Part shown: positions 1-58,075 of the stretch, one piece after another
Layout of the letters: each line of letters opens with the position of its first letter
Numbering within the stretch: the first letter of the stretch is position 1
Assembly: GCA_903903635.1 (NCBI GenBank)
Contig: CAIUZK010000201.1
Span: 1-58,075 of the forward strand
Reading direction: 5' to 3'
DNA from: an uncultured Bacteroidota bacterium
GTDB lineage: Bacteria > Bacteroidota > Bacteroidia > Chitinophagales > Chitinophagaceae
DNA: 58,075 nucleotides
Made by a program: the position numbers and the translations under genes
The notes under the pieces: model-generated
Seen by the model: the letters and a program-made list of their open reading frames with translations, nothing else
The model's database searches: none
What the model was told of the DNA's origin: nothing

Positions 1-179
1 TAATTCATTATTCGCAGATAGAGCTGCGCTCGTGCCCTTGCGGGCATGCCTCATAAAACATGCCTTCGCTAAAGCTATGGCAGTTAATAAAAGAAATATA
101 ACTTCGCAATATGGTGGAACTTATTTCGTCAACGTTCCTAATTGAAAAAAGGTAGGCATATTTATAAAACTTCTATAAG
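1..179. other. Left-edge non-coding stretch with a repeat fragment
   Basis: No gene is visible before the transposase remnant. Bases 63-81 read CCTTCGCTAAAGCTATGGC. Its reverse complement resembles a repeat at 25308-25329 (GCCATAGCT then AGCGAAGG, with a slightly longer gap). I looked for a left terminal inverted repeat of the IS element and found only a short shared GGAACTT word near position 116, which is too weak to call an end. Confidence 0.4.
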
Positions 180-1236
180 ATGCGTACCATCAATCTCAGT
201 ACCAGTGAGACTGACATGCTAAATTACGAAAGGTATCATTATCCTGATCCTGTAATTCAGAAAAGGCTACATGCGGTGTATTTGAAAGCTACGCTTACCA
301 AGTCTAATAAAGAGATTGGTCATATTGTAGATGCATCTCGTAATTCAATTTCCAATTGGCTGGATATTTATGAATCAGATGGTTTTGAAGGGCTTTGCAA
401 ATTGGGGTATGGCACCAACACCAGCGAATTGCAGCAACACACTGTATCTATTCTCGACTTTTTTAAAACAGCCCCACCTATTAACTCCGCAGAGGCGGTC
501 TGCCGAATTGAAGAATTGACTGGTATTAAGCGAGGCGTAACGCAGGTAATAAAATTTATGAAAAGACAAGGTTTCCGTTACAGGAAAATGGGTCATATAC
601 CTGTAAAAGCTGATCAGGAAAAGCAAAAAAAATGGATGGCGGAAACGATGGAACCTGTTATAGAAGCAGCTTTAAAGGGTGAATGCCATTTATTTTATTC
701 AGATGCAGCGCATTTTATTCTTGGGGCCTTCATTTGTTCTATATGGAGCATTGTACGTATGTTTATACAATCTGGAGCCGGGCGCAACCGTATCAATGTA
801 TTGGGGGCAGTGCATGCAGTTTCCAAAGAAGTGACGACATTGATAAATACAACTTACATTAAGCCGATACTATTGTCAGTTTTTTGCATGAACTCAAAAG
901 TAAATATGCCGACTTGCCAATTTTTATAGTAATGGATAACGCCAGATACCAACATTGCATTTTGGTAAAGGAAACTGCCGAAGCATTGGGTATATAACAT
1001 TGTTGTTTTTACCTCCATACTCCCCAAACCTTAATGTTATAGAACGTCTGTGGAAGTTCACAAAAAAGAAAATCCTTTATGGAAAATATTACGACAGCCC
1101 AGCAAAATTCCATCAAGCGATAATCACCTTCTTTCAGGAAACTATAAATCAAACATATAAAGACGTTTTGAAAAGTCTGCTTACCCTAAAGTTCCAATTC
1201 TTTGATACCACAAATGCTCTAAACTATGCCGCTTGA
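180..1236 (+). pseudogene. IS630-family transposase, broken by two frameshifts
   Basis: The first open part (180-929) begins with an N-terminal helix-turn-helix typical of IS630/Tc1-like transposases (residues about 40-75, SNKEIGHIVDASRNSISNWL) and reaches the first catalytic Asp region (LFYSDAAHF). Around 851-863 the reading moves to another frame, where IVMDNARYQH, the second DDE strand, is encoded. Around 990-1000 it moves again, and the last part reads LPPYSPNLNVIERLWKF (the third catalytic residue region) and runs to 1236. Two separate shifts and no slippery run at either point argue for decay, not programmed frameshifting, although assembly errors cannot be ruled out. All three catalytic blocks can still be recognised, so the loss looks recent. 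No terminal inverted repeats were identified with confidence. Confidence 0.85.
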
Positions 1237-1262
1237 AGTATAAATTATCACAAATAAAATTA

Positions 1263-1778
1263 TTATTTACAGTCTTTCAAGTACTTTTGTGCATTTTTAT
1301 TACCTGCTAGTATCGCATTTTTAAAATCCGTACATGCTTTTTCCAGTTTTCCTAATGAATAATAGGCAAAACCTCTATTAAATAAAGCTTCACCGGTACA
1401 TTTGTTAACTAAAATGCTATTTGTGAAATATAAAATTGCTTCATCATATTTTTCAATTGCTAAGTAGCAAACTCCCAGATTAAAATCTGTTTTCTTATAA
1501 TTTGGCTCTATTGAATTTACTTTTTTAAAACATCTTATTGATTCAACACATAATTTATTTTTCTCATAACAAATCACTGAATAAATAAAGCCTATTTTAT
1601 AAAAAGCATCCGGTTTTGTAGAATCTACCAATATAGCTTGTTCATATTTATTAATCGCCTCTGAATATTTTTTTTCTTCGGTAAATCTATTTCCCTGATT
1701 AACAAGCTCAATATAAGTCTGTCCTCGAGAAATATATGAGAACACAAGCATAAATGTAAAGAGAAGTTTAAATTTCAT
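1263..1778 (-). CDS. Secreted TPR-repeat protein
   Basis: A 171-residue protein with a signal peptide of about 19 residues (hydrophobic LLFTFMLVFSYIS, cleavage likely before QTYIEL). It is followed by three to four tetratricopeptide repeats. Repeat signatures include YSEAINKYEQAILVDS, KPDAFYKIGFIY and GEALFNRGFAYYSLGKLEKA. TPR proteins are protein-interaction scaffolds; this one would work in the periplasm or be surface-linked. The start is an ATG at 1778 with no clear Shine-Dalgarno sequence, as is usual in Bacteroidota. It lies 26 bp from the end of the transposase remnant and 8 bp downstream of the next minus-strand gene. A partner or specific role cannot be deduced from sequence. Confidence 0.75.
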   Translation of the reverse strand: MKFKLLFTFMLVFSYISRGQTYIELVNQGNRFTEEKKYSEAINKYEQAILVDSTKPDAFYKIGFIYSVICYEKNKLCVESIRCFKKVNSIEPNYKKTDFNLGVCYLAIEKYDEAILYFTNSILVNKCTGEALFNRGFAYYSLGKLEKACTDFKNAILAGNKNAQKYLKDCK

Positions 1779-1786
1779 AATAGTTA

Positions 1787-2488
1787 TTAAATAATTTCCA
1801 TCGTAAAGTTACTTTTTTTTTCCTTCCTTTTTCCAATCAACAATCCTGCAAATAAACTAACCTGCCAAGGCATTGCTTTTTGGTCAACCATAATTGGTAA
1901 TGGTTTGGCATAATAAGCCCCATTAATACCCAAGGTAACTTTCTGAGTAAAGTATTTGCTTTTTCCAGGTATTATTGCCAATGCGATTTCAAAATAAGCC
2001 CCCGGCACTAATTCTGTTTCAGCCAAGCCCTTACTCCAAGGCGCAGCCCCAAGGATCGAGCTTGGGTTTAGAAACTTAATACTATCGGCCTGGTTATATT
2101 TTTGCTGCTCTAATTGTGCAGCATTAGGGTTGTTAATATCCTCGTAAATCAGTTTAAGGTAGTAGGGCTTAAGCAGCGCCAGGCTAAGCCCGCCAGAGTA
2201 TCGTAAGCTTACTGATAGATTACCATCCATTACAGCAGGTAATAGTAGCTTTTCTTTGCCAATACCTACCTGTAGGGTATACAAATTATTGATCTTCCCA
2301 AATACATAAGGCGAAGCATTACCTAATTGAGGAAAGGCCGTATTATGCCCTTGTTGTTTGGTTTGCTTTTCATGCTTAATTTCAGAAAAACTAATTTGCC
2401 AAAACCTGCTTGAGTTAAAAGTTTTTCTCTTTGCAAACTCAATACATCCGCTCCACCCATCACTGTTCAGTTTACCACCTATATACAA
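1787..2488 (-). CDS. Envelope-associated hypothetical protein, 5'-truncated
   Basis: A 233-residue reading frame resembling a Bacteroidota-restricted family of hypothetical outer-membrane-like proteins. It has strands rich in aromatic and glycine residues, for example SPYVFGKINNLYTLQVG, VSLRYSGGLSLALLKPYYLK and PGAYFEIAL. The frame opens immediately after an in-frame TGA, its only upstream start is TTG, and it has no signal peptide. Members of such families normally carry one, so I infer that the N-terminus has been lost. The upstream neighbour's stop codon lies only 53 bp away, leaving no room for the missing part. It may be non-functional. The function is unknown. Confidence 0.5.
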   Translation of the reverse strand: MYIGGKLNSDGWSGCIEFAKRKTFNSSRFWQISFSEIKHEKQTKQQGHNTAFPQLGNASPYVFGKINNLYTLQVGIGKEKLLLPAVMDGNLSVSLRYSGGLSLALLKPYYLKLIYEDINNPNAAQLEQQKYNQADSIKFLNPSSILGAAPWSKGLAETELVPGAYFEIALAIIPGKSKYFTQKVTLGINGAYYAKPLPIMVDQKAMPWQVSLFAGLLIGKRKEKKSNFTMEII

Positions 2489-2541
2489 AATGCATCAGGA
2501 ATTACTACTTGTAAAAGAGATAATGCTATAGTACCGGCAGC

Positions 2542-3882
2542 TTACTTTTTCTTCTGCCCCCTGGTCTTGGGCTTGCCATACTTGGCCATCATTTTATCGG
2601 TATGTCTTATCTTAATGTTTACCTTCTTGTTTTTAGCTTTTTTCTCATGAAATGCAGGTCCTGTTTCATCTCTGCGGGGCAGTCTTATCAGCACATCCTT
2701 CATCTTCACCTTGGGTAGCTCATCGTCTGTAAGCACACTCGATATCAGCAGCCCATCAGGCAATGGGGCCAATGGCACTTTGTAATTCATCAATGCCTCA
2801 ATACGATCCATGTTTTCTGTCTCCCGTGGAGTCACATAAGTAATGGAGATACCTTTTTTGTCGGCACGCCCTGTACGGCCAATACGGTGTATATAAGCTT
2901 CCGGCACCTCAGGTGTATCAAAATTGATAACATGCGACACCTCCGAAATATCCAGTCCCCTGGCTATAATATCCGTTGCAATGATAAACCGGTAATTACC
3001 CGCCTGAAACTGGTTTACCGTATTAAACCTGTGGTTCTGCGATTTGTTGGAGTGAATAACCCCTACCTGCTCCGGAAATTTTGGCTGCAGCTCATCATAA
3101 AGCTGATCGGCCAGCGATTTGGTGGCCACAAATACCAGCACTTTGCTCATCTCGGCATTGGTATTCAGCATCTGCTCCAGCAGATTTACCTTGGTATAAA
3201 AGTTAGGAACCTCATATTTTATCTGCTCAATATTTTCGAGTGGCGTACCCGTAGGCGCAGCCTCTACCATTTCGGGGCTGGTAAAATAGGTTTCCATCAG
3301 CGACTCCACCTCATCAATGATGGTTGCCGAGAACATCAGATTTTGCCTCTTGGGGGGCAGTATATCCAGTATCCTGCTCAACTGCGTCCTGAAACCCAGA
3401 TTCAGCATTTCATCCACCTCATCTATTACCAGCCTTTTAATGCTCTTCATTCTTAATGAACCATCAAGCGCCAGGTCAAGCAACCTGCCCGGTGTAGCCA
3501 CTACCACATCGCACCCGTTTTCTACGGCCAGCGCCTGCGGCTTCATATTCACCCCGCCATATACCCCCACCACTTCCAGTGTCATATATGCCGATAGCTT
3601 TTTCACTTCCTCTACCACCTGTATTACCAGTTCCCTTGTAGGAACCAGTATCAATATCTGGGGCATCCTGTCCTTCGAATATTTCCAGAGCCTGAGGCAT
3701 GGCAACAAATAGGCATAGGTCTTACCTGTACCCGTCTGGGCTATACCGCATACATCCCTTCCCGACATGATTACCGAAAATATCTTTCGCTGAATAGTAG
3801 TCGGATATTTAAGCCCCAGGTCGTCAAGTGCATTTAACAGTGGCTTGCTAAGGTTCAGTTCATCAAAAGTCATCATTGCCAT
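2542..3882 (-). CDS. DEAD-box ATP-dependent RNA helicase
   Basis: An ATP-dependent RNA-unwinding enzyme likely involved in ribosome assembly or RNA turnover. Numbered from the upstream TTG at 3891, the motifs are: Q-motif region YPTTIQRKIF (30-38), Walker A AQTGTGKT (51-58), PTREL (84-88), TPGR (133-136), motif II DEVD (157-160, with V in place of the usual A), SAT (188-190), RGLD (311-314) and HRIGRTGR (335-342). All are intact, so activity is expected. A lysine/arginine-rich tail (about 415-449) probably binds RNA. I start at the ATG at 3882; ATGs at 3876 and 3873 also fit, and MTFDELNL from 3873 matches the usual family N-terminus. It is transcribed away from the gene at 4026. Confidence 0.93.
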   Translation of the reverse strand: MAMMTFDELNLSKPLLNALDDLGLKYPTTIQRKIFSVIMSGRDVCGIAQTGTGKTYAYLLPCLRLWKYSKDRMPQILILVPTRELVIQVVEEVKKLSAYMTLEVVGVYGGVNMKPQALAVENGCDVVVATPGRLLDLALDGSLRMKSIKRLVIDEVDEMLNLGFRTQLSRILDILPPKRQNLMFSATIIDEVESLMETYFTSPEMVEAAPTGTPLENIEQIKYEVPNFYTKVNLLEQMLNTNAEMSKVLVFVATKSLADQLYDELQPKFPEQVGVIHSNKSQNHRFNTVNQFQAGNYRFIIATDIIARGLDISEVSHVINFDTPEVPEAYIHRIGRTGRADKKGISITYVTPRETENMDRIEALMNYKVPLAPLPDGLLISSVLTDDELPKVKMKDVLIRLPRRDETGPAFHEKKAKNKKVNIKIRHTDKMMAKYGKPKTRGQKKK

Positions 3883-3979
3883 AAGCCGCAAAGGTACGCT
3901 AAAGTTTGTGGAGCTATTTTACTGCCCGAAAACAGCCTTTTGTCATCTCCGGATAAACCCACAAATGCCGCACGATTTT

Positions 3980-4009
3980 TTGCAATCTATCCCTCGCTCC
4001 TTAACTTTA
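3980..4009 (+). promoter_or_regulatory. Bacteroidota-type promoter (TTG-N19-TAACTTTA)
   Basis: TTG at 3980-3982, a 19-base spacer, then TAACTTTA at 4002-4009. This differs from the Bacteroidota sigma-ABfr -7 consensus TAnnTTTG only at the last base. It lies 17 bp before the ATG at 4026, which would give a very short leader. Confidence 0.55.
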
Positions 4010-4025
4010 TCATACAATTGAGCCG

Positions 4026-5594
4026 ATGCCAAAGCTTACAAAAATTCTTAACCTCCTCCTGTTGATTACTTTTTGTTCCCTATTGGCTATCGGACAAACG
4101 GTAATCCCCCTTAAAAAACAAGGTAAAACCTATACTGTTCCCTGCAAAATAAATGGGCATCTGGTTTACGCAAATTTGAATGCTGTCCATAGCTTCTTTG
4201 AGATATCTGAAGAATATGCATTAAAATTGATCACTGATGGAATAATCCAGAATAATGACCTTGCTGATGCAGATTCGGCGAGTACTGATTTAGTAATTGA
4301 TACTTTGGCAAACAGGCAAAGAGTGAAAACACAATATGCTCTTGTTTCTATAACGAAAATGGAGTTTGGTGGAATTAAGTTGACTGGCATACATGCTCTT
4401 GTTAATCATGATTTGAATGCTCCGCCCTTGAATATTGGAAACGAGCTATTAAAGATCATGGGTAAATTCGAAATAGACACTATCGGCAAAAAGCTCACAA
4501 TTTATAATGATACCAACAACTACAATTACTATACCTACGTGAATAAATTATTCGGTTTAGATTCAAACTATAATTTTGACACCTCCTATTCCGACCAGTG
4601 GGACGGTGATACCAGCTATGTAGACAGTACCATTTATAAACAGTATGAACTTCTGGTGGCTGCACTTACCGCATACAATGAAGGTGCAGGTAATTACAAT
4701 AACCAGAATTACTACAGGGCTATTGATAAGATGAAAAAGACCCTGGAAATTTACAATATGGATAATGGCCACATATTTGATGGTTATCCCGATAAGACTC
4801 CATTAGATACTGCCGCCGCAGAAGCCACCATGACTTTGGCAATTTCCTACTACCAATTGGGCAAATACGATGATGCTTTGCCATATCTGCAGGCAGCAAA
4901 GAAAAACCCTCTTACCAGCAATATAACTATATACCAATACCTTATTGAAGTGAGCCGTAAATCAGGAAATGCTGCTGCCACAATGGGTTTGATCCATGAA
5001 GCCAGAAAAGTTTTTCCCGACAATCAAATCATCCGGAACTACGAACTCAACACCATCATAGCCGATGGCAGTCCAACTGAAATAGCAAAAAAAATGGAGG
5101 AGGCATTGGAGAAAACACCGGAAGATACCCTCCTTTTATACAACCTGGCCACTACCTATCTGCAAATGGCCTTACCCACTTTCGGTGATCCTCCATCAAA
5201 CTTTGAAGAATTGATTGCAAAATCAGAAGCCACATTTCAGAGATTACTGAAGATCAGGCCGGACAATGCGACATATAATTACAATTTCGGATCACTATAT
5301 TACAATCAGGCTGTTCAGATCAATTCGAAAATGGCAAATATCTCCGGTTCATCATATGAGGACAATAGAAAGCGGGAAGAACTCAAATCCAAACGTGATA
5401 TTTTATTCGGGAAAACTATACCGTTGATGGAACAGGTATACTATGGATTAATTCGTTATGAAAAGACCCTCAGTAAAGAAGACCATAATACATATGAACA
5501 TGCCATAAAAGCATTATCAATAATGTACCCGCTACTGGGCGAGCCTTCAAAAGGACTCATGATGAAGCAAAAGTATAATAAGATCAGCAGGTAA
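4026..5594 (+). CDS. TPR protein with a degenerate retropepsin-like domain
   Basis: A 522-residue secreted protein. Residues 1-23 form a signal peptide (LLLLITFCSLLAIGQ). Residues about 25-160 follow the layout of Bacteroidota retropepsin-like (clan AA) aspartyl proteases: VIPLKKQGKTYTVPCKING, then MEFGGIKLTGIHALVNHDL, NAPPLNIGNELLKIMGKFEI and DTIGKKLTI. In active members a D-T/S-G triad follows the first strand. Here that place reads NAVHS (52-56), so the catalytic Asp is absent and protease activity is unlikely. From about residue 215 to 500 there are several TPR-like helical pairs (AMTLAISYYQLGKYDDALPY, LLLYNLATTYLQMA). The likely role is a periplasmic or outer-membrane binding scaffold that reuses a protease fold. 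It stands alone on the plus strand with its own promoter. Confidence 0.75.
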   Translation: MPKLTKILNLLLLITFCSLLAIGQTVIPLKKQGKTYTVPCKINGHLVYANLNAVHSFFEISEEYALKLITDGIIQNNDLADADSASTDLVIDTLANRQRVKTQYALVSITKMEFGGIKLTGIHALVNHDLNAPPLNIGNELLKIMGKFEIDTIGKKLTIYNDTNNYNYYTYVNKLFGLDSNYNFDTSYSDQWDGDTSYVDSTIYKQYELLVAALTAYNEGAGNYNNQNYYRAIDKMKKTLEIYNMDNGHIFDGYPDKTPLDTAAAEATMTLAISYYQLGKYDDALPYLQAAKKNPLTSNITIYQYLIEVSRKSGNAAATMGLIHEARKVFPDNQIIRNYELNTIIADGSPTEIAKKMEEALEKTPEDTLLLYNLATTYLQMALPTFGDPPSNFEELIAKSEATFQRLLKIRPDNATYNYNFGSLYYNQAVQINSKMANISGSSYEDNRKREELKSKRDILFGKTIPLMEQVYYGLIRYEKTLSKEDHNTYEHAIKALSIMYPLLGEPSKGLMMKQKYNKISR

Positions 5595-5758
5595 TTTTTC
5601 GGTAAGTGCCAATCCTTGGGTATTCCGGAAATCCGAAAAAGATCTGGATTCTCTACCCTTCCGGAACAACCTGCTTAAAATGATTTTCATTCTACCTCAT
5701 TAATTTTATAGTTTAGCTAAAATATTTCTATAAAAGAGATTTCGCCTATGGGCAGATT

Positions 5759-6835
5759 ATGAACAGACTAGCACCTCTTGATTATTTACGTGGATTGTCG
5801 GCAATAGGAATTATGTTTTTCCACTACACATTATGGAGCGGCATAACTCCCACTTCTGCCGATTTTTCCGGCCGCATAGGCGTTTACGGGGTTGTGCTGT
5901 TTTATGTATTGAGCGGCATAACACTGGGGCATGTTTATTACGATTCAATAGGCAACCCCTCCAAAAACGGCCTTATCGATTTTGGCATTAAACGTATTGC
6001 CCGTATTTTCCCCTTACTCTGGTTATTGACCATTGCTACGCTCCTCATTAAAAAAGAAGATTTCCCGCTGCAAACCATTTTACTCAACTTATCCGGGCTT
6101 TTTAGTATTTACCATTGGGGCAATACAGTTTGCTATGGTGCATGGTCTATTGGCAATGAACTGGCTTTTTATCTCTTTTTTCCTGTTTTCGTTCTGCTCA
6201 TCAAAAGGTCTAAAGCACTGTTCATCGCATTTTCCTTGCTGCTGTTTTCTATTTATCTCTGGTACACCTTTGTATTCATGGATAGCACCCAGCCGCTTTC
6301 GGCTCACTATTGGCTGCCTTACATCAACCCGCTCAATCAGGTATTCTATTTTCTATCAGGTTTTATAATAACATGGCTATACAGGTACAAGTCTGTACCT
6401 GTATATATATCATACTTAATTATAGCAATAAGCATCCTTGCGTTCATATACTACCCCGTAAATGGCGACACTATGCTTTTAATATCCGGTATCAACCGGG
6501 TTGTATTCACACTTATCTGTATACTCATTTGTTTTGCATGCTACAAAATAAACAGCAGGCTACCTTTGCCGCTCCACTGGCTTTTCGGAACTCTGGGCGA
6601 GATCAGTTATTGCCTCTACCTCATACATCCTTTAACTGCATATTTTTTCCCCCGCATAGTAAAGTATTACTTCCCATCTGTGAAAATTCACGGAATGCTT
6701 CCCGCCTATATTTTCACTATCATTATCTCATGGATCATTTTCCATACCTACGAAAAACCTTTTATGCGTCTGGGGAAATACCTGTCAAAAAGGCTAACTT
6801 CTCACTCTGAGATTAACAGCATTACCCCTCAATAG
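5759..6835 (+). CDS. Acyltransferase family 3 membrane protein (OafA/YrhL-like)
   Basis: A 358-residue polytopic inner-membrane protein of the acyltransferase-3 family, which O-acylates (often acetylates) sugars of surface polysaccharides or other exported substrates. The family start is clear: MNRLAPLDYLRGLSAIGIMFFHY includes the LDxLRG motif and the conserved His of the FFHY element (about residues 7-23). About ten hydrophobic segments follow, and the C-terminal HPLTAYFFPR / YEKPFMRLG signature is intact. The length is typical. The start is the ATG at 5759. It is separated from its neighbours by 164 and 146 bp. The substrate cannot be read from sequence; the sugar operon at 13-18 kb is one possible client. 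Confidence 0.88.
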   Translation: MNRLAPLDYLRGLSAIGIMFFHYTLWSGITPTSADFSGRIGVYGVVLFYVLSGITLGHVYYDSIGNPSKNGLIDFGIKRIARIFPLLWLLTIATLLIKKEDFPLQTILLNLSGLFSIYHWGNTVCYGAWSIGNELAFYLFFPVFVLLIKRSKALFIAFSLLLFSIYLWYTFVFMDSTQPLSAHYWLPYINPLNQVFYFLSGFIITWLYRYKSVPVYISYLIIAISILAFIYYPVNGDTMLLISGINRVVFTLICILICFACYKINSRLPLPLHWLFGTLGEISYCLYLIHPLTAYFFPRIVKYYFPSVKIHGMLPAYIFTIIISWIIFHTYEKPFMRLGKYLSKRLTSHSEINSITPQ

Positions 6836-6981
6836 AAACCTGATTTGTTAAAAATCAGCGAATTTCAGCCTATTTCATCCATGTTGAATGAATATTGGTA
6901 TACCTTTTCATAGTACGGCATTATTATTGCATTAGCCTACTCATTATTACATTTGATCCTAAATTCAGGCCAAACTATATT

Positions 6982-7626
6982 ATGCAGCTTACCTTGCAGG
7001 GAATAATACCGGTACCATTACGCGAGAAAGTAAACAATTACCAGAGCGGTATCTGGAAATCAAATCTCACGCTGAATAAAGGTGAATTTGTTTTCATTCA
7101 GGCGCCGTCTGGCACAGGCAAAACAACCCTGATACACATTCTGTATGGTCTGCGTAAAGACTACCAGGGAGATATAAAATGGAATGAAAGCAGTCTCGTA
7201 ACTGCCGGTAATGAGGTTCTTGCCAATCTCCGCACAACCAACATAAGTGTCATTTTTCAGGATATGCGGCTGTTTCCTGAACTTACAGCCTGGGAAAACA
7301 TCGATATCAAGCGCCGGCTCACCAATACCATTTCCGAAAATCAGGCGCTGGAATGGCTGGACCGGCTGGGCCTTAAAGACAAAAAAAATGCCACTGCCAA
7401 TACCATGTCCTACGGCGAGCAACAACGCGTTGCTATTATAAGATCCTTACTACAGCCTTTCGACTGGTTGCTCATGGATGAACCTTTCAGTCACCTGGAT
7501 CATGTTAATATAGCTAAAGCGATTGCTTTGATCAGCGAGGTTGTGAAGCAAAACGGCGCCGGTTTAATTCTGGCCGACCTGGATGAGAATAATTATTTTC
7601 CCTACACCAAAACTTTAATGCTGTGA
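6982..7626 (+). CDS. ABC transporter ATP-binding protein (LolD/MacB-like)
   Basis: A nucleotide-binding subunit of an ABC transporter. The motifs are Walker A APSGTGKTT, Q-loop VIFQDMRLFPELTAWEN, signature MSYGEQQRVAI and Walker B WLLMDEPFSHLD. The signature differs from the usual LSGGQ in having Tyr at the third position, while the following EQQRV is retained. The start is the ATG at 6982; the frame stays open upstream to a TTG at 6895, but that extension matches nothing in the family. The 3' end overlaps the next gene (the GTG at 7623 shares bases with this TGA), implying translational coupling with the permease. It is probably a lipoprotein- or envelope-related exporter of the FtsX/MacB class. 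Confidence 0.88.
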   Translation: MQLTLQGIIPVPLREKVNNYQSGIWKSNLTLNKGEFVFIQAPSGTGKTTLIHILYGLRKDYQGDIKWNESSLVTAGNEVLANLRTTNISVIFQDMRLFPELTAWENIDIKRRLTNTISENQALEWLDRLGLKDKKNATANTMSYGEQQRVAIIRSLLQPFDWLLMDEPFSHLDHVNIAKAIALISEVVKQNGAGLILADLDENNYFPYTKTLML

Positions 7627-8828
7627 GCGACCAGACACAAAAAAGTATGCTGAAGAAACTATTGCTGGGTACTCAGCATAGCTCCCGCTTATGGGCTGCC
7701 TTAGCGGCTTTGTGCATTGGCACTACCCTGTTGCTCCTCTCGGTTATGATCTGGTGGAACTTCAGCGAACTGCTATATGGAAGTAATCAAAAGGACTCCC
7801 TGGGCAGCACCTACATGATCGTGGGCAAAAGAGTTACCGAGCAAAATATGGGCACTCCGTCTGCTACCCTGTTTTCTCAAAAAGAAATTGATTCTCTGAA
7901 GACCGCGCCCGAGGTCATGGACGTAGGTCTGATCACTTCCAACCGCTTCCCTATTTATGCTACATTGGGTGGCAGGCTGGCATTCGCCACCGATATGGTG
8001 CTGGAAAGTGTTCCCGATAATTTTCTCGACAAGATGCCTCCCGAATGGAAATGGACTCCCGGAACCCGCGATCTGCCTATCATTGTTTCTTCCCAGTTTC
8101 TGGATATTTACAACTATGTATTTGCCCCTAGCCAGAATCTCCCCCAGCTTTCCGAAACATCAGTAAAAAACATTGCCCTTACCTTTAAGGTAGGTAAGGA
8201 CGATAAAACAGAGATCTTTATTGCCCATGTTGTGGGCTTTTCTGATAGAATCGGATCGGTGCTGGCACCCCAATCGTTTATAGATTACGGCAACCAGAAA
8301 TTTGGTAAGCCCGGAGAAACCACTACCACATCACAGGTCCTGCTCAAAACCAAGGACCCATCTGATACACGTTTTGGAAAATACCTGAAAAGCCATGATT
8401 ATACTACCAATTCTCAAAACCTGCGCTGGAGCAAGATCCGTGCAATAGTTGAAGTGGTAACCAGCGCCACCGGTATACTTGCCCTTTTGCTCATGGGTAT
8501 TGGTACATTGGTTTTCATATTATTTATTGAGCTTACAATAGCCCGAGCCCAGCATGCATTAACTCTTCTGCTGCAGATAGGTTACAGCCCTCGCTACATA
8601 AGCAAATTTATGGCTGGCAAATTCCTGCCTATGGTATTAGGTACAGTTGTCGCCTCAATGATCCTTACTATTATTGCCCAGGTAGTTACTTCATCTTTAG
8701 TGCAATCTCAGGGCCTTGTTTTGCCCGCCATCCCGGGTTGGCCGGTATGGGCAGCATTGGTGGTAAGCAGCTCTATATTGGTTGTGCTTGTAAGTAAATC
8801 AATAAGCGGGGCTATCAGCAAAAGATAA
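7623..8828 (+). CDS. FtsX/MacB-type ABC transporter permease
   Basis: A 401-residue membrane subunit for the ATPase just upstream. One transmembrane helix lies near the N-terminus (about 22-46). It is followed by a large extracytoplasmic domain of about 230 residues. Three helices at the C-terminus complete it (about 275-300, 330-358 and 372-392). This 1+3 layout is that of the FtsX/LolCE/MacB permeases. The GTG start at 7623 overlaps the stop codon of the ATPase gene in the arrangement GTGA. This looks like a complete two-gene mechanotransmission-type ABC system. The extracytoplasmic domain has no motif I recognise, so the substrate is unknown. Confidence 0.78.
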   Translation: MSDQTQKSMLKKLLLGTQHSSRLWAALAALCIGTTLLLLSVMIWWNFSELLYGSNQKDSLGSTYMIVGKRVTEQNMGTPSATLFSQKEIDSLKTAPEVMDVGLITSNRFPIYATLGGRLAFATDMVLESVPDNFLDKMPPEWKWTPGTRDLPIIVSSQFLDIYNYVFAPSQNLPQLSETSVKNIALTFKVGKDDKTEIFIAHVVGFSDRIGSVLAPQSFIDYGNQKFGKPGETTTTSQVLLKTKDPSDTRFGKYLKSHDYTTNSQNLRWSKIRAIVEVVTSATGILALLLMGIGTLVFILFIELTIARAQHALTLLLQIGYSPRYISKFMAGKFLPMVLGTVVASMILTIIAQVVTSSLVQSQGLVLPAIPGWPVWAALVVSSSILVVLVSKSISGAISKR

Positions 8829-8876
8829 GTACCTGTCAGTTAGTCCGTGGATTCTGCTAATGGTATCTATGGTGGA

Positions 8877-10121
8877 TTACTTCAATTCACCCTCCCACTT
8901 ACTCACTACTGCGGTAGCTATGCTATTGCCTATAACATTCATTGAGGCCCTGCCCATATCCAATATTGGGTCGATACCCAAAATAAGCGCAAGCCCTGCC
9001 TCTGGTATTTTAAAGGTAGCAAGGGTTCCTGCAACCACTACCAGCGATGCCCTGGGCACACCGGCTATTCCTTTACTGGTTATCATCAGCACCAGCAGCA
9101 TACTGATTTGAGTAGCTGTATCAAGATGAATTCCATAGGACTGGGCAATAAATAACGAGGCAAAAGACATATACATCATTGAGCCATCGAGGTTGAATGA
9201 ATAACCCAGTGGTAAAACAAAACTAACCACCTTTTCACCACATCCAAAACGCTCCAGTTCTATCATGAGCTTTGGAAAAGCTGCCTCACTGCTGCTGGTT
9301 GAAAAAGCGATCAATACCGGCTCCTTAATATGTTTAAAAAGTAAAATCACCTTTCTGCCAATAAACAAGATCGCGGCAAGCAGAAGAATGCAAAGCAGCA
9401 GCAATAAACCAGAGTAGAACTCACCAATATACTTACCATAAGTGCTCAGTATTCCAAGACCCTGCTTACCTATCACGGCAGTCATTGCACCAAACACGGC
9501 CACCGGGGCAAAGTTCATGATGTAACCGGTCATTTTAAGAATGATATGCGCAATGGTATCAAGTGCCTTGATTATTATATGCCCCTTCTCCCCCATCGAT
9601 GCAGTAGCTACCCCAAAAAATAACGAAAACACCACAACCTGCAGAATCTCATTTTTGGCCATGGCATCAAATAAGCTTGTCGGGAAAATATGCCCTATAA
9701 AATCTTTTAATGAAAGTGAAGTCTGCGTAGTAGTTCCCGCAGTTGTTGCAGGTACCGGCAGATTCATGCCCACACCCGGCTGAAAGAAGTTGACCAGCGC
9801 CATACCAAGGAAGAGACTTAGAAAAGAGCCGCAAATAAACCACAACATAGTCTTGCCGCCTATCCGGCCAACTGCACCCATATTGCCCTGCTTGGCCACA
9901 CCTACAACAAGTGTTGTAAAAACCAGGGGCGCCACAATCATCTTGATGAGCCTTAGAAAAATATCTGCCAGCAAAGAAAAATAATCCAGTGTTTTATCCC
10001 GCGCTGCAACATTATTTGCCCCGTAAGATGAATTCAACACATAACCCAAAACCACACCCGCAACCATCGAGAGCAGAATATACATCGTAAGCCGGTTGCT
10101 TTTTACCTGAGTATTTTCCAT
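8877..10121 (-). CDS. Dicarboxylate/acidic amino-acid:cation symporter (DAACS family)
   Basis: A 414-residue sodium- or proton-coupled symporter of the GltP/DctA fold in the inner membrane. It has eight hydrophobic segments and two hairpins. The serine-rich hairpin STSSSEAAFP (about 267-277), YSFNLDGSMMY in the NMDGT region, and GIDPILDMGRASMNVIGN near the C-terminus are all present. In the last element the Asp, Arg and Asn (DMGRASMN) match the substrate-binding residues of glutamate/aspartate-type members, where the Arg binds the side-chain carboxylate. An acidic substrate is therefore likely. I chose the ATG at 10121; a TTG at 10130 adds three residues. It converges with the ABC permease gene with a 48-bp gap. 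Confidence 0.92.
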   Translation of the reverse strand: MENTQVKSNRLTMYILLSMVAGVVLGYVLNSSYGANNVAARDKTLDYFSLLADIFLRLIKMIVAPLVFTTLVVGVAKQGNMGAVGRIGGKTMLWFICGSFLSLFLGMALVNFFQPGVGMNLPVPATTAGTTTQTSLSLKDFIGHIFPTSLFDAMAKNEILQVVVFSLFFGVATASMGEKGHIIIKALDTIAHIILKMTGYIMNFAPVAVFGAMTAVIGKQGLGILSTYGKYIGEFYSGLLLLLCILLLAAILFIGRKVILLFKHIKEPVLIAFSTSSSEAAFPKLMIELERFGCGEKVVSFVLPLGYSFNLDGSMMYMSFASLFIAQSYGIHLDTATQISMLLVLMITSKGIAGVPRASLVVVAGTLATFKIPEAGLALILGIDPILDMGRASMNVIGNSIATAVVSKWEGELK

Positions 10122-10284
10122 GCCCTGCAAAATAATATTAGTTAGGCAGAATTTCCTTATTGTTTACTTTTGTGGATTAAAATAGTATTTTCATATAATC
10201 TGAATTCCATTTCAAAAATGATAAAATTAATGCTGAAACAATTGCTTTTGATATAAATATTCTCAAGTACAGAACAAGATAAAA

Positions 10285-10506
10285 ATGAACTGGAACATTC
10301 TAAATACTGAAGCTGAATACCAAAAAGCAATTACCCGTACTTTGGCTGTTTTTCATGCACCTGAAGAAAGCAAGGAAGCTCGTGAACTGGCCTTATTATT
10401 GCTGCTTGTAAAGGATTATGAAGATAAGCATATCGTGCTCCCGGAAATCAATATCATTAAGGAGTATTTTCAATTACCTGCAGAGTTGTTTTTGAAGGCA
10501 TCATAA
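10285..10506 (+). pseudogene. HigA-like antitoxin remnant lacking its DNA-binding core
   Basis: A 73-residue frame. The first 50 or so residues resemble the N-terminus of HigA-type antitoxins: MNWNILNTEAEYQKAITR, then ELALLLLLVKDYEDKH, the conserved DYEDKH hinge. The last 15 (IKEYFQLPAELFLKA) resemble the extreme C-terminus of the same family. The helix-turn-helix of about 45-50 residues that normally lies between them is missing, so the two ends are joined in frame. Without it the protein could not bind an operator. No HigB toxin gene lies upstream (10122-10284 is AT-rich with no frame). It is either a dead remnant or, less likely, a trimmed protein that still binds a toxin. Confidence 0.55.
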
Positions 10507-10530
10507 ACCAGACTATTTACCATAAAAAAG

Positions 10531-10920
10531 ATGAAGACTTATTTTGTTTTTACTATCTTTTTGTTTTGTCCTTGCACCGGTTATCAGCCCAGACTGGCCC
10601 CTGGAACAATCCATTAATAGGGGTATACAGGTGCACCCTATAAAACAGCCGTTAATGAATGCAACAATGGTGGTTTTATTTGTGTTTACCCCAATCCTTT
10701 CAGCAATGTGGTACATATAGCCAATTCAGCTCATTCACAATGGCAGGCAAATCTATTTGTATCAGATGTAAATGGCAATATAGTTTTCCGAAAAGATGAT
10801 CTGGTTGCCAAAAACAATTCAATAGACATTGACTTAGGAAACATCCCGCCTGGTATTTATTACCTGAAACTGGAAACTGCGACTAACTATTACTGCACCG
10901 CAATTATAAAGTCAAAATAG
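10531..10920 (+). pseudogene. Broken T9SS cargo gene: signal peptide, stops, then a type-A sorting domain
   Basis: One continuous frame starts at the ATG at 10531 with a signal-peptide-like segment (MKTYFVFTIFLFCPCTGYQ) and is interrupted by tandem stops TAA TAG at 10615-10620. It then continues without a frame change into a complete type-IX secretion type-A sorting domain (VYPNPFSNVVHI ... NIPPGIYYLKLET) ending at 10920. The mature part between signal and sorting domain is almost absent. The simplest reading is a secreted protein that lost its body by deletion and then acquired stops. The sorting domain has no obvious start of its own apart from a GTG at 10708. Confidence 0.7.
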
Positions 10921-11004
10921 AATTGTTCCATTCGTTTGCGGTCAAATGCCCGACACATAAAACAGACTAATAAATATGATTAAACAGATTCAGACCACGC
11001 CTGA

Positions 11005-11904
11005 TCAATAGATCAGTTCCCGCTGCACGCTCACATTGCCCTGCAGCCCTCCCGAATGTATGCACAGTATTTTATCGCCTACCGAAAACTCATTATTCAT
11101 AAGCATATCATGCACGCCATACATCATCTTGGAAGTGTAAATAATATCCAGTGGCATTTTGTTTTCGGTATAGAAATTATTCATAAAATCAAGCAGCTTT
11201 TTATTCCATTTTCCAAAGCCGCCAAAATGATATTTATCCGTAAGTCTCCAGTTTACATTTTTATCCTGGTGAACATGGTTGCTGATATATCCATTTAAAT
11301 ACGCCCCATCTTTCATAGGTGCAAAACCTAAAACAATCTGGTGGACAAGTGTACTGTTTCTCACACCTATCATTGTTGTACTACTCCCTACAGCCACTGC
11401 TATATGTGTATAACTATCGTTGATGTACCGGTTCAGCAATGCCGCCCCTGCACGGCCCATTTCATTGGCACCGCCTTCGGGCACAAAAAGTATCTCATCA
11501 AAATGCTGAACAAACTCTTTCTCCCAGTTGAGCTCATGCCTGTCTTTATACTCTTCTTTCGATACGAATATGAGTTCCATACCTTCAGCTTTGCAGGCTT
11601 CAAGAGTTGGTGTCAGGCGGTCATACTTACCTCGCACTATTCCTACCGAGGTTATGCCAAACTTACGGGCAGTATAGGCTGTGGCAATCAGATGATTGGA
11701 AAAACCGCCTCCGGAAGTAACGATGGTTTTAAAACCATGTTCCTGGGCATACTTCATGTTCAGCCGCAGTTTGAACCACTTATTTCCGGAAATAACAGGA
11801 TGAAGCAGATCGAGCCGCAGCATATCCATTGCTGCAACTTTCTTTTGATACCAGAATTTGCTGAGGGGCTCTATTACCGCCAGCCGGTCGTCAATTATAC
11901 CCAT
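11005..11904 (-). CDS. PLP-dependent D-cysteine desulfhydrase / ACC deaminase-like enzyme
   Basis: A 299-residue fold-type II pyridoxal-phosphate enzyme. D-cysteine desulfhydrases split D-cysteine into pyruvate, sulfide and ammonia; ACC deaminases are close relatives. The Schiff-base Lys is in SGNKWFKL (K42), followed by the substrate/PLP loop TSGGGFSNHLIA (about 63-74) and EGGANEMGRAG further on. The start is the ATG at 11904, which overlaps the 3' end of era by 14 bp, so the two are probably co-translated. An upstream extension to 11955 lies wholly inside era and should be ignored. Bacteroidota homologues are commonly annotated simply as 1-aminocyclopropane-1-carboxylate deaminase/D-cysteine desulfhydrase. 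The exact substrate is undetermined. Confidence 0.85.
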   Translation of the reverse strand: MGIIDDRLAVIEPLSKFWYQKKVAAMDMLRLDLLHPVISGNKWFKLRLNMKYAQEHGFKTIVTSGGGFSNHLIATAYTARKFGITSVGIVRGKYDRLTPTLEACKAEGMELIFVSKEEYKDRHELNWEKEFVQHFDEILFVPEGGANEMGRAGAALLNRYINDSYTHIAVAVGSSTTMIGVRNSTLVHQIVLGFAPMKDGAYLNGYISNHVHQDKNVNWRLTDKYHFGGFGKWNKKLLDFMNNFYTENKMPLDIIYTSKMMYGVHDMLMNNEFSVGDKILCIHSGGLQGNVSVQRELIY

Positions 11905-12775
11905 ACTCTTTAAGGTAATTTTCGTTATCGCGCCATTTAGGGCGCACCTTGACAAACAGTTCCAGATGCACCTTCTTCTGCAGAAATTCTTCTATCACTT
12001 TCCGTGAATTTATACCTAATTGCTTGATCATGCTTCCGCCCTTTCCCAGCAATATCATCTTCTGTGTTTCCCTGCTCACAATAATATCTGCCTTGATCAC
12101 ATCCAGGGTTGTCTTTTCTTCAAACGACTGCACCAGTACCGCGGCATGGTAAGGAATCTCTTCCTCGTACAATGAATAGATCTGCTCCCTTATCATCTCT
12201 GCCACAAAAAAACGCTCCGACCTGTCTGATATACTATCATCCGGATAAAAAGGTAAACCTTCAGGAAGGTGCTTCAGGATCAAAGGCATGATCTTATCCG
12301 TATTGGTCTCCTTTCTTGCGGATACAGCCAGCACCTCCCACTTAGGAAATTTCTCCTTATAAACTTTTACAATACCATCAATAGTATTCTTTTCCTTGAG
12401 CGCATCAGTTTTATTGAGCAGTAATATTGTCGGCACCTTTAGTTTTAGCGAATTACTAATTGCCTCAAACTCCTCCATGGGCAGATTAATATCATGCATC
12501 AATATGGCCACATCGGCATCCTCAAGCGCACTTTTCACCTGAAGCATCATTTTCTGGTGCAGCTTGTATTTAGGCTCAATAATACCCGGGGTATCCGAAA
12601 AAACCACTTGATAACCCGGTTCGTTAAGTATACCCAATATGCGGTGCCGTGTAGTCTGTACCTTGGGTGAAATAATAACCAGCCGCTCCCCCAGCAACAG
12701 GTTGAGCAGGGTTGATTTACCGGCATTGGGCGCCCCAAAAATATTTACAAAACCAGATTTAAATTGTTCAGGCAT
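11891..12775 (-). CDS. era: GTPase Era
   Basis: An essential GTPase that binds 16S rRNA and assists 30S ribosome maturation. The G motifs are clear: G1 GAPNAGKS (14-21), G2 TTRHR (41-45), G3 DTPG (61-64) and G4 NKTD (121-124). They are followed by a C-terminal KH RNA-binding domain with the GKGG turn (about residues 244-247) and the end KVRPKWRDN. The length of 294 residues is normal. The ATG at 12775 starts MPEQFKSGFV, the usual beginning. It overlaps the downstream PLP enzyme gene and is probably the first gene of that pair. Confidence 0.97.
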   Translation of the reverse strand: MPEQFKSGFVNIFGAPNAGKSTLLNLLLGERLVIISPKVQTTRHRILGILNEPGYQVVFSDTPGIIEPKYKLHQKMMLQVKSALEDADVAILMHDINLPMEEFEAISNSLKLKVPTILLLNKTDALKEKNTIDGIVKVYKEKFPKWEVLAVSARKETNTDKIMPLILKHLPEGLPFYPDDSISDRSERFFVAEMIREQIYSLYEEEIPYHAAVLVQSFEEKTTLDVIKADIIVSRETQKMILLGKGGSMIKQLGINSRKVIEEFLQKKVHLELFVKVRPKWRDNENYLKEYGYN

Positions 12776-12902
12776 TAAAGCAAAAATAAGTGTAAATATT
12801 GAGTATTGGATATATAGGGCAATTCAAAATGGCTACCTCATTTAAATGAAATAGCCCTGAAATCTCTGGCATACAACAAATGTCCTGCAATGGAAATGAA
12901 AA

Positions 12903-13817
12903 TTATTTTTCTAATATGATACCCATATTACCTGCATTTATAGCAAGTATCTTATTATAAACTCCCAGTATTTTAAAAAGCCCAGCCCACATTTTCTTTA
13001 AGGGCAATGGCGCCATTCTTAACCAATAACTGTAAGGATACCCATTTTTAACATCGAAAACCGAAACAACCTTGAAACCTGCCTTTTTGCACAATTCAGT
13101 CAAATTCTCCTTATTAAACAGGTAAATGTGTTCTACATCTATTATAGGAGATTTTTCGCCAAAAAGTTTGGCTTGCAAAGCCCTGGTATTATGCATGATC
13201 ATATACACATGTCCACCTGGTTTCACATTGGCATACATATTTTTGATCATACCCAAAGGATCACTTAAATGGTCCAGGGTTTGAAAACATGTTATAAGAT
13301 CAAAATAATCGGGAGGATACAAGCCCGGACCATAAAAACCGGTATGTATATTATCGCGTATATCCTGACGGGCAATAGCTTTGGGTTCCTCACCCGGCTC
13401 TACACCAAATACTTCATCATAACCATTATCCTTAAGCACCTCCAGAAAGAAACCATTGCTGCAGCCTATGTCGAGCGCTTTCTTTGTGCTCCACTTTTTG
13501 GTATACTTTGCTATGGGTTCCCAATAATCCCGCTTAATGAATTCAGTTTGTTCGCCAAAAGTAACAACGCTGCCCCTGTAAAGTTCATTAAGTGCATCAT
13601 CATCCAGTATCTGCCTTGAAAAAATAAGACCTGTTTTCTGGCACTTCACCATTTCGTAATGAAAATGGTCTGCTGTTCTCCGGGCGGAGAATACACCGGC
13701 ATTCAGATCCTCATCCCTGAAATTTTTCTTATAGAGCACCGGATGGCCGGCAGGATCTGTGCTGTCGCAAAACAAACATTCCTTGCGTATGTAATTATAT
13801 TTATTTGCCTGTGCCAA
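12903..13817 (-). CDS. Class I SAM-dependent methyltransferase with N-terminal Cys cluster
   Basis: A 304-residue methyltransferase. Residues 14-17 (CLFC) and C59 form a small N-terminal, possibly metal-binding segment seen in sugar and polysaccharide methyltransferases. The SAM-binding motif I is ALDIGCSNGFFLEVL (114-128), and motif II/III text includes DLITCFQTLDHLSDP. The start must be TTG at 13817, because an in-frame TAA lies directly before it and the next ATG would cut off the Cys cluster. It is last in a run of five minus-strand genes (18329 to 12903) with split transketolase and a glycosyltransferase, 45 bp after its neighbour. It probably O- or C-methylates a sugar made by that operon. 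Confidence 0.8.
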   Translation of the reverse strand: MAQANKYNYIRKECLFCDSTDPAGHPVLYKKNFRDEDLNAGVFSARRTADHFHYEMVKCQKTGLIFSRQILDDDALNELYRGSVVTFGEQTEFIKRDYWEPIAKYTKKWSTKKALDIGCSNGFFLEVLKDNGYDEVFGVEPGEEPKAIARQDIRDNIHTGFYGPGLYPPDYFDLITCFQTLDHLSDPLGMIKNMYANVKPGGHVYMIMHNTRALQAKLFGEKSPIIDVEHIYLFNKENLTELCKKAGFKVVSVFDVKNGYPYSYWLRMAPLPLKKMWAGLFKILGVYNKILAINAGNMGIILEK

Positions 13818-13862
13818 TTATAAATTTATTATTGATCGTTTCTTAAAAGTCACTCGTTTTTA

Positions 13863-14582
13863 TTACTTAACCTTTCTGCACAGAATAACAATCTGGGCGC
13901 CAAAATACTTTTTCAACGGATATATTTTCTCAAAAAACGGCTGGAAAAAGAAGATGACTTTGGTTAAAAACGTTGGGAAAAACATAGGAATAAACCCTAT
14001 AAACGTCATTTTCTCCACCACGAATCCATTTTCCTGACACCACTTTTTCAATTGGCTGCTCGAGAAAGAACGTTCTTCATGCAACCTGTGATAAGGAGAT
14101 ACCTTTTCAATGATTTTCAAAACCGGATTATTCCCGTTTGGTTCTACTATTACTACCTGGTCTGCAAGTAAACCGGAGTTCTTAATTGCCAATTCAGGAT
14201 TGTTAAGGTGATGCAGCACTCCCCTGATAACACCAACATCGAATCGCTTGGCTGGGAATGTGTTATTTTCCAGGATATTCCCTATCGAAAACTCAATTTC
14301 AGGATAATTTTTCCTGGCTATTTTCACAGCTACTTCAGCAGGGTCAAAACCGGTAATACTAATTTTAGGCCTGCTCTGATGTATTACATTAGTATAAACG
14401 CCATCTCCTGAACCAATATCTATAAGCGTTTTAGCATTAACATCTATGAAGGCAATTATTTCATCCGACATTCTCTTATTTGCTAAAACTGATGACAGAG
14501 ACCCATGAGTAGAATATTTATACCCCTCATTATTTTCAACATCCGAATTAAAGACATTAACATTTTTCTTTAATGTTCCCAT
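13863..14582 (-). CDS. Class I SAM-dependent methyltransferase
   Basis: A 239-residue methyltransferase with the Rossmann glycine loop LIDIGSGDGVYTNVI (53-67), an acidic residue in the GFDPAEVA strand and FDVGVIRGVLHHLNNPE as motif post-II, typical of UbiE/COQ5-like small-molecule methyltransferases. The C-terminal third is hydrophobic and basic (GFIPMFFPTFLTKVIFFFQP), so the enzyme may sit on the membrane next to a lipid-linked substrate. The start is ATG at 14582. It sits between the epimerase-glycosyltransferase fusion (33 bp) and another methyltransferase (45 bp), all on the minus strand, consistent with one sugar-modification operon. Confidence 0.82.
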   Translation of the reverse strand: MGTLKKNVNVFNSDVENNEGYKYSTHGSLSSVLANKRMSDEIIAFIDVNAKTLIDIGSGDGVYTNVIHQSRPKISITGFDPAEVAVKIARKNYPEIEFSIGNILENNTFPAKRFDVGVIRGVLHHLNNPELAIKNSGLLADQVVIVEPNGNNPVLKIIEKVSPYHRLHEERSFSSSQLKKWCQENGFVVEKMTFIGFIPMFFPTFLTKVIFFFQPFFEKIYPLKKYFGAQIVILCRKVK

Positions 14583-14615
14583 ATAATTATTTTAATCGTT
14601 TTTAAAGTTATCCTT

Positions 14616-16601
14616 TTATTTCAATCCTTTTTTGAAATTATCAATCTCTTCGGCAGAATTAAGCACTTTTCCACGGTACATGATTGATCTCCTTATAAAT
14701 TTCGGCCTTGCTTTACTCTCTTCAAATATCTTTGAAACATATTCTCCTAAAATAGACACAGCCAGCAACTGCACACCTCCAAAGAACAAAATTAATACAC
14801 TTATCGAGGTTGCTCCCTGTGGAACATTAGGATGCAGTATTTTCAAAATGATCAGCAGTATTATGGCAAGAAATGAAAATCCAGTCAGTATAAAGCCTAA
14901 ATAACTCAGCATTTCCAATGGCACAAAACTGAACGAGAAAATAGCTTTTTTCGCCCATCCTATATTTCGCCTCCAGTTATTAGTGCTCTTGCCAAACATC
15001 CTTTCGGGGCGAACATAATCTACTCCTATTTGTTTAAATCCTACCCACGCCCTCAATCCTCTCAAAAACACTTCAGTTTCCGGCAATTTATTCAACTCCT
15101 TGACCACTTTTCTATCCATCATCGAAAAATCTCCGGCATCTACCGGTATCTTGATATAGGATAAAGTACTGAATATTCTGTAGAACCCTTTATAGACAAG
15201 ATTCATGAAGAAAGACATTTCTCTTTTCACCCGCTTGCCATAAACCACATCATATCCTTCCATCCATTTCTCATAAAATGCCGGAATAATTTCGGGAGGA
15301 TCCTGCAGGTCTCCGTCCATCAACACTACTGAGTCGCCTGTCGAAATTTCCATACCGCTCAGAAAAGCTGACTGCGAACCGAAATTCCGTGAATGGGTAA
15401 TGCCAACTACATTATTGTCTTTGGCTGCAATTTGGGCAATTACCTCTTCTGAATTATCCGGAGAACAATCGTTAACGAAAATTATTTCATACCTGAGTTT
15501 CGTTTCATTGAACATTTTAACCAGCCGCTCATACATTACAGGTATAGCCTGCGCATCTTTATAACAGGCTATAACGCAGGTGATCTTTGCATTCAGTTTA
15601 GGATTAATAAATGCCGGCATTATTACACCGGTATAATTTACCTTTTCATGCCAGTCATAGGTACTGCGGATACCTTCTTTCAATGAGGTTTTTGCTTTCC
15701 AACCAAGTTTATTATTCGTATTTGAAGGGTCGCCATACCAGTCTGTCAGATCCCATTTACGATTTTGCATATTCCCCCAAACAGGCTCCGCACTTATCTT
15801 AAACTCCGCCCTCACCAGGTTAACCAACTGTTCCAAAGTGGTTTTCTCACCAGTACAAATATTGAACGACTGCCCTTGTATTTCAGGGTTCATATTCAAG
15901 GCAGCATCTACAAATGCTTCTACTGCATCAGTTATATAAACAAAATCGCGACTGATTTCCTTCTCTACCAAATTTGGATAAGTTCCTGCCCTCGCCTTTT
16001 CAATCATTACTGGCACCAGCCGGTCCGGCTCTTCCCAAAACCCGTATATAGAATACAATCTCAGGTTAAGTGCAGGTACTTGTTTATACTTTGCATAATA
16101 CTGGATGATATAGGATGCGGATACTTTAGAAACTGAATAATGGCTATTCGGTTCCAGGGCATCCCCCTCATGAGGAGCGGCAGAGTTTGTACCATATTCC
16201 GAACTACTTCCTGCATGAACATAGGCTTTTATGCCTGCGCTGCAATCTAAAATATTTACAGTACCATTTACATTCGTTTCATAAATCAGCCGCACATCGC
16301 TTTGCTTGCTGTATGCGCCATAGGCTGCCAGATTAAAAACCGTAAGCGGCTTATATTTTTCGAAAATATTCCTAACCGATATTAAAGATGTAATGTCGCA
16401 ATGAATAATATTTTTAGAAGGAACATTAAGCAGTTTCAGGCGCCATGCGTTGTTCGCATCATGCGTTATGGCATAGCAATCACTTCTAACTGAAAATATA
16501 TCATTAATGATATTCGCACCAATAAAACCGGTAGCGCCGAAAACGAATATAGGGCCCTCCAGTTTCTTTATTTTCTTCTGAAGCTCTTCGTAATTTATCA
16601 T
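14616..16601 (-). CDS. Fusion of NAD-dependent sugar epimerase/dehydratase and GtrB-like glycosyltransferase
   Basis: A 661-residue two-enzyme protein. Residues about 1-325 are an extended short-chain dehydrogenase that acts on nucleotide sugars. It has GATGFIG (22-28) for NAD binding, catalytic Ser in GSSSEYG (131-137) and YSVSK (Y155/K159). Residues about 336-661 are a family-2 glycosyltransferase of the GtrB/dolichyl-phosphate-mannose-synthase kind. It has VNDCSPDNS, MDGDLQDPPEII (428-439) and two C-terminal transmembrane helices (about 559-585 and 597-620). The fusion would couple formation of a modified nucleotide sugar to its loading on polyprenyl phosphate at the membrane. It lies 6 bp after the transketolase subunit gene. 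The junction (DWHEKVNYTGVIMPAF) reads through without a stop, so it looks real and not an assembly artefact. Confidence 0.88.
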   Translation of the reverse strand: MINYEELQKKIKKLEGPIFVFGATGFIGANIINDIFSVRSDCYAITHDANNAWRLKLLNVPSKNIIHCDITSLISVRNIFEKYKPLTVFNLAAYGAYSKQSDVRLIYETNVNGTVNILDCSAGIKAYVHAGSSSEYGTNSAAPHEGDALEPNSHYSVSKVSASYIIQYYAKYKQVPALNLRLYSIYGFWEEPDRLVPVMIEKARAGTYPNLVEKEISRDFVYITDAVEAFVDAALNMNPEIQGQSFNICTGEKTTLEQLVNLVRAEFKISAEPVWGNMQNRKWDLTDWYGDPSNTNNKLGWKAKTSLKEGIRSTYDWHEKVNYTGVIMPAFINPKLNAKITCVIACYKDAQAIPVMYERLVKMFNETKLRYEIIFVNDCSPDNSEEVIAQIAAKDNNVVGITHSRNFGSQSAFLSGMEISTGDSVVLMDGDLQDPPEIIPAFYEKWMEGYDVVYGKRVKREMSFFMNLVYKGFYRIFSTLSYIKIPVDAGDFSMMDRKVVKELNKLPETEVFLRGLRAWVGFKQIGVDYVRPERMFGKSTNNWRRNIGWAKKAIFSFSFVPLEMLSYLGFILTGFSFLAIILLIILKILHPNVPQGATSISVLILFFGGVQLLAVSILGEYVSKIFEESKARPKFIRRSIMYRGKVLNSAEEIDNFKKGLK

Positions 16602-16607
16602 GAGAAC

Positions 16608-17519
16608 TTAAAAGTAAGAATTTATTATTCGTGATATATTTTCTTCATCCAATCCGCTGATTTGCTGGTGATAACTTTGGCTACCAATCAATCCATTAGG
16701 ATACCCTTCGGCATGTAAACTAATAAATTTATTTATTGGCAACGAATTTTCATTTACCAAAAGAGAAACAGCGCTTCCAAGCCCCCCGATAGATATATGC
16801 TCCTCAATAGTAAGCACGTTTTTTGTTCTGGCAATACTTGCACTTAACTCGCCGGGTAACTGGTGAACCGGCATTTTATTGACAATGAATAATTCTACCC
16901 TGTCTTTAAAAGGATGCCCGTTCAATGCGGCTACCAGGTTATTGGCAACCGGGCTTTGAGCTACTATGGTCAACTCCGATTTTTGATTTTCAGTACCTGC
17001 CGCACCGAAATCTCTGATTGAAAGATATTCCGGCATTTTTTTACCAAGCCCGAGACGAAAATAAGCCGGCGCCCTCCGGGCAAACATTTCATCCAGGCAT
17101 ACATGCATATCTTCCACAAACGCCGGAACATAACACCTAATATTGGGCAATCCGCTCAGGCATGCTATATCTTCTATCGCATGGTGCGAAGATCCCATAA
17201 TCCCGTATCCATAACCACCTCCGTTACCCACCAGGTATACAGGCATATTATGGAAGCACAGGTCATTTCTTATCTGTTCCAGGCAACGGTAAACAATGAA
17301 TGGAGCAATACTATAACATATTACCCTGTACCCCTGAGAAGCCATTCCTGCTGCAACACCTATCATATTCTGCTCTGCAACACCTGCATTTATAAAACGG
17401 TTTCCCATCTTTACCCCAAGGTTCTCCAATGCATTATATCCAAGGTCTCCTGTTACAAAAACAATATCATCGTGCTGGTCAATTAACTGTTCAATATGTG
17501 CCGAAAAATGTTTTCTCAT
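16608..17519 (-). CDS. Transketolase-like C-terminal subunit (pyrimidine-binding and C-terminal domains)
   Basis: A 303-residue half of a split transketolase. It holds the pyrimidine-binding domain, with the conserved Glu in INAGVAEQNMIGVAAGMA (about 41-58) that activates thiamine diphosphate. VYLVGNGGGYGYGIMGSSHHA follows, and then the C-terminal transketolase domain with VLTIEEHISIGGLGSAV. Such subunits pair with an N-terminal TPP-binding subunit to transfer two-carbon units. The partner gene starts 810 bp upstream and ends 21 bp before this one. In secondary sugar operons such pairs can attach a two-carbon branch to a keto-sugar. A housekeeping pentose-phosphate role is less likely given the neighbours. 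ATG start at 17519. Confidence 0.88.
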   Translation of the reverse strand: MRKHFSAHIEQLIDQHDDIVFVTGDLGYNALENLGVKMGNRFINAGVAEQNMIGVAAGMASQGYRVICYSIAPFIVYRCLEQIRNDLCFHNMPVYLVGNGGGYGYGIMGSSHHAIEDIACLSGLPNIRCYVPAFVEDMHVCLDEMFARRAPAYFRLGLGKKMPEYLSIRDFGAAGTENQKSELTIVAQSPVANNLVAALNGHPFKDRVELFIVNKMPVHQLPGELSASIARTKNVLTIEEHISIGGLGSAVSLLVNENSLPINKFISLHAEGYPNGLIGSQSYHQQISGLDEENISRIINSYF

Positions 17520-17540
17520 TTTATTTTTTGCGGATAGAAC

Positions 17541-18329
17541 CTAAACGTTATAATCAATCTTTATTCTATTTAAAGCATCATTATATTGAGCTTCACTCAT
17601 TGGTAAATAATGCCACTCCATCTTATTTTCCATATAGTCTATGCCCTTCCCTTTTATTGTATTGGCAATGATAAGTTTGGGCTTCCCGTTCTTGTTTCCT
17701 GTCATAATTTGCCTGGCATCAAGCATAGCATTTATGTTGTGTCCATCCACTTCCATAACTTCAAAACCTATTGCATCCCACACTTTTGCCGCTGCAGTAT
17801 CCCCCAATATATCAGCAGTATTACCAAATCCCTGCAGCCTGTTCTTATCAATAAATACCAGAAGGTTATCTAATTTATTGGCCACAGCAAAATGGGCTCC
17901 TTCCCAGGTGGTACCTTCATTTGTTTCACCATCGCTCATGAGCACATAACTGGTTCCGGCCGCCCCTTTCAGCTTTTTAGCTTTTGCTATACCCGAAGCC
18001 AGTGGCAGTCCGTGCCCCAACGAACCGGTTGCAAAGGGAATTGCCGGGTATTTTAATGCGGCAGGGTGAGCAGGAAGGGTTGTTGCATTCTTATAAAAGG
18101 TATCCATTGCCTCATCCGGAATTTCCCCTATTTCATTCAGTATGGTATATAGTGCGGTGGCGGCATGACCTTTAGAAAGTATAAAGCTATCATCAGGTTC
18201 CTTATATTTTAAAATACTGATCATTATATCAATACAACTAAGCGAGCACCCAATATGCCCCGAATTAGCCATTTTATGCAATGACAGTATTTTTTTTCTT
18301 AATTCGCCTTGCAGCTTTTCATGCTCCAT
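17541..18329 (-). CDS. Transketolase-like N-terminal subunit (TPP-binding domain)
   Basis: A 262-residue partner of the gene just downstream. The TPP/Mg2+ motif is SDGETNEGTTWEGAHFA (132-148), ending with the usual Asn region DKNRLQGFGN. The conserved His residues in ANSGHIGCSLS and SKGHAATALY and the GSLGHGLP loop (102-109) are present. Length and domain cut match the two-subunit transketolases of archaea and of many bacterial sugar clusters. The ATG at 18329 begins the operon; the divergent gene for a YfhO-like protein starts 166 bp away, so promoters for both must lie in 18330-18495. Confidence 0.9.
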   Translation of the reverse strand: MEHEKLQGELRKKILSLHKMANSGHIGCSLSCIDIMISILKYKEPDDSFILSKGHAATALYTILNEIGEIPDEAMDTFYKNATTLPAHPAALKYPAIPFATGSLGHGLPLASGIAKAKKLKGAAGTSYVLMSDGETNEGTTWEGAHFAVANKLDNLLVFIDKNRLQGFGNTADILGDTAAAKVWDAIGFEVMEVDGHNINAMLDARQIMTGNKNGKPKLIIANTIKGKGIDYMENKMEWHYLPMSEAQYNDALNRIKIDYNV

Positions 18330-18495
18330 TTCAGTTTCCTCATTTAAAAAAACAAATCAAAGTAAAATTTTTGTTTAAAACAACATTTATTTAGTTCTAC
18401 CCGCACCAAACGCATCGAATAATTGCAAATGAATCACAAAGTCATTGTTTATTAAATCGTTCGTTGTATTTTGGCATTCTACTAAATAGCTGATC

Positions 18496-20955
18496 GTGTC
18501 ATCTAAGAAAAAATCAGAAGCTGCAAAGGTAATCAATACCGCGTCAACTGAAACTGTTGCTACAATTCCCGACTTTTTTGATAAACTCAACAAGAAGGCT
18601 CCTTTATTGGCGCTGGGTTTAATAATATTGATAGGTTTTATTGTTTTCAAAGATTATTTACTTTTCGAAAAAGCCTATTATTTTAAGGATATCGGTAGCG
18701 ACTCCGTAAACTACCTGCACCCCTATTTGTATCATGTTGCCGATTACATTTCAAATTTCGGATTACCGAAGTGGTCATTTAATTACGGTATGGGACAAAG
18801 CCTTTTCCCGCTCAGTTTACACGACCCTTTCGATATTTTCCTTTTTCTAAGCGGTAAAGACCACATTGTTTCAGGTACCATATATAAAGAATTTACCAAG
18901 ATAATTCTCAGCGGAATCATTTTTTACTATTATCTCAAGTCAATAAAACTATCCGATTACACCGCTATAATTGGTTGCCTGTTTTATGTTTTCTGCGGCT
19001 TTGTTATTGAGGGAAGCGCCTGGCAAGGTTTTACCTTCGAGTCGTTTACAATGGCATTATTATTATTGTCATTCGAGCAATTGTTTTCAAAAGGTAAATG
19101 GATTTTATTCCCCCTACCCATTTTCCTCATTTGTATTTCACAGCCGTTCTACCTGTATGTTTACGGACTGTTCCTGGCTTTATATGCCATTTTCCGGCTT
19201 ATCTCTACCAATAACTTCACGCTTCAGACAGCAGGAAAGATATTCCTTCAAATGATTGGATTGGGCTTGCTCGGAATGGTTATAAGTGCGCCCTTCCTCA
19301 TTGAAAATATAATGCAGATTCTCGAAAGTCCCCGTGGTAGCGGTACTAACTCATACGCCCATATTTTATCTTCTGCGCCTTTATTCGAGACTTCCGATAA
19401 ACTACAGGCCGGCACCGTTATTTTACGCTTTTTCTCCACCGATATTCTCGGCAGTGCCAATGAATTCAAAGGATGGCAGAATATCCTGGAAGCCCCGTTA
19501 TTATATTGCGGACTCCCCTGCCTGATACTTATGCCCCAGGTTTTCCCGTTTTTAGAAAAGAGAACCAGGTACATTTTTATCGTTTTCATCTCAATTTGGG
19601 TACTCCCACTTTTCTTCCCCTATTTCAGGCATGCTTTTTGGTTGTTTTCCGGAGACTACTACAGGTCTTTCTCGTTCCTGGTTTCCTTTGTTTTTATCTA
19701 TTATTCTCTTAAGGCCCTGGATTTCATCCTGACAAACAGGAAAATAAACCTCATTATCCTCATTGTCACAATCATATTCTTATTTATACTCCTGAACTAT
19801 CCTTATTTCCCTGATAGAGATGTTATTAACGCCCCTATTATGGCTTTTGTAAGTGCCATGATAGTCATTTATGGCATTCTCCTCTTTTTCATGAGCAGGC
19901 CAGGCAGTTCGGTATTTCTTAAATATGCCTTTTTCCTTTTGATAGTTGTAGAAGTAATGTATTTCTCAAATATTACCGCCAACGATCGTGAGGCTGTACT
20001 GACCAGTGAATTATCGCAAAAGGTCGGTTATAACGACTACACGGTTGAAGCCATTAAGTATATCAAGAGCATCGACAATTCCTTCTACCGTGTCGATAAA
20101 ACTTATGGTTCTACCCCTGCCATGCATTACTCGCTCAATGATGGAATGATCCAGGGTTACAGGGGAACCAGCGCATATAGCCCCTTCAACCAGGAATACT
20201 ACATTAAGTACTTGCAACTTATGGGTGTTTCAAACAAAGAAAACGAAAATGAATCACGATGGGCAAACGGACTAAGCTTCAGGCCATTACTGGAATCCGG
20301 CAATAGTGTAAAGTATATCCTGGCTAAAAAGAACATCAACCCTATCTGGCGAATCACCTGCGACACCCTGGCAACTTTTGGTGACGTAAAAGTCTTCCGC
20401 AACAAATTTGTTATTCCCTTTGGCTATACTTACAGCAAGTATGTTACAGAGAGCGCTTTCAGCAAGATTTCCATGACGCAGAGAGATTTCCTGTCCCTGA
20501 AAACATGTGTAGTAGCTGATGCCGATGTGAGTAAAGTAGCCGGCATGACTGAGTATCCCATTAAGGACACTTTGCCTGAATCTGCTTTTTCTGTTGATAT
20601 ATACAGGCAGAGTGTGAACGAATTGAGCAAGGATACCCTCGCTTTGACTAAGTTTGAAAACAATGCTATAACAGGCAAGATCAGTGTTTCTGACGTAAAA
20701 ATGATGTACCTGTCTGTACCCTGGGATCGGGGTTGGACCCTTAAGGTCGATGGTCAAAAAACCGACAAATTTATTCTCGATGGCGGTATGACCGGGGTAT
20801 TGCTCAAAAAGGGAGATCACACCATCGAAATGAACTACGACCTAAGGTATTTTAAAAAGGGACTCTACCTCAGTTTGTTGGGCTTACTGGTATTTGCCGG
20901 TCTCCTTGTTTTCTTAAAGAAAAAAGAGAACAACACCGGACTAAATGCGGCCTGA
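18496..20955 (+). CDS. YfhO-family polytopic membrane protein (GT-C-like)
   Basis: An 819-residue inner-membrane protein of the YfhO family. These have a GT-C-like membrane core and are linked to glycosylation of cell-surface polymers in Gram-positive bacteria. It has at least twelve hydrophobic segments. The first luminal loop holds SDSVNYLHPYLYHVADY with the acidic residue expected in GT-C enzymes, and WSFNYGMGQSLFPLSLHDPFD is a family hallmark. A large soluble part (about 500-775) follows. The family ending VPWDRGWTLKVDG and a last helix complete it. The start is GTG at 18496. It diverges from the transketolase operon and converges with the next gene with a gap of only 2 bp. It may transfer the polyprenyl-linked sugar made by the neighbouring operon. 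Confidence 0.85.
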   Translation: MSSKKKSEAAKVINTASTETVATIPDFFDKLNKKAPLLALGLIILIGFIVFKDYLLFEKAYYFKDIGSDSVNYLHPYLYHVADYISNFGLPKWSFNYGMGQSLFPLSLHDPFDIFLFLSGKDHIVSGTIYKEFTKIILSGIIFYYYLKSIKLSDYTAIIGCLFYVFCGFVIEGSAWQGFTFESFTMALLLLSFEQLFSKGKWILFPLPIFLICISQPFYLYVYGLFLALYAIFRLISTNNFTLQTAGKIFLQMIGLGLLGMVISAPFLIENIMQILESPRGSGTNSYAHILSSAPLFETSDKLQAGTVILRFFSTDILGSANEFKGWQNILEAPLLYCGLPCLILMPQVFPFLEKRTRYIFIVFISIWVLPLFFPYFRHAFWLFSGDYYRSFSFLVSFVFIYYSLKALDFILTNRKINLIILIVTIIFLFILLNYPYFPDRDVINAPIMAFVSAMIVIYGILLFFMSRPGSSVFLKYAFFLLIVVEVMYFSNITANDREAVLTSELSQKVGYNDYTVEAIKYIKSIDNSFYRVDKTYGSTPAMHYSLNDGMIQGYRGTSAYSPFNQEYYIKYLQLMGVSNKENENESRWANGLSFRPLLESGNSVKYILAKKNINPIWRITCDTLATFGDVKVFRNKFVIPFGYTYSKYVTESAFSKISMTQRDFLSLKTCVVADADVSKVAGMTEYPIKDTLPESAFSVDIYRQSVNELSKDTLALTKFENNAITGKISVSDVKMMYLSVPWDRGWTLKVDGQKTDKFILDGGMTGVLLKKGDHTIEMNYDLRYFKKGLYLSLLGLLVFAGLLVFLKKKENNTGLNAA

Positions 20956-20957
20956 TT

Positions 20958-22679
20958 TCAGCGCTTCCTTTTATAAATATAGTAGTCTCCTGCAGTAGAA
21001 AAGGACTCATAATGCTCTGCTATGCCGGGAGGGAATGCCTCATTCATATTAATGAAAAAATCTTCATCGCCCTGCCTGCATTGCCTGGCCTGCTGTCCGT
21101 TTTGTTTCGACAGATAGTAAAGGTAAAAACTCTCATCCGAGAAAGCCGCCGTACTGCCTTTGGGCATAGTCTTCACCCCGGTCAGCATGATATCATGCCA
21201 CATGTTTACGTTAAAATGGCAGAGATAATGCCAGATATTTTCCCTGCCCTTTATCACATAATTGGTACTGAGACCTGCAGTCAATACAAGCATGCACATT
21301 GTTATCACGTCAGGCACAGCCCTTTTCTCCAGCAAATACTGCAGACCACAATACACCGTGTAGAGGCAGATAAAAAGAGATATGCTGAATTGACCACACA
21401 ATGCCCGGTCAATGGGGAATAATCCCATCTTTATCGTAATCAACACAACGGCCAGCCACTGCACCACATAGAACCAACCAAGCATTTTGGCCATCCTGTT
21501 CTCCTTGAAAAAGAACAGGCATAAGGGTGTTAAAAACAACACATAATCAAGTATATGGTTGGGCAGCAGAAAATTGAAAAAGCAATAATCCATATAATTG
21601 CGGACATTTGGCAGAATATCACCTATAAACTCCGCTTTGCTCTGGTAGGCATGTACATACTTATTACCAACTATAGCCTCCAGACCTGAAAAGCAGATAC
21701 ATGGCAGATATAGCATATACACAATCCGCAGTGTATATAGCTGCATAATCCAGAATTGCCGGTCGGCTTTCTTGTTGTATACCTGGAAACACACTGCTGC
21801 AAGCGCCATCCCAAAATGAAGATACAGGAAGCTGGGCAAGGTGAAATACCCTGCAACTATTGCTACCCCCGATAAGTAAAGCCACTTTCTATGCGGCTCC
21901 AAATGATATTGCAGCAGCGATATGAACGCCAGCCAGCTTGCCAGCGTAACCAGTTCGTACCCCCTTGCCTGCGATGCAAACCCCCATACAGGGAATTGAA
22001 GCGCCAGTGCAACTACTATCAAAAATGCCAGCCACCTGCTTTTCAACAATCCCCGCAGCCAGCTAAACGTAACCAGTACTATAGCCAGGTAAAACAATAA
22101 CGATAAAAATCGCCCGCTCGCCACCTTATCGGCCACAAAATGGAAGAGTAGGTTATTGATAAAATTATAGAACAGGTGGTTATTGGGCAGCATATAATAA
22201 GATACCGTCTGGAAAGGATGTAGTCCTGCACAATTCACCGCCGAAAACACCTCATCGTTCGATGGAAATGCCAGGGTTGTAGCCCAAAACCACGCCACTA
22301 CCGATAACAGCACCAATAAGGCTGCAACCGCCACATCTGCCTTTCGCAGGCTGATTTCAAGGTACTCTGTTGGCCTTTTATACCCCGCTTTTAGTTTGCG
22401 TATCATTAACCACGCACCCGCCAGTGCAATGATAAATGCCGGTATACAAAATAAATTCCCCGCATCCTTCGTTTTATTACTGAAAAAATCTGTTGTCCAT
22501 TGGCCGTGCCGGTAGAAACAATTGTTCAGACCTGTATACCAGCTCACCAGGTGGTAATAACCTGTTGAAACGTAAAAAGCACAAAACCCCATTACCAATA
22601 CAAAAAACAAAAGCCCTGCTGCCGGAAAGATTTTACCGGTAAATACGCCTTGCTTGTTTATTTTTATAGTAATGTTCAC
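20958..22679 (-). CDS. Polytopic membrane protein, probable GT-C glycosyltransferase
   Basis: A 573-residue protein with about eleven transmembrane segments. The first long external loop contains WATTLAFPSNDEVFSA, an acidic pair placed like the catalytic Asp/Glu of ArnT/PMT-type GT-C enzymes. YMLPNNHLFYNFINNLLF follows, which resembles loops seen in Bacteroidota mannosyltransferase-like proteins. The C-terminal part is a short soluble domain. The start is GTG at 22679. It converges with the YfhO-like gene with only 2 bp between their stop codons. The likely role is transfer of a sugar from polyprenyl phosphate to an extracytoplasmic acceptor. The family assignment rests on topology and the loop motif, not on a full signature. 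Confidence 0.6.
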   Translation of the reverse strand: MNITIKINKQGVFTGKIFPAAGLLFFVLVMGFCAFYVSTGYYHLVSWYTGLNNCFYRHGQWTTDFFSNKTKDAGNLFCIPAFIIALAGAWLMIRKLKAGYKRPTEYLEISLRKADVAVAALLVLLSVVAWFWATTLAFPSNDEVFSAVNCAGLHPFQTVSYYMLPNNHLFYNFINNLLFHFVADKVASGRFLSLLFYLAIVLVTFSWLRGLLKSRWLAFLIVVALALQFPVWGFASQARGYELVTLASWLAFISLLQYHLEPHRKWLYLSGVAIVAGYFTLPSFLYLHFGMALAAVCFQVYNKKADRQFWIMQLYTLRIVYMLYLPCICFSGLEAIVGNKYVHAYQSKAEFIGDILPNVRNYMDYCFFNFLLPNHILDYVLFLTPLCLFFFKENRMAKMLGWFYVVQWLAVVLITIKMGLFPIDRALCGQFSISLFICLYTVYCGLQYLLEKRAVPDVITMCMLVLTAGLSTNYVIKGRENIWHYLCHFNVNMWHDIMLTGVKTMPKGSTAAFSDESFYLYYLSKQNGQQARQCRQGDEDFFINMNEAFPPGIAEHYESFSTAGDYYIYKRKR

Positions 22680-22789
22680 TTTTAAGGATTGGTTCGCATC
22701 TGCAAAATACGCAATGGTTGAGAAAGGTTCTTAAGTTTCTATAAACCCGGATGATGTTGTTCAGGCTTTGTAATTAAAATATCGGTTTC

Positions 22790-23602
22790 ATGAAAAAGAT
22801 TTTTTGCTTCATAACGGCTCTGTTTTTTGCCTGCCCTGGCTATGCACAGGTTAAAGACACCCTGCACATTTTCTTTCCGCTCGACCAGAGTAATCTTTCT
22901 CCCGAAAGCACCCTGTTCATAGATAGCCTGCTGCATAAAAAAATGCTGGCTCCCGGGCGCAAAATGGTGATCCTTGGTTATGGCGATTACCTGGGCTCCG
23001 ATGGCTACAACGAAAACCTGTCTTATGCCCGTGCCAAAAACGTGCTCGACTACCTTATTCTAAAGGACTTCCGGAAGGAAGATATAAAACTATGTGTGGG
23101 TAAAGGCAAAATAAACCGACTATCCACCAATGGCAACAAAGGCAACTCAAAAGACCGTAAAGTAGAACTCATCATCGACAAAATATATGATACTACCGAG
23201 ACACAAAGGTTCGAATATGCCCTTACCGGCTTAAAGGAAAATGAAACCTACCCGCTCTACAATATCCATTTCTACCAGGGCCGGCTCGATATTACCCCAT
23301 CCTCCCTGCCCCATATAAAGATGCTGTACGATTTCCTCAATGCCCATAAAAGCTACATCATCCAGCTAGAAGGGCATGTGTGCTGCCTGGGCCGCGTGGA
23401 GGGTGTTGATGAGCCCTACGACGAGTCTACCCTATCTCAAAAGCGCGCCGACCTGGTATGCGACAGCATGGTAAAATACGGTATCGACAAAACCCGCATC
23501 AAATGCATCGGCCTCGGCAACCGCAACCTCATCCACGACGAAGAAGGCCGTGAAGACGAGGAGCTTAGCCGCAGGGTGGAGATAAGGATTTTGAGCAGGT
23601 AG
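22790..23602 (+). CDS. Secreted protein with two OmpA-like peptidoglycan-binding domains
   Basis: A 270-residue protein with a signal peptide (1-19, ending GYAQ). An OmpA-C-like domain at about 25-130 has IFFPLDQSNLSPES, then NENLSYARAKNVLDYL and SKDRKVELIID. A second, more divergent one at about 150-270 has FYQGRLDITPSS, LSQKRADLVCDSMVKYGI and ELSRRVEIRIL. OmpA-C domains bind diaminopimelate in peptidoglycan and tether the outer membrane. There is no beta-barrel or lipobox, so the protein is probably periplasmic. The ATG at 22790 directly precedes the signal peptide. The last 195 bp plus downstream sequence reappear at 24395-24697 (see the duplicate). Confidence 0.85.
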   Translation: MKKIFCFITALFFACPGYAQVKDTLHIFFPLDQSNLSPESTLFIDSLLHKKMLAPGRKMVILGYGDYLGSDGYNENLSYARAKNVLDYLILKDFRKEDIKLCVGKGKINRLSTNGNKGNSKDRKVELIIDKIYDTTETQRFEYALTGLKENETYPLYNIHFYQGRLDITPSSLPHIKMLYDFLNAHKSYIIQLEGHVCCLGRVEGVDEPYDESTLSQKRADLVCDSMVKYGIDKTRIKCIGLGNRNLIHDEEGREDEELSRRVEIRILSR

Positions 23603-23712
23603 CATCTCTCCTATTTCTTGCCTGTGTTAATTATCCCGTAAAGACCATGGGCTTAAACTATTAGAAGCAATGGAGGAAACATACACCTATAATCATTTCT
23701 TTATCCAGGTAG
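23408..23712. repeat. Direct repeat copy 1 (3' end of OmpA-like gene plus downstream)
   Basis: This stretch, covering the last 195 bp of the OmpA-like gene, its downstream spacer and the last 20 bp of the toxin gene, recurs at 24395-24697. An 88-base block of the spacer (about 23625-23711) is identical in the two copies. The coding part differs mostly at third codon positions. Confidence 0.9.
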
Positions 23713-23992
23713 TAAGCGGATCCTGGTACATTGAATGTACGGCATGAACAATTATCCTGTTATCTTCGATATTATAATGGGCTGCAAAAGGAAATTTATC
23801 CAGAACGGCAAACCGGACATCATCATAACGTATTGCCCTGGAAAAAGGATGTTTTCTTACTAAGCCTTACTGGTGTTTCAGATCATGTTTGAATCTTTTA
23901 CCCAAACCTGGCTGTATATCATTGTAGTAATCAACAGCTACCTGAATTTGCGTAATTGCAGCCTTGGTAAAAACTACTTGAAATAAAAGCAT
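23693..23992 (-). pseudogene. RelE/ParE-type toxin with an in-frame stop
   Basis: A 100-codon frame in the RelE/ParE superfamily layout. The first part reads LLFQVVFTKAAITQIQVAVD, then YYNDIQPGLGKRFKHDL. The second part reads HPFSRAIRYDDVRFAVLDKF, then PFAAHYNIEDNRIIVHAV and ends DPLTTWIK. A TAA at 23869-23867 interrupts it between the two halves without any frame change, so only a 41-residue N-terminal piece would be made. The ATG at 23992 shares a base with the stop of the antitoxin-like gene (TGATG), which is the usual coupled antitoxin-toxin order. It is a nonsense-inactivated toxin whose antitoxin is intact. A sequencing error at this codon would restore it. Confidence 0.75.
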
Positions 23993-24213
23993 CAGTCAGT
24001 CTTTATCAGTTTCCAGGCTTCGTCCCAGCCTATCAATTCTTCGGGATGCTGGCGATAATATTCTTTACTCTTGCGCACCTCATCAATCTGCCACTGAGGC
24101 ACTTCAAATGTCTTTTTATCCGGTAACAATTCTACCGCATCATTCTTTTGCAGGTCTTCTATAATAGCCGCTGCATAGTCTTTTTTGATGCGTATATGAT
24201 ATGTTTCCTGCAT
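23992..24213 (-). CDS. Small antitoxin-like protein of a ParE/RelE module
   Basis: A 73-residue protein (MQETYHIRIKKDYAAAIIED...) with the acidic C-terminal region VPQWQIDEVRKSKEYYRQHP and WDEAWKLI, typical of small antitoxins and addiction-module proteins paired with RelE/ParE toxins. Its stop overlaps the ATG of the toxin remnant. There is no helix-turn-helix; the N-terminal strand-helix part would serve dimerisation. The start is the ATG at 24213. The module lies between two direct repeats of the OmpA gene 3' end. The frame is intact although its toxin is interrupted. The family assignment is by context and pattern. Confidence 0.65.
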   Translation of the reverse strand: MQETYHIRIKKDYAAAIIEDLQKNDAVELLPDKKTFEVPQWQIDEVRKSKEYYRQHPEELIGWDEAWKLIKTD

Positions 24214-24394
24214 AGAGTAGTTTTTACGAAATTACCGATTAATACGAAATCAGCCAAATATTTCGCTTGTTGTTATTAGATGGAAATCGGGGCTTAGAAG
24301 GAAGATAAAATGGTAAAAATAGGGAGTAAGTTTATAATAATTAGTTCGTTAAAAATGCACCAAGACCACACTAATTGAAAAAGCAAAGTGATTA

Positions 24395-24697
24395 GATGAG
24401 CCTTACGACGAGTCTACCCTATCTCAAAAGCGCGCCGATCTGGTGTGCGACAGCATGGTAAAATACGGCATCGAAAAACCGCATCAAATGCATCGGCCTA
24501 GGCAACCGCAACCTCATCCACGATGAAGAAGGCCGTGAAGAGGAGGAGCTTAGCCGCAGGGTGGAGATAAGGATTTTGAGCAGGTAGCAGCTCTTCTATT
24601 TAATGCCTGTGTTAATTATCCCGTAAAGACCATGGGCTTAAACTATTAGAAGCAATGGAGGAAACATACACCTATAATCATTTCTTTATCCTGGTAG
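24395..24697 (+). pseudogene. Partial duplicate of the OmpA-like gene 3' end
   Basis: A second copy of 23408-23712. It keeps the last 190 or so coding bases up to a matching TAG (24585-24587), the spacer and 20 bp of the toxin gene end, then diverges at 24698. Two bases are missing near 24469-24478 (GAAAAACCGC where the parent has GACAAAACCCGC), so the frame is broken and there is no start codon. Of the other coding differences seven are single-base and six of those are synonymous. This suggests the copy spent time as a selected gene before it was truncated. Confidence 0.85.
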
Positions 24698-25070
24698 ATC
24701 TCCAAATTTCAATTTTCACTCACATAATTGGTGCTCAAATAAAATATCCATTTTATTTGGAATTGCCAACTATATAATTTACCTTTGAGTGAAATTCCAT
24801 CAATAAATACAAAATAATTCCATCATGACAACAACATCCAAAAAAATAACCCAAATTTAAGCCGAAATATTTCATCCTTTCGCCACTCACTTATCAACTT
24901 ATCAACCAACCCATAAATTGCACACTTCGCTCCAAAATGCGCAATTTTTCAGAGTTAATCCATTGATAACCAATAAATATTTGTGCAAATAATTTTTATT
25001 GCACACCATTGCGCAACTCTCTTCCCGAAACCCAATCTTGCAAACTTTTAATCATATTAATTCTGCTTTA

Positions 25071-25338
25071 TGCGCCATAGCCTAAGTGAGGGTGCAGTTC
25101 AGACAATTTACAATTCCAAAACCACAACCAATTGATTATCAATACAAAACCCTGCAATTATTACCTGCAATAAAAATTGCAAAATTTGCACACCACTGCA
25201 ACTATCAGACACTAAACAATTGATTATCAATCCTAAACCCTGCAATTATTTACTGCAAAAAACCGCACTCAAGAAAAACCACCCAATTCTGACAATTCTA
25301 CTTCGTGCGCCATAGCTACTTCAGCGAAGGTGCATAAT
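25071..25338. repeat. Interspersed short repeat TGCGCCATAG...GGTGCA (two copies)
   Basis: Copies at 25071-25095 (TGCGCCATAG, CCTAAGTGA, GGGTGCA) and 25306-25334 (TGCGCCATAGCTACTTCAGC then GAAGGTGCA). A related inverted fragment lies at 63-81. This has the look of a dispersed intergenic repeat. Confidence 0.5.
25129..25258. repeat. Pair of 42-bp direct repeats
   Basis: Copies at 25129-25170 and 25217-25258 share CAATTGATTATCAAT, then AAACCCTGCAATTATT, then CTGCAA, with four or five mismatches overall. Starts are 88 bp apart. A looser third relative appears around 24960-25018 (CATTGATAACCAAT ... TTGCACACCATTGCGCAACT). Confidence 0.7.
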
Positions 25339-25466
25339 CCTGCAAACCTGTCTGCCGATAGGCAGGTTCTGATTCAGACAAAATTGCCCCCTCCAATTTC
25401 CAACAACCAAAATATGCATACAACCAATAACAGGATCAGAAAATTTTATTCCCAATTGCTAAATCA

Positions 25467-25474
25467 TACCTTTG
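25467..25474 (+). promoter_or_regulatory. TAnnTTTG -7 element before rimM
   Basis: TACCTTTG is a perfect match to the Bacteroidota -7 consensus and ends 7 bases before the ATG at 25482. The -33 position 19 bases upstream reads TTT, not TTG, so the match is partial. If it is used, the transcript would be nearly leaderless. Confidence 0.45.
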
Positions 25475-25481
25475 CATTATT

Positions 25482-26003
25482 ATGATAAGAATCGGAAAAA
25501 TAGTTGCAACGCACGGAATAGGAGGCTCGCTGATACTCACCCATATTGTTGGCAACTCTAATTGGCTGAAGAAAGGAACCGCAATACATGTGGAAATGCA
25601 GAAGGGTAGTTTTATTCCATATTTTATTTCTAATATTAAGGCAAATAATAATGAAGAGTATGTAGTAGGTGTTGAAGATATTAATAAGGTAGAAGCAGCT
25701 AAAAAACTGGTAACCAAACATGTGTATGTTGATGAATCTATTTTATCGGAGTATGCGCGGCAATCTCCGCTCTTATGGATAGGTTTTAATGTAATAGATA
25801 AGAAAGAAGGGACTTTAGGAAAAATAGACGACGTTATGCAAACTGGTAATCAATGGCTTGCAAAGCTTACTTACCAGAATACTGAAGTCCTGCTACCGCT
25901 GATTGAGCAAACAATTGATAGCCTTGACATTAAAACCAAAACAATAAATATGACCTTGCCAGACGGCCTGCTGGACGTATATCTGGATGCCCGATTTTGT
26001 TGA
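25482..26003 (+). CDS. rimM: 16S rRNA processing protein RimM
   Basis: A 173-residue ribosome-maturation factor that acts on the 30S subunit head with ribosomal protein S19. The N-terminal beta-barrel starts MIRIGKIVATHGIGGSL, in which GKIVxTHGIxG is the family signature. A PRC-barrel domain follows (about 95-170) with GFNVIDKKEGTLGKIDDV and EVLLPLIEQTIDSLDI. Length is normal. The ATG at 25482 follows a -7 element. It lies upstream of trmD, its common neighbour, but with 343 bp between them and no rpsP or rplS here. Confidence 0.95.
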   Translation: MIRIGKIVATHGIGGSLILTHIVGNSNWLKKGTAIHVEMQKGSFIPYFISNIKANNNEEYVVGVEDINKVEAAKKLVTKHVYVDESILSEYARQSPLLWIGFNVIDKKEGTLGKIDDVMQTGNQWLAKLTYQNTEVLLPLIEQTIDSLDIKTKTINMTLPDGLLDVYLDARFC

Positions 26004-26346
26004 CAATAATGGAATGTGGAAGATAATGCGTTAATGTGGAGGGAATGCGATAATGTGGTTGAACTCGATAATATGGTGCTAAGTGGTAAGTGGATGGAGT
26101 GGGATCATGTGATAGGAATTCGGGAATTAAGTGATAAAAATAATAAATATTTGGAAATGGAATATTGTGTTGTCTGGAGTATGGAGTGATGAGCCTTGAT
26201 GAAATTAGCATAAGTTAAATACAGCAACAACAGTACATTTACTATTAACGAATACAATTAAATAAACACATAAACACTACCCCACTCTTTGTGCTGTCAG
26301 GGTGCTACCTTTGGGTTTGAAATACCCACCAACTAATATATACTTT
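26004..26346. other. rimM-trmD intergenic region with degenerate short repeats
   Basis: No gene. From about 26010 to 26110 there are imperfect G-rich repetitions on a theme GATAATGTGG (for example CGATAATGTGGTTG and CGATAATATGGTG). A -7-like TACCTTTG occurs at 26306-26313, 33 bp before the trmD ATG. I see no hairpin terminator for rimM. Confidence 0.45.
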
Positions 26347-27027
26347 ATGCGCATAGATATTATTACTGTTTTACCCGAACTACTCGACAGCCCTTTCAGC
26401 CACTCCATTATGAAGCGGGCAAGAGATAAGGGACTGCTGGAGGTATATACCCATAACCTGCGCGATACTACCCCCTACAAGCAGGCGCAGGTAGACGACT
26501 ATCAGTTTGGTGGCGGGGCAGGTATGGTAATGATGCCTGAGCCGCTGGCTATTGCTATAGAGTTATTGCAGAAAGAACGCAAGTATGACGAGGTGATCTA
26601 CATGACACCTGATGGCAAGCTATTTGACCAGAAAACAGCCAATACCCTCTCCCTTAAGGGCAACATCATGATTATTTGCGGGCACTACAAAGGCATAGAC
26701 GAGCGCATTAGGGAGCATTTTGTGACCATGGAAATATCGATAGGCGACTATGTGCTGAGTGGTGGTGAACTGGCTGCAGCGGTGGTAGTGGATGCAGTAG
26801 GCAGGTTATTGCCTGGCGTATTAAGTGATGAGACCTCTGCCCTCTTCGATTCTTTCCAGGATGGTATGCTGGCGCCGCCTGTTTATACCCGCCCGGCAGA
26901 CTTCAGGGGCTGGCAGATACCGGAGGTTTTGCTTTGCGGCGACCCTAAGAAGATTGACAACTGGCGCCATGAGCAGTCGATAAAGCGCACTACCGAACGC
27001 CGGCCAGGGCTGATGAAGGAAGATTGA
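26347..27027 (+). CDS. trmD: tRNA (guanine37-N1)-methyltransferase TrmD
   Basis: An essential enzyme that makes m1G37 in tRNAs and prevents +1 frameshifting. It is a SPOUT-class methyltransferase with the trefoil-knot SAM motifs [12 protein letters not shown] and [14 protein letters not shown]. The N-terminal family start [13 protein letters not shown] and [15 protein letters not shown] are also clear. The length is 226 residues, normal. I start at the ATG at 26347; a 15-residue upstream extension from a TTG at 26302 overlaps the promoter-like sequence and matches nothing in the family. Confidence 0.97.
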
Positions 27028-27040
27028 GGGCAAAAACAAA

Positions 27041-27065
27041 GGCCTTCTGCATAATGCAGAAGGCC
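27041..27065 (-). terminator. Rho-independent terminator of the M20 peptidase gene
   Basis: A perfect 11-bp inverted repeat, GGCCTTCTGCA at 27041-27051 and TGCAGAAGGCC at 27055-27065, with a 3-base loop. On the minus strand it is followed by TTTGTTTTTG, so it ends transcription of the peptidase gene. It may also stop trmD transcripts, but the plus-strand side lacks a U-run. Confidence 0.85.
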
Positions 27066-27091
27066 CAGTATAAGTACAAATTCTATATACC

Positions 27092-28462
27092 CTACTTCAC
27101 CGATTCGGCAAAATACTTGTGGAAATACGGTATTGTTTCAATTCCCTTGTAGAAATTGACCACATCATATTTTTCGTTGGGTGAATGTATATTGTCATTA
27201 TCCAGTCCAAAGCCCAGAAGTACTGTTTTCAGTCCAAGGGTCTTTTCGAACAAGGCTACGATCGGGATACTTCCCCCACCCCTTGTAGGTATTGGCTCCT
27301 TGCCAAAAGTGGTTTTAATGGCTTTTGCAGCGGCAAGGTAGGCAGGCGAATCGGTTGGGGTAACAACAGGGTCGCCACCGTGCCCGGGAATCACCTTTAC
27401 ATCCACACATCCGGGAGCTATATTGTTGAGGTGTTTTACTATAAGCGCTGATATCTCGGCAGGTTTCTGGTTAGGAACCAGGCGCATGGTGATCTTGGCA
27501 AATGCCTTGGATGGCAGCACGGTTTTTGAACCTTCGCCCTGGTAGCCACCCCAAATGCCATTGAGGTCAAGTGTAGGTCTTACGCCGGTGCGCTCGAGGG
27601 TTGTATAGCCCTTTTCGCCCCATACATCCTTGATATTCAGTTCTTTTTTATACTCTTCGAGGTCGAAAGGAGCGAGGTTGAGGTTTTTGCGTTCTTCGTC
27701 AGTCAGGTCGATAACTGCATCATAAAAGCCGGGAATGGTAATATGCCCGTTTTCGTCGTGCAGGGAGGCTACCAGTTTACACAGCATATTAAGCGGATTG
27801 GCAACTGCCCCACCATATACACCACTATGCAGGTCCCTGTTAGGCCCGGTCACTTCTATCTCCACCGCAGTCAGCCCCCGCAACCCGCTCTCAATTGAAG
27901 GGTGCTCCATGCTGATCATAGAGGTATCGGAAACCAGAACTACATTGGCCTTCAGTTTTTCCTTATTGTCTTCAAGGAATTTACCGAGGTTTTTAGAGCC
28001 AATTTCTTCTTCACCCTCTATCATGATCTTTACATTGCAGGGCATAGAATTGGTTTTGGCCATAATTTCGAGGGCCTTGATATGCATAAACATCTGCCCC
28101 TTATCGTCGCAGGCGCCACGGGCAAATATCTTGCCGTCCACAATTACAGGCTCAAATGGAGGGCTGGTCCACAAATTAAGCGGATCGGCGGGCTGAACAT
28201 CGTAATGGCCATAAACCAGCACTGTAGGCAGCTTGGGATCTATGATCTTTTCGCCATATACAATGGGGTGTCCGGCAGTGGGGCATATTTCGGCAGTGTC
28301 GCAACCGGCTTTCAGCAGATGCTCTTTTACGGCAGCAGCGCAATTGGCAACATCGCCTTTGTACTTGCTGTCGGCACTCACAGAGGGTATGCGCAGCAGT
28401 CCAAGCAGTTCGTCGAGAAACCGGTCTTTATTTTCGGATTGGTATTCGTTCCAGGTTTGCAT
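27092..28462 (-). CDS. M20-family metallopeptidase (dipeptidase)
   Basis: A 456-residue zinc peptidase of the M20 family, close to cytosolic dipeptidases of the carnosinase/CNDP2 group. Metal ligands and catalytic residues are visible: H86 in VYGHYDVQP, D119 in GACDDKGQ, E152/E153 in EGEEEIGS, D179 in VSDTS and the final His in NIHSPNEKYD. The inserted dimerisation (lid) domain runs from about 200 to 340 (GPNRDLHSGVYGGAVANP). No signal peptide, so it is cytoplasmic; it hydrolyses dipeptides. I use the ATG at 28462; a TTG at 28483 adds seven residues. The gene ends in a strong terminator. Confidence 0.92.
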   Translation of the reverse strand: MQTWNEYQSENKDRFLDELLGLLRIPSVSADSKYKGDVANCAAAVKEHLLKAGCDTAEICPTAGHPIVYGEKIIDPKLPTVLVYGHYDVQPADPLNLWTSPPFEPVIVDGKIFARGACDDKGQMFMHIKALEIMAKTNSMPCNVKIMIEGEEEIGSKNLGKFLEDNKEKLKANVVLVSDTSMISMEHPSIESGLRGLTAVEIEVTGPNRDLHSGVYGGAVANPLNMLCKLVASLHDENGHITIPGFYDAVIDLTDEERKNLNLAPFDLEEYKKELNIKDVWGEKGYTTLERTGVRPTLDLNGIWGGYQGEGSKTVLPSKAFAKITMRLVPNQKPAEISALIVKHLNNIAPGCVDVKVIPGHGGDPVVTPTDSPAYLAAAKAIKTTFGKEPIPTRGGGSIPIVALFEKTLGLKTVLLGFGLDNDNIHSPNEKYDVVNFYKGIETIPYFHKYFAESVK

Positions 28463-28530
28463 GTTTAGAAATTTAGGAGCCAAAAGTAATTGAATACAGG
28501 CAAATGGAATAACACTAAATGACTCGCTGC

Positions 28531-28983
28531 TTAATTATATTTCACATTAAACGTGCCATCAGTCACCGTTATACCCGGGCCTGAGAAATGAAATACTCCG
28601 CCCACGGTACTATCAGTTACTGCCTGAATAGAAATCTGGCCCGAAGTAGCTACTACAGGACTACTGAAAGAGCCATAATCGGTACCATAGAAAGCAGAAT
28701 CATTGGCCTGCGGGATATTATAAGTGCCCCTGTTTTTGAAATTTACAATCCTGAATTCAATGCCTTTGCCTGAAGTATCATAAGAAGAGAATTCCAGAAA
28801 TTCAGGGCCAAATCCGGTGGTGCTAAAAATAGAAACTCCTGAACCCACCCAGGCAGCCCCGTTTACATTAGCAAACATACCCATAGGAATAACAGGATCA
28901 GGACCAGGGTTTGATTTCTTTTTGCAGGCTATCCAATAGAAAGAAAAAGCCAATAGCAGGACGATTACAGACAGTCTTTTCAT
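28531..28983 (-). CDS. Small lipoprotein of unknown function
   Basis: A 150-residue protein with a lipoprotein signal peptide: hydrophobic VIVLLLAFSFYWIAC with the lipobox Cys at residue 20, followed by KKKSNPGPDP. Lys right after the Cys does not suggest retention in the inner membrane. The rest is a beta-rich domain (FANVNGAAWVGSG, NFKNRGTYNIPQANDSAFY, VGGVFHFSG) that resembles small Bacteroidota lipoproteins of the DUF6252 type. No enzymatic motif was seen. It is monocistronic between the peptidase and the SprF-like gene. Confidence 0.75.
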   Translation of the reverse strand: MKRLSVIVLLLAFSFYWIACKKKSNPGPDPVIPMGMFANVNGAAWVGSGVSIFSTTGFGPEFLEFSSYDTSGKGIEFRIVNFKNRGTYNIPQANDSAFYGTDYGSFSSPVVATSGQISIQAVTDSTVGGVFHFSGPGITVTDGTFNVKYN

Positions 28984-29044
28984 AATGCGAAAGTAGTGTA
29001 TAGAATTCCAAATACATATTCATATTCAAAGGAAATCATGCTCA

Positions 29045-30079
29045 CTAGAATCTTGGACACAGAGTTTTCTTATCATAACCCTTGTTCTTTGGGTAGGTCC
29101 CGGATATAACGGCTGTAAGCTCCAGTCCGCCACGCATGTTACTAGCCTCAGTTAGTGTGGAGACGTTTACATCATAACTCAACCCAAAAGAAGTGTTTTT
29201 ATACTTTAATTTTACAGTAGGAATGATCGCATCCTGGTATCTGAAAAACACACCCGCATATAGCGTATAGTCAGGATCTTCGAATGCTGTAAATGACTTA
29301 TAACCGGCTAAACCTCCTATCATTAATTCAAAGTAGGATCCCTGACGGGCGTAATTAAATTGTCCCTGCAGCAGTACTTTGTCATTCAGATCCCTGATCA
29401 TAGCCGCATTGAAATTGAAACGCAGGTTCTGAATGTATTTATAATCCCGGCTATAAGAGAAAGTTGGCTGGGTGAAGTGATAGCCGGAAAAACCAATAAT
29501 ATAAGTTACATCATTCAGATTACCAGGGCTTACATTATAATTAACACCCGCTCCGATATCAACCAAAGACATGCGTGGCAATGGAAGCGTCTCCAGTGTG
29601 GGATTGTTTTGGTCGAAAAAACCATTCTGAAACTGGGCGTTAAATGTGGCCTTTGAAGGGTCGAAGCTATATTGCGAATAACCGCCAATAAACCCGAAAG
29701 ACAAATAGGAATTGTTTCGCTGGTCGAGCGATTTACTGATATTAATGGAGGTATAAAACGATGTGATCTTTTGATTGAGGTCGCCGGCCTCATCCATAAA
29801 CCCCAGCAATCCGAAACTGAAGAAATCGTAAGAATTTCGGCCAAGAGCAAAGCGGTACTCTCCTGCCATGTGAATAGTTTCGTAAGGATTGGTTATGCTA
29901 CTCCATTGTGAACGATAGATACCTGAGAATTTATAATTATCTGAAAATACACCCGTAAGGGCAGGATTGCGCAGCATTGAACTCTCATAAAACTGGGAGT
30001 AATGAATATCAGCTTGTGCCAAAACATGGTCTATCGGCCAGCAGATAATTGTGAATAGGAAAATTAATAAGCCTTTCAT
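29045..30079 (-). CDS. PorP/SprF-family type IX secretion membrane protein
   Basis: A 344-residue outer-membrane beta-barrel of the PorP/SprF family. The signal peptide ends near VLAQ (residue 22). The family start ADIHYSQFYESSMLRNPALTG is unmistakable, and the C-terminal strands GLSYDVNVSTLTEASNMRGGLELTAV are also typical. Such proteins are needed to secrete or anchor a partner T9SS protein; SprF does this for the adhesin SprB. Here the partner is evident: the gene lies 10 bp downstream of the type-B sorting-domain protein at 30090-32042 on the same strand. ATG start at 30079. Confidence 0.93.
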   Translation of the reverse strand: MKGLLIFLFTIICWPIDHVLAQADIHYSQFYESSMLRNPALTGVFSDNYKFSGIYRSQWSSITNPYETIHMAGEYRFALGRNSYDFFSFGLLGFMDEAGDLNQKITSFYTSINISKSLDQRNNSYLSFGFIGGYSQYSFDPSKATFNAQFQNGFFDQNNPTLETLPLPRMSLVDIGAGVNYNVSPGNLNDVTYIIGFSGYHFTQPTFSYSRDYKYIQNLRFNFNAAMIRDLNDKVLLQGQFNYARQGSYFELMIGGLAGYKSFTAFEDPDYTLYAGVFFRYQDAIIPTVKLKYKNTSFGLSYDVNVSTLTEASNMRGGLELTAVISGTYPKNKGYDKKTLCPRF

Positions 30080-30089
30080 GGTGCTACGG

Positions 30090-32042
30090 TCACTTTATAA
30101 TGGTTACACTTCCTTTTTTATTAACCAGGGTGCCATTTTCGCATAATATATCTACTACCCAGACAAACACATCAGGAAGCTGAAGGTTGCCCTGGTAAGT
30201 CCCATCCCAGGCATTTGCTACGTCATTGGCATCTATATTCTCCCTGCTGAACATTAATTCTCCCCAGCGATTATATATTCTGAATGTTTTTACTCTTTTT
30301 GTAAAGGGCCCGCATCGGGGATAAAATACATCATTTACTCCATCGCCATTTGGCGTAAATGAGTTGGGAACAAACACCGAAGGCAGGCAATCGCAGGATG
30401 CGGCTACTTTAAATGTATCAACGCTCATACTGGTACAACTGTCGAATCCCTGTACCCAATATACCCCGGTATCCGACACAGTAAGGCTTGAACCTTTTTT
30501 CCCCGTATTCCAAATGTAATTGGAAAAACCCGCATGGGCGTCAAGTTTAAGGTTGTTGCTCAGGCAAAGTTCAGTCTTTGTGATATAAGTGGTTTTCAAT
30601 GCCGGATTAACCGAAGCGTATTTTCCCAGGAACAGCGATTCGCCAACGGGCTTTGGCAGGGTGTCATTTCCAATAGCAAATGAGTCAATCATATAGTCGC
30701 TGCACATATACACATTTCCGGATCCATCGCAGGCAATTCCATTTTGATCGTCTCCCCCACTTTGAATTGCCGTACTACCATAATAAACACCAGCAGTGGT
30801 GTAGCCGGCAATATAGATCGGATCAACAATTCTTCCGGGAGGCATTAAAATATTACCATCAATATTCAAAGGGCCATACATAGCGCCACTCACCCATACC
30901 AGATCACATTGAGATATTGCTATAGAATAACCCCAGGTGCCCTGGCCGGTATCATTAATATCGTTGATAGTTTTGTACCAATCTACATGATTAGCCGGAT
31001 CAAATTTTGCCAGGTATAAAACCGATACATGGCCGGGATTGGTAATGGTTGTTCCATTGAAAGAAATGCTGGTATCGGTGAAACCTCCTGTCAGGTATAC
31101 ATTATTTGAATTATCTGCGGCAATTCCCGCGGCATATGAATGCCCGGTACCACCACAACCTGAAGCCCAAACAGGATTGCCTGAGGCATCTAACCTTGCA
31201 ATAAAAGCTTCCTGCCCTCCGGAGCTATTTGTTAATACTGAAGATCCGACATTCATAGTTGTCGATCCGTATAAACCAGCAAGATAAATATCACCAGCAG
31301 GAGTAACTGTAATACCATAGGCTTCATCATTCCCGTTACCACCTATATTTTTTGCCCAAACTAATCCGCCGGCAGGATCATACTTAGCTACTAAAATATC
31401 TTTAGTAGTTCCAGACAGATCAGCATTATGCAAAATATTGGGGCCAACAGGCAGAAAAGCCCTGTCAAAGTTGGCTGTAATGTATACATAGTTTGAATTA
31501 TCAACTGCTATGCCACCCGTACCCAATATTTCCGCATTGACCAATGTTACATAATTAGATTGCCCATAACCATCATTCAGAGCCCAGGCAACATTTCCAC
31601 CTGCATCATATTTTGCCAGAAAATACTGCGCTAAAGGAGCCAGCGGATTTGTAAGAATATTACTGCCGATTTGAATCGTGGCACTTGTATAGGTACCGAA
31701 TAAATAAACATTTCCTGAATGGTCGGCTGCTATATTTATAAGATAAGAATTGCCATTTTGAGTTCCCCTGGCCCATAGCAGGTTGCCATTCGGATCATAC
31801 TTTGCCAGAACACTTTGATAACTGCTTAAACCAGTAACAGGTATTACAACTGTACCGAATTTTGATGGCAAATTACCAAAATTAATACCTGCCGCAAACA
31901 CATTTCCCCAGGCATCTGTTGCAACGGCCCACGCGTCCAGGTTGGAACCCGTACTACCCTTACCCCATTGCCATGACTGGGCAAATAAATCACCATGGCA
32001 ACAAAAAGACAAAAACAAAACAATAGTGATGATGATACGCAT
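30090..32042 (-). CDS. T9SS type-B (gliding-motility C-terminal) protein with SBBP repeats
   Basis: A 650-residue secreted protein. The signal peptide occupies about 1-21 (IIITIVLFLSFCCHGDLFAQ). The body from 22 to about 470 is made of SBBP-like beta-propeller repeats (YDPNGNLLWARG, DNSNNVYLTGGF, DGSGNVYMCSDY). A short Ig-like segment (GFSNYIWNTGKKGSSL) follows. It ends in a type-B sorting domain (NSFTPNGDGVNDVFYPRCGP ... FRIYNRWGELMF). The type-B domain sends the protein through T9SS to the surface, assisted by a PorP/SprF partner, which is the next gene after 10 bp. I use the ATG at 32042; an upstream TTG at 32108 is spurious, since the signal peptide starts at the ATG. The likely role is adhesion or gliding, but the target is unknown. 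Confidence 0.9.
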   Translation of the reverse strand: MRIIITIVLFLSFCCHGDLFAQSWQWGKGSTGSNLDAWAVATDAWGNVFAAGINFGNLPSKFGTVVIPVTGLSSYQSVLAKYDPNGNLLWARGTQNGNSYLINIAADHSGNVYLFGTYTSATIQIGSNILTNPLAPLAQYFLAKYDAGGNVAWALNDGYGQSNYVTLVNAEILGTGGIAVDNSNYVYITANFDRAFLPVGPNILHNADLSGTTKDILVAKYDPAGGLVWAKNIGGNGNDEAYGITVTPAGDIYLAGLYGSTTMNVGSSVLTNSSGGQEAFIARLDASGNPVWASGCGGTGHSYAAGIAADNSNNVYLTGGFTDTSISFNGTTITNPGHVSVLYLAKFDPANHVDWYKTINDINDTGQGTWGYSIAISQCDLVWVSGAMYGPLNIDGNILMPPGRIVDPIYIAGYTTAGVYYGSTAIQSGGDDQNGIACDGSGNVYMCSDYMIDSFAIGNDTLPKPVGESLFLGKYASVNPALKTTYITKTELCLSNNLKLDAHAGFSNYIWNTGKKGSSLTVSDTGVYWVQGFDSCTSMSVDTFKVAASCDCLPSVFVPNSFTPNGDGVNDVFYPRCGPFTKRVKTFRIYNRWGELMFSRENIDANDVANAWDGTYQGNLQLPDVFVWVVDILCENGTLVNKKGSVTIIK

Positions 32043-32310
32043 TACCGGGCTTTCTAAAGGTGTACTAAAAGTAATAAAAACTACTTGTAAAGTGGTCTTA
32101 AGCCACATAACATCTTCACAAAATCCGTCGGGCTAAAATTATAAGGTTCAGGTAGGATACTTAATCCACTTTTAAAGACACCAGATTCTAAAAAATGGTT
32201 GGTAATTGAATTGATTTTTTATAACGCCTATCAATCTGATAATTCCGTTTATCTCCTGAAAGATTGAGAATTGAAATTCCCGAAAAAATAAAACAAGCAT
32301 GATATGATTA

Positions 32311-32348
32311 AATAAATAAAGGCCGATTTTCATCAGCCTTTATTTATT
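32311..32348 (-). terminator. AT-rich hairpin terminator after ilvE
   Basis: AATAAATAAAGGC (32311-32323) pairs with GCCTTTATTTATT (32336-32348), a 13-bp stem with a 12-base loop. On the minus strand the second arm ends in a T-rich run, so it would end ilvE transcription. The rest of 32043-32310 holds nothing I recognise. Confidence 0.75.
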
Positions 32349-32363
32349 TATCTAATATTAAGA

Positions 32364-33434
32364 TCACAATTTCAGTGTCCAGCCATGTGTATCTTCCTTA
32401 CGGCCATAACGGATATCAGCAAGTTCCTTTTTAAGCCAGTTGGCAGTTTCCCAGGTTTCAACCGGAGGCAACTCCATTTTATCATCATGGTAAGTAAGCG
32501 CATAAATAGGCGCAATTGACGCTGCGGTACCGGTACCGAATGCCTCTTGTAGTTTTCCTTCTTTATGAGCTGCTTCAATTTCATCAATACTGATCATTCG
32601 CTCTTCCACAATTACACCTTTGTCTCGTAATAAAGCTATTACACTATTTCGGGTGACACCTGCCAATATTGTATCATGGGTAATATCAGGAGTAATTACC
32701 TTACCTCCAATTACGAAAAATACATTCATTGTGCCAATCTCCTGCACATACTTATGCTCAAAACCATCTGTCCACAAAATCTGGTCATATCCCATCTTCT
32801 TAATCTGCATGGTTGGGTACATACTCATGCCATAATTACCGGCAGCTTTTGTAAAGCCAATACCTCCGGGGAATGCACGAACATATTGATCCTGAACATA
32901 GATGGAAACCGGCTTATTATAATAAGGTCCAGCAGGACTGGTGATAATGATAAACAGGAACTTTTCTGCTGGCCTGACTCCTATAAATTCATCTACTGCA
33001 AGCATAAAAGGACGAATGTATAAAGAAGATTCAGCGCCAACAGGTATCCAGTTACGATCCAGGTCTATTAAAGCACGCATACCATCAATAAAAATATCCT
33101 CCGGAACTTCCGGCATTGCCATACGCTCGGCCGAACGGTTCATTCTTTTCCAGTTGTCGTAAGGGCGGAAGATAAGCGGGTTACCATCAGCATCCTTGTA
33201 TGCCTTTACGCCTTCAAATATTGCTTGTCCATAATGAAAAAACGTAGTTGCAGGGCTAAATGTCATGTTATGAAAAGGCATAATCTCAGGCTTCTGCCAG
33301 GCACCATTTTCATACTTAGCTATAAGCATATGGTCAGAATAATTCATACCAAAGTGAATATCTGATGGATCCAGTTCGCTGATTCGGCTTTTTTCTACTT
33401 TTGTAATGCTTATATCTTTTGATGAAACACTCAT
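32364..33434 (-). CDS. ilvE: Branched-chain amino-acid aminotransferase
   Basis: A 356-residue fold-type IV PLP aminotransferase that performs the last step of leucine, isoleucine and valine synthesis, and the reverse step in their breakdown. The Schiff-base Lys is K196 in GGIGFTKAAGNYG. GQAIFEGVKAY (69-79) and the phosphate-binding region DTILAGVTRNSVIALL are standard. ATG start at 33434. The sequence TTTCTTTGC about 36 bp upstream on the coding strand resembles a weak -7 element (TT instead of TA). Long form, as in the mitochondrial-like group. Confidence 0.95.
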   Translation of the reverse strand: MSVSSKDISITKVEKSRISELDPSDIHFGMNYSDHMLIAKYENGAWQKPEIMPFHNMTFSPATTFFHYGQAIFEGVKAYKDADGNPLIFRPYDNWKRMNRSAERMAMPEVPEDIFIDGMRALIDLDRNWIPVGAESSLYIRPFMLAVDEFIGVRPAEKFLFIIITSPAGPYYNKPVSIYVQDQYVRAFPGGIGFTKAAGNYGMSMYPTMQIKKMGYDQILWTDGFEHKYVQEIGTMNVFFVIGGKVITPDITHDTILAGVTRNSVIALLRDKGVIVEERMISIDEIEAAHKEGKLQEAFGTGTAASIAPIYALTYHDDKMELPPVETWETANWLKKELADIRYGRKEDTHGWTLKL

Positions 33435-33574
33435 ATTACCCTGATTAGTTTTTTTTATGGATTACTTTTGCAAAGAAACAATTTTTAACCTTAAATCCCT
33501 AAATGAAGACCTAATAGTTTTTTTAGTATCTTCACTTGAATAATTATTTATATATTTAATATTTTATCATACAG

Positions 33575-34036
33575 ATGAATTTTTTCAATACTAAAATAAT
33601 AACTGCCAAAACAGATAATCTGTGGGCTATTGCAGATGATCTGATATCAGACCTTACTCCAAAACCGGTTTTGGTGATGGCCCTGGACTTTCAACCAGGC
33701 AGCCCTGAAGAAGCTCAATTGAATAAAATGCTTGAAGCATGCGCTTTAAACAAAAGCCAATACAATATAATTAGTCTCAGTGAAGGACAACCCGCTGCAT
33801 GGCATCAATTGAAGCATGCACTCAATCCTAAGATAATATTCCTTCTGGGTGTTACGCCTGCTCAGTTGGGTATTTCTGCATTGTTTGCACTGAATAGCCC
33901 CAACAATTTCGATGAATGCAAGTGGCTGCCGTCTGTATCATTAAAGGTATTATCACAAAATGATCAACTGAAAGCCCAGTTGTGGAATAATGCAATGAAG
34001 CCGGTTTTAAAGGAAAACAAATTCGGACTGCTTTAA
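33575..34036 (+). CDS. Conserved hypothetical protein next to recQ
   Basis: A 153-residue soluble protein of unknown function with no signal peptide. The pattern KPVLVMALDF, PKIIFLLGVTPAQLG, WLPSVSLKVLSQNDQLKAQLWNNA suggests a small alpha/beta fold. The last part faintly recalls the C-terminus of uracil-DNA-glycosylase-fold proteins such as HolD, but I would not assign it. It ends 1 bp before the recQ start, so the two are almost certainly co-translated and may act together in DNA metabolism. ATG start at 33575; AT-rich DNA upstream contains TATATTTA, a partial -7 match. Confidence 0.6.
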   Translation: MNFFNTKIITAKTDNLWAIADDLISDLTPKPVLVMALDFQPGSPEEAQLNKMLEACALNKSQYNIISLSEGQPAAWHQLKHALNPKIIFLLGVTPAQLGISALFALNSPNNFDECKWLPSVSLKVLSQNDQLKAQLWNNAMKPVLKENKFGLL

Positions 34037-34037
34037 A

Positions 34038-35930
34038 TTGTCAGACTCAATAGAATCCATATTAAAGCAATACTGGGGTTACAACAGCTTCAGGCCACTC
34101 CAGAGAGAGATAATAGGTAGTATACTCGAAAAAAAAGACACCCTTGCACTGCTGCCAACAGGGGCAGGCAAATCTATATGTTACCAGGTACCCGCCCTGA
34201 TTATGGATGGTTTCTGCCTTGTTATTTCTCCGCTTATTGCCCTGATGCAGGATCAGGTTTCCAGGCTTAAAAAACTGGATATACCTGCGGAGTGTATTCA
34301 TTCCGGAATGCACTTTTATGATGTTCGCAGGGTACTTGACAATACGGTCAATAGCGCCTATAAGTTGCTTTATATTTCTCCTGAAAGGTTGCAAACCCAG
34401 TTATTCAGGGATTATATGACTGAATTCGATGTCAGCATGATAGCTGTAGACGAGGCACATTGCATATCACAATGGGGGCACGATTTTCGTCCCGATTACC
34501 TCAAAATAGCATCAGTAAGGGACGTTTATCCTTCGGCTCCAATACTGGCGCTTACAGCAACTGCAACTCCGTTGGTAAAAGAAGACATCGCCCTTCAGCT
34601 TAAATTCCGGAAAAATGAGTTATTCCAGCAAAGCTTCGCCAGAAACAACATTTATTATGATATAAAATATAGCGAAAACAAGAACGGAGATACAATCAGC
34701 AGACTTAATTCCGATTGCAGTATTATTTACTGTCGTAGCCGTAAGCTAACAGAAACGCTGGGCAAATTGCTACAGCAATCCGGTATTTCTTCAGCCATTT
34801 ACCATGCGGGTCTGCCTCGGGAAAAGCGGGAGGAAGCTCAGGAGAAATGGATGAGCAACAGGTCTTCAGCAATGGTTGCCACTACTGCATTCGGTATGGG
34901 AATCGACAAACCGGATGTGAGGAAAGTAATTCATTATGATGCACCTGAGCACCTGGAAGCCTACTACCAGGAAGCCGGACGGGCAGGCAGAGATGGTAAA
35001 CCATCTTTTGCTTTTGGCTTGTATAATAATGCCGACATAAAAAGATTATTGGAAAGTATAAAGATTCAATTTCCGGAAGAAACTTATTTAAGACAGGTCT
35101 ACCAGGCCGTTGTTGAATATCTGCAAATTCCTATTGGCACAGAACCCGACCGTTACTACACCTTCGATCTGATTGACTTTTGCGGAAAATTCAATTTGTT
35201 GGTCAGCCATGCCATTTATGCGCTGAAGCTTTTAGAACAGGAAGGTCTCTGGTCACTTACTGAATCCGTTTACAGCCCGGCAACAATCCATATGCTTGCC
35301 GACCGGCATACGCTTGATGATCTGCGATCAACTAATCCGACTCTGGCTCATGTTACACTTGGGTTATTACGGATGTATAATACCCTATTCCACTTTCCTA
35401 CGCCAATCAGGGAAACCGCAATTGCAAAGCAAATCAAGATAGAAAAAGAGCACCTCATTTCGTGTTTGGTTACATTGGAGAAAATGGGCATACTCGAATA
35501 CAACCGACCAGGCGAAGGCCCCCAATTGTTTTTTCACCACTACAGAGTGGATAGCCGGCACCTTTTGATCGATCTGAACAGAATAAATGTACTTAGGAAA
35601 CGGCACATAGCCAGAACTGAGGCCATGATCTCCTTTCTCGAAAACACAACAGAATGCAGAGAAAGGATATTGCTCAATTATTTTGGCGAGAATCCGACAC
35701 AAGATTGCGGACACTGCGATGTGTGCGCAAAAAACAAAACCGTAAAAATTGACATACTGAAATTAACGGAAGAGATCCTGGCTACTTTAAAGACTAAGGG
35801 AAAATCCAGTATCAGGGAATTAGTGCTTTCCTTTCCTCCATCATATAAGGATCACATTACAGAAATAATAAGATCTCTCGCTGATGATAAACTGCTGAAA
35901 ACAGAAATTGATGGTACAATTTCACTATAG
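34038..35930 (+). CDS. recQ: ATP-dependent DNA helicase RecQ
   Basis: A 630-residue 3'-5' DNA helicase of recombination and repair. Motif I is LLPTGAGKSICYQ (K45). The DExH box is AVDEAHCISQWGHDFRP (138-141 for DEAH, with the RecQ aromatic loop after it). Motif VI is YYQEAGRAGRDGKPS. The zinc site and RQC winged-helix part have CRERILLNYFGE and CGHCDVC. The HRDC domain is absent or reduced, as in many Bacteroidota RecQ proteins. The start is TTG at 34038, one base after the previous stop; the family start (ILKQYWGYNSFRPLQ) follows eight residues later, so little is missing. Confidence 0.95.
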   Translation: MSDSIESILKQYWGYNSFRPLQREIIGSILEKKDTLALLPTGAGKSICYQVPALIMDGFCLVISPLIALMQDQVSRLKKLDIPAECIHSGMHFYDVRRVLDNTVNSAYKLLYISPERLQTQLFRDYMTEFDVSMIAVDEAHCISQWGHDFRPDYLKIASVRDVYPSAPILALTATATPLVKEDIALQLKFRKNELFQQSFARNNIYYDIKYSENKNGDTISRLNSDCSIIYCRSRKLTETLGKLLQQSGISSAIYHAGLPREKREEAQEKWMSNRSSAMVATTAFGMGIDKPDVRKVIHYDAPEHLEAYYQEAGRAGRDGKPSFAFGLYNNADIKRLLESIKIQFPEETYLRQVYQAVVEYLQIPIGTEPDRYYTFDLIDFCGKFNLLVSHAIYALKLLEQEGLWSLTESVYSPATIHMLADRHTLDDLRSTNPTLAHVTLGLLRMYNTLFHFPTPIRETAIAKQIKIEKEHLISCLVTLEKMGILEYNRPGEGPQLFFHHYRVDSRHLLIDLNRINVLRKRHIARTEAMISFLENTTECRERILLNYFGENPTQDCGHCDVCAKNKTVKIDILKLTEEILATLKTKGKSSIRELVLSFPPSYKDHITEIIRSLADDKLLKTEIDGTISL

Positions 35931-36010
35931 CCATAACATTACCTACCCGGCAGGAATAAATCCTTAAACCTTACGTCAGGTCAATGCTCCAATAAGATCG
36001 ATTGAACAGA

Positions 36011-36925
36011 TTAATTCAGATTACCAACCATACTCAGGTAACGTTCTCCCCTGTCAGGAAGAATGGTAACAACAATACCCTTAGGATGATGCTTGGCAAT
36101 ATAGCGTTCTGCAGCAAGCACATTAGCTCCCGAACTGATGCCAACAAACAGCCCCAGTTCTCTGGCAAGACGCTGAGCACGCTCAATTGCATCTGCTGAT
36201 GATATTACGGCAACCTCATTTACACAACTCATATCAACAATAGGCGGAATAAACCCATCCCCTATTCCCTGAATACTATGCTCTGCAATCACACCACCAG
36301 ACATTACCGCACTTTCGCTCGGCTCTACTGCTACTGTCTTTAATTTAGGGAATTTCTTGATAAGCGCTTTTCTCACCCCCATCAATGTGCCCCCTGTGCC
36401 GGTACCGGCCACAAATGCATTGATGACAATATTTTCATCTATGCGATTAAGTTGTTGCAGAATTTCTTTACCTGTATGCTTGTAATGACAATCAATATTA
36501 TCGGGATTGGCAAACTGGTTAGGACAAAATGCATTTAATTCCTTAACAAGTTCATCTCTTTTTTCAACTGCCCCGGCAAAATCTCCTGCCGAAACGGAAA
36601 CGATATTTGCACCATAAGCCCGAATCATATTCTTACGTTCAGCGCTCATATTGGCAGGCATTACCACTATCATTTTATAACCTCTTTCTGCAGCCAGCAT
36701 TGATAAAGCAATTCCGGAGTTGCCGCTTGTTGCTTCCACAATAGTGCCACCAGGCTTCAATTCTCCCCTTAATTCTGCCGCATCCAATATGGCCAGCGCC
36801 ATACGGTCTTTTATGCTGCCACTGGGATTAACCGTTTCCAGTTTTGCATAAATTTTATCACTGATTTTTACGAGCGGAGTATGACCGATAAACAAAGAAG
36901 TTGTGCGTTGGGTATGAGATACCAT
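36011..36925 (-). CDS. cysK: Cysteine synthase (O-acetylserine sulfhydrylase)
   Basis: A 304-residue fold-type II PLP enzyme that makes cysteine from O-acetylserine and sulfide. K39 in NPSGSIKDRMA forms the Schiff base, EATSGNSGIALSM (about 63-75) binds substrate, GTGTGGTLMGV holds the PLP phosphate and GISSGANVLA closes the site. ATG start at 36925, with a TAGCTTTG -7 element 69 bp upstream on the coding strand. It converges with recQ (gap 80 bp, no hairpin seen). Confidence 0.93.
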   Translation of the reverse strand: MVSHTQRTTSLFIGHTPLVKISDKIYAKLETVNPSGSIKDRMALAILDAAELRGELKPGGTIVEATSGNSGIALSMLAAERGYKMIVVMPANMSAERKNMIRAYGANIVSVSAGDFAGAVEKRDELVKELNAFCPNQFANPDNIDCHYKHTGKEILQQLNRIDENIVINAFVAGTGTGGTLMGVRKALIKKFPKLKTVAVEPSESAVMSGGVIAEHSIQGIGDGFIPPIVDMSCVNEVAVISSADAIERAQRLARELGLFVGISSGANVLAAERYIAKHHPKGIVVTILPDRGERYLSMVGNLN

Positions 36926-36993
36926 TATGTTTAGAATTAATAGTGTTAATTATTATCAGGCATATATAGATAATCAATAAATATAACCTGTTA

Positions 36994-37001
36994 CAAAGCT
37001 A
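36994..37001 (-). promoter_or_regulatory. TAGCTTTG -7 element of cysK
   Basis: The reverse complement of these bases is TAGCTTTG, a perfect TAnnTTTG. No TTG is present 17-23 bases upstream, so the -33 half is missing. Confidence 0.4.
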
Positions 37002-37065
37002 CTCTTTGAACACCACCCGATTTATGATTAATATCAGGAATACTATAAAAGCTTCCTCCAATAAT

Positions 37066-37134
37066 AAAAATGGGGTCTCAGGAAAGGAAACCCCATTTTT
37101 AAATTGAAATGAAACCCCATTTTTAAATTGAAAT
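37066..37134 (-). terminator. Hairpin terminator of giant gene A, with a 24-bp tandem repeat
   Basis: AAAAATGGGGT (37066-37076) pairs with ACCCCATTTTT (37090-37100), an 11-bp stem with a 13-base loop; on the minus strand it runs into TTTTTATT. The right arm with 14 more bases (37087-37110) is duplicated perfectly at 37111-37134, giving a second copy of the arm. The same stem core (AAATGGGGT) occurs after giant gene B. Confidence 0.8.
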
Positions 37135-37141
37135 GAAAATA

Positions 37142-40100
37142 CTATTGCTCAACAACCAAATGGAATACTTTGTTATCATTCAAAGTACGGACATTCAGGA
37201 TGTACATGCCATTGGCCACTGAACGACCCAACTGCACGTTTTCCTGTATTAAGCCATTGGAAGCTGTTATCTTATTTTTATAAACCACCTGTCCCAGAAT
37301 ATTTGTTATCTCCAATGTTGCTTCTTCGCCAGCAGTACCAATTCTGCCGCTGATGGTAAAGACGCCGTTGTTTGGATTAGGTAAAACCTTAACGTCATCC
37401 TGTGAAGACACCACTGGTTTAACACCAACATTGGATACATTTAAGATAACTGAATTTACACCCTTCAATCCGGCACAACCGCCACTGCTTGTTACACTAC
37501 AGCTAACCACATCACCATTATGGAATGTATTACCTGTGAAAGATGGCATTGTAGCTCCGGGAGCATCAACACCATTCACCGACCATTGGTAAGCTGGTGA
37601 TGGTCCGCCATTAGTAACTGTAGCTTCTAGTGTCAGTGACTCACCAGATGCAATATCCAAACCAGGATAAGCTACGATACCAACAACAGGAGCTGTTGCA
37701 ACATCCACTATCATATTTGATGGAGCGCTGGTTACATAGTTGGAAAGTCTGCAAGTATAATTACTATTCATCTTACAGGTAATTACATCTCCTGAAGAAG
37801 GAACATAAATATAGGTAGGGCCGCTGCCAACTACTAACCCACCCTTCATCCAGGAATACACAGGAGCAGTTCCTCCATAAGATGGAGTTGCACCAAAGGT
37901 TACAGATGTACCCTGGCAAACCTCTACCCCGGGATTAGCTGAAATAGTGACACCCGGATTTTGTTTTGCCCAAACAGTGATAGCAGCCGATGTATTTACC
38001 ATAGCAGGTGTTGCGCAGGTAGCATTGCTGGTAAGCACCAAACTAACTATATCGCCATTAGCTGGAATATAACTGTAGCTTAAAGAAGTACCTGTAGTCA
38101 CGCCGTTTACCGCCCATTGATAAGCAGGCGCTGAACCGCCATTCGAAACACTGGCAGTAAATGAAGTCAGGTTACCAGAGCAAACTGTATCACCTCCGGC
38201 AGTAGCAATATTAACTGTTGGCACTACTACAGGAACATTGATCACTGTAGCTGTACCCGACATTGTGCTGGTACAACCGGTTGCCGGATTGGTTGCTTTT
38301 ACAGTGTAGCTACCTGCCAAAGTCTGGTTTCCAAAATCAAGTATTGCACCTGTTCCGGCAAGAGTGCTGCCGGAAGTAGAACCATAATACAAGGTATAGT
38401 TGATGCCCGTACCGGATCCTGAAAGACCTACGTGTACCCCACCAGTACCATTACAATAGCTGCCTCCACCATTAACCGGGAAAACATCAGGCAATGAATT
38501 AATAGAAACTGCTGCGCTACCAGACATATTGCTGGTACAACTTGAAGTTGCATCAGTAGCAATTACTGTATAAGATCCTGCGGCAGTCTGGTAACCAAAG
38601 TCAATTGCCAGGCCTGTACCTGCAATATGACCACCAACTGGTGTTGATCCTCTATATAGCTGATAATTCACACCTGTTCCAGAGCCAGTTAAACCAATAT
38701 GAACACCGGCATCACCGGCACAATAACTTCCGCCACCAGATACAGACTGAACAACCGGTAATGGTATTGCCGTTACGTTTACACCACCAGTCATAATACC
38801 TGTGCAACCTGTAGCATTGTTTGAAGCAACAACAGTATAGAGCCCTGTAACAGTCTGCACACCGAAATCAATTGAATATCCGGTACCGGCCAAAGGAGAA
38901 CCGACAAGATATGCTCCTCTGTATAATTGATAGCTGAATCCGGTTACAGAACCATTCAGACCAACGTGTGCGCCTGCTGATCCTGCACAGAAACTACCTC
39001 CGCCGGTCACAGTGAAAGCAGTTGGAGCAGGATAGTTATATATTGTCGCGCTGCCGGTCATATTATTTGTACAGCCTGTACTGCTGTTCATGGCTATTAC
39101 TGTATAATTTCCGGTCAGGGATTGTGCTCCAAGATCAAGTGCATATCCGGTACCACTTACTGTGCTGCCTATTGCAATACCACTATGGTATACCTGGTAG
39201 GTGACACCTGTAGCCGAACCACTGAGACCCAGATGCGCACTACCGCCAACACAGATTCCGCCACCACCGGTAACATTATAAGCTGTTGGCTTTGGATTAA
39301 TCGTTACAGATACACTTCCTGCCATATTATTGGTACATCCGGTACTTGTATTAGTTGCCGCTACTGTATAAACGCCAACCAGTGTCTGAATACCGAAAGT
39401 TAGTGCACCACTGATTCCTGAAACAGGAGCGCCAACGGCAGTTGTGCCACGGTACAACTGATAATTTACCCCTGCATCCGAATTACTCAGATAAAGAGCA
39501 ACACCAGTACCGCCACTGCAATAACCAGTTGAGCTGCTGCCAGTAACAGTGTAAGCAACAGGAACCAGGCCGGTAACTATTGGCGCTGTTCCGGTCATAT
39601 CAATACTACATCCTGTTGTGTTATCAGTTGCTTTCACAGTATAAGTTCCTGCTATTGTCTGAAGACCAAAATCTATCGCTGAACCTGTTCCCGCAAAAGC
39701 TGAACCTGAAAGAATACCTGAATTGTATAACTGATAATTTACACCCGATGAAGAGCCATTCAGATACACATGAGCGCCTGAACCAACAGCACAAATCGCG
39801 CCACCACCTGTAACATTAAACACCGATGGCAATGGCAATGTACTTACAGTTGGGCTGCCGGTCATTGTTTTAGAACATGAAGTAACAATATCGGTACCAA
39901 TAACTGTATAATTACCGGTAGCTGTTTGCAAGCCAAAGTCTAAAGCAAGACCTGTTCCATACATCGGAACGCTTGCTATCGCTCCGTTTCTATATAACTG
40001 GTAAGAAACACCAGATGTAGAACCGTTCAAAATAACATGTACTCCTGTGCCGGATGTGCAATAACTACCGCCACCGGTTACAGTAAATGGCACTACAGCC

Positions 40101-43100
40101 GGATAATTACCAACAGTGCTGGTACCAGTCATTGTATTTGTACAACCGGTTGTGCTGTTGGTGGCAATAACAGAATAAAAACCAGGAGTAGTTTGCAGGC
40201 CAAGATTGATTGGTGAACCTGTACCATATACAGGAGCGCCCAATACTGAACCTGATAAGCTAACCTGATAATATACGCCACTTTCAGATCCGCCAAGAGT
40301 AACATCTGCTCCAGCTCCGCCAACACAATAATTACCGCCTCCGCCAACTGTATATTGAACAGGTAATGAATTGGTAGTAATTGCAACAGATCCGGTCATA
40401 GTATTTACACATCCTGTAGATGTGCTGGTTCCTTTAATAATATAGGTTCCGGCTGGCTGCAATCCAAAATCAAGTGGAGATCCTGTTCCTGCAATTACAG
40501 TAGATGTCAAAACTCCTCCCTGATACAATGCATAGCTTACACCTGAAGTGGAACCACTTAGATAAATATGCGATCCCGCTCCACCTATACAATAACTTCC
40601 GCCGCCGGTTATATTATAAACCAACGGAAGACTTGAAACCGCAACGGAGGTTGACCCCGTCATAGCCGTACTACAGCCAGTTATAGGGTCAGATGCAACT
40701 ACGGTATAGTTACCTACGCCAGTCTGTAATCCAAAAGTCAAAGCGAAACCGCTACCTGATAACGGACTACCTGTAGCAGTTCCATTTAAATAAAGTTGAT
40801 AATTATCTCCTGCATTCGAACCATTCAGACCAACAACCACACCACCAGTACCCGGACAATAGTTACCGCCGCCGGTAACTGTATGCATGGCAGGCAAGCC
40901 AGTAACTATTACCGATGCGCCGCTTAGCATATTATTGGTACAACCTGTAGCTGGAGTAGTTGCTATTACGGTATAACTACCTGCAACTGTCTGCAATCCG
41001 AAATCAAGAGCAAGACCTGTACCAGGCAACGCTGCGCCGGAAATAACTCCGCCTCTGTACAATTGGTAATTGGTTCCTGCATTAGAGCCATCCAGACCAA
41101 CCGGGACTCCTGTACCTCCTGCACAATAATAACTTCCACCACCGGTTACATTATGTGTAACAGGCAATGGATTGATTCCTACAGTCGCACTGCCGGTCAT
41201 ATTGCGGGTACAGGTTGTGGTAATGTCTGTTGCTACAATATTGTAACTACCGGTGGTAGTAAACAAGCCAAAGTCAATTGGCGATCCTGTACCTGGGACA
41301 ACGCCACCTATCGGTGAACCTCCATTATAAATCTGGTAATTAACGCCAGTCACAGATCCATTTAAGCCAATATGCACTCCTGTGCCACCAACGCAATAAT
41401 TTCCTCCACCAGTAACAGTATTAGCAACCGGAAGTGCATAAATACTTATTAAACCAGTTCCTGACATTGTAGCCACGCAGCCGGTAGAAATGTTTGTTGC
41501 TTTCGCAGTATAGGTTCCAGGCGCTGTGATCAATCCGAAATCTATCGCGCTACCCGATCCTGAAATGGAAGGGCCAACGGCAACTGTTCCGTTATATAAC
41601 TGATAAGTGATACCTGCATCAGAACCGATTAATCCAATATGATTACCAGCACCACCAGGGCACAAACCACCGCCACCAGTTAAACTATAATCATTGGGCA
41701 ATGACAAAAGCCCTACTGTTGCACTACCCGGCATATTGGAAGTACATGTTGTTGTTGCATTGGTAGCTACTACTGTATAAACTCCTGTTGCTGTTTTTAA
41801 CCCGAAATCCAGTAATGATCCGGTTCCAGACACCGGTGATCCGACATTAACAGAAGATAACTGCAACTGATAACTAACCCCTGCATCCGAGTTGCTTAAA
41901 CTTACATGAACACCCGAACCACCGGTACAGTAATTTCCACCACCAGATACAGAATATCCGGATGGTAAAGGATTAATACTGACAATGGCGCTGCCTGTCA
42001 TGAAATTTTTGCAACCATAAATTGGATCAATTGCAAGTACTGTATAGATACCCGGAGCAGTCTGAGCGCCAAAGTCTATTGCAGCGCCACCAACTATTGC
42101 TGAGCCAACCGGTGTACCATTATAATACAACTGATAATTAATTCCTAAATCTGATGTACTCAATAATACATGAGGTGCAGCCGCACCGGTACAATAACTA
42201 CCACCACCAGAAACAGCATAGGCATTTGGTAATGGATTAATTGTGATCACCGCACTTCCTGCCATAGTACCGGCACAACCGGTACCGGATATGGATGCCG
42301 AAACAGTATAAGTACCAGGTGCAACCTTTAAGCCAAAATCAATAAGCACGCCGGTACCTGAGGCTCCGCCTATAAGCGAAGTGCCATTGAATAAATAATA
42401 ATTCGTGCCTGTATTTGAACCACTGAGACCTACATGAAGACCACCGGAACCAGAACAATAAGATCCGCCGCCTGTAACGTTAAAGGTTGAAGGACCAGGA
42501 TTAATGATAACAGTAGCGCTGCCCGGCATGGTTAAACTGCACGCAGAAGCAGGGACAGATGCAATAACCGTATAGATACCAGCAACTGTAATTGAACCAA
42601 AGTCGAGCGAACTACCTGTACCCGCTAATGCGGTACCAACGGTTGCGACACCTTTATATAACTGATAATTAACACCAACACCAGAACCGCTCAATGTAAT
42701 ATGAACACCAGTACCACCTGTACAGAAAGCGCCACCACCCATTACAGTATACAAAGAAGGTAATGCAATTATATTCACAACTGCACTTCCGGACATATTA
42801 TTTACACATCCGGTAGTAGTATTGGTTGCTACAACTGTATAAGTTCCGGCTAATAATTGATTGCCGAAGGATATGGGCGAACCATTGCCGGCGACGGCAG
42901 CGCCTACCGGAGTGATTCCTATATATAATTGATAAGAAATACCTGAAACCGAGTTGGAAAGGCCAACAGGAACACCAACACCGGCTGCGCAATAGCTTCC
43001 GCCACCTGTAACAGTATATGCTGCAGGAAATGGATTAATAGTCACTACCGCACTTCCTGACATGTTATTAATACAACCTGTGAAAGTATTAGTTGCCACA

Positions 43101-46100
43101 ACAGTATATGTACCGGGAGTGGTTATTGAACCGAAATCAAGTACACCACTTGTACCGCTTACAGCCGCGCCAACAGGAGTTACACCAGACATAAGCTGAT
43201 AAGAAATTCCTGTGTTGGATGCATTAAGATAAGCATGAACACCTGCTCCACCAGCACAGAAGCCACCGCCGCCTGTAACCGTATAAACAGTAGGTAATGG
43301 ATTAATTGTAATAGTTACACCCATATTCATAGTAACCGCACATGGAGTACCATAATTGGCCACAACAGTATAAATACCTGCTAAGGTCTGTGGACCGAGG
43401 TCAAATGGCGCGGCGCCTGTACCCACAACAGGTGAACCAATAGGAGTACCATTCCTCAAAATCTGATAACCCACACTAACACCTGAACCATTCAGGTATA
43501 TGTGGGCGTTGCCACCTGAACATATATAACCGCCACCTGAAACAGTATAGGTTACCGGTGTATTAGTAACACCTAATACAGCAGTGGCAATACAGCCATT
43601 GGGGAATAAATAGGTCATTGTTGAGAAGCCGCCGGAATAGGTATTCACTATACCGGTAACCGGATCAATAGTGGCTACTGCAGTATTACTGCTGCTCCAT
43701 GTTCCACCAGGAGTAGCGTTATACAAAGTCGTGCCATATCCGGAACAAACACCTATGGTTCCTGTTATTGGCGTAATTGCATTTACAGTTAATGGCTTTA
43801 CAGCAGTACAACCACTTGGTAGCGTATAAGTAATAGTTGGATTACCACCGGTTACACCGGTAACAATACCACTTGACACACCAACAGTAGCCAGTGAAGT
43901 ATTACTACTGGACCATGTACCGCCACCTGCATCAGAAAGTGATATAGTAAATGCAGGACAAACAGATGAAGGACCTGAAATCGCACCAGGTTGAGCGAGA
44001 ACAGTAATCGGAGTACTTATATAACAACCGGTGGAGAGTGTATAAGTAATATTTGCGCTACCCGGCGTTCCACCTGTAACAATTCCGCTTGATGCCCCGA
44101 TGGTGGCTACAGTAGTATTATCACTGGTCCATGTACCACCTGTAGGGGTTGAAGCCAGTGCAGAAGTGGTAGTACTGCAAACTGCCAGATTACCTGTAAT
44201 GGCTGTTGGTGTCGGATTATAACTAATTGGCTGGCTGGGAAGCGATGTTGCACTAAGTCCGCTGTTGGCACAAGTAGCAACCTGCCGGCAATATAATGTT
44301 ACGGGAGAAGAAAGCGTAGGCGAATAAACCGAATTTGTTGCACCGCTAATTGGAGTAAATCCACCAAAAGGACTTGTAGATGATTGCCATTGGTAACTCA
44401 TTCCAGCTGTTGCTGACTCCCCAACGTTTATTAAATTTGTAGTAAATGAAGAACAACTGGCTGTTGTTCCTGCTACACTGATAATACCTGGATTAGGTGT
44501 ACCAGCACATGCAGTTGTTCCCACGATCGCGGTATAATCCCTTGTATCGAAATAATACTGATAAGGAGTAACTGCTGATGGGCAAGGATTCATGGAAGGA
44601 AATGATGGATAATATGTGCTATAACCAGCAGCATAATATACAGTATAACCATTTTCTACCCTCATTCTATGAGCGCCTGCAGTAGCATTAGCCGGGATAG
44701 TGATAACAGGATGGTATCTTGGTTGAGTTACACTGGTAGGATTTTGATAGCCACCCACAGTCTCACTCGACTCAAATATGCCATTATCATTAAAGTCTAT
44801 CCATATCTGACCTGACATATAATAATAGGCGCTTCCGATTGTTGTAGTATAAGAACCTCCTTGATTTAAGTTTACACTCATTGATGTATTGTTGTAGTAA
44901 TAGGGAGATCCTCCTGTACCGGAACCGCAAGGGCTGGCATCACTTATTACTGTGCCACCCGCACCATTTATTATTACCGGGTTGCCAGTTGTACCCACAT
45001 AATAAGTACACGGACTATAATAAGATGAAGGAGTGCAGGAAGAAGCCGCAACTCCTCCTGTATAGGTAACCATTACACTGGTAGAAATTGCCGAAGATCC
45101 TGCTACACAATTCAAAATACACCTATAATAGGTATTGGCTAATAATCCAGAAAAAGTATAAGTTGAGTATATTCCATCCTGAATGTTAGACCAAGTTGTT
45201 CCATCCGGCGATGATTGCCATTGGTATAAGATACCGCCTGAAGTAGAGGCACCTGTAAGGCTAAGTGAGAAAACTACACCACCGTTACCAGATGTCGGAG
45301 TAACAGAAGTTGTACCTGCAACAGGGGTACCGCTGCAATTGGCTATCCCCGTGCCACTAACTGCCACATTCACAGCCGAAGGGAGTGAAGCGCCTGAAAT
45401 AACAATATTGCCACTATAAGTAGTTGCTGCACTTGGGTTAAAATTGACATATACATTAGTAGCCGATAAAGAACCAACGGGGAATCCCGGAGTAAAAGGC
45501 ACACTCATAGCGCCTGTATACCAGGTTACCCCATCAAGTGATACCGAAAAATTGGCTGGTGGAGTTACTGTAATTGGCGTACCTGCAAGGTTTGAACCTG
45601 TAATAGTAAAAAATCTTGGAGGTATTGAACTGACACCTGTTGTAACATTACCAAATGCAATGGAAGATTGAGTAGAAATTAACGATGCCGGAGCTAAATT
45701 GACAACAGCAGTATAATCTCGTGTATCTGCATAATAAACATATGGCACTACAGATGAAGGGCATGGATTCATTTTTGGATATGCCGGATAGGTAGTACTG
45801 TAACCTGCAGCGTAATATGAACTATACCCATTTATCACTCTCATTCTGTGAATACCTGGCTGAGCATTCGCAGGTATTACTATTGTTGGATGATATCTGG
45901 CTATTGTAGTACTCGTTGGATTCTGATATCCGCCAACTGTTTCGCTTTGTTCAAAAACCCCATTGTCATTAAAGTCAATCCAGATCTGGCCGGAAACATA
46001 ATAATAAGATGGGCCCATTGTGGTAGCATAAGATCCACTCTGAACAAAGGTCACGCTCATCCCAACATTATTATAATAATAAGCCGATCCGCCCGTTCCT

Positions 46101-48235
46101 GACCCGCAGGTACTGGCGTCACTGATTCCGCCTGCCACACCACTAATGATTACAGGATTACCAGCGGTACCTGCATAATAAGTACATGGTGAAGAATAGG
46201 ATGATGGTATACAGGATGAAGCAGCAACCCCTGTTAATGTTAATAACTGTGAGGAAGAACTGGCTGAAGAGGCCCCGCAACTTACTACACAACGAAAATA
46301 GGTACTCGATGCAAGCCCCATAAAAATGTAAGTACTGTTTGTTGCTCCAAAAACATTAGTCCATGTGCTGTTATCAGGACTGGATTGCCACTGATAAGTA
46401 AGACCGGCAACAGCACTAACACCTGTTAAACTAAGGTTGAAAGAAGTACCACCTGTACCCGAAGTTGGAAAGGATGTAGCGCTACCCGCCGTTGGTGTAC
46501 CCGAACAGCCAGGTAAGGCATTGCCATTAACTGCGATGTTATATGTAGCAGCAATTCCACCTCCGGTCACGGCAACCACATCTGAATAAGTTGTAGCGGC
46601 AGTAGGATTAAACTGGATATAAAATGGTGTTGGACTTAATGAAGGAGGTGTATAGGATAATGTAATGGATGAAGTCCATGGTCCTCCTGCGCTTGTAGAA
46701 ACCTGGAAATAAGCAGGAGCTGTAATGGTAATAGGCCCCGCTGTAAGGTTGCCTCCGGCTAAGATTGATGATGAAACAGTACTGGATCCGATGGCCTGAA
46801 GTCCAAAGCTAACTGTTGTAGGTACAGCATATACATAAGGCACAACAGCGCCAAAGATATAATCACCGGCAAGCGAATTGAGCAATGTGGCTGAAGTTGG
46901 CGTAGAAGTATAAGGAGAACTGGTATTAATATTGTTGGTAGGCGAAGACAACCACGAACCACCTGCAAATTGTTGTGTCTTGAATTGTGTATTGGATCCT
47001 CCAAGAATATCACCCGCATTATAAGTAACTGCTGGTGTTACGCTGGTTGGCCCTGCTGCGGCCTGATTACTAATTGTCCAGTAATGATTGACCATAGCAG
47101 AAAGACCAAAACCAGAGGTTGTTGCAGATGGATGCAGGCCGGCACTGCACAGAACGCCTAATGAACCTGCTGTTCCTGCCGCACTGAAATTGAGCAGCAT
47201 GGGTGCATAGGTTGCATCACCCACTTCATAGTTTACGCTGGTAAAACCGGTAATGGTTTTGATAAGATTTCCGATAACATAATTTCCTGCCCCTGCCCCT
47301 GCAACCGCTGTTGAATTACCAGGTATAGTAAGGGCGTAGCCTCCGGTACTTAAAGTACCTGATATAAAATTGATTGCATTGGTGGTACTTGTATTTGATG
47401 TATTTTGAGAAAGCGTAACCCCGGCACTATTATTAATGATTAACTGAGCGGGTGATGTTAATGAAGAAGGTAAGAGCGCCCCGGTCACCTGTGCCGAAGT
47501 ACCGTCAAATCCGTAATTTGCTGCGACATTCAAAGTTTTAGCGCCTGAAGCTAATAATGTACCGTTAATTCCTGTTGGAACCCCTGTATACATGGTTGCT
47601 CCGCTGTTTAGTGTAAATGGCAAGGTACCACTTTGAGTATATGGTCCGAAATCAATGGTACCTGTTACAGCCATGGCATAAGAGTTTGTCCAGAGCATAT
47701 TTGATGTAAGCGCAACAGTAACTCCTGCATCAACATAGGAATAAGTGTAAGTACTGCTACCTGTGCTATTTATATTTAAATGCTGTGGGCTTGCCAGTGT
47801 AGAAGCCGTATTGGTAAAATGCACATAATTATAAGAAGGTGGATTGGTCATAATAGCACTTCCTGTTATCGTTAAATCTCCTGAAATATAAAAATAATTT
47901 CCAGTTGTTCCAACAATTCCGCCTGTGCCCAATACCTGTAGATTACCAACATAGATATTGGCGCATCCATTCGTAAATGTTACGCCATTAACCTGCAATG
48001 TAGTATTGGGTCCTAAGGTCCATGTAGAACTGGTAACACCGGTCATAGGAACCTGCATAATAAACACATCCCCGGCAGTAGTAAAGTTGGCTGGGTTTGA
48101 CCCTCCACCACCACTAATACTATTCCAGTTAGTCAATACTGTTGGGTCTCCCCCCGATGTTACAGAATACCATGTTGCTGCAAAAACAGCAGTATTAATC
48201 AAACAAAACAGTGCCAGAATAAATAATTTCCTCAT
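37142..48235 (-). CDS. Giant T9SS-secreted repeat protein A (20 Ig-like modules, two GEVED domains)
   Basis: A 3697-residue surface protein. The signal peptide is about 1-19. Residues 20-465 are a glycine/threonine-rich beta-structured head. A block of choice-of-anchor-like domain, Ig-like domain and GEVED domain (about 467-840, WIDFNDNGVF near 747) is repeated in tandem at about 845-1235 (WIDFNDNGIF near 1141). Ig/BIG2-like domains with TWSSSNTAVATI-type strands follow (to about 1558). Residues 1560-3338 are 20 modules of about 89 residues. Each module reads roughly YTVTGGGxYCxGGxGVHVGL, YQLYxxGxxVG, GTGxxxDFGxQT, YTVxATN and GCxxxMxGSATV, with two conserved Cys. Three Ig/PKD-like domains (3339-3616) and a type-A T9SS sorting domain (3617-3697, PNPNNG ... 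GMYILNVRTL) finish it. The likely role is a long adhesin or surface filament; the module is not a family I can name. ATG start at 48235, own promoter and terminator. Confidence 0.9.
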   Translation of the reverse strand: MRKLFILALFCLINTAVFAATWYSVTSGGDPTVLTNWNSISGGGGSNPANFTTAGDVFIMQVPMTGVTSSTWTLGPNTTLQVNGVTFTNGCANIYVGNLQVLGTGGIVGTTGNYFYISGDLTITGSAIMTNPPSYNYVHFTNTASTLASPQHLNINSTGSSTYTYSYVDAGVTVALTSNMLWTNSYAMAVTGTIDFGPYTQSGTLPFTLNSGATMYTGVPTGINGTLLASGAKTLNVAANYGFDGTSAQVTGALLPSSLTSPAQLIINNSAGVTLSQNTSNTSTTNAINFISGTLSTGGYALTIPGNSTAVAGAGAGNYVIGNLIKTITGFTSVNYEVGDATYAPMLLNFSAAGTAGSLGVLCSAGLHPSATTSGFGLSAMVNHYWTISNQAAAGPTSVTPAVTYNAGDILGGSNTQFKTQQFAGGSWLSSPTNNINTSSPYTSTPTSATLLNSLAGDYIFGAVVPYVYAVPTTVSFGLQAIGSSTVSSSILAGGNLTAGPITITAPAYFQVSTSAGGPWTSSITLSYTPPSLSPTPFYIQFNPTAATTYSDVVAVTGGGIAATYNIAVNGNALPGCSGTPTAGSATSFPTSGTGGTSFNLSLTGVSAVAGLTYQWQSSPDNSTWTNVFGATNSTYIFMGLASSTYFRCVVSCGASSASSSSQLLTLTGVAASSCIPSSYSSPCTYYAGTAGNPVIISGVAGGISDASTCGSGTGGSAYYYNNVGMSVTFVQSGSYATTMGPSYYYVSGQIWIDFNDNGVFEQSETVGGYQNPTSTTIARYHPTIVIPANAQPGIHRMRVINGYSSYYAAGYSTTYPAYPKMNPCPSSVVPYVYYADTRDYTAVVNLAPASLISTQSSIAFGNVTTGVSSIPPRFFTITGSNLAGTPITVTPPANFSVSLDGVTWYTGAMSVPFTPGFPVGSLSATNVYVNFNPSAATTYSGNIVISGASLPSAVNVAVSGTGIANCSGTPVAGTTSVTPTSGNGGVVFSLSLTGASTSGGILYQWQSSPDGTTWSNIQDGIYSTYTFSGLLANTYYRCILNCVAGSSAISTSVMVTYTGGVAASSCTPSSYYSPCTYYVGTTGNPVIINGAGGTVISDASPCGSGTGGSPYYYNNTSMSVNLNQGGSYTTTIGSAYYYMSGQIWIDFNDNGIFESSETVGGYQNPTSVTQPRYHPVITIPANATAGAHRMRVENGYTVYYAAGYSTYYPSFPSMNPCPSAVTPYQYYFDTRDYTAIVGTTACAGTPNPGIISVAGTTASCSSFTTNLINVGESATAGMSYQWQSSTSPFGGFTPISGATNSVYSPTLSSPVTLYCRQVATCANSGLSATSLPSQPISYNPTPTAITGNLAVCSTTTSALASTPTGGTWTSDNTTVATIGASSGIVTGGTPGSANITYTLSTGCYISTPITVLAQPGAISGPSSVCPAFTISLSDAGGGTWSSSNTSLATVGVSSGIVTGVTGGNPTITYTLPSGCTAVKPLTVNAITPITGTIGVCSGYGTTLYNATPGGTWSSSNTAVATIDPVTGIVNTYSGGFSTMTYLFPNGCIATAVLGVTNTPVTYTVSGGGYICSGGNAHIYLNGSGVSVGYQILRNGTPIGSPVVGTGAAPFDLGPQTLAGIYTVVANYGTPCAVTMNMGVTITINPLPTVYTVTGGGGFCAGGAGVHAYLNASNTGISYQLMSGVTPVGAAVSGTSGVLDFGSITTPGTYTVVATNTFTGCINNMSGSAVVTINPFPAAYTVTGGGSYCAAGVGVPVGLSNSVSGISYQLYIGITPVGAAVAGNGSPISFGNQLLAGTYTVVATNTTTGCVNNMSGSAVVNIIALPSLYTVMGGGAFCTGGTGVHITLSGSGVGVNYQLYKGVATVGTALAGTGSSLDFGSITVAGIYTVIASVPASACSLTMPGSATVIINPGPSTFNVTGGGSYCSGSGGLHVGLSGSNTGTNYYLFNGTSLIGGASGTGVLIDFGLKVAPGTYTVSASISGTGCAGTMAGSAVITINPLPNAYAVSGGGSYCTGAAAPHVLLSTSDLGINYQLYYNGTPVGSAIVGGAAIDFGAQTAPGIYTVLAIDPIYGCKNFMTGSAIVSINPLPSGYSVSGGGNYCTGGSGVHVSLSNSDAGVSYQLQLSSVNVGSPVSGTGSLLDFGLKTATGVYTVVATNATTTCTSNMPGSATVGLLSLPNDYSLTGGGGLCPGGAGNHIGLIGSDAGITYQLYNGTVAVGPSISGSGSAIDFGLITAPGTYTAKATNISTGCVATMSGTGLISIYALPVANTVTGGGNYCVGGTGVHIGLNGSVTGVNYQIYNGGSPIGGVVPGTGSPIDFGLFTTTGSYNIVATDITTTCTRNMTGSATVGINPLPVTHNVTGGGSYYCAGGTGVPVGLDGSNAGTNYQLYRGGVISGAALPGTGLALDFGLQTVAGSYTVIATTPATGCTNNMLSGASVIVTGLPAMHTVTGGGNYCPGTGGVVVGLNGSNAGDNYQLYLNGTATGSPLSGSGFALTFGLQTGVGNYTVVASDPITGCSTAMTGSTSVAVSSLPLVYNITGGGSYCIGGAGSHIYLSGSTSGVSYALYQGGVLTSTVIAGTGSPLDFGLQPAGTYIIKGTSTSTGCVNTMTGSVAITTNSLPVQYTVGGGGNYCVGGAGADVTLGGSESGVYYQVSLSGSVLGAPVYGTGSPINLGLQTTPGFYSVIATNSTTGCTNTMTGTSTVGNYPAVVPFTVTGGGSYCTSGTGVHVILNGSTSGVSYQLYRNGAIASVPMYGTGLALDFGLQTATGNYTVIGTDIVTSCSKTMTGSPTVSTLPLPSVFNVTGGGAICAVGSGAHVYLNGSSSGVNYQLYNSGILSGSAFAGTGSAIDFGLQTIAGTYTVKATDNTTGCSIDMTGTAPIVTGLVPVAYTVTGSSSTGYCSGGTGVALYLSNSDAGVNYQLYRGTTAVGAPVSGISGALTFGIQTLVGVYTVAATNTSTGCTNNMAGSVSVTINPKPTAYNVTGGGGICVGGSAHLGLSGSATGVTYQVYHSGIAIGSTVSGTGYALDLGAQSLTGNYTVIAMNSSTGCTNNMTGSATIYNYPAPTAFTVTGGGSFCAGSAGAHVGLNGSVTGFSYQLYRGAYLVGSPLAGTGYSIDFGVQTVTGLYTVVASNNATGCTGIMTGGVNVTAIPLPVVQSVSGGGSYCAGDAGVHIGLTGSGTGVNYQLYRGSTPVGGHIAGTGLAIDFGYQTAAGSYTVIATDATSSCTSNMSGSAAVSINSLPDVFPVNGGGSYCNGTGGVHVGLSGSGTGINYTLYYGSTSGSTLAGTGAILDFGNQTLAGSYTVKATNPATGCTSTMSGTATVINVPVVVPTVNIATAGGDTVCSGNLTSFTASVSNGGSAPAYQWAVNGVTTGTSLSYSYIPANGDIVSLVLTSNATCATPAMVNTSAAITVWAKQNPGVTISANPGVEVCQGTSVTFGATPSYGGTAPVYSWMKGGLVVGSGPTYIYVPSSGDVITCKMNSNYTCRLSNYVTSAPSNMIVDVATAPVVGIVAYPGLDIASGESLTLEATVTNGGPSPAYQWSVNGVDAPGATMPSFTGNTFHNGDVVSCSVTSSGGCAGLKGVNSVILNVSNVGVKPVVSSQDDVKVLPNPNNGVFTISGRIGTAGEEATLEITNILGQVVYKNKITASNGLIQENVQLGRSVANGMYILNVRTLNDNKVFHLVVEQ
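38222..43558 (-). repeat. Array of 20 coding repeats (about 267 bp each) in giant gene A
   Basis: 5337 bp encode 1779 residues, an average of 88.95 residues per module. DNA identity between neighbours is modest, so this is an old array, not a recent minisatellite. Every module keeps the Cys after GGGxY and the Cys of the GCxxxM element. Odd modules can be recognised: the 10th has an extra residue before its first Cys, the 12th lacks one in LQPAGTY, and the 16th begins TGSSSTGYCSGG. Confidence 0.92.
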
Positions 48236-48301
48236 ACTTTATATTTTAATTATTATATATATTAGTGTACTAATTATGTATGTACATACACCAAATAACG
48301 C

Positions 48302-48331
48302 CAAATTTATGTTATAAAAACAAAGTGGCAA
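48302..48331 (-). promoter_or_regulatory. Promoter of giant gene A (TTG-N19-TAAATTTG)
   Basis: On the minus strand, TTG (48331-48329), a 19-base spacer and TAAATTTG (48309-48302). Both boxes match the Bacteroidota consensus exactly. The box ends 66 bp before the ATG at 48235. The rest of the 361-bp space 48236-48596 holds only the terminator of gene B. Confidence 0.75.
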
Positions 48332-48540
48332 AATTTAGTTAACAACATAAATGCAATCATTGCGTATTGTAGTTATTCTATAATTATTTACGCATTTGTC
48401 CATTTACATATTAATTTGGGATTGTGGTGTTTGATACAAATTTTACATGTTTTTTCATATCGCATCAGTTGCATTTGAGATAAATAAACCTAAATATCTT
48501 AAATGCGATACAAAGATAATTTGATCTGACCGCTCTAAAA

Positions 48541-48578
48541 TCAAATGGGGTCTCCCTTTTCTGGAAAACCCCATTTGA
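48541..48578 (-). terminator. Hairpin terminator of giant gene B
   Basis: TCAAATGGGGT (48541-48551) pairs perfectly with ACCCCATTTGA (48568-48578), loop 16 bases. It lies 19 bp after the stop of gene B on the minus strand and shares the stem core with the terminator of gene A. A short T-run (TTTT) follows. Confidence 0.75.
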
Positions 48579-48596
48579 GTATGAATTTGAAAACAA

Positions 48597-51500
48597 TTAT
48601 CGCTCAACAACCAGATGGAAGACTTTGTTCTCGTTAAGTGTCTGAACATTCAGAATATACATACCATTGGCAATAGAACCACCCAACTGTACACTTTCCT
48701 GAATCAGCCCGTTGTCGGCTGTTACCTTATTGCGGTAGACCACCTGGCCCAGCATATTGGTTACCTCAAGCAAAGCTTCCTCTTTGGAATTACCAATTCT
48801 GCCGCTGATGGTAAAGGTTCCGTTATTGGGGTTTGGCAATATCTTAATACCATCCTGAATAGAAACTACAGGCTTAACACCTACATTGGCCACATGAACA
48901 ACAACAGAATTTGAACCCTTCAATCCGGCACATCCTCCGCTGCTTGTTACATTACAGCTTACCACATCACCATCATTATAGGTACTTCCCGTAAATGCAG
49001 GAAGCGTAGCGCCTGTAGCATTTGTACCATTTACAGCCCATTGATAAGTTGGCGCCGGTCCGCCATTGGTAACTGTTGCTTCAAGCGTAAGTGGCTGTCC
49101 TTCAGCAATGTTCAATCCGGGATAAGCCGAGATACTGACAACCGGCACTGTTGCTATATCTACTACCATGTTTGCCGGTGCGCTTGTTACAGTGTTCAAA
49201 AGCCTGCAGGTATAATTACTGTTCAATTTACAGCTTATAACATCACCCGGCGCCGGAGTATAAGTATAAGTGGACCCGCTGCCAACCGGTATGCCACCCT
49301 TCAACCATGAGTAAGAAGGTGAAGCTCCTCCGTAAACAGATGTTGCACTAAAAGTAACCGGAGTACCCTGACATACCTCAATGCCAGGATTAGCTGAAAT
49401 AGAAATACCCGGAGTTTGCTTTGCCCAAACTGTGATAGCTGCTGAAGTATTAACCGATACTGGTGTAGCACAGGTGGCGTTGCTGGTAAGAATTAATCCT
49501 ACCACATCGCCATTTACAGGAATATAGCTGTAGCTGATTGATGAACCGGTATTCACTCCGTTAACCGACCATTGGAATGAAGGTGCAGAGCCGCCATTTG
49601 ATAAACTGGCCGTAAATGTAGTCAGATTGCCGGAGCAGACGGTATCGCCTCCCGTTGTAGAGATGCTCACAGTTGGCACTACAACAGAATTACTGGTAAC
49701 TGTAGCCGAACCCGCCATAGCGCTGGTACAACCGGTTGCCGGATTGGTAGCTTTTACTGTATAGCTTCCTGCCAGAGTCTGGTTTCCAAAATCAAGTATT
49801 GTTCCGGTTCCGGCCACAGTGCTGCCGGACGATACACCATGATATAAGGTATAATTCATACCAATTGCTGACCCTGAAAGACCAACGTGCACACCACCAG
49901 TACCATCACAATAACTGCCACCTCCGTTTACCGGATAAACATCTGGCAATGCATTAATAGCTACTATTGCGCTTCCTGACATGTTGTTTACGCAACCCAA
50001 AGATGCTTCAGTAGCAACTACAGTATAGGATCCTGCCGCAGTCTGATAACCAAAATCAATTGCAAGTCCTGATCCAGGTATAGGACTACCCATAAGCGTT
50101 GACCCCTTATATAAACGATAATTAACACCAGTAGCCGAACCACTTAATCCTATATGTACACCAGCATCTCCGGCACAATAGCTTCCGCCGCCAGATACCG
50201 GGTGAACAACAGGTAGCGGAACCGCAGTTACATTAGCCCCGCCGGTCATAATAGCAGTACATCCTGTAGCATTATTTGTAGCCAAAGTTGTATAAAGCCC
50301 TGAGACTGTCTGAATACCAAAATCAAGTGAAGCACCTGTTCCGGGCAAAGCTGACCCTACAAGATCAATTCCTTTGTATAACTGGTAACTGAAACCGCTT
50401 GCTGAACTATTAAGACCAACATGCACACCGGTAGAACCTGAACAGAAATTACCACCGCCTGTCATGCTGTATGCGGTTGGCGCAGGATTGGTATAAATAG
50501 TCGCAGTACCTGTCATTGTATTGATACAACCCGTACTGGTATTCATCGCAATAACCGAATAACTTCCTGTCAGGGTTTGTGCTCCAAGATCAAGGGCAAA
50601 GCCTGTGCCGCTAACAACACTGCCAATGGCAACACCGCTATGGTATACCTGATAATTGATACCAGTTGCCGAACCACTGAGACCAAGAGATCTGCTGCCA
50701 CCGCTGCAAATGCCTCCGCCTCCTGTCACATTAAAGGAAGTTGGTTTTGGATTGATGGTAACAGAAACGCTGCCGGCCATATTATTAGTACAGCCCGCGC
50801 TAATATTAACAGCCGAAACAGTATAGTTACCCACAATAGTCTGACTACCGAATGACATCGAGCCACTGATGCCTGCCACCGGTGCGCCTACTGCGGTTGT
50901 ACCACGATATAACTGGTAATTTACTCCGGCTTCCGAATTGCTTAAATAGATCGCAACACCTGATCCGCCACTGCAATAACCGGTTGAACTGCTGCCTGTA
51001 ACTGTATAGGCCACCGGAACACTTCCAGTATTAATAGTTGCAGTTCCTGTCATATTGATATTGCAGCCTGTAACATTATCCGTTGCTTTAACGGTATAAG
51101 CGCCTGCGGTAGTCAGCAATCCGAAATCTATTGCAGAACCTGTTCCCGGCCAGCTTGAACCGGAGAGTATACCGGAGTTATACAACTGATAACTAACGCC
51201 TGATGATGAGCCACTCAGATAGATATGTGCGCCTGAACCAACTGCACAAATTGCACCGCCACCTGTGACATTATAGGTGGCTGGCAATGGGTAGGTACCT
51301 ACTGTTGCACTGCCTGTCATGGTTTTAGCGCATAGACTTACTATATCTGTACCAATAACTGTATAGTTGCCTGTAACTGTTTGCGAACCAAAGTCAAGCG
51401 GTAAACCGGTACCAAATAATGGGACACCTGTTGCCGTGCTACCAACATATAACTGGTAAGTAACCCCGGTGGTAGATCCGTTAAGCAGGATATGCACACC

Positions 51501-54500
51501 TGTTCCGGAAGCGCAATAGTTTCCGCCACCAGTTACTGTATAAGGTACAATTGCCGGATAATTGCCTACTGTACTTGTACCGGTCATCGTATTGGTACAA
51601 CCCGTTGAACTGTTGGTAGCGATCACTGAATACATACCGGTAGCCGTTTGCAAGCCCATATCAATAGAAGTACCTGTGCCATATACCGGAACTCCTACTG
51701 TCGATCCTGATAAACTTAACTGATAATATACCCCGCTTTCAGATCCGCCCAAAGTAATATCAGATCCTGCACCACCTGCACAATACAAGCCGCCACCGGC
51801 TACAGCATATTGTACCGGCAATGGATTGGCGGTTACTGATGCCGACCCGGTCATTGTGTTAATACACCCTGTAGAAGTACTTGTTCCTTTTATTGTATAG
51901 GTTCCTGCAGGTTGTAATCCAAAATCAAGCGGCGAACCGGTACCTGCAACAACTGTTGTTGTCAGCACACCGGCATTATATAATGCATAGCTCACACCCG
52001 AAGTCGAGCCATTGAGATAAATGTGAGATCCTGTACTACCAATACAATAACTACCGCCCCCCGTAATATTATAAACCAAAGGCAGTGCCGACATAGCCAC
52101 GGTAGTTACCCCTGCCATTCCCGCGCTGCATCCGGTAATGGGGTCGGCTGCAACTACGCTATAGTTACCTGGAGTAGTCTGCAACCCGAAACTCAAAGCT
52201 GAAGTGGTTCCGGCAATAGGACTGCCAGAAGCTAATCCATTGATGTATAATTGATAAATCACTCCGGTATTCGATCCGTTCAATCCAACGGTTACTCCAC
52301 CCGAACCCGGACAATAGTTTCCGCCACCTGTAACTGTATGCGATGCAGGAGATCCGATTACAGTTATTGATACACCGCTGAGCATGCTGGCGCTACAGCC
52401 TGTTGATACAGTTGTTGCAACCACTGAGTAACTGCCCCCAACTGTCTGCAACCCATAATCCAAAGCCAGTCCTGTACCCGGAACGGGTGTACCTACAAGA
52501 ACGCCGCTTCTATATAACTGGTAGTTGGTTCCTGTATTTGAGCCATCCAGACTAACCGGCAATCCAATACCTCCGGCACAAGTAAAACTTCCGCCACCGG
52601 TTACAGAATGCATTACGGGCAATGGATTGGCACCTACAGTTGCACTACCAGTCATTGTATTCAAACAGGTGGTAACCGCATTGGTGCCTACTACAGTATA
52701 AGTACCAGAACTTGTAAATAACCCAAAGTCTATTGGAGATCCTGTTCCGGGAATTAACCCGCCAACCGGAGATCCTCCATTAAATATCTGGTAATTAACA
52801 CCGGAAACCGAACCATTTAATCCAATATGCACACCTGTACCTCCTGTACAATAATTACCGCCGCCGGTAACCGTATTGGCTGCCGGAAGTGGGTTTACAC
52901 TTATTATCACGCTACCCGACATATTATTAATACAACCTGTTATAAGGTTGGTTGCTTTTACCGTATAAGTTCCTGCAACAGTCTGCAATCCAAAATCAAG
53001 TGCACTACCAGATCCTGCTATAGCTGCACCAACAGCAACAGTTCCGTTATACAACTGATAAGAAACCCCTGCATCTGAATTAGATAAACCAATACTTCTG
53101 CCTGAACCACCGGTACAATAACTTCCGCCGCCGGTTACATTGTATACGGTTGGCAAGAGCAAAATACCAACTGTGGCGCTGCCTGGCATAGTTGATGAAC
53201 ACCCGGTTACAGCATTAGTTGCAATAACCGTATAGGTACCCGCGGTTGTAACCAATCCGAAATCAAGTGCTGAACCAGTTCCAGCCACCGGAGTTCCTGC
53301 TGAAACTATTCCTAACTTCAATTGGTAATTCACACCAGCATCTGAGTTGTTTATATTCACATGTACACCTGTACCACCAGTACAATAATACCCGCCACCG
53401 GATACGGTATATCCTGATGGCAGCGGATTGGCAACAACAGTAACACTTCCGTTCATGGTATTCATACAACCTGTTGCAGTAATAGTAGCAATAACTGTAT
53501 AAGTACCCGCTGCAGGCTGAACTCCGAAATCCAATGAACTGCCTGTTCCTGCCATGGCAGTACCAACAGGTGTAGTTCCGTTCATCAGTTGATACGAAAC
53601 CCCGCTTGTTGAAGAGCTGAGCAGCACATGCGGCGCTGCAGCTCCTGAACAATAACTGCCACCACCTGTAACATTAAATGCCGTTGGCAATGCATTAATA
53701 GATATAGTAACACTTCCTGTCATATTCCCACCACAACCTGTACCAGTTACAGTAGCAGTAACTGTATAAATACCTGCTGCTATTTCCAATCCGAAATCAA
53801 GTGGCGCACCTGTACCTGATGCTCCTCCTACAATAGTAGCGCCGTTATACAGGTAGTAATTGGTTCCTATTACAGATCCGTTAAGTCCTACATGTAATCC
53901 ACCTGTTCCTAAGCAATAATTGCCACCACCGGTAACAGTAAAACTAACAGGTGGCGGATTGATGGATACAATTACACTGCCTATCATTGAATTAGTACAA
54001 GTTGAGGCCGGAATTGAGGCAACAACAGTGTAGGTACCAACAGCGGTAAAAATGCCGAAATCGATGGCGCTACCTGTACCTGCAACTAAACCGCCTACTG
54101 TGCCCGGCCCGTTATATAACTGATAGTTGGTACCTACTGATGAACCACTCAGGCCAATATGTACACCCGTGCTTCCTGAACAATAAGAACCACCACCTGT
54201 AACTGAATAAAACAACGGCAACGATATAATACTTACAGTCGCACTGCCAGTCATATTGCTGACACAAGCTGTAGTTGCATTGGTTGCAATAACAGTATAA
54301 GTACCTGCAAGAGTCTGGTTTCCAAAAGATATTGATGCGCTGGTTCCCGCAACAGGCGAGCCAATGGCAACCCCACCCTGGTACAATTGATAATTCACAC
54401 CAATAACCGATCCGCTTAATGAAACCGGCATACCGGAACCACCCACGCAATAGCTGCCACCACCCGAAACTGTAAATACAGCAGGTAATGGATTGATACT

Positions 54501-57500
54501 GATAATTACACTTCCCGTCATATTGTTCACACAGCTCGTTACAGAATTCGTTGCAACGGCAGTATAAGTACCTGCAGAAGTAAATACACCGAAATCTATA
54601 ATACCACTTGTTCCTGCAACCGGAGAACCTGTTGATAATCCCGAATTATATAGTTGATATGAAATTCCCGTATTGGACCCGCTCAGGTAAACATGTACCC
54701 CACCCGATCCGGCGCAATAGCTTCCTCCACCTGTAACACTGTAAGCGGTTGGTACCGGTAAAATACTGATTGCCACACTGCCTGTCATTGTTGCAGCACA
54801 TGATGTACCCGGATTGGCCGTAACTGTATACAAACCGGCTGTAACCTGAGGCCCGAAATCAATAGCGCCGCCTGTTCCGGAAATAATACTACCTGTAGGA
54901 ACTCCTGAAATACTCAACTGGTAGCCAACCCCTATTGTTGAGCTGTTTAAACCAACATGTAGAGCTGTTGCGCCAATACAATAATTGCCCCCTCCCGTTA
55001 CGGTAAAGAGCGAAGGAGAGGATGTAATATTTACCAATTGAGTAGCAGAACATCCTGTAGATGGTAACGTATAAGATATAGTACATGACCCAAGTGTAAT
55101 ACCCGTTACAATTCCTGTGCCTGCACCAACTGTTGCAACAGAAATGTTGTTACTGCTCCATGAACCGCCGCCGGTTATATCACTTAATGTTGTGGTATTG
55201 CCAACACATGTGCCGGCTACACCTGTTATTGCTGGTGTCTGGTTTACGGTAATCGGTGTTGTAATAGAGCATGCTGTGGGTAGTGTATAGGTAATAGTGG
55301 TAGTTCCACCAGATACACCGGTGACAATACCTGTACCCGATACTACTGTCGCTATAGCAGTATTATTACTGGCCCATGTACCGCCCCCTGCATCCGACAA
55401 AGTTGTTGTCAGACCTGCACAAACTACCGGAGTACCTGATATCGCCGAAGGCAAAGGATTAACATTGAATACAAATGTATTGCCTGATGAAAGGTTGCTG
55501 ACACAACCGGTAGCGCTGCTGGTAATCGAATTTATCGTAATTGTCGTTGAACCGGAATTACCCAATGAGACCGTACTGAAAGTACCAGTACTGCCACTCA
55601 TAGTAATGGTAGCTGTATTGCCCAAAGAGGTATTTGCGCCGGTAATATTATAGTTGACTGTATAGACGCCTGCCGTTAGACTTGCAGATGTAATTGTAAC
55701 TGTTGCCGGATTTCCAATACAACCATTTGCCACAGAGGTACTGAATGCACTGACATTAGGCTGCGCGGTAACTACTGCTGTTGTAGTATAATTTAACGAA
55801 CAACCTGAACCTGTGCCATTATTTACTGTAACAGTATAGATACCGCTTGCCGTTGCAGGCGCTGCGTTTACACTTGCAGTTGCACTGGTTGCACTGGTAA
55901 TAGTGCCGGGCCCCGTCCATGAATAGCCGGTAACATTTGTTGCGCCATTTGCTGTTAGGCTCAAATTATTGCCTGCACATATCGGCCCGCTGTTTGTTGC
56001 ACTGGTAAGCGCAGGTTGAGGATTTACAGTAACGCTTGCAGATCCGGATGAAGTACATGCATTGGAGCCATCTACTGTTGTGTATAAATTATAAGTGCCA
56101 CTTGCACTGGTACTGGTTACTATATAATTCTGCGTTGTACTTGTGGTAGTAGCATAATAACTAAGCGGACCGGTCCATGTATAAATGGTTGAACCAGCCA
56201 CTGTTGGTGATGTTAATGTAAGTACACCGTTCACACACACAGGGCTGTTGCTGGTAGGTGCAGGTGTAGGCGGCAATATCTCCACCATATAATCATTCGC
56301 CTGCCCGAAATAGTTAAGCGCTCCGGTTGGGGTAATTGATCCTGTTGTATAACCCAAAGTTGAATTGGCAGTACGCACTCTCATGCGGTGTATACCGAAA
56401 TTATTTGCCGGGATGGTCAGCGTAAAGGTGGTTGCTGTTCCTGCTACGCCAGTTACACTACCTACATACTCATTTGCATCTGTAAAAACACCATTATCAT
56501 TAAAATCGATCCATACGCCTACTACCGCAGCATACGAGCCTCCGTAATTGTTATAAGTAGCTGTAAAGCCGGATGAAGAAGTTGGGCTTCCCTGAAGCTG
56601 AATATGGGTTGCCCGGTTGGTGTAATCTACATAGGTATATGATGTGCCGCAACAGGTTTGGTAGCCTGTATAATTATAATTGCTTACACTGTTATTCAGA
56701 TCATTAAGCGCACTACCGCAAGCTCCACCAGCAATCTGGAACTGTCCAATATTTTCATTCGGATACCCGCTGGCAGAGAAATACGCATAAGAAGGAAGCC
56801 CGGGATAAGAAGACTCATAGCCAACAGCAATTGCTGAGGAGGCCACCTGCGTGCCGCCGCCACATGCTACCAGGCAAATATAATATGCTGCCGCAGTAGG
56901 TGTAAGCGTACAGGTTGCATTGGTAGCCCCTGATATATTTGCCCATGAATTTGCAAGGCCGGTTGGCGAACTTTGCCACTGGTAAGTTAAACCTGTTGCA
57001 AGGGGTAAACCTGATAGGCTGAGAGTAATAGGGCCTGTAGCAATACCGGATGTGGAGAGTGTAGCAGCTGCAGATGGCGTGCCACTGCATGCCACAGGCA
57101 TCTGCCCTGCCGATGGCGTAAAATCATACGTTGTACCTGCAGGTATACTTACTGCAGTAGTAAATGGAATATTAGTTGCAGTGGTTGAAGTATTGTTGGT
57201 AACTGATGTCCAACTGGAGCCACCTACAAGATTAAAATCAGCTGTTGAAGCACCACTTAGGCCTACCACCGCATTATAGGCTGGCGAATATGCTGTTGTT
57301 GAACTGCCATATACCAGTTCTGCAACATTGCTGGTTTCTTTCAACCTGATCTGAAAGGTTAAAGCATCGCTTGGGCCACCATATCCCCAATAGGTTACCG
57401 ACCGTGTACAACTTGTCCACTGCACTACAAATATCCTGTTGGGCGCAGTTCCTATTGTGCCATAATAAATAGGGTTTGCATTGGTATTATCCAGCAGCCC

Positions 57501-57893
57501 TCCAAGAAGTACGCCACCTGCGCCACCTGAATATTGATAGGTTACTGCACAGCCATACCCCATAATAGCTCCTGCCTGGCCATTATTTACCGTATGCGGC
57601 CTGGGATTGGTGGGTAATGTAGGGGCAGCGAAGCTTAAATGGCCGTTGCTGTTTACAAATACGCTCGAATATCCTGCTCCTTTAAAATAATAAACAAAGG
57701 GCAAAGGGACATTATATACTTGTTCAAACCATCCATTCCCTGATAATCCCGAGTTGGGTGGTACAACGGCTGTGCCTCCTGATAGTGGTGTATAGGTCCC
57801 ACTTGAGTAACTGAATGTATATGAGCTAACCTGCGCACTTAAGTTCAACCCAATACATAACAACAATAATAATAGTAAGGCGTTCTTTTTCAT
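48597..57893 (-). CDS. Giant T9SS-secreted repeat protein B (20 Ig-like modules, one GEVED domain)
   Basis: A 3098-residue paralogue of protein A. The signal peptide is about 1-20 (LLLLLLLCIGLNLSAQ). Residues 21-265 form a head unrelated to that of A (NGHLSFAAPTLPTNPRPHTV, APNRIFVVQWTSC), resembling a Bacteroidota extracellular N-terminal domain. An Ig-like domain follows (to about 355), then one GEVED domain (about 361-541, GVWIDFNDNGVFTDANEYVG) and several Ig/BIG2-like domains (to 959). Residues 960-2739 are 20 modules of the same kind and order as in A. Three Ig/PKD-like domains and a type-A T9SS sorting domain (3018-3098) complete it. It would be exported by T9SS and cleaved or anchored at the surface. 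ATG start at 57893, own promoter and terminator; gene A follows 361 bp downstream. Confidence 0.9.
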   Translation of the reverse strand: MKKNALLLLLLLCIGLNLSAQVSSYTFSYSSGTYTPLSGGTAVVPPNSGLSGNGWFEQVYNVPLPFVYYFKGAGYSSVFVNSNGHLSFAAPTLPTNPRPHTVNNGQAGAIMGYGCAVTYQYSGGAGGVLLGGLLDNTNANPIYYGTIGTAPNRIFVVQWTSCTRSVTYWGYGGPSDALTFQIRLKETSNVAELVYGSSTTAYSPAYNAVVGLSGASTADFNLVGGSSWTSVTNNTSTTATNIPFTTAVSIPAGTTYDFTPSAGQMPVACSGTPSAAATLSTSGIATGPITLSLSGLPLATGLTYQWQSSPTGLANSWANISGATNATCTLTPTAAAYYICLVACGGGTQVASSAIAVGYESSYPGLPSYAYFSASGYPNENIGQFQIAGGACGSALNDLNNSVSNYNYTGYQTCCGTSYTYVDYTNRATHIQLQGSPTSSSGFTATYNNYGGSYAAVVGVWIDFNDNGVFTDANEYVGSVTGVAGTATTFTLTIPANNFGIHRMRVRTANSTLGYTTGSITPTGALNYFGQANDYMVEILPPTPAPTSNSPVCVNGVLTLTSPTVAGSTIYTWTGPLSYYATTTSTTQNYIVTSTSASGTYNLYTTVDGSNACTSSGSASVTVNPQPALTSATNSGPICAGNNLSLTANGATNVTGYSWTGPGTITSATSATASVNAAPATASGIYTVTVNNGTGSGCSLNYTTTAVVTAQPNVSAFSTSVANGCIGNPATVTITSASLTAGVYTVNYNITGANTSLGNTATITMSGSTGTFSTVSLGNSGSTTITINSITSSATGCVSNLSSGNTFVFNVNPLPSAISGTPVVCAGLTTTLSDAGGGTWASNNTAIATVVSGTGIVTGVSGGTTTITYTLPTACSITTPITVNQTPAITGVAGTCVGNTTTLSDITGGGSWSSNNISVATVGAGTGIVTGITLGSCTISYTLPSTGCSATQLVNITSSPSLFTVTGGGNYCIGATALHVGLNSSTIGVGYQLSISGVPTGSIISGTGGAIDFGPQVTAGLYTVTANPGTSCAATMTGSVAISILPVPTAYSVTGGGSYCAGSGGVHVYLSGSNTGISYQLYNSGLSTGSPVAGTSGIIDFGVFTSAGTYTAVATNSVTSCVNNMTGSVIISINPLPAVFTVSGGGSYCVGGSGMPVSLSGSVIGVNYQLYQGGVAIGSPVAGTSASISFGNQTLAGTYTVIATNATTACVSNMTGSATVSIISLPLFYSVTGGGSYCSGSTGVHIGLSGSSVGTNYQLYNGPGTVGGLVAGTGSAIDFGIFTAVGTYTVVASIPASTCTNSMIGSVIVSINPPPVSFTVTGGGNYCLGTGGLHVGLNGSVIGTNYYLYNGATIVGGASGTGAPLDFGLEIAAGIYTVTATVTGTGCGGNMTGSVTISINALPTAFNVTGGGSYCSGAAAPHVLLSSSTSGVSYQLMNGTTPVGTAMAGTGSSLDFGVQPAAGTYTVIATITATGCMNTMNGSVTVVANPLPSGYTVSGGGYYCTGGTGVHVNINNSDAGVNYQLKLGIVSAGTPVAGTGSALDFGLVTTAGTYTVIATNAVTGCSSTMPGSATVGILLLPTVYNVTGGGSYCTGGSGRSIGLSNSDAGVSYQLYNGTVAVGAAIAGSGSALDFGLQTVAGTYTVKATNLITGCINNMSGSVIISVNPLPAANTVTGGGNYCTGGTGVHIGLNGSVSGVNYQIFNGGSPVGGLIPGTGSPIDFGLFTSSGTYTVVGTNAVTTCLNTMTGSATVGANPLPVMHSVTGGGSFTCAGGIGLPVSLDGSNTGTNYQLYRSGVLVGTPVPGTGLALDYGLQTVGGSYSVVATTVSTGCSASMLSGVSITVIGSPASHTVTGGGNYCPGSGGVTVGLNGSNTGVIYQLYINGLASGSPIAGTTSALSFGLQTTPGNYSVVAADPITGCSAGMAGVTTVAMSALPLVYNITGGGSYCIGSTGSHIYLNGSTSGVSYALYNAGVLTTTVVAGTGSPLDFGLQPAGTYTIKGTSTSTGCINTMTGSASVTANPLPVQYAVAGGGLYCAGGAGSDITLGGSESGVYYQLSLSGSTVGVPVYGTGTSIDMGLQTATGMYSVIATNSSTGCTNTMTGTSTVGNYPAIVPYTVTGGGNYCASGTGVHILLNGSTTGVTYQLYVGSTATGVPLFGTGLPLDFGSQTVTGNYTVIGTDIVSLCAKTMTGSATVGTYPLPATYNVTGGGAICAVGSGAHIYLSGSSSGVSYQLYNSGILSGSSWPGTGSAIDFGLLTTAGAYTVKATDNVTGCNINMTGTATINTGSVPVAYTVTGSSSTGYCSGGSGVAIYLSNSEAGVNYQLYRGTTAVGAPVAGISGSMSFGSQTIVGNYTVSAVNISAGCTNNMAGSVSVTINPKPTSFNVTGGGGICSGGSRSLGLSGSATGINYQVYHSGVAIGSVVSGTGFALDLGAQTLTGSYSVIAMNTSTGCINTMTGTATIYTNPAPTAYSMTGGGNFCSGSTGVHVGLNSSASGFSYQLYKGIDLVGSALPGTGASLDFGIQTVSGLYTTLATNNATGCTAIMTGGANVTAVPLPVVHPVSGGGSYCAGDAGVHIGLSGSATGVNYRLYKGSTLMGSPIPGSGLAIDFGYQTAAGSYTVVATEASLGCVNNMSGSAIVAINALPDVYPVNGGGSYCDGTGGVHVGLSGSAIGMNYTLYHGVSSGSTVAGTGTILDFGNQTLAGSYTVKATNPATGCTSAMAGSATVTSNSVVVPTVSISTTGGDTVCSGNLTTFTASLSNGGSAPSFQWSVNGVNTGSSISYSYIPVNGDVVGLILTSNATCATPVSVNTSAAITVWAKQTPGISISANPGIEVCQGTPVTFSATSVYGGASPSYSWLKGGIPVGSGSTYTYTPAPGDVISCKLNSNYTCRLLNTVTSAPANMVVDIATVPVVSISAYPGLNIAEGQPLTLEATVTNGGPAPTYQWAVNGTNATGATLPAFTGSTYNDGDVVSCNVTSSGGCAGLKGSNSVVVHVANVGVKPVVSIQDGIKILPNPNNGTFTISGRIGNSKEEALLEVTNMLGQVVYRNKVTADNGLIQESVQLGGSIANGMYILNVQTLNENKVFHLVVER
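49677..55016 (-). repeat. Array of 20 coding repeats (about 267 bp each) in giant gene B
   Basis: 5340 bp encode 1780 residues, 89.0 per module, only one residue longer in total than the array of gene A. Modules correspond one to one in order with those of A, including the odd ones: the 10th (GGGSFTCAGG, extra residue), the 12th (LQPAGTY) and the 16th (TGSSSTGYCSGG). Confidence 0.92.
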
Positions 57894-57937
57894 GAATATA
57901 TGTTTTATTGCAACCAGTTTTTAAATAAACACTAAAT

Positions 57938-57967
57938 CAAATATAATAAATAATTTCAGTTTTTCAA
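57938..57967 (-). promoter_or_regulatory. Promoter of giant gene B (TTG-N19-TATATTTG)
   Basis: On the minus strand, TTG (57967-57965), a 19-base spacer and TATATTTG (57945-57938). It is an exact match to the Bacteroidota promoter consensus with the same spacer as gene A. It ends 44 bp before the ATG at 57893. The remaining DNA to the window end is AT-rich with no gene. Confidence 0.75.
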
Positions 57968-58075
57968 CTATTTTTATAAAATATAAAATATAAAGACGAT
58001 TTTGTCTTTATAATCCTATTAACTGAAAATTAAACGCTTAAAAATGTCAATTATGTGATATTGTTAGTATCAGGA

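Follow-up and report, generated by a model that had tools for sequence, protein, structure and literature searches.

The window analyzed here, a 58,075-nucleotide stretch of DNA from an uncultured member of the Chitinophagaceae, contains two genes for giant proteins, designated A and B, each with a stalk of tandem modules. The question raised by this locus is why the two long arrays agree in both the number and the order of their modules. Both open reading frames are intact; they are the last two genes of the window and follow each other on the minus strand in the order B, then A, with a gap of 361 bp. The features are as follows:

37142..48235, minus strand: protein A, 3697 aa; hydrophobic start, head, 20-module stalk, and tail with a type IX secretion system (T9SS) sorting domain
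43550..48175, minus strand: head of A, aa 21–1562, with GEVED and Big_2-like domains
38219..43549, minus strand: stalk of A, modules A1–A20, 1777 aa
37145..38218, minus strand: tail of A, 358 aa, with Ig-like domains and Por_Secre_tail at aa 3618–3692
37145..41956, minus strand: modules 7–20 and tail of A, counterpart of the putatively exchanged part of B
48597..57893, minus strand: protein B, 3098 aa, layout as in A
55008..57893, minus strand: head of B, aa 1–962, with GEVED at aa 458–537
55755..56282, minus strand: Ig-like stretch in the head of B, aa 538–713, with a sequence match to GhpA repeats (Aureispira)
49674..55007, minus strand: stalk of B, modules B1–B20, 1778 aa
48600..49673, minus strand: tail of B, 358 aa, with Por_Secre_tail at aa 3019–3094
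48600..53411, minus strand: modules 7–20 and tail of B, putatively exchanged in register with A; break within modules 6–9
48541..48578, minus strand: terminator-like hairpin directly 3' of the B stop codon (−26.9 kcal/mol, z −5.3)

The strong hairpin after the stop codon of B hints at separate transcription of A. A hydrophobic N-terminal start is visible by eye in both translations, and the heads that follow differ in size (1562 aa in A, 962 aa in B). The Pfam search of the heads returned GEVED and Ig-like domains only and revealed no known ligand-binding head. GEVED matched two stretches in the head of A, the best at aa 750–842, and the Big_2-like domains of this head precede the stalk. Modeling of the first domain of B was poor (pLDDT 65.6), and a fold match at E ≤ 0.001 was not found; 14 stretches related to it were found, and 13 of them were aligned, with L162 left out.

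The modules were cut at the recurrent YxVTGGG start, and module 20 was cut by hand at 88 residues. Each protein holds 20 modules, in agreement with the initial annotation, which had put them at about 89 residues: the lengths range from 88 to 91 residues and are equal at 19 of the 20 positions (module 6 has 88 residues in A and 89 in B). The near-equality of the two arrays, estimated by eye at 1779 and 1780 residues, was also borne out, with the values themselves corrected to 1777 and 1778. Modules at the same position share a mean identity of 71% (range 54–84%), against a mean of 49–50% and a maximum of 62% for the remaining pairs between or within A and B; thus, module n of A resembles module n of B, as had been claimed. 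By raw identity, the nearest neighbor was the positional partner in 36 of the 40 modules (the exceptions were A02, B01, B02, and B06), and when A was compared with B alone, the best match lay on the diagonal in 20/20 rows and 20/20 columns. In the maximum-likelihood tree of the 40 modules, every A(n) was paired with its B(n) (20/20; bootstrap 79–100, SH-aLRT 83–100), and other pairs or clustering by protein did not occur. The position-specific marks listed earlier were present as well, namely the extra residue in module 10, the shortened module 12, TGSSSTGYC in module 16, and the high likeness of module 20 (81% identity). One consensus with 10 invariant residues is common to all 40 modules. 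Synonymous divergence exceeded 0.9 in 19 of the 20 A(n)–B(n) pairs (range 0.6–3.6); therefore, the separation of A and B is old.

The history of the pair became clearer from a comparison with the relative C (L095), a protein of 3098 aa with 20 modules. Its head is 79% identical to that of B over 960 aa; the head of A matches C in parts only. C shares the marks of A and B at module positions 1, 5, 10, 12, and 16, and by raw identity 12/20 modules of A and 12/20 modules of B had their best match in C at their own position. With its 20 modules and common marks, C upholds the proposal that A and B separated only after the array had been completed. The accompanying claim that the arrays had resisted gene conversion was contradicted by the trees: that of modules 1–6 had the topology (A,(B,C)) with a support of 95, whereas those of modules 7–12, of modules 13–20, and of the tail had the topology ((A,B),C) with supports of 99–100. 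Identity between A and B climbs along the array, from 54–65% in modules 1–6 to 64–84% in modules 7–20 (70–84% in modules 9–20), and that between B and C is 62–71% in modules 1–6 and 49–66% in modules 7–20. Such a mosaic suggests that A and B exchanged sequence in register long ago. The likeliest course is that modules of B from approximately the seventh onward, together with the tail, were overwritten by a copy of A, since B–C identity drops there to the A–C level; unequal rates of change offer a weaker explanation. On the contig of C, no A-like gene was found after C. The heads of A and B are of different types, and the region of A at aa ~457–1560 represents a type found on other 20-module proteins with 44–48% identity over ~1100 aa. 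Thus, heads and stalks have entered into new pairings.

In the Pfam search, B as a whole matched Ig_7 (PF19081; Ig-like domain, CHU_C associated) in 11 stretches with 79.3 bits at a cut-off of 27.3, and A as a whole was absent from the Ig_7 matches of the same search. Taken singly, 13 of the 40 modules matched Ig_7 at E ≤ 0.01 and 27 had no match at this threshold; single module stretches of the window scored 23.5–25.7 bits, which is under the cut-off of 27.3. The module had not been recognized as belonging to a named family; these 13 matches show that it does not represent an unnamed one, and its sequence places it near Ig_7. The Pfam match itself carries no information on array length.

A high-confidence model of three modules of B consisted of Ig-like sandwiches (pLDDT 95.5, pTM 0.75), and the solved structure most similar to it was GhpA, grappling hook protein A of Aureispira sp. 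CCB-QB1. GhpA, A, and B are all giant proteins with strings of Ig-like domains. Despite the likeness in fold, a sequence match between GhpA and the stalk modules was absent: the stalk sequence had no match below E 0.2 in the PDB, and A as a whole had none at E ≤ 0.01. The head of B did match GhpA repeats by sequence, with a large composition bias in the match. The predicted likeness of the stalk to GhpA concerns fold and chain arrangement and says nothing on function; the heptameric hook and predation belong to the GhpA side, and A and B are known here from sequence and predicted structure. Structurally, the stalks of this genus would resemble filaments that a bacterial predator builds from strings of Ig domains, and in excerpts of the literature grappling hooks of the GhpA kind are described as T9SS-secreted.

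The tails of both proteins match two models of the T9SS sorting domain, PF18962 (35.5 bits in A and 32.1 bits in B, cut-off 27) and TIGR04183 (32.4 and 34.9 bits, cut-off 23). SprA, the one translocon component searched for, is encoded in the same genome (SprA_N, 516.8 bits, cut-off 27). A and B are thus predicted to be T9SS-exported proteins, presumably anchored at the cell surface. At least 150 places in this genome match the type A sorting domain TIGR04183. Elsewhere in the window (29045–32108), a PorP/SprF gene adjoins the gene for a protein of 672 aa that carries a type IX sorting domain of the CHU_C kind. A PorP/SprF gene together with a CHU_C-domain protein is a usual pairing for type B cargo; the abstract of PMC9143113 may be compared.

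The module is not confined to this locus. A profile built from the 40 modules gave at least 150 matches in the same genome, and the stretches examined there contained 14 intact arrays of at least 10 modules: seven had 20 modules, two had 21, four had 12, and one had 10. The arrays of 20 are those of A and B, three on contig 26, one on contig 223, and one on contig 195; the arrays on contigs 144 and 256 reach contig ends. The three on contig 26 belong to consecutive genes at ~52200–79300, whose frames measure 3502, 2480, and 2744 aa. The stretches examined in the sister genome G097 contained five arrays with 20 modules and one with 12. Four very long proteins of these two genomes (L051, L053, L071, and L072) also carry a two-module island that begins 979–984 residues ahead of the 20-module array. 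Among the best 120 of 852 protein matches, A and B included, 65 had 20 modules, 12 had 21, 13 had 25, 8 had 24, 8 had 33, and 14 had other counts within 18–35; this distribution is skewed to long arrays because the matches were ranked by total score.

A second, less biased census was based on the tail. Among the matches listed, a tail of the B type was present in 35/35 genomes of the genus. From these matches, 135 places outside the genome of the window (G000) and G097 were taken, of which the 120 with frames of at least 700 aa were used and 15 with shorter frames were left out. Among these 120 places, 108 arrays were counted, 2 places had no module, and 10 arrays were cut at the stretch edge (14, 10, 6, 9, and 7 modules were visible in five of them, and 32 already in each of the other five). 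The number of arrays at each module count was 41 of 1, 3 of 2, 1 of 3, 1 of 4, 6 of 6, 2 of 7, 2 of 9, 6 of 11, 5 of 12, 2 of 19, 23 of 20, 9 of 21, 2 of 24, 3 of 25, 1 of 26, and 1 of 31. One array of 7 (L178) and the array of 26 (L173) start at most 30 aa from the frame start and are possibly incomplete. Among arrays with more than one module, 20 was therefore the commonest count (23/67) in these best matches to the B tail, a sample that leans to the kin of B since the list was ranked by likeness to that tail. Counts of 13–18, 22, and 23 were not found among the 108 counted arrays; the arrays L137 (14 modules) and L142 (16 modules) reach contig ends. The count of 20 is not absolute, as 19, 21, 24, 25, 26, 31, at least 32, 6–12, and single modules occur, and further clusters lie at 6, 11/12, and 24/25. 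The idea that arrays just under 20 never occur was dropped owing to the two arrays of 19 (L172 and L196), ahead of which no further module was seen. Genomes differed in this census, several having single modules only, or classes of 6 or 11. A search with the tail region of B alone was rejected as a basis for counting: 116 of the 119 listed non-B proteins had no stalk module and 3 had one, an outcome probably due to matches of long Ig repeats with the Ig-like domains in the tail.

Stalk length was then considered within the 20/21 class, with modules chained when their starts lay 73–105 residues apart and the last module cut at 88. In 71 arrays of this class with tails less than 65% identical, 61 had 20 modules and 10 had 21. 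Their last 20 modules span 1774–1803 aa (mean 1782, sd 6), and the heads on the same arrays range from 142 to 3367 aa. The tails measure 354–365 aa in 96 retained arrays of the class, after a filter of 340–375 aa. On a tree of 222 tails, which pools two sets with 56 tails in common, the module count changes 31 times; for the 109 arrays of 19–21 modules, 8 changes were found over 35 substitutions per site. An earlier tree of 174 tails had 24 count changes versus 85 in shuffles, a result that near-copies favor. Its set excluded 184 frames without an array, 26 with an array at most 100 aa from the frame start, and 13 tails that were duplicates. A further 35 were excluded for a deviating tail length; some of these, such as P0046, P0063, P0097, and P0116, have 20, 21, or 23 modules and a tail of ~700 aa. 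The stability of count and order inferred from A and B thus holds as a pattern, and related genomes, many of them separately assembled, contain arrays with the same count of 20.

The order of the modules was compared across 72 arrays of 20. Zero shift was the best of 13 shifts, for which chance gives 1 in 13, in 83/83 close, 618/659 intermediate, and 624/1814 distant pairs. In the other 1190 of the 1814 distant pairs zero shift was not the best, and the signal per module is small; A or B often had no positional signal against single distant arrays of 20. Among the lengths, module 5 has 88 aa in 37/71 arrays, with at most 13 at any other position from 2 to 19. Module 16 has at least 90 residues in 36/71 arrays, which is a weak mark because position 2 reaches 28. 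One alignment was built from non-overlapping module triples, with 54 of 78 triples used. Section trees of 20 proteins (modules 1–6, 7–12, and 13–20) share several clades. As a separate observation in the 72 arrays, modules two positions apart were on average more alike (15.6 in centered units) than those one (3.0) or three (2.7) apart. This likeness, present in B and absent in A, hints at an old two-module unit or an alternating geometry.

We consider it likely, with a probability of about 65%, that the array is an inherited Ig stalk of nearly fixed length, exported by the T9SS, which carries exchangeable heads and acts as their spacer. A and B would follow the layout of fibrillar adhesins, with a variable N-terminal head, a rod, and a C-terminal part tied to the surface. 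The rod of 20 Ig_7-type domains would be ancestral to a large paralog family and would be passed on as a single block of fixed order, joined to various heads. Paralogs would occasionally exchange sequence, and the module number would stay at 20 because this exchange happens in register. As a spacer of nearly constant length, the rod may hold different heads at a similar distance from the outer membrane. Module number and order, the near-constant length of the 20/21 class, head diversity on one rod type, the sorting domains, and the A/B mosaic are direct observations; a rod shape, surface anchoring, adhesion, and any benefit of fixed length are inferred.

The constant count may also have a passive cause, which is compatible with the spacer reading and which we regard as quite possible in its own right: the modules may have diverged until too little identical DNA was left for unequal crossing-over. 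The longest exact DNA match between modules is 17 bp in A and 18 bp in B, and in 28 arrays of 20 (a few genes being held twice) 5/5320 module pairs share at least 25 bp. Unequal crossing-over is therefore unlikely. The 31-module array L099, the sole one with a long exact inter-module repeat among 66 examined, has at least 119 bp shared by two modules, as after a recent expansion, which it has probably undergone. In keeping with this explanation, repeat-number variation tracks DNA identity between repeats according to excerpts of a review (PMC9704523), and human protein repeats mostly keep their number and order according to excerpts of PMC3995336. However, loss of scrambling alone leaves the class gaps unexplained, as no counts of 13–18 or 22–23 occur among arrays taken as intact; one 18, one 19, and two 23s among the best 120 of 852 matches are partial, begin close to the end of the protein, or have another tail. 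In addition, the 8 single-module changes in the 19–21 class indicate that change is possible.

Selection on length, suggested in the initial annotation, would explain the class gaps and fit the in-register exchange. It is no more than possible, since the scarcity of identical DNA among the modules, which hampers recombination, may account for the stability too; selection and mere loss of scrambling may be two compatible causes. In its stronger form, selection would keep the module number while the sequence drifts, heads would be shuffled by in-register recombination, the varied heads of one cell would stand at one height or in one common filament, and length classes of ~6, 12, and 25 would exist besides 20; this we hold to be rather unlikely. 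If it were true, heads of differing function would share one height or pack in a common filament. Paralogs with different heads and a nearly single stalk length provide a natural test for selection on stalk length.

A somewhat less probable alternative is that the rods combine into multimeric filaments, as in the Aureispira grappling hook, and that this assembly sets the rod length. Still more doubtful is the proposal that the 20 modules have separate binding roles, which would preserve their number and order. Marks common to A, B, and C at positions 1, 5, 10, 12, and 16 and the 88-residue module 5 of 37/71 arrays agree with such roles. Nevertheless, the family tolerates 21 modules, the 40 modules follow a single consensus, and the positional identity of A or B with other arrays of 20 differs from the background by no more than about five points. 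The idea is also weakened by distant relatives, in which module n is barely nearer to module n than to the others. An artefact of assembly or annotation is hardly credible, even for draft assemblies with many contigs, because the same count recurs in many separately assembled genomes and array collapse is not expected where adjacent A modules are 51–61% identical in DNA.

The spacer reading allows comparison with known stalk systems. Fibrillar adhesins are described in excerpts of PMC9210967 as long proteins with repetitive stalk domains, an anchor, and a distal variable region. A and B share with them a repetitive stalk region (20 modules each, Ig-like in the three-module model) of presumed rod shape. 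They differ in their heads, where GEVED and Ig-like domains alone were detected and any adhesive domain is putative, and in their T9SS sorting domain, for which the terms searched did not occur in the text of PMC9210967. Periscope proteins, too, have stalks at the surface in which Ig-like or similar domains follow one another in tandem. In excerpts of PMC9704523, these proteins have nearly identical repeats that vary in number, whereas the modules of A and B are ~50% identical and the count is 20 in 61/71 arrays of the 20/21 class. Change in length is the best-known trait of bacterial surface stalks, and this family contrasts with them. Eukaryotic conserved tandem repeats keep their number and order over long times, as stated in excerpts of PMC3995336; those are orthologs between species, whereas here they are paralogs of one bacterial genome with different heads. 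In the titles and abstract openings of the part of the literature covered, no conserved module number in T9SS Ig stalks was found.

Elsewhere in the window (14616–16601), a 661-aa protein fuses an NAD-dependent epimerase domain with a family 2 glycosyltransferase. Its gene adjoins two genes for two transketolase halves.
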